Source: a virus
Length of the DNA: 28,291 nucleotides
IMG/VR virus record: IMGVR_UViG_3300035162_004949
Coordinates: 1 to 28,291 of that record
Direction: 5' to 3' (one strand)
Part shown: piece after piece, positions 1 through 28,291 of the stretch
Layout: each line of letters opens with the position of its first letter
Numbering within the stretch: position 1 is the stretch's first letter
Position numbers and translations under genes: made by a program
The notes under the pieces: model-generated
The model's database searches: none
What the model was told of the DNA's origin: nothing
Seen by the model: the letters and a program-made list of their open reading frames with translations, nothing else

Positions 1-645
1 TTCTCAGTACCTAAAATAGGCACGATATTAAGAGTAAGTTTTGACAATGGTAATTATTATGCCCCGGTATACCATGAGTCACTATACCCTTCAGATGAGG
101 CTAAGGCGGAGATAGAAGCCGCTTATCCTAATTCACATGTATTAATATATGATACTGCATTTGGGTTAACGGGGGGTGAGAATGGTTCGGAAATCACTAA
201 TGAGAGAGATGGTGAACATATTAAAGTTTTCTTTACAGAAGAAAGGGGCCTAATGATGGATTATGCTACAACTGAAGGTCCTACTACTATAAATATAAAA
301 CCTGATAATTCGGTAGAGATAATAAATGCAAACGGAGATTCTATTGTGATGCTCAATGATGGTAATATAACACTTACTCATTCTGCGCAAGTTACAATTA
401 ACAGTGGAGCCAATACCGAAATTAATTGTATAGATGCGTTAGTCAATTGTGAAAATACTATTATTAATCATGCAAGTTCAATCGAATTAGGCCAAGGTGC
501 AGTAGAAAAGATAGTATTAGGCGATTCTTTTATGGCTTATTTTAATACACATACGCATGTTGGGAATTTAGGAGCTCCTACTAGCCCACCTATAGCTTTA
601 ATGACTACTTCTTTATTAAGTCAAAAGGAAGTTAAATCACTCTAA
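1..645 (+). CDS. Baseplate central spike / hub protein, gp5/gpV-like (5' end outside window)
   Basis: The reading frame is open from base 1, so the N-terminus is missing; the Met codons at 253 and 256 are internal. The visible start (VPKIGTILRVSF, then YAPVYHES) looks like the end of the OB-fold found in T4 gp5, P2 gpV and VgrG proteins. It is followed by a repetitive strand-rich region (about residues 85-170 of the visible part: INIKPDNSVEI, ITLTHSAQVTI, INCIDALVNC) typical of the trimeric beta-helix that forms the membrane-piercing needle. The C-terminus has HTHVGNLGAPTSPP, a motif common at the end of gpV/gp5-type spikes. No lysozyme domain is visible between OB-fold and helix, unlike T4 gp5. 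The role is to form the central spike under the tail tube. Assignment rests on motif and fold pattern recognition. Confidence 0.75.
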   Translation, partial: FSVPKIGTILRVSFDNGNYYAPVYHESLYPSDEAKAEIEAAYPNSHVLIYDTAFGLTGGENGSEITNERDGEHIKVFFTEERGLMMDYATTEGPTTINIKPDNSVEIINANGDSIVMLNDGNITLTHSAQVTINSGANTEINCIDALVNCENTIINHASSIELGQGAVEKIVLGDSFMAYFNTHTHVGNLGAPTSPPIALMTTSLLSQKEVKSL

Positions 646-646
646 A

Positions 647-654
647 TATATAAA
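647..654 (+). promoter_or_regulatory. Candidate late promoter octamer TATATAAA
   Basis: ATATATAAAC (646-655) lies in the gap between the spike gene and the small gene at 678. The same decamer recurs exactly at 2245-2254. It resembles the T4 late promoter TATAAATA, which needs no -35 element. It ends 23 bases before the ATG, which would give a leader of about 17 bases. AT-rich background makes chance occurrence possible. Confidence 0.3.
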
Positions 655-677
655 CTATAAAATTAAATCTTTAAATT

Positions 678-956
678 ATGCCCTTAGTACAACCAGTAAT
701 AATCACAGGAATGGATGATGCGTTTGTTGCAGGAATGGAGGCGATGGCTGCATTCTCTACTGGGGATGATACTTCTAGAGAAAACACTAAAGATGCTGTT
801 ATTGCTGCTGGTGCTGCTGCTTTTGCTGCTGTAGCTGGCCCTGCAATAACTGCATATATACAATCTGCTACAGTAGTACCTGGTATTCCAGTTGTAACAG
901 CAGGATCACCAACCGCACAAGTAGGTACAACTACTGGTCCTGGTACTATTATTTAA
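678..956 (+). CDS. Small Ala/Gly-rich protein, possible spike-associated baseplate component
   Basis: This 92-aa protein directly follows the spike gene, where T4 and related phages encode a small PAAR spike-tip protein (gp5.4, about 97 aa). It is not a typical PAAR protein: it contains no His or Cys, so the usual metal-binding site is absent. It has an Ala-rich hydrophobic stretch (about residues 37-61, AAGAAAFAAVAGPA) and a Gly/Pro/Thr-rich C-terminus with PGIPVVTAG and TTTGPGTII. Such endings occur in small phage baseplate proteins that I recall but cannot confirm here. The start is the only reasonable ATG, preceded by an AT-rich leader with no Shine-Dalgarno. A spike cap or hub accessory role is inferred from position. 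Confidence 0.45.
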   Translation: MPLVQPVIITGMDDAFVAGMEAMAAFSTGDDTSRENTKDAVIAAGAAAFAAVAGPAITAYIQSATVVPGIPVVTAGSPTAQVGTTTGPGTII

Positions 957-1008
957 TCTTAAACTATTACATATTTAAAAGTATAATAATTAAATATAAT
1001 CCGAGTAA

Positions 1009-1016
1009 TATATAAT
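1009..1016 (+). promoter_or_regulatory. Candidate late promoter octamer TATATAAT
   Basis: This octamer lies in the 90-base gap 957-1046, the longest in the window, upstream of the S1-like gene. It is close to the T4 late consensus TATAAATA and ends 30 bases before the ATG at 1047. Short GAGT (1003-1006) and ACTC (1028-1031) segments flank it, a weak echo of the hairpin-around-promoter layout seen at 2224, 4468 and 17059. The rest of the gap is plain AT-rich sequence. Confidence 0.28.
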
Positions 1017-1046
1017 CTATAATAACCACTCTTAATAAAAAAAATA

Positions 1047-2219
1047 ATGATTGAGCAAGAAATTACAATACAATTAAGTGACGATCCGTTTGATACAAAA
1101 ACTATAAAAGTAAAAGTACCTAGGGGAACAAAGTTAATGTGCACCGAGATGTATGCAGCTGATGCAATGTCAATGTATGATCTATCAGATGAAGAATTAA
1201 ACCGATTAACTTTATCTGAAGCCAGCAATAACTATATGGCACAAGGTGAAATAGTTTCTATTAAAAAAGAAAATCAAATTATTGAAGGTGAAGAAGTTGA
1301 GGTTAAAGTAGAAGCCTTAGTTGATATCTCAGGAAAAAATACAGCTGTTTGTATTTTAAGCAAGGAACCTAAAGAAATTGTTGACCAATTAGAAATTGGG
1401 ATGGGTGTAGATATAAAAGTTAAACATTCAAAATTCGGTACTCTTTATGCTTCTATAAACGATGCAGTAAATGAAGTTAAGAGCAAGGAAATTTACGATG
1501 CCATAGGAAATAGAGGCGTTGCGTTTACTTGTAAAGTTAAGGAATTAATTTATGGGGGTTACTGGATTGATATAAGTGGTGTCGAATGTTTTATGCCAGG
1601 TTCTTTAGGTGGGCTAAACAAACTACATAATTTTGAAAAGCTTGTAGGTAAGGAATTGATTGTAATGCCTATAACTTACTCTAATGAAAAACAAACAATA
1701 GTTGTATCACATAGAGAATATCTTAGAACAATGATACCTTCTGCGGTAGAAAATTTAAGAGAAAATATAAAAGAGCATATTACTGGTATTGTTACTGGTA
1801 CAGCTAAGTTTGGAATATTTGCTGAATTCAATGAATCTTTAACCGGTCTTATTCCTAAGGCCGAGTTAGATGAATCTACCTTACAGAAATTTGATAATAG
1901 AGACATTAAGCCTGGCGATGAAATTAAGTTCTGGCCAAAGGAAATTATATCAGATAGAAAAATTATGCTAAGCCAAACAGGACCTAAGGTTGATTTGTGG
2001 GATGGTGCAGATCAAAAATATAAACCTATGATGGTAACAGAAGGTAAAGTTACAAAAGTAACTAAGTATGGCGCATTCATTGAATTAGAAAAAGGTATTA
2101 GTGGTCTTATCCATAAAACTAAACTAAAAAACGTAGAACTTACCAAAGGTGATATTGTTAATATTAAAATTGGAAGTGTAAATGTTAGTGATCGTAAGAT
2201 TACGATGAACTTAGCATAA
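1047..2219 (+). CDS. S1-domain RNA-binding protein, ribosomal protein S1-like (phage-encoded)
   Basis: This 390-aa protein is built from repeated S1/OB-fold units. The clearest are residues about 155-222 (CKVKELIYGGYWIDI through VVSHREYL), 246-310 (GIVTGTAKFGIFAEF, LTGLIPKAEL, RKIMLSQ) and 332-390 (GKVTKVTKYGAFIEL, ISGLIHKTKL, DRKITMNLA). A more divergent unit probably spans 67-145. The 'G.V..v..fG.F.e....GLi..' pattern followed by 'd.ki..S' is diagnostic of bacterial S1 repeats. S1 binds single-stranded mRNA and helps load it on the 30S subunit; bacterial S1 has four to six repeats, so this is a shortened version with a unique N-terminal 65 residues. It sits between spike and baseplate genes rather than with nucleic-acid genes. 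Likely roles are helping phage mRNA compete for host ribosomes or RNA chaperoning; a structural role is less likely. Confidence 0.85.
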   Translation: MIEQEITIQLSDDPFDTKTIKVKVPRGTKLMCTEMYAADAMSMYDLSDEELNRLTLSEASNNYMAQGEIVSIKKENQIIEGEEVEVKVEALVDISGKNTAVCILSKEPKEIVDQLEIGMGVDIKVKHSKFGTLYASINDAVNEVKSKEIYDAIGNRGVAFTCKVKELIYGGYWIDISGVECFMPGSLGGLNKLHNFEKLVGKELIVMPITYSNEKQTIVVSHREYLRTMIPSAVENLRENIKEHITGIVTGTAKFGIFAEFNESLTGLIPKAELDESTLQKFDNRDIKPGDEIKFWPKEIISDRKIMLSQTGPKVDLWDGADQKYKPMMVTEGKVTKVTKYGAFIELEKGISGLIHKTKLKNVELTKGDIVNIKIGSVNVSDRKITMNLA

Positions 2220-2223
2220 CCTC

Positions 2224-2265
2224 TATCCTGGTTTCTGGTTTGGGATATATAAACAAATCAGGATA
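2224..2265 (+). promoter_or_regulatory. Hairpin ending 3 nt before the amidoligase start codon
   Basis: The left arm 2224-2234 (TATCCTGGTTT) pairs with the right arm 2255-2265 (AAATCAGGATA) over 11 bp with one G-U pair. The 20-base loop contains TATATAAA at 2246-2253. No U-tract follows, so it is not a classic terminator. The stem ends three bases before the ATG at 2269 and would obstruct initiation on read-through RNA. Confidence 0.6.
2246..2253 (+). promoter_or_regulatory. Candidate late promoter octamer TATATAAA inside hairpin loop
   Basis: The decamer ATATATAAAC at 2245-2254 is identical to that at 646-655. If it acts as a -10 element like T4 TATAAATA, transcription would start near 2259, inside the right arm of the 2224-2265 hairpin. 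The resulting RNA would lack the left arm and have a leader of about 10 bases before ATG 2269. Confidence 0.35.
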
Positions 2266-2268
2266 AAT

Positions 2269-3567
2269 ATGTATTCTAATGAACAACTTAATGCTATACA
2301 TTCTTCAAAGATAGGTTTTGAATTTGAGTTCTTTTCAAATGAAAACCTTGATGCTACAAAGGATGATTTAGCGCGAGCTTTAAATAAAGCAATTAGAGTA
2401 GAAGAAAAGGCTCATAGCGACTTTACTCCTACTGAAACTACCTTTAAATTAGAACCAGATAATTCCGGTGGTACTGGAATGATCGAATTAGTAACCGGGC
2501 CATTGCCATTTGTCGAGGCTAAATTAATTATGGCTAAAACTCTAAAATGGATTAGAGAAAATGGAAAGACTAATGACAGATGCTCTATCCATGTTAACAT
2601 TGCTTTTGATGGGAAAAAACTAGGGCCTATTGTTAATATGTCTAAATTAGATATCGGCAAATTTGTACTTAACTTTGATGAGAATAAAGTATATGAAGCA
2701 TTTCCAAATAGAAGAGATTCAGTATACGCAAAATCAATAAAATTTATTGTGCCATTAAGCGGTATGACTCAATCATCACCAGAAAAAAATCTTTGGAAAA
2801 ACTATATGTTTGTCAAAGAAAAATATTACGGTATTAATTTTGGAAAGGTGGCTAAAGGTTATATTGAATTTAGATATTTAGGAGGTAAGGATTATGAAAA
2901 GAAATATTCTACTATTCTTTCAATGACTGAGCATTTTATTACTTCATTATATGAAACTTTAGTTAATCCGAAATATAGTGAATCTGATCTTAAGGTTTTA
3001 GATAAGATTCTAGAAAAGCATAAAACTGTTGTTGAATCTTATAGAACCTATTCTTCATTTAAAGAAAAATTTCCAGACATCCACTTAATGATTGATCTTC
3101 AGACCTATGATCAAATCGTCGAATTGTATTATCCTAAAATTAGAGAAAAGATTTTTGATTTAATTACGAGGGCTGATATGAATAAAGGGTTAATTAATTA
3201 TGATGCTGATACAGGGAAAATACAAATCAAAGATGCTAAGCTAATGAGATGCTTTGAGATAAGTGGTGTTGATATTGTTGATTCAGTTATCCAAGGTAAT
3301 ATTGTTAATTGCGATATCTTTGGTTGTGATTTAAAAAATTCATCTATATTTGAATCTAATCTTTTTGGTGCTACTATTGCTGAAGATTCTAAAATAGAAG
3401 AATCTTATGTAAGCAGAAATGTAATATGCCAAGATAGTTACGTATTTGGTAAAAGAGGAGTATTCAGTGGAGAAATGGAGGGTGGTATTTTTAGACAAGG
3501 CAGAGCAACAGAGCTGGCAAGATTTAGTGATACTACTGAAGTAATAGAAATAGAAAAAATTAAATAA
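2269..3567 (+). CDS. Amidoligase-family enzyme with C-terminal pentapeptide-like beta-helix
   Basis: The N-terminal half matches the putative amidoligase family (Amidoligase_2, COOH-NH2 ligase / glutamine-synthetase-like fold). IGFEFEF at residues 15-21 supplies the paired acidic residues E18 and E20. KLEPDNSG (60-67) with IELVTGPL (72-79) matches the 'D.S....EivS.pl' block. CSIHVNI (105-111) carries the conserved His, and IEFRYLGG (about 199-206) matches the 'vEfR' strand. Members are predicted ATP-dependent ligases that form amide or peptide bonds. From about residue 324 the protein changes to pentapeptide-like repeats (IVNCDIFGCDLKNSSIFESN and on), suggesting a right-handed beta-helix that could bind a partner. 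It starts only 49 bases after the S1-like gene and ends 4 bases before the next gene. The substrate is unknown; a virion protein or host protein are both possible. Confidence 0.75.
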   Translation: MYSNEQLNAIHSSKIGFEFEFFSNENLDATKDDLARALNKAIRVEEKAHSDFTPTETTFKLEPDNSGGTGMIELVTGPLPFVEAKLIMAKTLKWIRENGKTNDRCSIHVNIAFDGKKLGPIVNMSKLDIGKFVLNFDENKVYEAFPNRRDSVYAKSIKFIVPLSGMTQSSPEKNLWKNYMFVKEKYYGINFGKVAKGYIEFRYLGGKDYEKKYSTILSMTEHFITSLYETLVNPKYSESDLKVLDKILEKHKTVVESYRTYSSFKEKFPDIHLMIDLQTYDQIVELYYPKIREKIFDLITRADMNKGLINYDADTGKIQIKDAKLMRCFEISGVDIVDSVIQGNIVNCDIFGCDLKNSSIFESNLFGATIAEDSKIEESYVSRNVICQDSYVFGKRGVFSGEMEGGIFRQGRATELARFSDTTEVIEIEKIK

Positions 3568-3571
3568 AGAT

Positions 3572-4438
3572 ATGGCTAGTAGTAAAAGTTGGTGTAACCC
3601 TGATTCACAGGAATGTTTAGACGCACTCATAAAGGAAATAAATGATGATCTAACTGTTGGGTGCCAAATACCTTTCACAGTACCTAAGAAAGAACTTGCT
3701 CATATTATTAGCAGGGCAAAAGATTACTTTTATAAAATATATGAGGATAGTGTTGAAGAAATGTTTATTGCATTACCTGCATCTGCTTGGGGTGAATCTG
3801 CGTTTAAGCAAGGGATTAGCCACAATAATACAACAGGGGCAACACCTAATGTGTTAACTGAGAGTGATGTTAATAATCCTAGGGGTGTTGTAAAAATGCC
3901 GTCGACTGTTTGGGCTGTTAATAATGTATTTCAAATAAACGGTTTTTCTGGGGAAGATGGTGGGTTTGGTGATAATTCATTTTCTGCTGGAGATGTAGAT
4001 TTTTCATTAGATAAATTTATATACTCTGATGTATATGGTGCAGGTATTGGATCCGAAGACTTAATGTATTATGTAATTAATTCAAAATTCATAGATATGT
4101 CAAGACAAATTTTACAAGCTCAGATATCATATAACTATAATAGACTAACCAAGAAATTTAGATTTATGGGAGAGTTACCTAAAAGGGGTGCATGTATATT
4201 TCAAGTTTATAATACTATTCCTGATTGTGATCTTTTCCAAGATGAAGCATTCATAAGATATTGTTGTGGTATGGCTAAAATTCAATTGGCTAGGATCGTA
4301 GGTACATTCCAATTTAACTTACCTGGTAATATTACGATTAATTATGATTTGATCTCTAGTGAAGGTAGAGAAGAAGTAGATAGAGTAGTCCAAGAGATAA
4401 AGGACGATGAAGGGGTAGATTACTTTTTCACAGGATAA
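3572..4438 (+). CDS. Conserved-looking virion structural protein, function not assigned
   Basis: This 288-aa protein begins four bases after the amidoligase stop, so the two are probably translated together. The N-terminus is helical and charged (about residues 15-65, KKELAHIISRAKDYFYKIYE). It then has strand-like segments (MFIALPAS, VVKMPSTVWAVNNVFQING), an acidic Gly/Asp-rich stretch (about 125-145), and a C-terminal half with FRFMGELPKRGACIFQVY and LPGNITINYDLIS. It has no signal peptide or membrane segment. It contains seven Cys, which is many for this region, two of them adjacent (YCCGMAK). Its position just before gp25- and gp6-like genes argues for a baseplate or neck component. I could not match it to a T4 gene by eye. 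Confidence 0.5.
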   Translation: MASSKSWCNPDSQECLDALIKEINDDLTVGCQIPFTVPKKELAHIISRAKDYFYKIYEDSVEEMFIALPASAWGESAFKQGISHNNTTGATPNVLTESDVNNPRGVVKMPSTVWAVNNVFQINGFSGEDGGFGDNSFSAGDVDFSLDKFIYSDVYGAGIGSEDLMYYVINSKFIDMSRQILQAQISYNYNRLTKKFRFMGELPKRGACIFQVYNTIPDCDLFQDEAFIRYCCGMAKIQLARIVGTFQFNLPGNITINYDLISSEGREEVDRVVQEIKDDEGVDYFFTG

Positions 4439-4467
4439 AATATAATCTAAGACCCTCAAAAAATTTG

Positions 4468-4494
4468 GAGAATATATAATAAAAGAATATTCTC
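4468..4494 (+). promoter_or_regulatory. Hairpin ending 1 nt before the gp25-like start codon
   Basis: The left arm 4468-4475 (GAGAATAT) is perfectly complementary to 4487-4494 (ATATTCTC), giving an 8-bp stem with an 11-base loop. There is no trailing U-tract. The stem abuts the ATG at 4496. The octamer TATATAAT (4473-4480) overlaps the left arm and loop. Confidence 0.5.
4473..4480 (+). promoter_or_regulatory. Candidate late promoter octamer TATATAAT overlapping hairpin
   Basis: A T4-late-like octamer in the gap before the gp25-like gene. A start about six bases downstream (near 4486) would coincide with the beginning of the right arm (4487), giving a short leader of about 10 bases free of the hairpin's left arm. 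It ends 15 bases before the ATG, the same spacing as at 2246-2253. Confidence 0.33.
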
Positions 4495-4495
4495 A

Positions 4496-4861
4496 ATGAT
4501 AAAGGAAATATACAGTAGAGAAGTAGATGCACCAAAGTACAACGATGATATAATTGAGGTGACAGATCAATTACAGCAGCTCATCCTTAAGATAGAGAAT
4601 TGTTTGTTTACAAGACAAGGTGATGTACTAGGTTCTCCTAATATGGGGTGTAATTTAGATGATCTTATCTTCTCTTTAGTTTTAAATGAATCTGTTATTG
4701 CTAAAAAAATTAGTAGCCAGATCCAAACATATTGTTTAAATAGTAGCAGTAGCCAATTTGGTATAGATGTAAGAGTACAATTCTACAGTGTAGTAGAAAG
4801 AAATGGCTGTTTAGTAGATATTTACGTAAATGAGCAAAGAGTCATAGGAGCTTTGTTTTAA
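4496..4861 (+). CDS. Baseplate wedge protein, gp25-like (GPW/gp25 family)
   Basis: This 121-aa protein has the size of T4 gp25 (132 aa) and the GPW/gp25 fold signature. An N-terminal helix (DDIIEVTDQLQQLILKIENC) is followed by LFTRQGDVLGSPNMGCNL at residues about 37-54, matching 'l.t..Ge....p..G..l...lf'. A helix (SVIAKKISSQIQTYC) and C-terminal strands (IDVRVQFYSVVERNGCLVDI) complete the pattern. In T4, gp25 clamps the gp6 dimer and gp53 in the baseplate wedge and starts sheath assembly, and TssE is the type VI secretion equivalent. A gp6-like gene immediately downstream supports the call. The Glu-Pro-Arg motif of TssE/gp25 is not obvious here. The start follows a hairpin at 4468-4494. Confidence 0.82.
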   Translation: MIKEIYSREVDAPKYNDDIIEVTDQLQQLILKIENCLFTRQGDVLGSPNMGCNLDDLIFSLVLNESVIAKKISSQIQTYCLNSSSSQFGIDVRVQFYSVVERNGCLVDIYVNEQRVIGALF

Positions 4862-4875
4862 AAATAAAATAATTA

Positions 4876-6732
4876 ATGTCATTTTTTAGTAAAACCAGAA
4901 TTAAAGCAACAGAGTTATTCTTTGACGCGTTTCAATACTTACAGCGCCAATATGACCAGTCCGGTGAAGTGTTTACACCTGCATCACCATTTGGACAGAT
5001 ACTTACTGTTGTTGCAAATTTAGGCGAGCTTATTTTATTTTATATTGAATCTGTTGCAACAGAATTAAATATTAGCAGAGCAAGAAATATTGAATCAATC
5101 TATGGGTTATCAAGATTAACAGGGCATGATCCTAGTAGAGGAATATCTGCACAAGGAATAATTGGATTAAGATTAAATACATCAGCCGCAAGTTTAGTTG
5201 AAGGAGATTATGTACAAATATTAAATTACTCTGCTGTAGAAGTAGGTCAAAATGGATTACAGTATTTTATAAAATTTGATAGTGATTATATAAGGTTAGA
5301 AAAAACCACAAGGCAATTTGTGAATGTAGAATTAATACAAGGAAAGCGCGAAGACCAGACATTTACTGGTACTGGTGAGCCTTTACAGAGTTATAATTTA
5401 ATAACCAAGGAACCAACAGATCAATATATGGTTGATATCCATGTTGATGGTAAATTATGGAAGAATGTAGATTCTCTATATGATATGAATAATAGAGAAC
5501 AAGCTGCGATGGTAAAAACCGGTGTGAATGGTGGAATAACTTGTTTTTTTGGAAATAATCAATTTGGTCAGCCTCCTGCGTTAGGTTCTATAATTAAAGT
5601 TACTTATGTTAAGACTAGAGGAACTGGTGGAAATATAGGAGGTAATAATCTAGACATTAAGTTTATTGATATAGGAACCGATCCTACTGGACAAGACATA
5701 GATTTAGATCAAGTATTATCATTAAATATTGTAAGAAACCCAATGTTTGGTTCTGATAGTGAAGACCCTTCATTTACTAGATTAATTGCGCCATACCAAA
5801 GTAATTCATTTGTATTAGCTAATCCTAATAATTATATTTATTATTTGAGTAAATATGATTTCTTTTCTTTCGTAGATGCGTATAATACAAAAGACGATCA
5901 GTATTTAGATGATGATAATGTTATATACTTATTTCTTATTCCTGATATTGCAAAGAAGATAACAAGTGATTTAGATTATTTTAGTATACCTGCTAATGAA
6001 TTTACAATGACTGCTGATGAAAAGGAAATGGTATATGATATATTAAATAAAAGTGGAAGACAGCTTGTCACAGCTGAAGTTAGAATTAATGATCCTGTAA
6101 TTAAAAGATATGCATTAAATATTGTTGTAAGATATGTTGAAGGATTTGATAAAGATGCAATACATGCAGAAATAAGAGAGCAACTCAGTACATATTTTAT
6201 ATACATTAACAGAAGAGATAGAATTCCAAGATCAGATATTATTTCAATCGTAGAAAATGTAGATGGTATAGATTCCGTAAATGTGTTCTTTATTTCTGAA
6301 GAAAATGAAAAAGCTATAGCTGAAGGATTTTATGAAGTGCCTGTATATGGAACAGATCCAGTAACAGATCAAAGAGTGCTAATAGAAACTAAAAAAGTAG
6401 AACTTAAGGTAGATGAAGATCCACAATTAGGCTTGGATGAATTTGGCGATGTCGTAATTGGTCCGGAGGAGTTAGCAATTATAAGAGGTGGTTGGGATGA
6501 TAGAAACGAAACTTTTTATGAAGCAATACCTAATAAGAATACTGTAAGTTCTCTTAATATATTCTTTAAAGGAACAATACCAAACAATCTATACAATAAA
6601 ACTCAGCAAACCAAGTTTAATGATCTTAAGAGAAGTAGAGGAACTACAATTGCAACATCAGGTAATTCAAGAAGCACAAATACTGGTAGGCTAAAAGATA
6701 ATCCTACATTAAAAACACTACAGGGAAAGTAA
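4876..6732 (+). CDS. Baseplate wedge protein, gp6-like (baseplate J family)
   Basis: This 618-aa protein is close in size to T4 gp6 (660 aa) and directly follows the gp25-like gene. The N-terminal helices (ATELFFDAFQYL, FGQILTVVANLGELILFYIE) precede SRLTGHDPSRGISAQGIIGL (about residues 75-95), the usual entry into the baseplate J/gp6 core. The segment IPRSDIISIVENVDGIDSVN (about 449-468) matches the conserved C-terminal block of baseplate J-like proteins. The last 150 residues are a family-specific extension that is polar and Thr/Asn/Lys-rich at the end. Gp6 forms the dimeric ring linking wedges in the baseplate. The start is preceded by AAAATAAAATAATTA. The next gene begins one base after the stop codon. 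Confidence 0.8.
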   Translation: MSFFSKTRIKATELFFDAFQYLQRQYDQSGEVFTPASPFGQILTVVANLGELILFYIESVATELNISRARNIESIYGLSRLTGHDPSRGISAQGIIGLRLNTSAASLVEGDYVQILNYSAVEVGQNGLQYFIKFDSDYIRLEKTTRQFVNVELIQGKREDQTFTGTGEPLQSYNLITKEPTDQYMVDIHVDGKLWKNVDSLYDMNNREQAAMVKTGVNGGITCFFGNNQFGQPPALGSIIKVTYVKTRGTGGNIGGNNLDIKFIDIGTDPTGQDIDLDQVLSLNIVRNPMFGSDSEDPSFTRLIAPYQSNSFVLANPNNYIYYLSKYDFFSFVDAYNTKDDQYLDDDNVIYLFLIPDIAKKITSDLDYFSIPANEFTMTADEKEMVYDILNKSGRQLVTAEVRINDPVIKRYALNIVVRYVEGFDKDAIHAEIREQLSTYFIYINRRDRIPRSDIISIVENVDGIDSVNVFFISEENEKAIAEGFYEVPVYGTDPVTDQRVLIETKKVELKVDEDPQLGLDEFGDVVIGPEELAIIRGGWDDRNETFYEAIPNKNTVSSLNIFFKGTIPNNLYNKTQQTKFNDLKRSRGTTIATSGNSRSTNTGRLKDNPTLKTLQGK

Positions 6733-6733
6733 T

Positions 6734-7003
6734 ATGAATAAATTTACGGAGAGAAGAACTGGAATGCCTAGTATCTATAAAGCTACTTATGAGGATGGGT
6801 GGGAGCTTAAAAATTTAGGTAATGATTATAATGAAAATTTAATGAAGAATTCTTTTTCTAATTATATGTTTAGGAATGCAAGGCTTGGTAGTTTTATTGA
6901 ATTTTACTTAAAACCTATTATGACATTTTGGATTAATAAAGTAAAATATTTAAGAATATTTTATAACTTTGGAGTGCCTAAAGATTATCAAAAAATAAAC
7001 TAA
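6734..7003 (+). CDS. Small protein between gp6-like and gp7-like genes, function unknown
   Basis: This 89-aa protein starts one base after the gp6-like stop and ends one base before the next start, so it is almost certainly translated as part of the wedge operon. It is rich in Tyr, Phe, Asn and Lys, with aromatic stretches (GSFIEFYLKPIMTFWINKVK, about residues 55-74). That segment is amphipathic with two Lys and one Glu, so a true membrane span is unlikely. No known family was recognised. The packed position suggests a small wedge accessory or assembly factor, which is inference only. Confidence 0.6.
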   Translation: MNKFTERRTGMPSIYKATYEDGWELKNLGNDYNENLMKNSFSNYMFRNARLGSFIEFYLKPIMTFWINKVKYLRIFYNFGVPKDYQKIN

Positions 7004-7004
7004 G

Positions 7005-10000
7005 ATGGCTAATAATTGGCAACATTTAAATTTCTTTGACAAGAACGGCAAGTATTATAATTTTGATTATGATTATTCTTCTGATAAATGGACAGGTACT
7101 GTTTACTTGCCTGAAGTTTCTATAGGTTTATTTGAAGTTGGGCAGTTATTTATATTAGAGGAATTCATTGATAAAAATACTAATGCAAAGAAATTTGGAT
7201 TCCCACATGGCATAGAAGTTGCAACTGGGACAACTGGATCTACAAATGGAGTCTGTAATTGGAATGCAGAATGGCAAACTACCGATCCTACTGAAATATT
7301 TTTATTTCAATTTAATATGAATTTTAATTCTGGTACCCAGACATCTTTGGAATTAGAGCCTGATGGGCCGCCACTACAAGTCATAACCGAATTAGAAATA
7401 CCACTAGGATCTGATCCTACTGAAACCGTTAACCCAGAAGGGTATACTATTACTGATATTATTGAATCCGAGGCATTGCAGATTAACTTTGCGATTAGGT
7501 CAGAAACAGAAAATACGTTTAAGCGAACATTATTAATTAAAGATGATTGTACTGGTAATGTTATTGCTGAAATATTAGTATGGGGTGAGACTGTCGGTGA
7601 GGATGAAAGATTACGAATCATGACTCAAAATATGGGCTATAATATTTTAGAGTCTGATAGTAGTGTATTTAGAGATACTAACATAAAAGAGATATTACCT
7701 AACTTTGAAGAAGTCAATTTAAAGAGAAAGGAAATAATGATGGAGGGTTCTAATATCTATCCTTTTATCGGTTCTTATAAAGGTTTAATAAATGCAATAA
7801 AATTCTTTGGTTATGATACATTAAAGGTTAAAGAATTTTGGAGAAATGTAGACGCAAATTCTCCAATGTTTGGTAAGTATATACAAAGTAATGCTATTTC
7901 AATACTTGATCCTATTGTTCAATTAAATGATAAAGAAATTACATTACCTAATAAGAGATTTAGAAAAACAAGTTTATTTAGTTTAGTGTATAAAATTAAT
8001 GAAATTGTACCTGATAAATTTACTGATGAAGATTTACCTATAACAGAAGAGGTTTATGATTTTACTATTGAAGAAATTTTAATTAAGTTATTTGGATTAA
8101 AGAAAAAGTTAGAAAATGAATTTTTACCACTTAATGCTAGAATAAAAGATATAACAGGAGAAGCAGATTTCTTTGGGTTACTTGAAGTGGTAAATACAAA
8201 TAGTAGAAATAAGAAAGATGAAATAGTTGCAGGTATAGATACTAATTTTAAATTGTCTACTGATGATTGTATCTACATGGACGATCTCAGGTCATTTAGT
8301 TCATTTTGTTTAGCATCAGAAGCAATAGTAAATGAAGCTATATTAAATTTTTGTAATGCATATATTTCCCCATTGACTGGAAACGAAGCAATTGGTAGAA
8401 ATTTAGTACTAGGGCCAATTTCAACAGGTGAAGTTTATCCACCAGCACCAGTAGGACCAGATCCTAATAGTCCACTAGGTTCATTGTATGATGGTAATAA
8501 TACTACAGTATCTGCTTTGGCTGATGCGTTTCTTGCTTACTTTACAAGATATGCCCCTAATCTTAGTAGGGTCGGTGCTTGGCCAGATGGAAAGTCTTCA
8601 TATTATTTACCGGACAAACCTGGCATACCTGTTGGTGCAATGACGGTTTTAGAAAACACTTCATTTAATAATATAACTTGGAATAATGTAGATTCAACAT
8701 GGGATCAGCTAAATAATGCAAATACATTTTTTACATTTGACATTGATCCACAGGGTGTTGCTGCAGGGGATGTTTTTACTGTTAATGATCCTGGTACAAA
8801 TACGGGTGCTACTTACACTGCACAGGTAGGTGATACTGATACAGAAGTTAGAGATGCTTTATACAATCAATTATCTGCACTAAAGAATTCATTTACTGAA
8901 CCGTGGGTGTATTTTGATATATCTAAAGTCAACGTAGTCACTGGGGATGTTATTAGGCTGTTTGGGCAGAACCTAAATAAACTAAAAGTTACATGCGACT
9001 CTATATATGGTTCACAATTATTATTTAATCAATTACCTGGAGAGACTCTGTTTACATGGGGCGGTATAGAAAAAGGAAACTTTGATGAGATAGAGTGGAC
9101 TATTTATAAAGATGCTAATGATAATACTCCTGCATATTATAAAGTATATAGAGGCCCTCTTTCCCAATATAATAAATTACCATTAATACTACCTTATGTT
9201 GGAACATATAGTGTAGAAATGAAGCTATATGACTTGTATAACAATATATCATCTAATGTTAAACCTGATTTTATTTGTGTTGATAACAGAGAGGTAGAAT
9301 ATTCCGGGTGGTATCAATCAAGAAAATCTAATTATACCTGGTCCAGTGAAGGTAAATATTTATGGAATGATTATGGTTCATTGTGGAATTTACCTATTGA
9401 ACCTGCTATAACATGGGATGAGGAAACTCCTGGCTTATATTCTTCACTAGATAGAGTAAATGCTATCCTTAATAATTTTGGATTAGGTACTTCACCAGAT
9501 TTTCAATTATTAAATTACCAGGATGACGGTAAAGCTAGTTTTTCTGGACCTTATAGATGGGATAATTTAAATACAGGTGGGTGGAACGATACTTATCATC
9601 TATGGTGGGATATGACTAGCACAACTGGTGATACTCCTGCATTTTTTCAATTTAAAGAAGTTGAGCCAGAAACTTATCTTAAGATAACCGATGTTAATGG
9701 CGAAACTGCAGAACATTATTTTGATTCAACTACCACTACATTAGCACAAGCAGCAGCAGGATTAAATACTAGTACAAATAGAATTATTAATAAGTATGTT
9801 TATAACGTAGTTTATGACGCGAGTAGTAATCAAAAATTTGTACAGGCAGTGTGTAGGTATTTTGGGGTACATGGCGATTGGAAGTATCTTGATATTGTAT
9901 ATGCTAATGGTGATAGAGCATGCCCATCAACTGGTGTAACTGGTGCGCCGTTCCCAACAGGGGCGACAGGCTGTCCTAGTTTAATTTATAGGAAAGGTTT

Positions 10001-10295
10001 AAGCAAATCCAGTAACCCAACTTGGAATACTGCTAAATTTATAAACAATGGTAAGACAATGCCAAAAATGACATGGTTTATGTTTGTTTATGATAAGTGT
10101 AAGATTCCAGGTAAAGCCAATCCTAGATGGATTATCAAAAATACAACTAACTCTAAGATAGCTGATATATATTTTGATAGTAAATACTTAACATATCTGT
10201 TTAAGGAATCTGGTAAATATGAGATTACTCTTGAACTCACAGATACAAATGGGAATAAATATAAAAAGGGTAGAAATATCCTAGTAATAAAATAA
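7005..10295 (+). CDS. Large baseplate wedge protein, gp7-like, with PKD/Ig-like domains
   Basis: This 1096-aa protein lies downstream of gp6-like, as T4 gp7 (1032 aa) does. The N-terminal third contains strands and an alternating helical part with IYPFIGSYKGLINAIKFFGY (about residues 248-267), a block typical of large wedge/tail proteins in T4-like phages. The middle has a Gly-Thr-Asp strand region (VFTVNDPGTNTGATYTAQVG, about 590-610). PKD/Ig-like domains appear around 685-765 (WTIYKDANDNTPAYYKVYRG, YVGTYSVEMKLYDLYNN) and at the C-terminus, about 1014-1096 (FKESGKYEITLELTDTNGNK). PKD-like domains often decorate virion surfaces. A gp7-like wedge role is inferred from order and size; a different peripheral baseplate protein remains possible. 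Confidence 0.55.
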   Translation: MANNWQHLNFFDKNGKYYNFDYDYSSDKWTGTVYLPEVSIGLFEVGQLFILEEFIDKNTNAKKFGFPHGIEVATGTTGSTNGVCNWNAEWQTTDPTEIFLFQFNMNFNSGTQTSLELEPDGPPLQVITELEIPLGSDPTETVNPEGYTITDIIESEALQINFAIRSETENTFKRTLLIKDDCTGNVIAEILVWGETVGEDERLRIMTQNMGYNILESDSSVFRDTNIKEILPNFEEVNLKRKEIMMEGSNIYPFIGSYKGLINAIKFFGYDTLKVKEFWRNVDANSPMFGKYIQSNAISILDPIVQLNDKEITLPNKRFRKTSLFSLVYKINEIVPDKFTDEDLPITEEVYDFTIEEILIKLFGLKKKLENEFLPLNARIKDITGEADFFGLLEVVNTNSRNKKDEIVAGIDTNFKLSTDDCIYMDDLRSFSSFCLASEAIVNEAILNFCNAYISPLTGNEAIGRNLVLGPISTGEVYPPAPVGPDPNSPLGSLYDGNNTTVSALADAFLAYFTRYAPNLSRVGAWPDGKSSYYLPDKPGIPVGAMTVLENTSFNNITWNNVDSTWDQLNNANTFFTFDIDPQGVAAGDVFTVNDPGTNTGATYTAQVGDTDTEVRDALYNQLSALKNSFTEPWVYFDISKVNVVTGDVIRLFGQNLNKLKVTCDSIYGSQLLFNQLPGETLFTWGGIEKGNFDEIEWTIYKDANDNTPAYYKVYRGPLSQYNKLPLILPYVGTYSVEMKLYDLYNNISSNVKPDFICVDNREVEYSGWYQSRKSNYTWSSEGKYLWNDYGSLWNLPIEPAITWDEETPGLYSSLDRVNAILNNFGLGTSPDFQLLNYQDDGKASFSGPYRWDNLNTGGWNDTYHLWWDMTSTTGDTPAFFQFKEVEPETYLKITDVNGETAEHYFDSTTTTLAQAAAGLNTSTNRIINKYVYNVVYDASSNQKFVQAVCRYFGVHGDWKYLDIVYANGDRACPSTGVTGAPFPTGATGCPSLIYRKGLSKSSNPTWNTAKFINNGKTMPKMTWFMFVYDKCKIPGKANPRWIIKNTTNSKIADIYFDSKYLTYLFKESGKYEITLELTDTNGNKYKKGRNILVIK

Positions 10296-10318
10296 CTAAT
10301 GAAAAATAAAATTAAAAC

Positions 10319-10972
10319 ATGGCTATATCAGTAACAGAAATTCTTGGGACAGATTCATTATCCGGCTCTAGGTTAGTATTGAATGACAACTTCAATATTT
10401 TAACAAGTGAAATCAATGCAATGGAGGTTTACATTAATCCAACGGCAGGTACAATTAACAATCTTAATAATCTTCAAACCGAGGCGTTAAGAGTTGGCTT
10501 AAGCACTATATTATTAGATATTAATGCTTCTACTTTTGATGTTCTAACTAACGTTAATATGACAGGTAACCTTAACCTTAACGGAGGAGGTTTATTTAGA
10601 AATGACGTAAATGTAACCACTTTAAATGATACTACTGCTGCAGGCAGTAGTTTAATTAATGTAGGTGGTACTGGAACAATACCAGGCTCGAGTATATATA
10701 GAGTTGGTAATTCATTAGGGACAACACTTACACTCCAGGTATATAATGGGGCAATTGGTCAAGAAATATTCTTTACTTATTCAGAAGCACAAACTGGTGT
10801 AATTAGTATTGCTAGCCCAACAGGATCATTAGTATTACCTGGTACTACGCCTAATAACACTAAAATTAATTTAGCTGCTATAGGGCAAACTGCACACTTA
10901 TTATGTGTTGATCGTGGAGATGGAAATGGGGTTTGGTTCTTGGTTGGTGGAGCTGGGTATACAATAGCTTAA
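10319..10972 (+). CDS. Short fibre-like / baseplate decoration protein
   Basis: This 217-aa protein opens with MAISVTEILGTDSLSGSRLV and continues LNDNFNILTSEIN. The same spacing of conserved residues (MAI, L, D, S, N.NF, L) opens the collagen-like fibre at 21740, so both probably share a virion-attachment sequence. A short helical part (about 20-65) is followed by a Gly/Thr/Asn-rich beta region (VNMTGNLNLNGGG, about 80-92) and a C-terminal strand-rich head ending in GVWFLVGGAGYTIA. The pattern is that of a small trimeric fibre or decoration protein. There is no signal peptide. It lies between gp7-like and large coiled-coil structural genes. Confidence 0.55.
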   Translation: MAISVTEILGTDSLSGSRLVLNDNFNILTSEINAMEVYINPTAGTINNLNNLQTEALRVGLSTILLDINASTFDVLTNVNMTGNLNLNGGGLFRNDVNVTTLNDTTAAGSSLINVGGTGTIPGSSIYRVGNSLGTTLTLQVYNGAIGQEIFFTYSEAQTGVISIASPTGSLVLPGTTPNNTKINLAAIGQTAHLLCVDRGDGNGVWFLVGGAGYTIA

Positions 10973-10990
10973 TAAAAAGAAAACAGATAC

Positions 10991-13108
10991 ATGGCAACTA
11001 CGCCTTTAATTAAAACGCCGCAGGCTGATGGAGGTACATTTTATACCTTCTCTTCTTCTGCGAGAGATCTTTCAAAGACTCTTAATAATGATCAACTTAA
11101 ATTGGTCTTTTCTAAGTTTGTGCTTTTAAATATTCCAGACTTTGATGGGCTTCCTTACCCAGGTTTTGGATCAAATCAGAATTACATGCAATTTGATACT
11201 ATTGATGGTATGATTGCTAGTGGCGGGAATGCAGCTGATCCTAATGTTAACTTTACACAAAGTCTTCAGAATTACGCACTGAACTTAGAAGAGTTAATAA
11301 TTAGTGATACTTCTTATGATAATACAACACAGAGATCTGTTGCAGAGCGAGTATTCTTTAAATGGATGAAAGAGACTGGTTCGATGAGGTTTAGACCTGC
11401 TACTAATCTTGAAAAAAATCCTGGAGTTTCTCGGCCTTTATTTGTAGAAGAGGATACTGTGCTAACCGGGAGTACTCAGTATAGAAGAGTTGTACAATAT
11501 GTTGGTGATATTGATATTGTAAATAATGTAGATAAAGCAGGAGAAGCTTATACTGAACTTTATATTAACGTGCCTACTGAAGTTGGTGGAACTCCAACTA
11601 TTTTATTTGATTCTATTTCTGATGCCAATTATCAACCAAGTTTAACAATACGAGGCAAAGATGAATATATTTTAGGTCGTGGTATTAATACTATACACCC
11701 ACAAGGATTAGACACTTTCGCATTCTATGATTATGACCAGCCTTTAGCTGGCCCTCCAATAAATGGTGGGTATACTGATCCTAATGCAAATTGGATGAAT
11801 GAACCTAACCCTCCTACTTCGGTAGATTCTTATTTTACTGAACCTATCACCTTCACAAATTCTGCTAGTGTACCTATAAGAAAATATCCTGCAGATTACG
11901 GTAACCCTGCAAATTTTAGTGGTGTTACTTATGTAAGATCTGAATTAGATGGAATCAGTGTTGATTTTACACCAAACGATTATGAGCAAATTATAACCGA
12001 TCCTAGTATTTCAACGATTCCACAATTTAATGGAACTGATCTATCTAATACTTTTGAATTTAATGCGGTATTAGTTTACTATGATATGGTAGACACTAGT
12101 AATGCTGCAAATACAGTTACAAATCTTTATGGTATTTTACTTGTAGATAATATTACACCAACCACGGATGGTGGCTTCATTCAGAGATATCCTAAATATA
12201 AACCTAATAAGGTAACAGGACAAAATGGAAACAGTTATGGATTTAAAATCAATTTACGGTTTGATGCTTCACCTGGAACATCAGGTATAGACACAATCGT
12301 CAATGACTATAATACATTTTCAATGCAGCTCTTTAGTGAAGCAACTGCACAATTACAAGAATCTGCAAAAATATTTCAGAACCAACAGTTAGAAATATCT
12401 ACATTAGATCAAAAGGTTCAAGTATTAGAAAATCAAATAACTAATGTTGCTGATGTGACTTCTCTACAAGCACAAATCACCAGTGTACAAAATCAACTTG
12501 ATAATGCAAATCTTGCATTTGCAAACGGTACAGTATTACTTGATCTTATTGCAAAAAATTCAGATGAGATACAAGGGTTGGCTCAAGGTAACGTACCAAT
12601 TTCGTTACAATATAATACAGATGTAGTTAGGCAAGGGACAGGTATTACAGTAGATACTAATACACCTAATATAATTACTATTTCATTAGATTCACAAGAA
12701 TATAATTTTAATGTACCTTTTAATAGCGATGAGGTACAAATAACAACAACTAATCCGTTAAACTTAAATCAAGCAATACCCCAAGTGTTTACTTCATTAA
12801 GAACTTATACTAACATGTTAAGATTAGATACAGTTAATGAGGCCGGAGGGGACTTAAATATTTATATTAATGATACTAGTGTACAGTGGAAAACTGGGCA
12901 GGTTTTAAGACTAGTATTTAATAATGAGTTAAATATAGGCTCTAGGAATATTAGAATTTGGACTGATGCAACAGATAGGTTAGGTGCAGGTTCTTATGGA
13001 ATATCTATAGGTGTAATTACTAATGCTGATATATCTAAAAATCCTATTATTGAATTTATATGTACTGAGCAAGGTGTGTTAGATTTTGTATATGATATAA
13101 TTAAATAA
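10991..13108 (+). CDS. Virion structural protein with central coiled coil (baseplate/fibre)
   Basis: This 705-aa protein has three parts. Residues 1-435 are a strand-rich region beginning ATTPLIKTPQADGGTFYTFS, an opening I associate with structural proteins of T4-like phages from marine samples. Residues about 440-535 form a coiled coil (LQESAKIFQNQQLEISTLDQ, VQVLENQITNV, LQAQITSVQNQL), probably trimeric. Residues about 535-705 are a compact beta-rich C-terminal domain (GITVDTNTPNIITISLDSQE to the end). The layout globular base, coiled-coil shaft, C-terminal head suits a fibre or a peripheral baseplate protein that holds a fibre. It could correspond in role to T4 gp8-gp10, but I see no residue-level match. 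Confidence 0.55.
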   Translation: MATTPLIKTPQADGGTFYTFSSSARDLSKTLNNDQLKLVFSKFVLLNIPDFDGLPYPGFGSNQNYMQFDTIDGMIASGGNAADPNVNFTQSLQNYALNLEELIISDTSYDNTTQRSVAERVFFKWMKETGSMRFRPATNLEKNPGVSRPLFVEEDTVLTGSTQYRRVVQYVGDIDIVNNVDKAGEAYTELYINVPTEVGGTPTILFDSISDANYQPSLTIRGKDEYILGRGINTIHPQGLDTFAFYDYDQPLAGPPINGGYTDPNANWMNEPNPPTSVDSYFTEPITFTNSASVPIRKYPADYGNPANFSGVTYVRSELDGISVDFTPNDYEQIITDPSISTIPQFNGTDLSNTFEFNAVLVYYDMVDTSNAANTVTNLYGILLVDNITPTTDGGFIQRYPKYKPNKVTGQNGNSYGFKINLRFDASPGTSGIDTIVNDYNTFSMQLFSEATAQLQESAKIFQNQQLEISTLDQKVQVLENQITNVADVTSLQAQITSVQNQLDNANLAFANGTVLLDLIAKNSDEIQGLAQGNVPISLQYNTDVVRQGTGITVDTNTPNIITISLDSQEYNFNVPFNSDEVQITTTNPLNLNQAIPQVFTSLRTYTNMLRLDTVNEAGGDLNIYINDTSVQWKTGQVLRLVFNNELNIGSRNIRIWTDATDRLGAGSYGISIGVITNADISKNPIIEFICTEQGVLDFVYDIIK

Positions 13109-13133
13109 ATAATAAAAGAAAGAATACAAATAG

Positions 13134-16100
13134 ATGGCTAAAAATAATTCAATATCAACACTTTTACCTGAACTTCTTAGACTTTTTAATAATTCTTTAG
13201 AAAGTTTTGAAAAGGTTAATCAGGCCATAACTTCTAGTAATGAGTCGGTTACAATAAATATTCAAAATGATAACGGAACAAATTCTAGAGTTACTATTCC
13301 TAGTTTTGGCTTTCTTAAAAACTCTGTTGATAGACTACAAACTAATATTGATACTATTACAAACTTAAATGGTAGTAATAGCTCTATTAGGCTAGCCGAT
13401 GGTACATTTAGAAAATTAGTATTAGCAAAACTTCCTACAGAAGCACAGGATTTAAATTCTATAAATTCTGTTGAAAACTTTAACATTAAACCTAATTGGT
13501 TTTTTGAGGAATTAATTAATCCACTTCTTTATGTATCTTTTGATTTAACAGGCCAAGTGCCTATTGATACTGAAAGAGCTATAATCCAAAGGTATATTTT
13601 AAATACTAATACTCAAACTAAAGTTAATTACTTCGTAGATAATTTTGAAGGTAGAGCTGATATAAGTTATAATGATTTCTTACAGCAAATAGTTGAAAGA
13701 AATATTTCATATGTATTAGATGAAGCAGTAGTAGACCTACCGCCTAGAATAAAAAGATATACTGGAAACTTTAGTGTACTGAGAATATCAGATGCTACTG
13801 TTACAGAGGAAATAAACGGTGTTAGCGTCACATCTCAAAGAAAACAATATAAACTAAATAAGATATTTTATACTGACTCAGAGGCTGATTTTGATGATAC
13901 TATTCAGCTATCTGTTGGTGATAGTTTAGAGGTTATAAGTAATCCTATTAATACAAGATATAGAATAATAAAATTAGATTCTAGTACTAACACGGTTATT
14001 TTAGAATTAGTTGAAGGATCAGATCCTATAAGAATCGGTTCTGATATTTTAAAAATATCATCGTCATTAGAAGATAATATACAAGTTGATGTTACTGTTG
14101 GGTTTAATGAAAGATGCGTAACATTTGTTAAGCCTATAGATCCTGATTCAAAAATACCTTCAGTGAATTGGTCTCCAGGTAGTGCATTTTATACAAATAC
14201 ATTGACTACTGTAAACTCTAACGGTGCTGAGCAAACTTTATCTGAATATTATCAACAAAGTGCAATTGACTTTGGTTCAATGTTACTTTCGTTTGCAGAT
14301 GATAAAATACCGACAACAAGAGATGGCCTTACACCTAATTCCCCAACAGTAAATGTAGAAGATTTCAAAGTTAAAATAATTAATCAGCAGGTTAGTGAAT
14401 CCCCAGCGATTATACAATTAACTGATTTAAGTAGCCAAAAAAATACTATTGAATCAACGCTGAAAGAATTAGATGGATCTATTAGACAAAACAGAACTAA
14501 AATACAAACTACTAATTACTCTACTGAAGTTGAACGTGATGCTGATATAAATGCTCTACAAGGGACAATAACAGAGAGATCTTCACAAGCTGAATTATAT
14601 TCATCAGTAGTAAAAGAAATTGATGCTAATGCTAAAGACAATTCAGTTTCAAGTATTTCTCCTAAATATAGAGCAAGAGGGTTTTGGGCAATGCCAGAAG
14701 AAAAGTCAACGCCTGCAACCGGATCACAGGCTATAATTAAATTTAAAATAAGATACCGTTATCTTTCAGATGATGGTGCTGCAAATCCAGTCGATCAGTT
14801 TAGCTTTAATGATGGTAGTGGAAAAAGCGAAGGCGCATTTTCAAATTATATTATTATTGAAAGTACGCTAAGGCCGAGAGTAAAAAACCCTGTGACTGAG
14901 GTTTATGAATGGGTAGAGATAGATGCTAACAATGCAGAGTCGGTCAATATTAATCAATTAGACATACCGATAAGAAAGGGTGAAAAGGTAGAGGTGCAAG
15001 TAAAATCAATTAGTGAAGCAGGCTGGCCATCTAATCCATTGGAAGGTCCATGGTCTGATCCTGTAATAATTTCATTCCCTGCCGATCTTAGTTCTGATAA
15101 TGCAGTAGAAGCTATTATCAATCAGAATCAACAAGACTTAGCCAAAGTTTCATTAGAACAAGATTTAAATGCAAAAGGTATAGATGAACATTTAAGTAGT
15201 TCATTTGTTGCAAACGAAACTTATTTTGCGCACTCTGCTCCAGTTATTGCATCAGGATTTTTATCAGAAAACCAAACTCCTATTGATTTATTTAGTAAAC
15301 TAAATGAGATGCAAGCTAGGTTAGATGAATTTTCTGAAATACTAAGAAATGCACAAGGGGAATTAGTAGTAACTTTAATTGATGATCAAGGTAATGTTAC
15401 AAATCTTAATAGAAATGCAGTAACTAAAGTTTTTGCAGGTTTCTATTCACAGGAGGTATCCAACCTAGACGATCCTCGTGGAGCTGTTATATCCAAAACA
15501 TTTTTTATTAATTTAGCAAACCGAGAACAAACTGGTTTAAGATTAGTTTCAAGAATAGCTGGTAACCGACAGAGGATGGTTAAACAATCTGAAAACCCTG
15601 GATATTTAATAGGCGATGTTACTTCAGGCTCTACAATATTACCTGCTACTTATTCATGGTTAGATAATAGCTCAAATAATCAAAGTAATGGTAGAGCAAC
15701 ATATACTGCAGACGATTCTGATTATAACACCGTTAGAAAATATGATTTGGCACCAATCCTTTTAACAAACCCGACAGTTGATTCTACATGGAGCTATGGG
15801 CAAACAACTTCAATTGCACCATATCAATCTACACAAAACAAAAATCAATTTATAAGTAGCAGATACAGCGATGTTTCATCTGAAGAGAATTTTTATAGTT
15901 ATGTAAATCCAGATAATGATTATACTTTTAATTTAGATACTGTGGAGAATTTTTATGGTAGAACCGGGTTTATAAGTACTTCAACTGCTGGTGAATTTAT
16001 ATGGGGCGGTGGTTTTGATGCAGGTGGGAAACCTACCACTGCACTTACATACGATAACCTAGGAATTGATGATACTATAGAGATACAGATTACACACCCA

Positions 16101-17021
16101 TATATACAAAACTTTGAAACTTATAGACAAGCATACATCCAAGCAACAGGAGATACTGTTACATTAGGTACCCTTACAGATGGACCATTGCCGATTGATC
16201 CCCCACTACCTGGAATTCCTCAATCAAATTGTACATCAAGTGGAAATGGTACTGCTAATATTTTATTTAGACATTCAAAGTTTATACCTCTGCAGTCTGA
16301 TCAAAAATATGGCAAACAGCAGGCGATATATTTAAATGAAAATACAGTAAGTCTTAATGCTCTTGCTACAGCATCGCCATTTTTATCAGTACAATGGGAT
16401 AGCGGGCAGACTTTACAGGCTAGCCCTAGTATTATTTATATACCTACTCTATCTACAGCAGGCTCAGTAGTCAATAGTGGAAAAGGGTATGAGAGAAATG
16501 CAAAAACTTCATTTGATACATTTGATCAGTACACACTAGGTAAAAAATCGTGTGGTTCTTATTTATTTATGTCTGCTGATGATCATCAAGGCTTACAAGT
16601 AGAGGGTGATTCTATTCAATCTTCTATAGTAATACAATTTGGCCAGCAGAATTCAGTAAATATACCGATAGTGTTTCAATATAGAATGACTGATTACTTT
16701 GGGACTGGCTCGGGGTCTAATGGTGGAATAGGAAATATTGCAGGGGATTCAACTGGTTCTACTGTTAATGTTACTTATTCTAAGAAAATTGGATTTGATG
16801 TATATCCTAATAACCAAGATGTTTATCAATATGATATTGAAGTATTTTCTAAATATAGGTCTGATAATCTTAACATAGATGTATTCCCATCAAAAACTGT
16901 AACTAAAGGTTTAAATGATTTAGAAAAAGTATTAGCTAAGCTTAGCCCAAGTGTAACTGCAACTAGAGTAAATCAGATTGTTAGAGGCAATGCTAGTGAC
17001 GGTGGGGTTAATAAAGGATAA
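13134..17021 (+). CDS. Very large virion structural protein with coiled coils and FnIII-like domain
   Basis: This 1295-aa protein begins with a helical N-terminus (LLPELLRLFNNSLESFEKVN) and then strand-rich domains up to about residue 425. A coiled coil spans about 428-510 (LSSQKNTIESTLKELDGSIR). Residues about 511-650 look like a fibronectin-III/Ig-like domain (IIKFKIRYRYLSDDG, KGEKVEVQVKSISEAGWPS, GPWSDPVIISFP). A second helical part follows (about 650-745, LFSKLNEMQARLDEFSEILR). The C-terminal 550 residues are beta-rich with many Tyr, Ser, Thr and Asn, like receptor-facing fibre regions. A baseplate-periphery or long-fibre role is inferred. The gene is followed by one of the longer gaps (17022-17109), which carries a strong hairpin. 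Confidence 0.5.
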   Translation: MAKNNSISTLLPELLRLFNNSLESFEKVNQAITSSNESVTINIQNDNGTNSRVTIPSFGFLKNSVDRLQTNIDTITNLNGSNSSIRLADGTFRKLVLAKLPTEAQDLNSINSVENFNIKPNWFFEELINPLLYVSFDLTGQVPIDTERAIIQRYILNTNTQTKVNYFVDNFEGRADISYNDFLQQIVERNISYVLDEAVVDLPPRIKRYTGNFSVLRISDATVTEEINGVSVTSQRKQYKLNKIFYTDSEADFDDTIQLSVGDSLEVISNPINTRYRIIKLDSSTNTVILELVEGSDPIRIGSDILKISSSLEDNIQVDVTVGFNERCVTFVKPIDPDSKIPSVNWSPGSAFYTNTLTTVNSNGAEQTLSEYYQQSAIDFGSMLLSFADDKIPTTRDGLTPNSPTVNVEDFKVKIINQQVSESPAIIQLTDLSSQKNTIESTLKELDGSIRQNRTKIQTTNYSTEVERDADINALQGTITERSSQAELYSSVVKEIDANAKDNSVSSISPKYRARGFWAMPEEKSTPATGSQAIIKFKIRYRYLSDDGAANPVDQFSFNDGSGKSEGAFSNYIIIESTLRPRVKNPVTEVYEWVEIDANNAESVNINQLDIPIRKGEKVEVQVKSISEAGWPSNPLEGPWSDPVIISFPADLSSDNAVEAIINQNQQDLAKVSLEQDLNAKGIDEHLSSSFVANETYFAHSAPVIASGFLSENQTPIDLFSKLNEMQARLDEFSEILRNAQGELVVTLIDDQGNVTNLNRNAVTKVFAGFYSQEVSNLDDPRGAVISKTFFINLANREQTGLRLVSRIAGNRQRMVKQSENPGYLIGDVTSGSTILPATYSWLDNSSNNQSNGRATYTADDSDYNTVRKYDLAPILLTNPTVDSTWSYGQTTSIAPYQSTQNKNQFISSRYSDVSSEENFYSYVNPDNDYTFNLDTVENFYGRTGFISTSTAGEFIWGGGFDAGGKPTTALTYDNLGIDDTIEIQITHPYIQNFETYRQAYIQATGDTVTLGTLTDGPLPIDPPLPGIPQSNCTSSGNGTANILFRHSKFIPLQSDQKYGKQQAIYLNENTVSLNALATASPFLSVQWDSGQTLQASPSIIYIPTLSTAGSVVNSGKGYERNAKTSFDTFDQYTLGKKSCGSYLFMSADDHQGLQVEGDSIQSSIVIQFGQQNSVNIPIVFQYRMTDYFGTGSGSNGGIGNIAGDSTGSTVNVTYSKKIGFDVYPNNQDVYQYDIEVFSKYRSDNLNIDVFPSKTVTKGLNDLEKVLAKLSPSVTATRVNQIVRGNASDGGVNKG

Positions 17022-17058
17022 TCATAATAAGGTTCTGTTGATGCTACTAAATAAGTAC

Positions 17059-17105
17059 TCAATTTTCACTACCTATGGTGAATAAATAAAAAAAGTGAAA
17101 ATTGA
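17059..17105 (+). promoter_or_regulatory. Perfect 12-bp hairpin ending 4 nt before the ATG of the giant gene
   Basis: Arms 17059-17070 (TCAATTTTCACT) and 17094-17105 (AGTGAAAATTGA) are perfectly complementary over 12 bp with a 23-base loop. A second GTGAA copy at 17078-17082 can pair with TTCAC at 17065-17069, giving a smaller competing hairpin. No U-tract follows the right arm. The loop contains AATAAATA at 17081-17088. Confidence 0.65.
17081..17088 (+). promoter_or_regulatory. Candidate late promoter octamer AATAAATA inside hairpin loop
   Basis: It matches the T4 late consensus TATAAATA at 7 of 8 positions. A start six bases downstream would be at 17094, exactly the first base of the hairpin's right arm, leaving a leader of about 16 bases to ATG 17110. 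The call rests on this positional match with the other two hairpins. Confidence 0.3.
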
Positions 17106-17109
17106 ATTA

Positions 17110-20100
17110 ATGGAAAACCTTTTTGACAAAGCATCGTATAGTATAATTAGAACTAACCCTAAGTTAACAGGTAATGTTAAGCTTGTTAGTAATGGGAATG
17201 ATTTATATCTAGAGTCTTTTAGTGCAAATACTGAATTGGCTTCTTCTACATTTAAAGCATTCAAAGTAAGTGGAGATGATACTTATGATAGGGATGTTTG
17301 GCGATTTTTCCAAGGTGGAAAATTTCCTGCTAATTTAGCGTATGAAGTATTTCAAGAATATCGCGATATATCAGTATTATCACAGTACCAAAACCAGTTT
17401 GAAATGTTTTATTCTGCAGGTACTAGATCAGTTTCGTCTAATGCATATTCTGAGGATCTAGGTATACTTTCGCCGATTTGGTTAAATGAGCAAATCCCTA
17501 ATAATTTTGTAATTTTTAGAATTGACAATCCGGCTGCAGTAAATAATATAAATGAATCTTTACAAAATAATAATTATTTAGATGCCCAAACATCTGGAGA
17601 ATTTACAAAAAATGTTTTAGAAAATTGTACTGCAATAAAAACTTTTGATTTATCAAGTAATAGTTTATTAGGATCTTACTTAAGAAATTATAGAAACCAA
17701 GAAAATTTTCCAAAATCACCATTAAACATTTCATGGAGAAAGGATGAACCTATTCAATGGTCAGGTATTAATTATACACAAGGTGGGTTTACTCAGTCTG
17801 GGAGTTTTTCGTATGATGGTTTAGTTACACAAGATACTACAATTATAAATAATGAATATTTTTTTACCGAAGGGTTTGAAAGAAATAACATTCTATTAGC
17901 TAATTTAATTAACATGGAGTTTTTATTCTCTGATGTTAATGCTGCTGATTATTCTATAAACAGATATTTCGGTTTATATGTTAACGAAGTAGAGGAAGGT
18001 TTGTTTGATATATCTGGTGAAGGGTTTTACAAAAACACAGAGAAAACTCAATTACCTAAAATTAATACTATAACTGAAGTATCAGAACAGCTTAATACAC
18101 CATTTGAAATGACTAATGAAAATGGTATGTTAATATATTTAGACCCTGCCAAAACAACAACAATTACTGGTTTACCTACGCCAAGTAGAGTAAACGAAGT
18201 AGAGTCTATTTTTTATGTAAAAGACAAGAATAGCAATTTTCACACTATTAAGAAAGGATCACAATGGGGAGAAAATCAAATAAGGTTATTTGATACTAAA
18301 ATTGATATATCAAAACTCGCAGGGTTTAAACAACCCGATACATATGCAAATGCAGAAATAATAAATAAAAGAGGTAAAGCTACTTGCTATTTTAAAATTA
18401 AAGATGAAATTGTAGATGGTTTTACAATTACTTTATATGATGGTCTAAATATAACAGGGCAAATTGCAGCAAGTTCAATCGCTTCGCCAATACCTGGTAA
18501 AAACAATGGACAATTCTTTAACCCAACAGGGACGCTTAATGAAATCGCAATAGCAATCACATCGGCAATAAACGATGGAATATCTGAAGAAAAAAGATTT
18601 TTTAAAGCAACTTACAATAATGATATAGTCTATTTGGAATCTAGATTTAGCGGTGATAGGTTTAATAGGCTTAATTTTGAACTAGGATATTCAGAGTACC
18701 CTTTAATGGTAAATAGTATTAATACATATCCTACAACATCTTTAATAAAAACCAAGAATAATTTTACTGGTGGCAATGACTTCACTGGTGCTTTGCTTAA
18801 AGTTGCTAATGGTGACCAAGAAAGATTTAGTATAGGTAATTACATTCAGTCTAAAGATGGGTTTGCTGAAATTAAAGGTTGGGTTCCATATTTAGAAGAG
18901 CCTATAAAAAATGATAGTGGTAATGTTATAGGATATAATGATATTGACAATTTTGTTATAATAACATTAAATGATGATCAGATAGAAATTACTAGGAGTG
19001 GCCAAGTTGCTTTATATTCTGATTATAGGCCATCATTTGGTAGATTTTCAATATTCCCGATAAGAGATTTTGATTTTGATTTCTATAGTGATATGTATAG
19101 TCAGTTAGGCGAATTGAATTATGAATATGCGCAATATAATAAAAAAGGAGTAAAGGGTGTATACTATATAAATGTTAGTACCAACCCAGATATTAGAAAC
19201 TTTTATGATGATGGCGGTTTTGCTAATTTAATAGGGTTGTTAAAGAACTCTGATCCTGATAGTACATTTGATAATGTTATCTCTTCAGAATATGAAAGAC
19301 TTGAGGAAAACTTTTTAAAACAGCAGGCAGTAGCGTCAAGAGTGATTCCTTATATTAATAAATGGTCATGGATAAATGATGGTAAAAATGTTAGAAATTT
19401 ACCATATAGCTTAAATCTTAGTGAAGCATTTGGCCAAAATAATTTTGCACCATCAAAATATGCAATTGGCCAAGATTCACAAGGATTCACACACGAATGG
19501 TATTACTTATGCGAATTTCCATATTACTTTGATAATAATGCCATAAAGAGTTCTTGGAGTTATATTGATACCGCACCTAGCGATACTATAGAAAACAATC
19601 CAGCTACTGGTAGTGTATATACGCCTGGTACATTTCAAAAAATAGATAAAGATTATTTTAATGATTATTTTATTATTGATAAGTTTACAACAGGAGGTAC
19701 TATTAATTTAATTGATAGACAATTAAGATATGGTAGATTTAGTGGAGGTGACGAAAAGAATTTCTCCGAAACATTTTTAAGAGGTGTTAGAATAATTGCA
19801 AAAACTAAAGCAAACCCTGAGGTTAGACCTAATTTTAACGCCAGGTCATTAAAATATGTTAATGATGGTTTATTTAATGAATATCGTTTTTCTGTAATGC
19901 TAATCCCTAATGCTCCTAGTAAAGCTGAAACAGAAATTAAGTTTATTAAAAATGATAAATGGAAAACTGTTGTTATGCTTGTCTTTTTAGCTTTAGATAA
20001 TCCGTGTATTAATGATGGTGATCAAAGTATAGATAGAACTACATTATATTCATATGAAAGCGATTATAAAACAGTTTCATGTGAGCCTGTGAAAAATAAT

Positions 20101-21729
20101 AATGAATATGAATATGAAGATGGTCCTTTGCAAGGTGCAATAAGTCTAGGTTCTACTGAACTAAATCCAAACATAGGAGCCTATATTGTACAAGGCATAC
20201 CCGACGAAAACGGTAACCCTCCAAGATTTTTAAGAGATATTACAGTAGGCGCGGATGGTCAATTTAATAATGTTAGCTTTGATATTAATGGTGATACATA
20301 TGTAATTAGCGGGGTAGTTAGAGTTATATCGGATTCTCAATTTATTGCAACTGCAATAACAAAAAACGGTGACACTTTTACGCCAGGTGGTCCAAACCCA
20401 TCAAATTTAAATGCAGCCTCCGGTGTATATAAAACTATTGCTGGTGGCTTTAATACTTATATGGCTAGATTGACTGATGCCGGGTTTGCTACAATATTTA
20501 GAAACGTGAATGAAGGAGCCCCTAGTATTGTATATGAAACTATAGATGAAGCTGGAAATAGGATTTTAGATAAGAGTGGAAATATGGCCCAAACATTTAG
20601 CATTGAGCTTAGGGCGCAGGCTGATATTTTAAAATCTATTTATGTAGGAGTTTTACCTGATCCAGCTAAACCTACAATCTTTAACTTAACTGATATAATT
20701 GGGTATGATCTTTCACTACAGAAAAAACCTAGAATTACACCAATAGGTAGACATGCTGGTTATTATCAACCTACTGCATTACCTATAGTAAGCTTTAGGG
20801 ACCCTTACTTAAATACTGATTTTAATGATAGTACTGCTAGCACTGGGACCGGTGTAACTGGTGGCAATATACCTGACGAGCTATATAAATTTAAAGTAAT
20901 GGAGTTATGCAGATATTTAAACACCCAATTTAACAGCAGCGATGTTGAAAATTTTGGCCAAATTAAAAATTTATTTTACCATAAAGTAAATGAAGAAGAT
21001 CCTTCTACTGTTTTAGAGCTTTCTATTAATAGCGCATATTTAAGTCTTTACCCTTTAATTAATGAAGTTGGTATTGCAAAAAGAGATTTTTATTTATGGT
21101 CATCTAATTGGGAGCCTGCGTATTTTAGAAAAAGCATAGATAAGACTCAGATTGAATCTATAATTGGAACTAAAGCAATGACAGAGAAGAAGTCGTTCTT
21201 TGGATCTAAGTACTTAAAGGTGCCTCAGCAAATAGAATTAGAAACCTTTGTACATTCACCATTTGTACGAGATGCAATAAAACAACCAAGTTTAATAAAT
21301 GGTACATTCATAACACAGGAAAATGACACGTCAGTTATATTTTACACGTTTATACAAAAAAGACTTATTGAATATTTGTTTGAGCCTATCAAAGAACAGT
21401 TCAAAAAATATATAAAGGACGAGTTTAGCTTCGGATATACTGATACGCTAGATGATGATGTAGAAAGATACATAAGACAAAATATTTTGCAATTATATAA
21501 AATATCAAATGTTGATTTTTATGTAAAGAGTACTAGAGAAAATCTACCTCTTAATTTTAATACAGCAGAATTAACTAATTCAGAAAAAATAGTAAATGGC
21601 TTAAAGATTAATACTTCAATTGGGAGCCAATTACTTAATACTAATCCATTTGATCTTAGCTTAATATATAACAAAAGGAATGGTTTTACTGAGTCGTTTG
21701 GTTTTAGTATTACTATAATTAAAAAATAA
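17110..21729 (+). CDS. Giant virion structural protein (about 1540 aa), probably baseplate or tail fibre
   Basis: The largest gene in the window. I place the start at ATG 17110 (1539 aa) rather than GTG 17095. The GTG lies inside the right arm of the hairpin, while ATG 17110 sits four bases after it, matching the hairpin-to-start spacing at 2269 and 4496. GTG would add only five residues. The protein opens MENLFDKASYSIIRTNPKLT and is strand-rich throughout, with many Asn, Tyr and Phe and no membrane segment or signal peptide. A Thr/Gly-rich stretch (STASTGTGVTGGN) lies near residue 1245. The last 300 residues are more helical (SSDVENFGQIKNLFYHKVNE, LIEYLFEPIKEQFKKYIKDE). No known family was recognised. 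Position between coiled-coil structural and collagen-like fibre genes suggests a large fibre or baseplate scaffold protein. Confidence 0.5.
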   Translation: MENLFDKASYSIIRTNPKLTGNVKLVSNGNDLYLESFSANTELASSTFKAFKVSGDDTYDRDVWRFFQGGKFPANLAYEVFQEYRDISVLSQYQNQFEMFYSAGTRSVSSNAYSEDLGILSPIWLNEQIPNNFVIFRIDNPAAVNNINESLQNNNYLDAQTSGEFTKNVLENCTAIKTFDLSSNSLLGSYLRNYRNQENFPKSPLNISWRKDEPIQWSGINYTQGGFTQSGSFSYDGLVTQDTTIINNEYFFTEGFERNNILLANLINMEFLFSDVNAADYSINRYFGLYVNEVEEGLFDISGEGFYKNTEKTQLPKINTITEVSEQLNTPFEMTNENGMLIYLDPAKTTTITGLPTPSRVNEVESIFYVKDKNSNFHTIKKGSQWGENQIRLFDTKIDISKLAGFKQPDTYANAEIINKRGKATCYFKIKDEIVDGFTITLYDGLNITGQIAASSIASPIPGKNNGQFFNPTGTLNEIAIAITSAINDGISEEKRFFKATYNNDIVYLESRFSGDRFNRLNFELGYSEYPLMVNSINTYPTTSLIKTKNNFTGGNDFTGALLKVANGDQERFSIGNYIQSKDGFAEIKGWVPYLEEPIKNDSGNVIGYNDIDNFVIITLNDDQIEITRSGQVALYSDYRPSFGRFSIFPIRDFDFDFYSDMYSQLGELNYEYAQYNKKGVKGVYYINVSTNPDIRNFYDDGGFANLIGLLKNSDPDSTFDNVISSEYERLEENFLKQQAVASRVIPYINKWSWINDGKNVRNLPYSLNLSEAFGQNNFAPSKYAIGQDSQGFTHEWYYLCEFPYYFDNNAIKSSWSYIDTAPSDTIENNPATGSVYTPGTFQKIDKDYFNDYFIIDKFTTGGTINLIDRQLRYGRFSGGDEKNFSETFLRGVRIIAKTKANPEVRPNFNARSLKYVNDGLFNEYRFSVMLIPNAPSKAETEIKFIKNDKWKTVVMLVFLALDNPCINDGDQSIDRTTLYSYESDYKTVSCEPVKNNNEYEYEDGPLQGAISLGSTELNPNIGAYIVQGIPDENGNPPRFLRDITVGADGQFNNVSFDINGDTYVISGVVRVISDSQFIATAITKNGDTFTPGGPNPSNLNAASGVYKTIAGGFNTYMARLTDAGFATIFRNVNEGAPSIVYETIDEAGNRILDKSGNMAQTFSIELRAQADILKSIYVGVLPDPAKPTIFNLTDIIGYDLSLQKKPRITPIGRHAGYYQPTALPIVSFRDPYLNTDFNDSTASTGTGVTGGNIPDELYKFKVMELCRYLNTQFNSSDVENFGQIKNLFYHKVNEEDPSTVLELSINSAYLSLYPLINEVGIAKRDFYLWSSNWEPAYFRKSIDKTQIESIIGTKAMTEKKSFFGSKYLKVPQQIELETFVHSPFVRDAIKQPSLINGTFITQENDTSVIFYTFIQKRLIEYLFEPIKEQFKKYIKDEFSFGYTDTLDDDVERYIRQNILQLYKISNVDFYVKSTRENLPLNFNTAELTNSEKIVNGLKINTSIGSQLLNTNPFDLSLIYNKRNGFTESFGFSITIIKK

Positions 21730-21739
21730 AGAATTAAAG

Positions 21740-24496
21740 ATGGCGATTACCATACAAGATCTACTTGCATCTGATACTATTTCACAAGCAGTTGATAAAA
21801 TTAATTTTAACTTTGATCAATTACTGTTAAATGGTGGTGGGCCAGTAGGACCACCTGGTCCAGTAGGACCGTCCGGGCCAATAGGCGGCAGAGGAGAAAG
21901 GGGGACTGAATGGTATGAAGGTGTAGATAGCCCAAATGTGACACCTCCAACAATAACACCTTTAATTGCTGATTATTATCTACAGAGTAATGGTGATGTA
22001 TGGGAATACACTGGCTTAACATGGACAAATACAGGAATTAACTTAAAAGGACCAGCAGGCCCGGCCGGTGTTTCTGGTGGTTGGTCTGCGTTTGGTAATG
22101 GGCCTATTGATACGTACGTTGCGACTGCAAGTAATGTTGCTTACCCTTCATTAATTGACATTAATGCTAGTGAATCTACAGCGACGTCGGAGAACCAAGG
22201 TGTAAAGGTTGCTGCGTTTGGTATAGCTGGACCTAATGATAGTAATGCATTTTTGGATAGTAAATTTCAGATAAGCGCTGATATGGCCGGTTCATTAGAT
22301 GCATCGGTTCTTAGCATTTTAGCGCATCAAGGTAATTCTAATTCTAAAGGTATTGTCTTTATGGGAGGTGGTGCAATCCCTAGTGAAAATTATGAACAAG
22401 ATAATTTTGTTAACTTATCTTACATTAACCTAGGTGCCGATGATACAATTAATATTAATGTACCTAAACCAACAACTACTACCGTAGGCACTACAGCTAC
22501 TGATTTAATAGGCTTTAATGTATTTACTGAATTAAGAGGCCAAAATTTTAGAGCCGGTAATAATTTCACAGTTGCAACCGGTACGAAATCCGATATCGAT
22601 ACAGCAAGTGATAATTCAAATATTGAATTTACAGTAAATAAGATTCCTAATAGTAGTACCGGCACACCATCATTTTCTGTAAATACTCTAAATGAACCTT
22701 CTGTTGCCGGTGGTGGGCAAACAAGTATGATACTAGGGCCTGGGTCTGCACCAAACACAACAAACGCTAACTTTGACGGTGGAATTCAATTTAAATCTAA
22801 GGTTTTAAATATAGCAACAAATCTTACAACTGATATTCTTTCAGATGGTACTGCAAGTATAAGAGTACCTTCGTCAACCGGTGGATCTAATCAACTTTCT
22901 ATTAATACTACTGGTATTAATATGACTGCAGCCAATAACCCTATAAACATTAGTTCAGGAATAGGAGCTATTTCAATATCTAATACTCTAGCCCCTATCA
23001 GTGTTGATAGTTATGAATCAATTAATTTAGTAGCAACTAATCTTATATCAACCTTTCCTACAGCTAGTGTTGAATTATCTCAATCCCTTCTTAGAATGGC
23101 TGGGTATGGCGAAGGGGATGGTATCACTAATGATTGGGAAAATAATAATGTTATAATTTCATCTCAAACAGAAACTCACAATGTGATGATAGGAATTGGG
23201 CTAATACCGGCGGTGCAAGATAATACTACAGGTAAGATCATTCTTGGAAAAAAACAAAACATTGCTAATAGAGCCTTTTATAGTAATATAAGATTGGATT
23301 ATCAGACAAATGCAAGTGCTACTGGAATCATTCAATTATCTGGTAATTATCAATACACCCCAGGTGGGGAGCCTACACCTTTATCAAGTCTAAAAGATGT
23401 TAGTACGAGTGCTGGTGAATATTATCAGAAAGCATTCCAAGCAACATCAACTGTAATAAATCAACTAGGTATGAGTGCTGGTGATGTCATGTTTAGGAAT
23501 GGTGTTTACTCAGATAATTCTAATGGTGCAATGCAACCTGGGATAGCGCAAGAAGGTTGGATGGATAGTTTTAACGGGGCTATTTGGATTGGGAAGACTC
23601 TTAATAAGACTACTACAGGTGGTGATAGTGCTAACATTGGACTATTTGTAAATAAAGCAGAAAATTCACCAGAATCTATCGGATATAAGGCTAGGACATA
23701 TTGGCAAGGTGAAACTATAGATCCATCAGAATTTTACCCACCAACTGAAGTGTTTGGTGCTACTACACAAGGAATACATTTATCAACTAAAGTTTTATGG
23801 GGTGGTAATAATAACGCAGCCGGTGTGAAGTATATTAATATAGATATGTTTCAAAAATTAGCCGGCTATAGGGGACCAACACCCCCTGGTGGCTACACAC
23901 TAGCAGGTAATCATAATTATTATAAAATTGTAGCAGGGCCTACTGGTTATGGACAACCAATACAAGGTGGTAGTGGTATGAACTATAATAATCCTATTGC
24001 ATCTGCTACTAATTTCTATGGTGCTTCTACAATACCTGGTGGTGATCCCCCAACATGTAATATCACGCTAGCGAATCCTGGGGAAGGTGCAAAGGGGCAA
24101 ATGGTTATAGTTGAAATAATATTAGCAAGTGGTTATTTAAAGACGGATAATGGTGGTACAATAACAGAATTTTTCTTACGACCAAATATTAACTTCACCT
24201 GGGAGGAAGCCAACTCATCAGGGACGACTCCAGTGCAAGATAAAGAAGGAAAAGCAATAGATGGGACTACAACTAACTTAACTGTGCAAAATATACCAGA
24301 GTTATCGAATGGATACAGGCCACAGTATATTAGATGGGTTGGGCAGTTTATATATAACGGGGAGAGCTTACCATTTTTAGGTAGTGGCCTCGGATCTAAT
24401 GCAGTAACAGATTTTAATGGTACACCAAGATGGACATTAATTGGCGCAACACAGAGTACTACTACAAACTTAACACAAGAAGGTTACGGGGCATAA
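21740..24496 (+). CDS. Collagen-like tail fibre protein
   Basis: This 918-aa protein opens with MAITIQDLLASDTISQAVDK and INFNFDQLL, an anchoring sequence shared with the protein at 10319. Residues 34-55 are seven Gly-X-Y triplets (GPVGPPGPVGPSGPIGGRGE...), a collagen-like trimer segment. A small module, DYYLQSNGDVWEYTGLTWTN, follows, then a second short Gly-X-Y segment (KGPAGPAGVSGG, about 103-114). This 'linker between collagen segments' arrangement is common in phage tail fibres. The remaining 800 residues are Ser/Thr/Asn/Gly-rich and strand-rich, as in trimeric beta-structured shafts, with a C-terminal domain (about 760-918) that could be a receptor-binding head. Trimeric assembly and host binding are inferred from the architecture. 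The start follows AAAGAATTAAAG. Confidence 0.75.
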   Translation: MAITIQDLLASDTISQAVDKINFNFDQLLLNGGGPVGPPGPVGPSGPIGGRGERGTEWYEGVDSPNVTPPTITPLIADYYLQSNGDVWEYTGLTWTNTGINLKGPAGPAGVSGGWSAFGNGPIDTYVATASNVAYPSLIDINASESTATSENQGVKVAAFGIAGPNDSNAFLDSKFQISADMAGSLDASVLSILAHQGNSNSKGIVFMGGGAIPSENYEQDNFVNLSYINLGADDTININVPKPTTTTVGTTATDLIGFNVFTELRGQNFRAGNNFTVATGTKSDIDTASDNSNIEFTVNKIPNSSTGTPSFSVNTLNEPSVAGGGQTSMILGPGSAPNTTNANFDGGIQFKSKVLNIATNLTTDILSDGTASIRVPSSTGGSNQLSINTTGINMTAANNPINISSGIGAISISNTLAPISVDSYESINLVATNLISTFPTASVELSQSLLRMAGYGEGDGITNDWENNNVIISSQTETHNVMIGIGLIPAVQDNTTGKIILGKKQNIANRAFYSNIRLDYQTNASATGIIQLSGNYQYTPGGEPTPLSSLKDVSTSAGEYYQKAFQATSTVINQLGMSAGDVMFRNGVYSDNSNGAMQPGIAQEGWMDSFNGAIWIGKTLNKTTTGGDSANIGLFVNKAENSPESIGYKARTYWQGETIDPSEFYPPTEVFGATTQGIHLSTKVLWGGNNNAAGVKYINIDMFQKLAGYRGPTPPGGYTLAGNHNYYKIVAGPTGYGQPIQGGSGMNYNNPIASATNFYGASTIPGGDPPTCNITLANPGEGAKGQMVIVEIILASGYLKTDNGGTITEFFLRPNINFTWEEANSSGTTPVQDKEGKAIDGTTTNLTVQNIPELSNGYRPQYIRWVGQFIYNGESLPFLGSGLGSNAVTDFNGTPRWTLIGATQSTTTNLTQEGYGA

Positions 24497-24507
24497 AATA
24501 TAATAAA

Positions 24508-24750
24508 ATGACAAAAAAAGAAAGAAAGGAATTAGCAGAGTTTATAAATAGATACAAGGAAATTGAAACATCTATTGATCTTATGCAAAAGAGTATAGTA
24601 AGCTTAGCAGAAAAAAGAGATAATCTATTTGAAGAATTGGATCAAATGAAAGGTAAAGAAAAAAGATTCATGGAAAAGCTAATAATTAAATATGGTGAAA
24701 GTAGTATTACACCATATAAGCTAAAAGAAATTTACGAAGAAGGTTTATGA
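24508..24750 (+). CDS. Small helical coiled-coil protein, coupled to the downstream membrane protein
   Basis: I choose ATG 24508 (80 aa), 11 bases after the fibre stop and preceded by AAAATATAATAAA. The frame is open further upstream, but an earlier start at 24430 would lie inside the fibre gene. The protein is almost wholly alpha-helical and charged: residues about 1-55 (RKELAEFINRYKEIETSIDL, SIVSLAEKRDNLFEELDQMK) have heptad spacing of a coiled coil. The C-terminal part (LIIKYGESSITPYKLKEIYE) is more mixed. Its stop overlaps the next start by four bases (ATGA at 24747-24750), so the two are translationally coupled. A shared role, for example in lysis or assembly, is possible. No family was recognised. 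Confidence 0.6.
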   Translation: MTKKERKELAEFINRYKEIETSIDLMQKSIVSLAEKRDNLFEELDQMKGKEKRFMEKLIIKYGESSITPYKLKEIYEEGL

Positions 24751-25529
24751 TTATTTTAAAAAACATATTAGGAATACTGACTGATACTAAAAACACAAGA
24801 ATGTTTTTATTAGGAGGTATTGTAGTGCTATCTATTTTGTTGTTTAACCAATGCGAAGAAACAAATTTAGCAAAAGACGAAGTCATTAGAATAAGTAATA
24901 ATTGGGAAGCTTCCTTAGATACGATTCAGAATTATGTAGACGAGAACGGTAATGCAGTGGCTCAAATAAGAGCACTGAGTGTATCACTAGGTGAAGTTGA
25001 AGGCGAATTAAAATTTGAAAAGGACAAGCCGCCATTAACTATTATTAAAACTGAAACTATAATTAAAGAAGTTATTGTAGAAGTTCCTGTAATTATATTA
25101 GATACCGTGTTTCATACTGTTATTGGTGACTTTGATTCAGCTTTATCATTTTCAGATAAAAAAGAATGGGGAAGGAGCACTAGGGCTATTGATGCAATAA
25201 TACCTTATAAAACTACAGGGAATAATATAACTTTTGGTAATGCTAGTATAGGATTACAGCAAAATATATTTTTAACTGCTTCATTAACAAGGGACAATAA
25301 AACAAAAGAATTATTTGTAAATCTGTTAACTGATTATCCTGGTACTACATTTAATAATGCCGAAGGTATATTAATTAATAAAAAGAGTAAATCATTTAAA
25401 AGTTTACAATATGAAAATAGAAAAACAATAGGCCTAGGTTTACAACTAGGTGTTGGTTTAAGCGGAACTCAACTTAGTTCATATGTAGGGATAGGTTTAA
25501 GTTATACACCAAAGTTTTTACAATGGTAA
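24747..25529 (+). CDS. Single-pass membrane protein, possible spanin-like or envelope-associated protein
   Basis: This 260-aa protein has one clear membrane segment (residues about 19-33, MFLLGGIVVLSILLF) after a short basic N-terminus, suggesting an inner-membrane anchor with the rest in the periplasm. A Cys follows at position 36 (FNQCEE), but the preceding residues do not form a standard lipobox. Residues about 40-90 are helical and charged, then a Val/Ile/Glu/Lys segment (IIKTETIIKEVIVEVPVIIL). The C-terminus is Gly-rich and alternating (IGLGLQLGVGLSGTQLSSYV), like a pair of outer-membrane beta strands. A TM, helix, beta-tail layout occurs in Bacteroidota phage proteins that I recall as unclassified (DUF-type). 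A role in lysis (spanin) or envelope contact is inference. Its start overlaps the upstream small gene; a weak GAAGAAGG precedes it. Confidence 0.55.
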   Translation: MIILKNILGILTDTKNTRMFLLGGIVVLSILLFNQCEETNLAKDEVIRISNNWEASLDTIQNYVDENGNAVAQIRALSVSLGEVEGELKFEKDKPPLTIIKTETIIKEVIVEVPVIILDTVFHTVIGDFDSALSFSDKKEWGRSTRAIDAIIPYKTTGNNITFGNASIGLQQNIFLTASLTRDNKTKELFVNLLTDYPGTTFNNAEGILINKKSKSFKSLQYENRKTIGLGLQLGVGLSGTQLSSYVGIGLSYTPKFLQW

Positions 25530-25542
25530 ATAAATAAAAAGA

Positions 25543-26922
25543 ATGGAATCATCTAAGTTTATACAATTAGCAGACGGTATTTTACTAGAGTATATTTACA
25601 CTAGTCAATCGGATCCTACTGAATTTAATACGGCTAATTACCCTATTGAAATTATGGAAGACGGCCATACTGGTGGTAATTACTTTTTTAATACAGAAAG
25701 TGTATCTGCTGAGATTGGCAATTATAGAGATATTTCAGCTGCTGCTATCAATAAAAATAAAACACAATATGCGTATTTAGATACTGACATAGGCGTGCCT
25801 TATAATGATTTCGATCCATTACTAACTGATAGTGCCAACTTATTACAAACATTTTCACCGCAACTTGATATTGCATATGATAAGATAAGAGTACATTTTA
25901 TTTCAGGCTTTTCTTTTAGTGGATTTGACGGTATAATATTTGAATCACTAGTTCCAAGAAGAGACAGTGTACTTCTTAATCTATCAGCAATTAACTTTTT
26001 AAAAACAGATACACCTGTATTTAATCCAGATCCTGTATTAATAAATGATAAGCTATATGCTACTTATATAGAATGGAGAATACCTTCTCTATATTTCATA
26101 AACAATTCATTTAATGCAGGAGATACAAATGGGTTAGGATATAAGTTAACAGATGGCCAAGGATTTTTAAGTACCCCAACTATTACATTTAAAGCTTCTG
26201 GTATTTATGAAACTATAGTAGATAATGGATATAGTTATTATAATATAGAGGAAATAAATTCAGTCACTTTACCGAATAGAGATATTTATGATAATCTTTA
26301 TGCAAGTGTTAAAGAATCAGATAGTGGAGATTATTTTGAATTGACTGGGGAAGTCACAGGATCTACTTTTTCTAATTTTATTGCTCAGTTAAATTCATCA
26401 GGCGGTAACTATGTAGTATTTCATGAAATAAATGTAAGTGAACAAATAGGTACAACTTTTGTTAAAACTAGTACACAAGTATTTACTCAAACTACTAATT
26501 TTGATAATCCTATTTTATTTAGACCTATCATTCTTAATAGTGCAATCGCTGCATCATTTTCAATTAATTATATGCTAAGGTTATATAACCGAGCTGATAA
26601 TACTCAGATAGTAAAAATTGCAAGATTAACTTCTTTTGATGTCAATAAGTATGGTAGAAGATTAATGAAAATAAATTTAGGTGTTGTACCTACTATTGCA
26701 AACGTTTATAATCAAATAACCAAAGATGATGGTAAAAATATAATCGTTAATAATGGTGGTGTTGGTAATAACCCAGGACAAACATCAGACCAAATAGTAG
26801 AACAGCTAGTTATAAAAACTAAATATGTTACTTCGTTTAGAGATAGGCTAAATGTAAAGGCTGCAATTTCACCAGCTAAAATACAAACAATAACAGAAAC
26901 CGATGGCAGCACAAACGAATAA
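25543..26922 (+). CDS. Virion structural protein, function not assigned
   Basis: This 459-aa protein starts 13 bases after the membrane protein, with the leader ATAAATAAAAAGA. It opens MESSKFIQLADGILLEYIYT and is mostly beta-stranded, with conserved-looking blocks LDIAYDKIRVHFISGFSFSG (about residues 108-127) and YATYIEWRIPSLYFINNSFN (about 172-190). A flexible Asn/Gly stretch (VNNGGVGNNPGQTSDQ, about 402-417) precedes the C-terminal tail. There is no signal peptide or membrane segment. Its last 20 bases overlap the next gene in another frame, so the two are likely translated together and may interact. A fibre, collar or baseplate role is plausible, but no family was recognised. Confidence 0.5.
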   Translation: MESSKFIQLADGILLEYIYTSQSDPTEFNTANYPIEIMEDGHTGGNYFFNTESVSAEIGNYRDISAAAINKNKTQYAYLDTDIGVPYNDFDPLLTDSANLLQTFSPQLDIAYDKIRVHFISGFSFSGFDGIIFESLVPRRDSVLLNLSAINFLKTDTPVFNPDPVLINDKLYATYIEWRIPSLYFINNSFNAGDTNGLGYKLTDGQGFLSTPTITFKASGIYETIVDNGYSYYNIEEINSVTLPNRDIYDNLYASVKESDSGDYFELTGEVTGSTFSNFIAQLNSSGGNYVVFHEINVSEQIGTTFVKTSTQVFTQTTNFDNPILFRPIILNSAIAASFSINYMLRLYNRADNTQIVKIARLTSFDVNKYGRRLMKINLGVVPTIANVYNQITKDDGKNIIVNNGGVGNNPGQTSDQIVEQLVIKTKYVTSFRDRLNVKAAISPAKIQTITETDGSTNE

Positions 26923-27883
26923 ATCAAATAGCATATCCCGAACCGCATTTAGTACACCAGAAATAACAACTACGCCGATTGGTATACAGACTAACATACC
27001 AGTCACCGTGCCTACTAGAGAATACTTTAAAAAGTTTACTTCTTTAAATCCTACGGCCGAGCCGTTACCGCAAGGTGATGGTGTTATTAGAATATCGCCA
27101 TTTGATGATTACATTATATTTACTATATTTGATGAAACTGGGCAAAATGGCGAGTTAGCAGATACACCAATAGATCTTAGTAATGTAGGTACATTAACAT
27201 TAGTATTCGTTGGTGCTAATGATGAAATAAGAATACCTAATTGGACTAGAGTACAGGAAGTTGATTTATCACAAGGCCAAGTATTATTCAGAATAAGCAA
27301 AGAAGACTCTAAAAAGATACTAGCACTTGATAATCAAAACTTTTACATATCTACTAGAATGGAAGATAAAGATGGTACTAGTGACGAAAGTGTTTTATAT
27401 ACAGGTACATTTTTAAATTTACAGGATTCTGCTAAGCAAACGGCAACTGATAAATTAAATCAGCAAGCTTTAATATATTCTACTGAATTGGCAGAACTTA
27501 ACACAACAATAAAAAGATTAAATAAAGAGTTGGCAAATATGATATCTTTAGACCAAGATCAGATTGCAACAATAGCATTACTAGAGGCGTCTAATTTAGA
27601 ATTAACAAATCAAGTAGCTGAATTATCTGATCAGCTAGGATCGTCAAAGTCTGAAGTTATTCTAAATAATGCTAAGCTAGCAACGCGATCATCAGATTTA
27701 ATGATGGAGAAAAGGTCACAGATAAAGTCTATACAGAAAAAATCTAATAAAGATAGTAATAGAGCTAGACAAATAAGGTACAATATGCAAGCTGCTGCAT
27801 TATTACAGGAATTTAATACAGCAAAAAATCCTGTTAGAGATAAGCGAGATATTATTAATGGATCTTCTAACATTAACCAATAA
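26903..27883 (+). CDS. Structural protein with Ig-like N-terminal domain and coiled coil
   Basis: This 326-aa protein begins 20 bases inside the upstream gene. Residues about 58-175 look like a beta-sandwich: DDYIIFTIFDETGQ, IDLSNVGTLTLVFVGANDE, GQVLFRISKED, VLYTGTFLNL. The order resembles the BppU N-terminal domains of baseplate upper proteins in lactococcal phages, but that is a visual resemblance only. Residues about 178-245 form a coiled coil (IYSTELAELNTTIKRLNKEL, LEASNLELTNQVAELSDQL). The C-terminal 80 residues are basic and helical (MEKRSQIKSIQKKSNKDSNR), perhaps binding another virion protein. The design, an anchoring domain plus a trimeric coil, fits a fibre-connector or baseplate protein. 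Confidence 0.5.
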   Translation: MAAQTNKSNSISRTAFSTPEITTTPIGIQTNIPVTVPTREYFKKFTSLNPTAEPLPQGDGVIRISPFDDYIIFTIFDETGQNGELADTPIDLSNVGTLTLVFVGANDEIRIPNWTRVQEVDLSQGQVLFRISKEDSKKILALDNQNFYISTRMEDKDGTSDESVLYTGTFLNLQDSAKQTATDKLNQQALIYSTELAELNTTIKRLNKELANMISLDQDQIATIALLEASNLELTNQVAELSDQLGSSKSEVILNNAKLATRSSDLMMEKRSQIKSIQKKSNKDSNRARQIRYNMQAAALLQEFNTAKNPVRDKRDIINGSSNINQ

Positions 27884-27890
27884 TTAAAAT

Positions 27891-28291
27891 ATGATTTTAA
27901 GTGCAAGAAACTCTGAATTTAAATTTGAATTTCCTAGGAATTTTATACCTAAAGAAATTTCAGATAAGTATAAACCTTATTTAAATAGAATGCCAGGTTC
28001 AATGATTAAAGAACCTATTGACTATTTTAATTATGGTATACAATCAATGAATTTACCTGGACCATCGTTTGATCCAGTAACACAAAATGATTTTCCTGGA
28101 AACACTAGAAAATTTAGAACAAGTTTACCTAAGCAAGAATTATTTGATAAAGAATTAACAATAACAATGCAATCATTTAATGGTTGGGTTAATTATTGGA
28201 TGGCAATTGAATTGTTTGATTATTATTACAAATTAAGTGGAAGAGACCCATATGTACCAGAAGGTATAGGTTTGCAAATGATTGATGGTGG
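27891..28291 (+). CDS. Virion protein, possibly tail-tube-like (3' end outside window)
   Basis: The ATG at 27891 follows AATTAAAAT, eight bases after the previous stop. The frame stays open to the window's end, giving at least 133 residues. It opens MILSARNSEFKFEFPRNF and contains NRMPGSMIKEPIDYFNYGI, MNLPGPSFDPVTQ, FRTSLPKQELFDKELTITMQ and GWVNYWMAIELFDYYY. A strand with 'LPG' followed by paired strands and a helix recalls gp19-type tail-tube proteins, and similar short structural proteins occur in T4-like phages. The evidence is weak; it could also be a tube-initiator or baseplate-hub protein such as the gp48/gp54 type. Confidence 0.5.
   Translation, partial: MILSARNSEFKFEFPRNFIPKEISDKYKPYLNRMPGSMIKEPIDYFNYGIQSMNLPGPSFDPVTQNDFPGNTRKFRTSLPKQELFDKELTITMQSFNGWVNYWMAIELFDYYYKLSGRDPYVPEGIGLQMIDG

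Follow-up and report, generated by a model that had tools for sequence, protein, structure and literature searches.

What is the function of hairpins that end just before the start codons of three phage structural-block genes and that each contain or overlap an AT-rich, promoter-like element? The stretch of DNA analysed here over its full length (28,291 nt, the window) is a fragment of the baseplate gene block of a Bacteroidota-type large myovirus, from a lineage of marine giant phages; the genome has a GC content of 32% and the genes of the window are packed on a single strand. About 100 loci from relatives were fetched as a comparison set, together with the complete relative LR756500 (462 kb). 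The first-pass annotation had described three start-codon hairpins (11, 8 and 12 bp) ending 3, 1 and 4 nt before an ATG (2269, 4496 and 17110, respectively), each with an octamer close to TATAAATA, and had suggested a timing switch like that of the T4 lysozyme gene. All three hairpins were found at these positions, with the following features.

2224..2234, + strand: site 1 left arm, TATCCTGGTTT (inverted repeat and predicted fold)
2243..2252, + strand: site 1 late-promoter-like element, GGATATATAA in the window and GAATATATAA in relatives (alignment with relatives)
2255..2265, + strand: site 1 right arm, AAATCAGGATA, containing AGGA 5 nt before the ATG
2257, + strand: site 1 predicted +1 (from T4 spacing)
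2269..3567, + strand: gene 1, 432 aa, weak match to phrog_33777 (unknown function)
4468..4475, + strand: site 2 left arm, GAGAATAT, overlapping the element (inverted repeat and predicted fold)
4470..4479, + strand: site 2 late-promoter-like element, GAATATATAA (motif scan)
4484, + strand: site 2 predicted +1 (from T4 spacing)
4487..4494, + strand: site 2 right arm, ATATTCTC (inverted repeat and predicted fold)
4496..4861, + strand: gene 2, gp25-like baseplate wedge subunit (phrog_43, E 5e-4)
17059..17070, + strand: site 3 left arm, TCAATTTTCACT (inverted repeat and predicted fold)
17080..17089, + strand: site 3 late-promoter-like element, GAATAAATAA (motif scan)
17094, + strand: site 3 predicted +1 (from T4 spacing)
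17094..17105, + strand: site 3 right arm, AGTGAAAATTGA (inverted repeat, predicted fold and covariation)
17110..21729, + strand: gene 3, large tail/baseplate-block protein, 1539 aa (phrog_31887, unknown function)

The site 1 hairpin comprises 11 pairs, one of them G-U (MFE of -12.8 kcal/mol), and the site 3 hairpin 12 pairs (-11.3 kcal/mol), while site 2, with 8 pairs that are mostly A-U, forms a weak stem (-5.2 kcal/mol). At site 3, the left arm is alternatively predicted to pair with GGTGAA just 5' of the element, forming a competing hairpin. A 7-nt tandem copy (CTGGTTT) directly follows the site 1 left arm in the window only. The stems lead into A-rich sequence and an ATG and do not show the GC-rich stem and T-run of intrinsic terminators, and none of 5 terminator-like matches falls at the three sites. 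No Rfam family was matched at the sites at the gathering score, and no Pfam domain was matched by the gene 1 protein.

Alignment of the relatives resolves the octamers of all three sites into a single conserved element, GAATAWATAA, so that the octamer comparable to that of T4 is AATAWATA (2244-2251, reading GATATATA in the window, 4471-4478 and 17081-17088). The annotated octamers are thus present at every site and in the correct register at site 3, but are displaced by 2 nt at sites 1 and 2. Of the transcription starts predicted ~6 nt after them, 17094 stands, whereas 2259 becomes 2257 and 4486 becomes 4484; the left arm lies entirely upstream of all three corrected positions, and the proposal that late RNA would lack this arm holds by geometry. 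Octamers within one mismatch of TATAAATA are so frequent in the window (90 on the + strand and 76 on the - strand) that a single AT octamer is uninformative there. The literal TATAAATA was rejected as a candidate: its exact copies in the window number just 3 (+) and 4 (-), none of them at the sites. AATAWATAA is strongly position-biased and strand-specific: the top de novo 8-mers upstream of 349 genes (AATATATA, ATATATAA and AATAAATA) belong to the GAATAWATAA family, GAATAWATAA itself favours the coding strand 9:1 in the longest relative, and the most frequent distance between element and ATG is 16 nt. As at T4 late promoters (TATAAATA, gp55), a single short AT element precedes structural genes and no conserved hexamer was detected farther upstream.

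The hairpins are conserved across dozens of relatives. In a survey of 18 orthologous groups with the element before an ATG, chosen without favouring the three sites, sites 1-3 rank as the top three for an enclosing hairpin, with mean enclosing energies of -9.1 to -11.9 compared with -2.5 to -7.8 for the other groups. Among start codons of the window, site 1 ranks first and site 2 second for a leader-closing stem, a ranking made over 45 nt, too short to span the whole site 3 left arm. The arm sequences are wholly different among the sites while the element is common to all three, and the recurrence of this geometry is not due to chance.

Covariation, proposed as a check on the hairpins, is clear at site 3, where native arms score -123.1 against -89.8 +/- 8.2 for swapped arms (p=1e-4; a repeat agreed), paired cells reach 83.9% compared with 40-59% when the arms are slid, and 4 pairs are altered on both sides, with G-U pairs among the changes. 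Signs at the other sites are weaker, and arm swapping gave no covariation signal at either (too little variation or mixed cases). Site 1 shows one compensatory pair (A-U to U-A, in relatives L042 and L048). At site 2 a replacement stem (TCTGAAAGC/GCTTTCAGA) surrounds the element in one clade (L047 and L048) and the stem has been lost in another (L041); tests at this site include the element itself, since the left arm overlaps it. Site 2 is the least secure of the three.

The same association recurs in LR756500, which encodes a gp55-like late sigma (E 1.7e-12). Its late element, GATATATAA, matches that of the window and lies before tail and head genes and before homing-endonuclease genes. A separate element, TATATTTAC, found before replication and metabolism genes, probably marks a second (earlier) promoter class. 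This split between gene classes and the sigma, together with the recurrence and direction of the element and the lack of a detected upstream hexamer, uphold the inference of late promoters. The consensus, which reads GAATAWATAA or GATATATAA and leads into A-rich sequence, differs from that of T4, and its recognition by a gp55-like factor is putative. Stems of -9 kcal/mol or better occur at 7 of the 57 late-element starts of LR756500 compared with 0.9 expected from swapped arms (12.3%, against 1.2% of other starts); five of the seven precede mobile-endonuclease-like genes, and the right arm often takes in the ATG itself. At the starts orthologous to those of genes 1 and 3 no clear enclosing hairpin is seen, and at that of gp25 none at all; a hairpin like that of site 2 stands instead before the gp6-like gene. 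Gp55-like genes and the same element are also present on marine contigs, some of which derive from five of the same metagenomes. One gp55-like protein, of 121 aa, starts at about base 33972 of a 76,973-base contig that includes locus L183. No gp55 was found in 12 structural fragments, which are incomplete, and DNA overlap between gp55 and structural contigs consists only of repeats common to both; no contig was found that carries the gp55-like gene together with the block of the window.

The conserved predicted folds, which rank highest at these sites, the shared and similarly placed element, the covariation at site 3, the recurrence in LR756500 and its gp55-like sigma are all observed, and together they make a T4-style switch, in which a late promoter lies within a hairpin, by analogy the best explanation for the three sites (probability of about 0.72). 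From them we infer where transcription starts, that the sigma uses the element, that expression is late and that translation is blocked. Read-through RNA would contain both arms and fold, masking the A-rich leader as far as the start codon, and ribosomes would load poorly. The element is probably read by host RNA polymerase with the phage gp55-like sigma, and the resulting RNA would start at or just before the right arm, lacking the left arm and keeping an open leader, 12 nt long at sites 1 and 2 and 16 nt long at site 3. Only RNA from the late promoter of the gene itself would then be translated, separating the timing and dose of each gene from upstream transcription. The fold over the start codon, as first proposed, gains from the preservation of the site 3 hairpin through sequence change and from its recurrence before homing-endonuclease-like genes in LR756500. 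The genes upstream of the three sites are also part of the structural block, so read-through RNA that is kept from translation is not necessarily 'early', and with such neighbours it is not obvious why early read-through would have to be blocked.

In T4, read-through RNA of gene e (and of soc and 49) folds over the translation start, and the late promoter overlaps the 5' arm (PMC3014915). The window sites similarly place a late-type promoter so that its predicted RNA loses the left arm, but they precede baseplate-block genes rather than a lysis gene, carry GAATAWATAA rather than TATAAATA, and mostly lack a hidden Shine-Dalgarno sequence (AGGA lies within the site 1 right arm and none is hidden at sites 2 and 3). 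Promoters within hairpins are also known for T4 I-TevI, I-TevII, I-TevIII and segB and for Aeh1 mobE (PMC2988022). Most strong hairpins of LR756500 share this setting before mobile-endonuclease-like genes, whereas none of genes 1-3 can be recognised as an endonuclease gene and these phages are distant from T4.

An unlikely alternative is that the late promoters are real and the hairpins protect or process RNA, or uncouple each gene from upstream ribosomes, without switching translation. One-strand gene packing would allow several such post-transcriptional roles, and the leaders are A-rich and mostly free of Shine-Dalgarno sequences (SD-like words at 34 of 367 starts compared with 17 in shuffles), so that the sequestered part contains no obvious ribosome site. 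However, just 1-4 nt lie between the right arm and the ATG at each of the sites, and in LR756500, where a high stem rate is confined to element-bearing starts, the arm often includes the ATG; a processing site would also gain nothing from a promoter that removes one of its arms. It is very improbable that the inverted repeats are DNA operators bound by a dimeric regulator on a palindrome around the promoter: late promoters can carry operators, as shown by I-TevI of T4, which acts at an operator overlapping its late promoter and so represses itself (PMC2988022), but a single regulator would conserve sequence, whereas here the geometry is equal and the arms have no common sequence. Moreover, the site 3 arms change jointly, including to G-U pairs, and site 1 also contains a G-U pair. 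For site 2, a stem that activates translation is just as improbable; at the split ribosome-binding site of T4 gene 25 such a stem enhances translation by shortening the spacing from a distant Shine-Dalgarno sequence to the AUG. The site 2 stem does precede a gp25 homologue, and GGAG lies at the base of its left arm in the window, but GGAG is limited to the window and a near-identical contig (TAGAG or AAGAG in other relatives), so no distant Shine-Dalgarno is conserved; the stem stops 1 nt before the AUG, the T4 arrangement is missing in more distant T4-related phages (PMC3014915), and sites 1 and 3 have a like architecture before genes that are not gp25. It is scarcely credible that the hairpins arose by chance from a GC content of 32% and an AT element that is partly its own complement: AT octamers are abundant and the site 2 arm includes the element, but the hairpins are kept in dozens of relatives, rank as the top 3 of 18 groups, covary at site 3 and are enriched over swapped arms in LR756500.

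Our literature search found no description of promoters or of such hairpins in these giant phages, and the probable late promoter consensus, with the probable second (earlier) class in LR756500, is useful for their annotation. If the switch reading is true, it extends a textbook T4 mechanism to distant, widespread giant phages, where it would act on tail-baseplate genes and not on lysis. The link to mobile endonucleases suggests repeated evolution of the device. On an evenly balanced view, large Bacteroidota phages may employ promoter-in-hairpin switches as a general and evolvable device, in hosts that would make little use of Shine-Dalgarno sequences. The late element would stay fixed while the stems around it appear, give way to others and shift from gene to gene, and selected structural and mobile-endonuclease genes would become translatable solely from RNA of their respective late promoters.

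The three start-codon hairpins of the first-pass annotation (2224-2265, 4468-4494 and 17059-17105, before ATGs 2269, 4496 and 17110; sites 1, 2 and 3) were borne out by reading and folding the sequence. The fragment carrying them (28,291 bases, 32% GC, IMG/VR virus) has its major genes all on one strand, with matches to a head-tail adaptor, gp25-like and gp6-like baseplate wedge proteins and, in the same block, large proteins of unknown function. The closest record is the complete 462-kb phage genome LR756500; more distant are the Lak phages, which infect Prevotella, and phages of Tenacibaculum and Chryseobacterium. Based on these gene matches and nearest records, the source is a large myovirus, probably with a Bacteroidota host, and its group may be the aquatic 'moraphages', for which Flavobacteriia hosts are predicted (PMC12619734). 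Directly upstream of site 1, the structural block encodes a phage protein bearing S1 RNA-binding domains (PF00575; 1047-2219), and an 81-kb relative (G001) encodes a DnaJ-like protein, judged by eye, at 15839-16663.

The three gaps are kept among 103 loci of relatives obtained from two protein searches, their best-kept part being an AT element and the following bases (GAATATATAAACAAATCAGGA, GAATATATAATAAAAGAATA, GAATAAATAAAAAAAGTGAA). This element, GAATAWATAA, is nearly confined to the coding strand in 20 relatives (in 81 kb, for example, 9 vs 1 copies, against 1 vs 0 for a reversed-pattern control), and its 8-mers rank top in a de novo count upstream of 349 starts (15–17 fold enriched). It lies most frequently 16 nt from the ATG, and no conserved hexamer was seen farther upstream. 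Judged by these comparisons the octamers at the three sites are one conserved element, whose register agrees with the octamer first annotated at site 3 and is shifted by 2 nt at sites 1 and 2; the predicted RNA start at 17094 stands, while those at 2259 and 4486 move to 2257 and 4484. In the relatives the word TCTAAGAC turns up ahead of the element in two separate gaps (the one at 4439-4467 of the window, and one upstream of 33009 in G001).

By T4 spacing, RNAs starting at 2257, 4484 and 17094 would have leaders of 12, 12 and 16 nt, with each left arm entirely upstream of the predicted start. Read-through RNA would fold, hiding the leader to within 1–4 nt of the AUG. Few starts in these phages have a Shine-Dalgarno-like word (34/367), so that the hidden sequence would be mostly an A-rich leader, together with AGGA at site 1. 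The arrangement is closely analogous to the promoter-in-hairpin layout of T4 gene e and I-TevI (PMC3014915, PMC2988022), and from this analogy we infer late timing, promoter use and a translational effect at the three sites.

Every AATAWATAA with an ATG 8–36 nt downstream, whether in the window or in a relative (n=535, with overlapping same-contig loci), was grouped by downstream protein, and the 18 groups containing two or more distinct sequences were compared. The strongest enclosing hairpins are precisely those of sites 1–3 (mean energies of -11.9, -9.1 and -11.4 kcal/mol; z of -2.7, -2.2 and -2.1), while the other 15 groups range from -2.5 to -7.8 kcal/mol (z of -1.0 to +1.3). The hairpins are therefore particular to three of many element-bearing starts. 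The arms have no sequence in common between sites, which favours an RNA structure over a single DNA-binding protein.

The compensatory changes anticipated in relatives are clearest at site 3, where native arms (11 right-arm types) sum to -123.1 kcal/mol vs -89.8 ± 8.2 when swapped (p=1e-4; repeated with 10 types), 83.9% of alignment cells are paired vs 40–59% with partners slid by 1–3 columns, and both sides have changed in four pairs. Site 1 shows a single exchange of A-U for U-A, in loci L042 and L048; the arms are otherwise almost invariant and the swap test gave no signal (p=0.38), as at site 2 (p=0.34). Most relatives keep the site 2 stem, G-U pairs re-form it in L042, in L047 and L048 a different stem (TCTGAAAGC/GCTTTCAGA) encloses the same element, and L041 has lost the hairpin. 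Together, these data indicate that the stems are maintained through sequence change.

A tandem 7-nt duplication, CTGGTTT (2224-2241), affects the left arm of site 1 without preventing the stem from forming; none of the relatives read across this gap has it. At site 3 the left arm has an alternative partner, GGTGAA, directly before the element (17064-17082 and relatives), and this competing hairpin could form first during transcription. In LR756500 a terminator-like stem, AGTCTCT/AGGGACT followed by TTTTTT (L146:33824-33931), lies between the orthologues of the genes on either side of site 3.

Over the full length of LR756500, the top upstream word is GATATATA (25 vs 2 on the opposite strand); ATATTTAC (28 vs 2) is a further one. 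The genes that follow GATATATAA give matches to tail sheath, tail tube, baseplate wedge, head closure, head maturation protease and homing endonucleases, and those that follow TATATTTAC to NAD synthetase, clamp loader, helicase loader, NUDIX and MazG; the words look like promoters of two classes, one late and one earlier. The second, probably earlier class has a consensus near AAAACTTTnTTATTATATTTAC (L161-L170) and stands before replication and metabolism genes. LR756500 also encodes a gp55-like protein, resembling the T4 late sigma factor (phrog_234, E 1.7e-12); related proteins occur in Lak phages and cyanophages, and in Lak-C1 (L171) the gene is interrupted by three in-frame stops when read with table 11 but open with table 15. 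The alignment of gp55-like proteins sets apart 18 contigs (L174-L191), several of which come from the same metagenomes as structural relatives (3300025886, 3300025108, 3300020176, 3300037991, 3300035698), and the long contigs of this set carry the same strand-specific GAATATATAA. Because no contig was found with both this gene and the window's gene block, it is only probable that the sigma factor belongs to the window's own group.

Stems of -9 kcal/mol or better occur at 7/57 late-element starts in LR756500 vs 0.9 expected by arm swapping (5,000 permutations, maximum 5), a rate of 12.3% compared with 1.2% for the 569 other starts. Of these seven starts, five belong to mobile-endonuclease-like genes: one is GIY-YIG, one DUF7487/TnsA-like, one matches DUF7487 weakly, and two were placed with them on sequence similarity alone. 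Their near-palindromic, ATG-closing hairpins enclose the late element, e.g. CATGATATATAAAATAAATATATCATG.

Mobile-endonuclease-like genes of LR756500 (locus:coordinates)
L161:39890-41179
L162:36454-37149
L163:16283-17098
L167:4180-5403
L168:7320-8330

A site-2-like hairpin stands before the LR756500 gp6-like gene, and no clear enclosing hairpin was seen at the starts orthologous to gp25 and to the genes downstream of sites 1 and 3, suggesting that the stems move between genes. The element, the site 3 covariation and LR756500 thus lend independent sequence support to the reading as a T4-style late-promoter and hairpin switch. Since the genes upstream are themselves part of the structural block, what such a switch keeps apart may be the dose of different late genes, and not just early from late expression.
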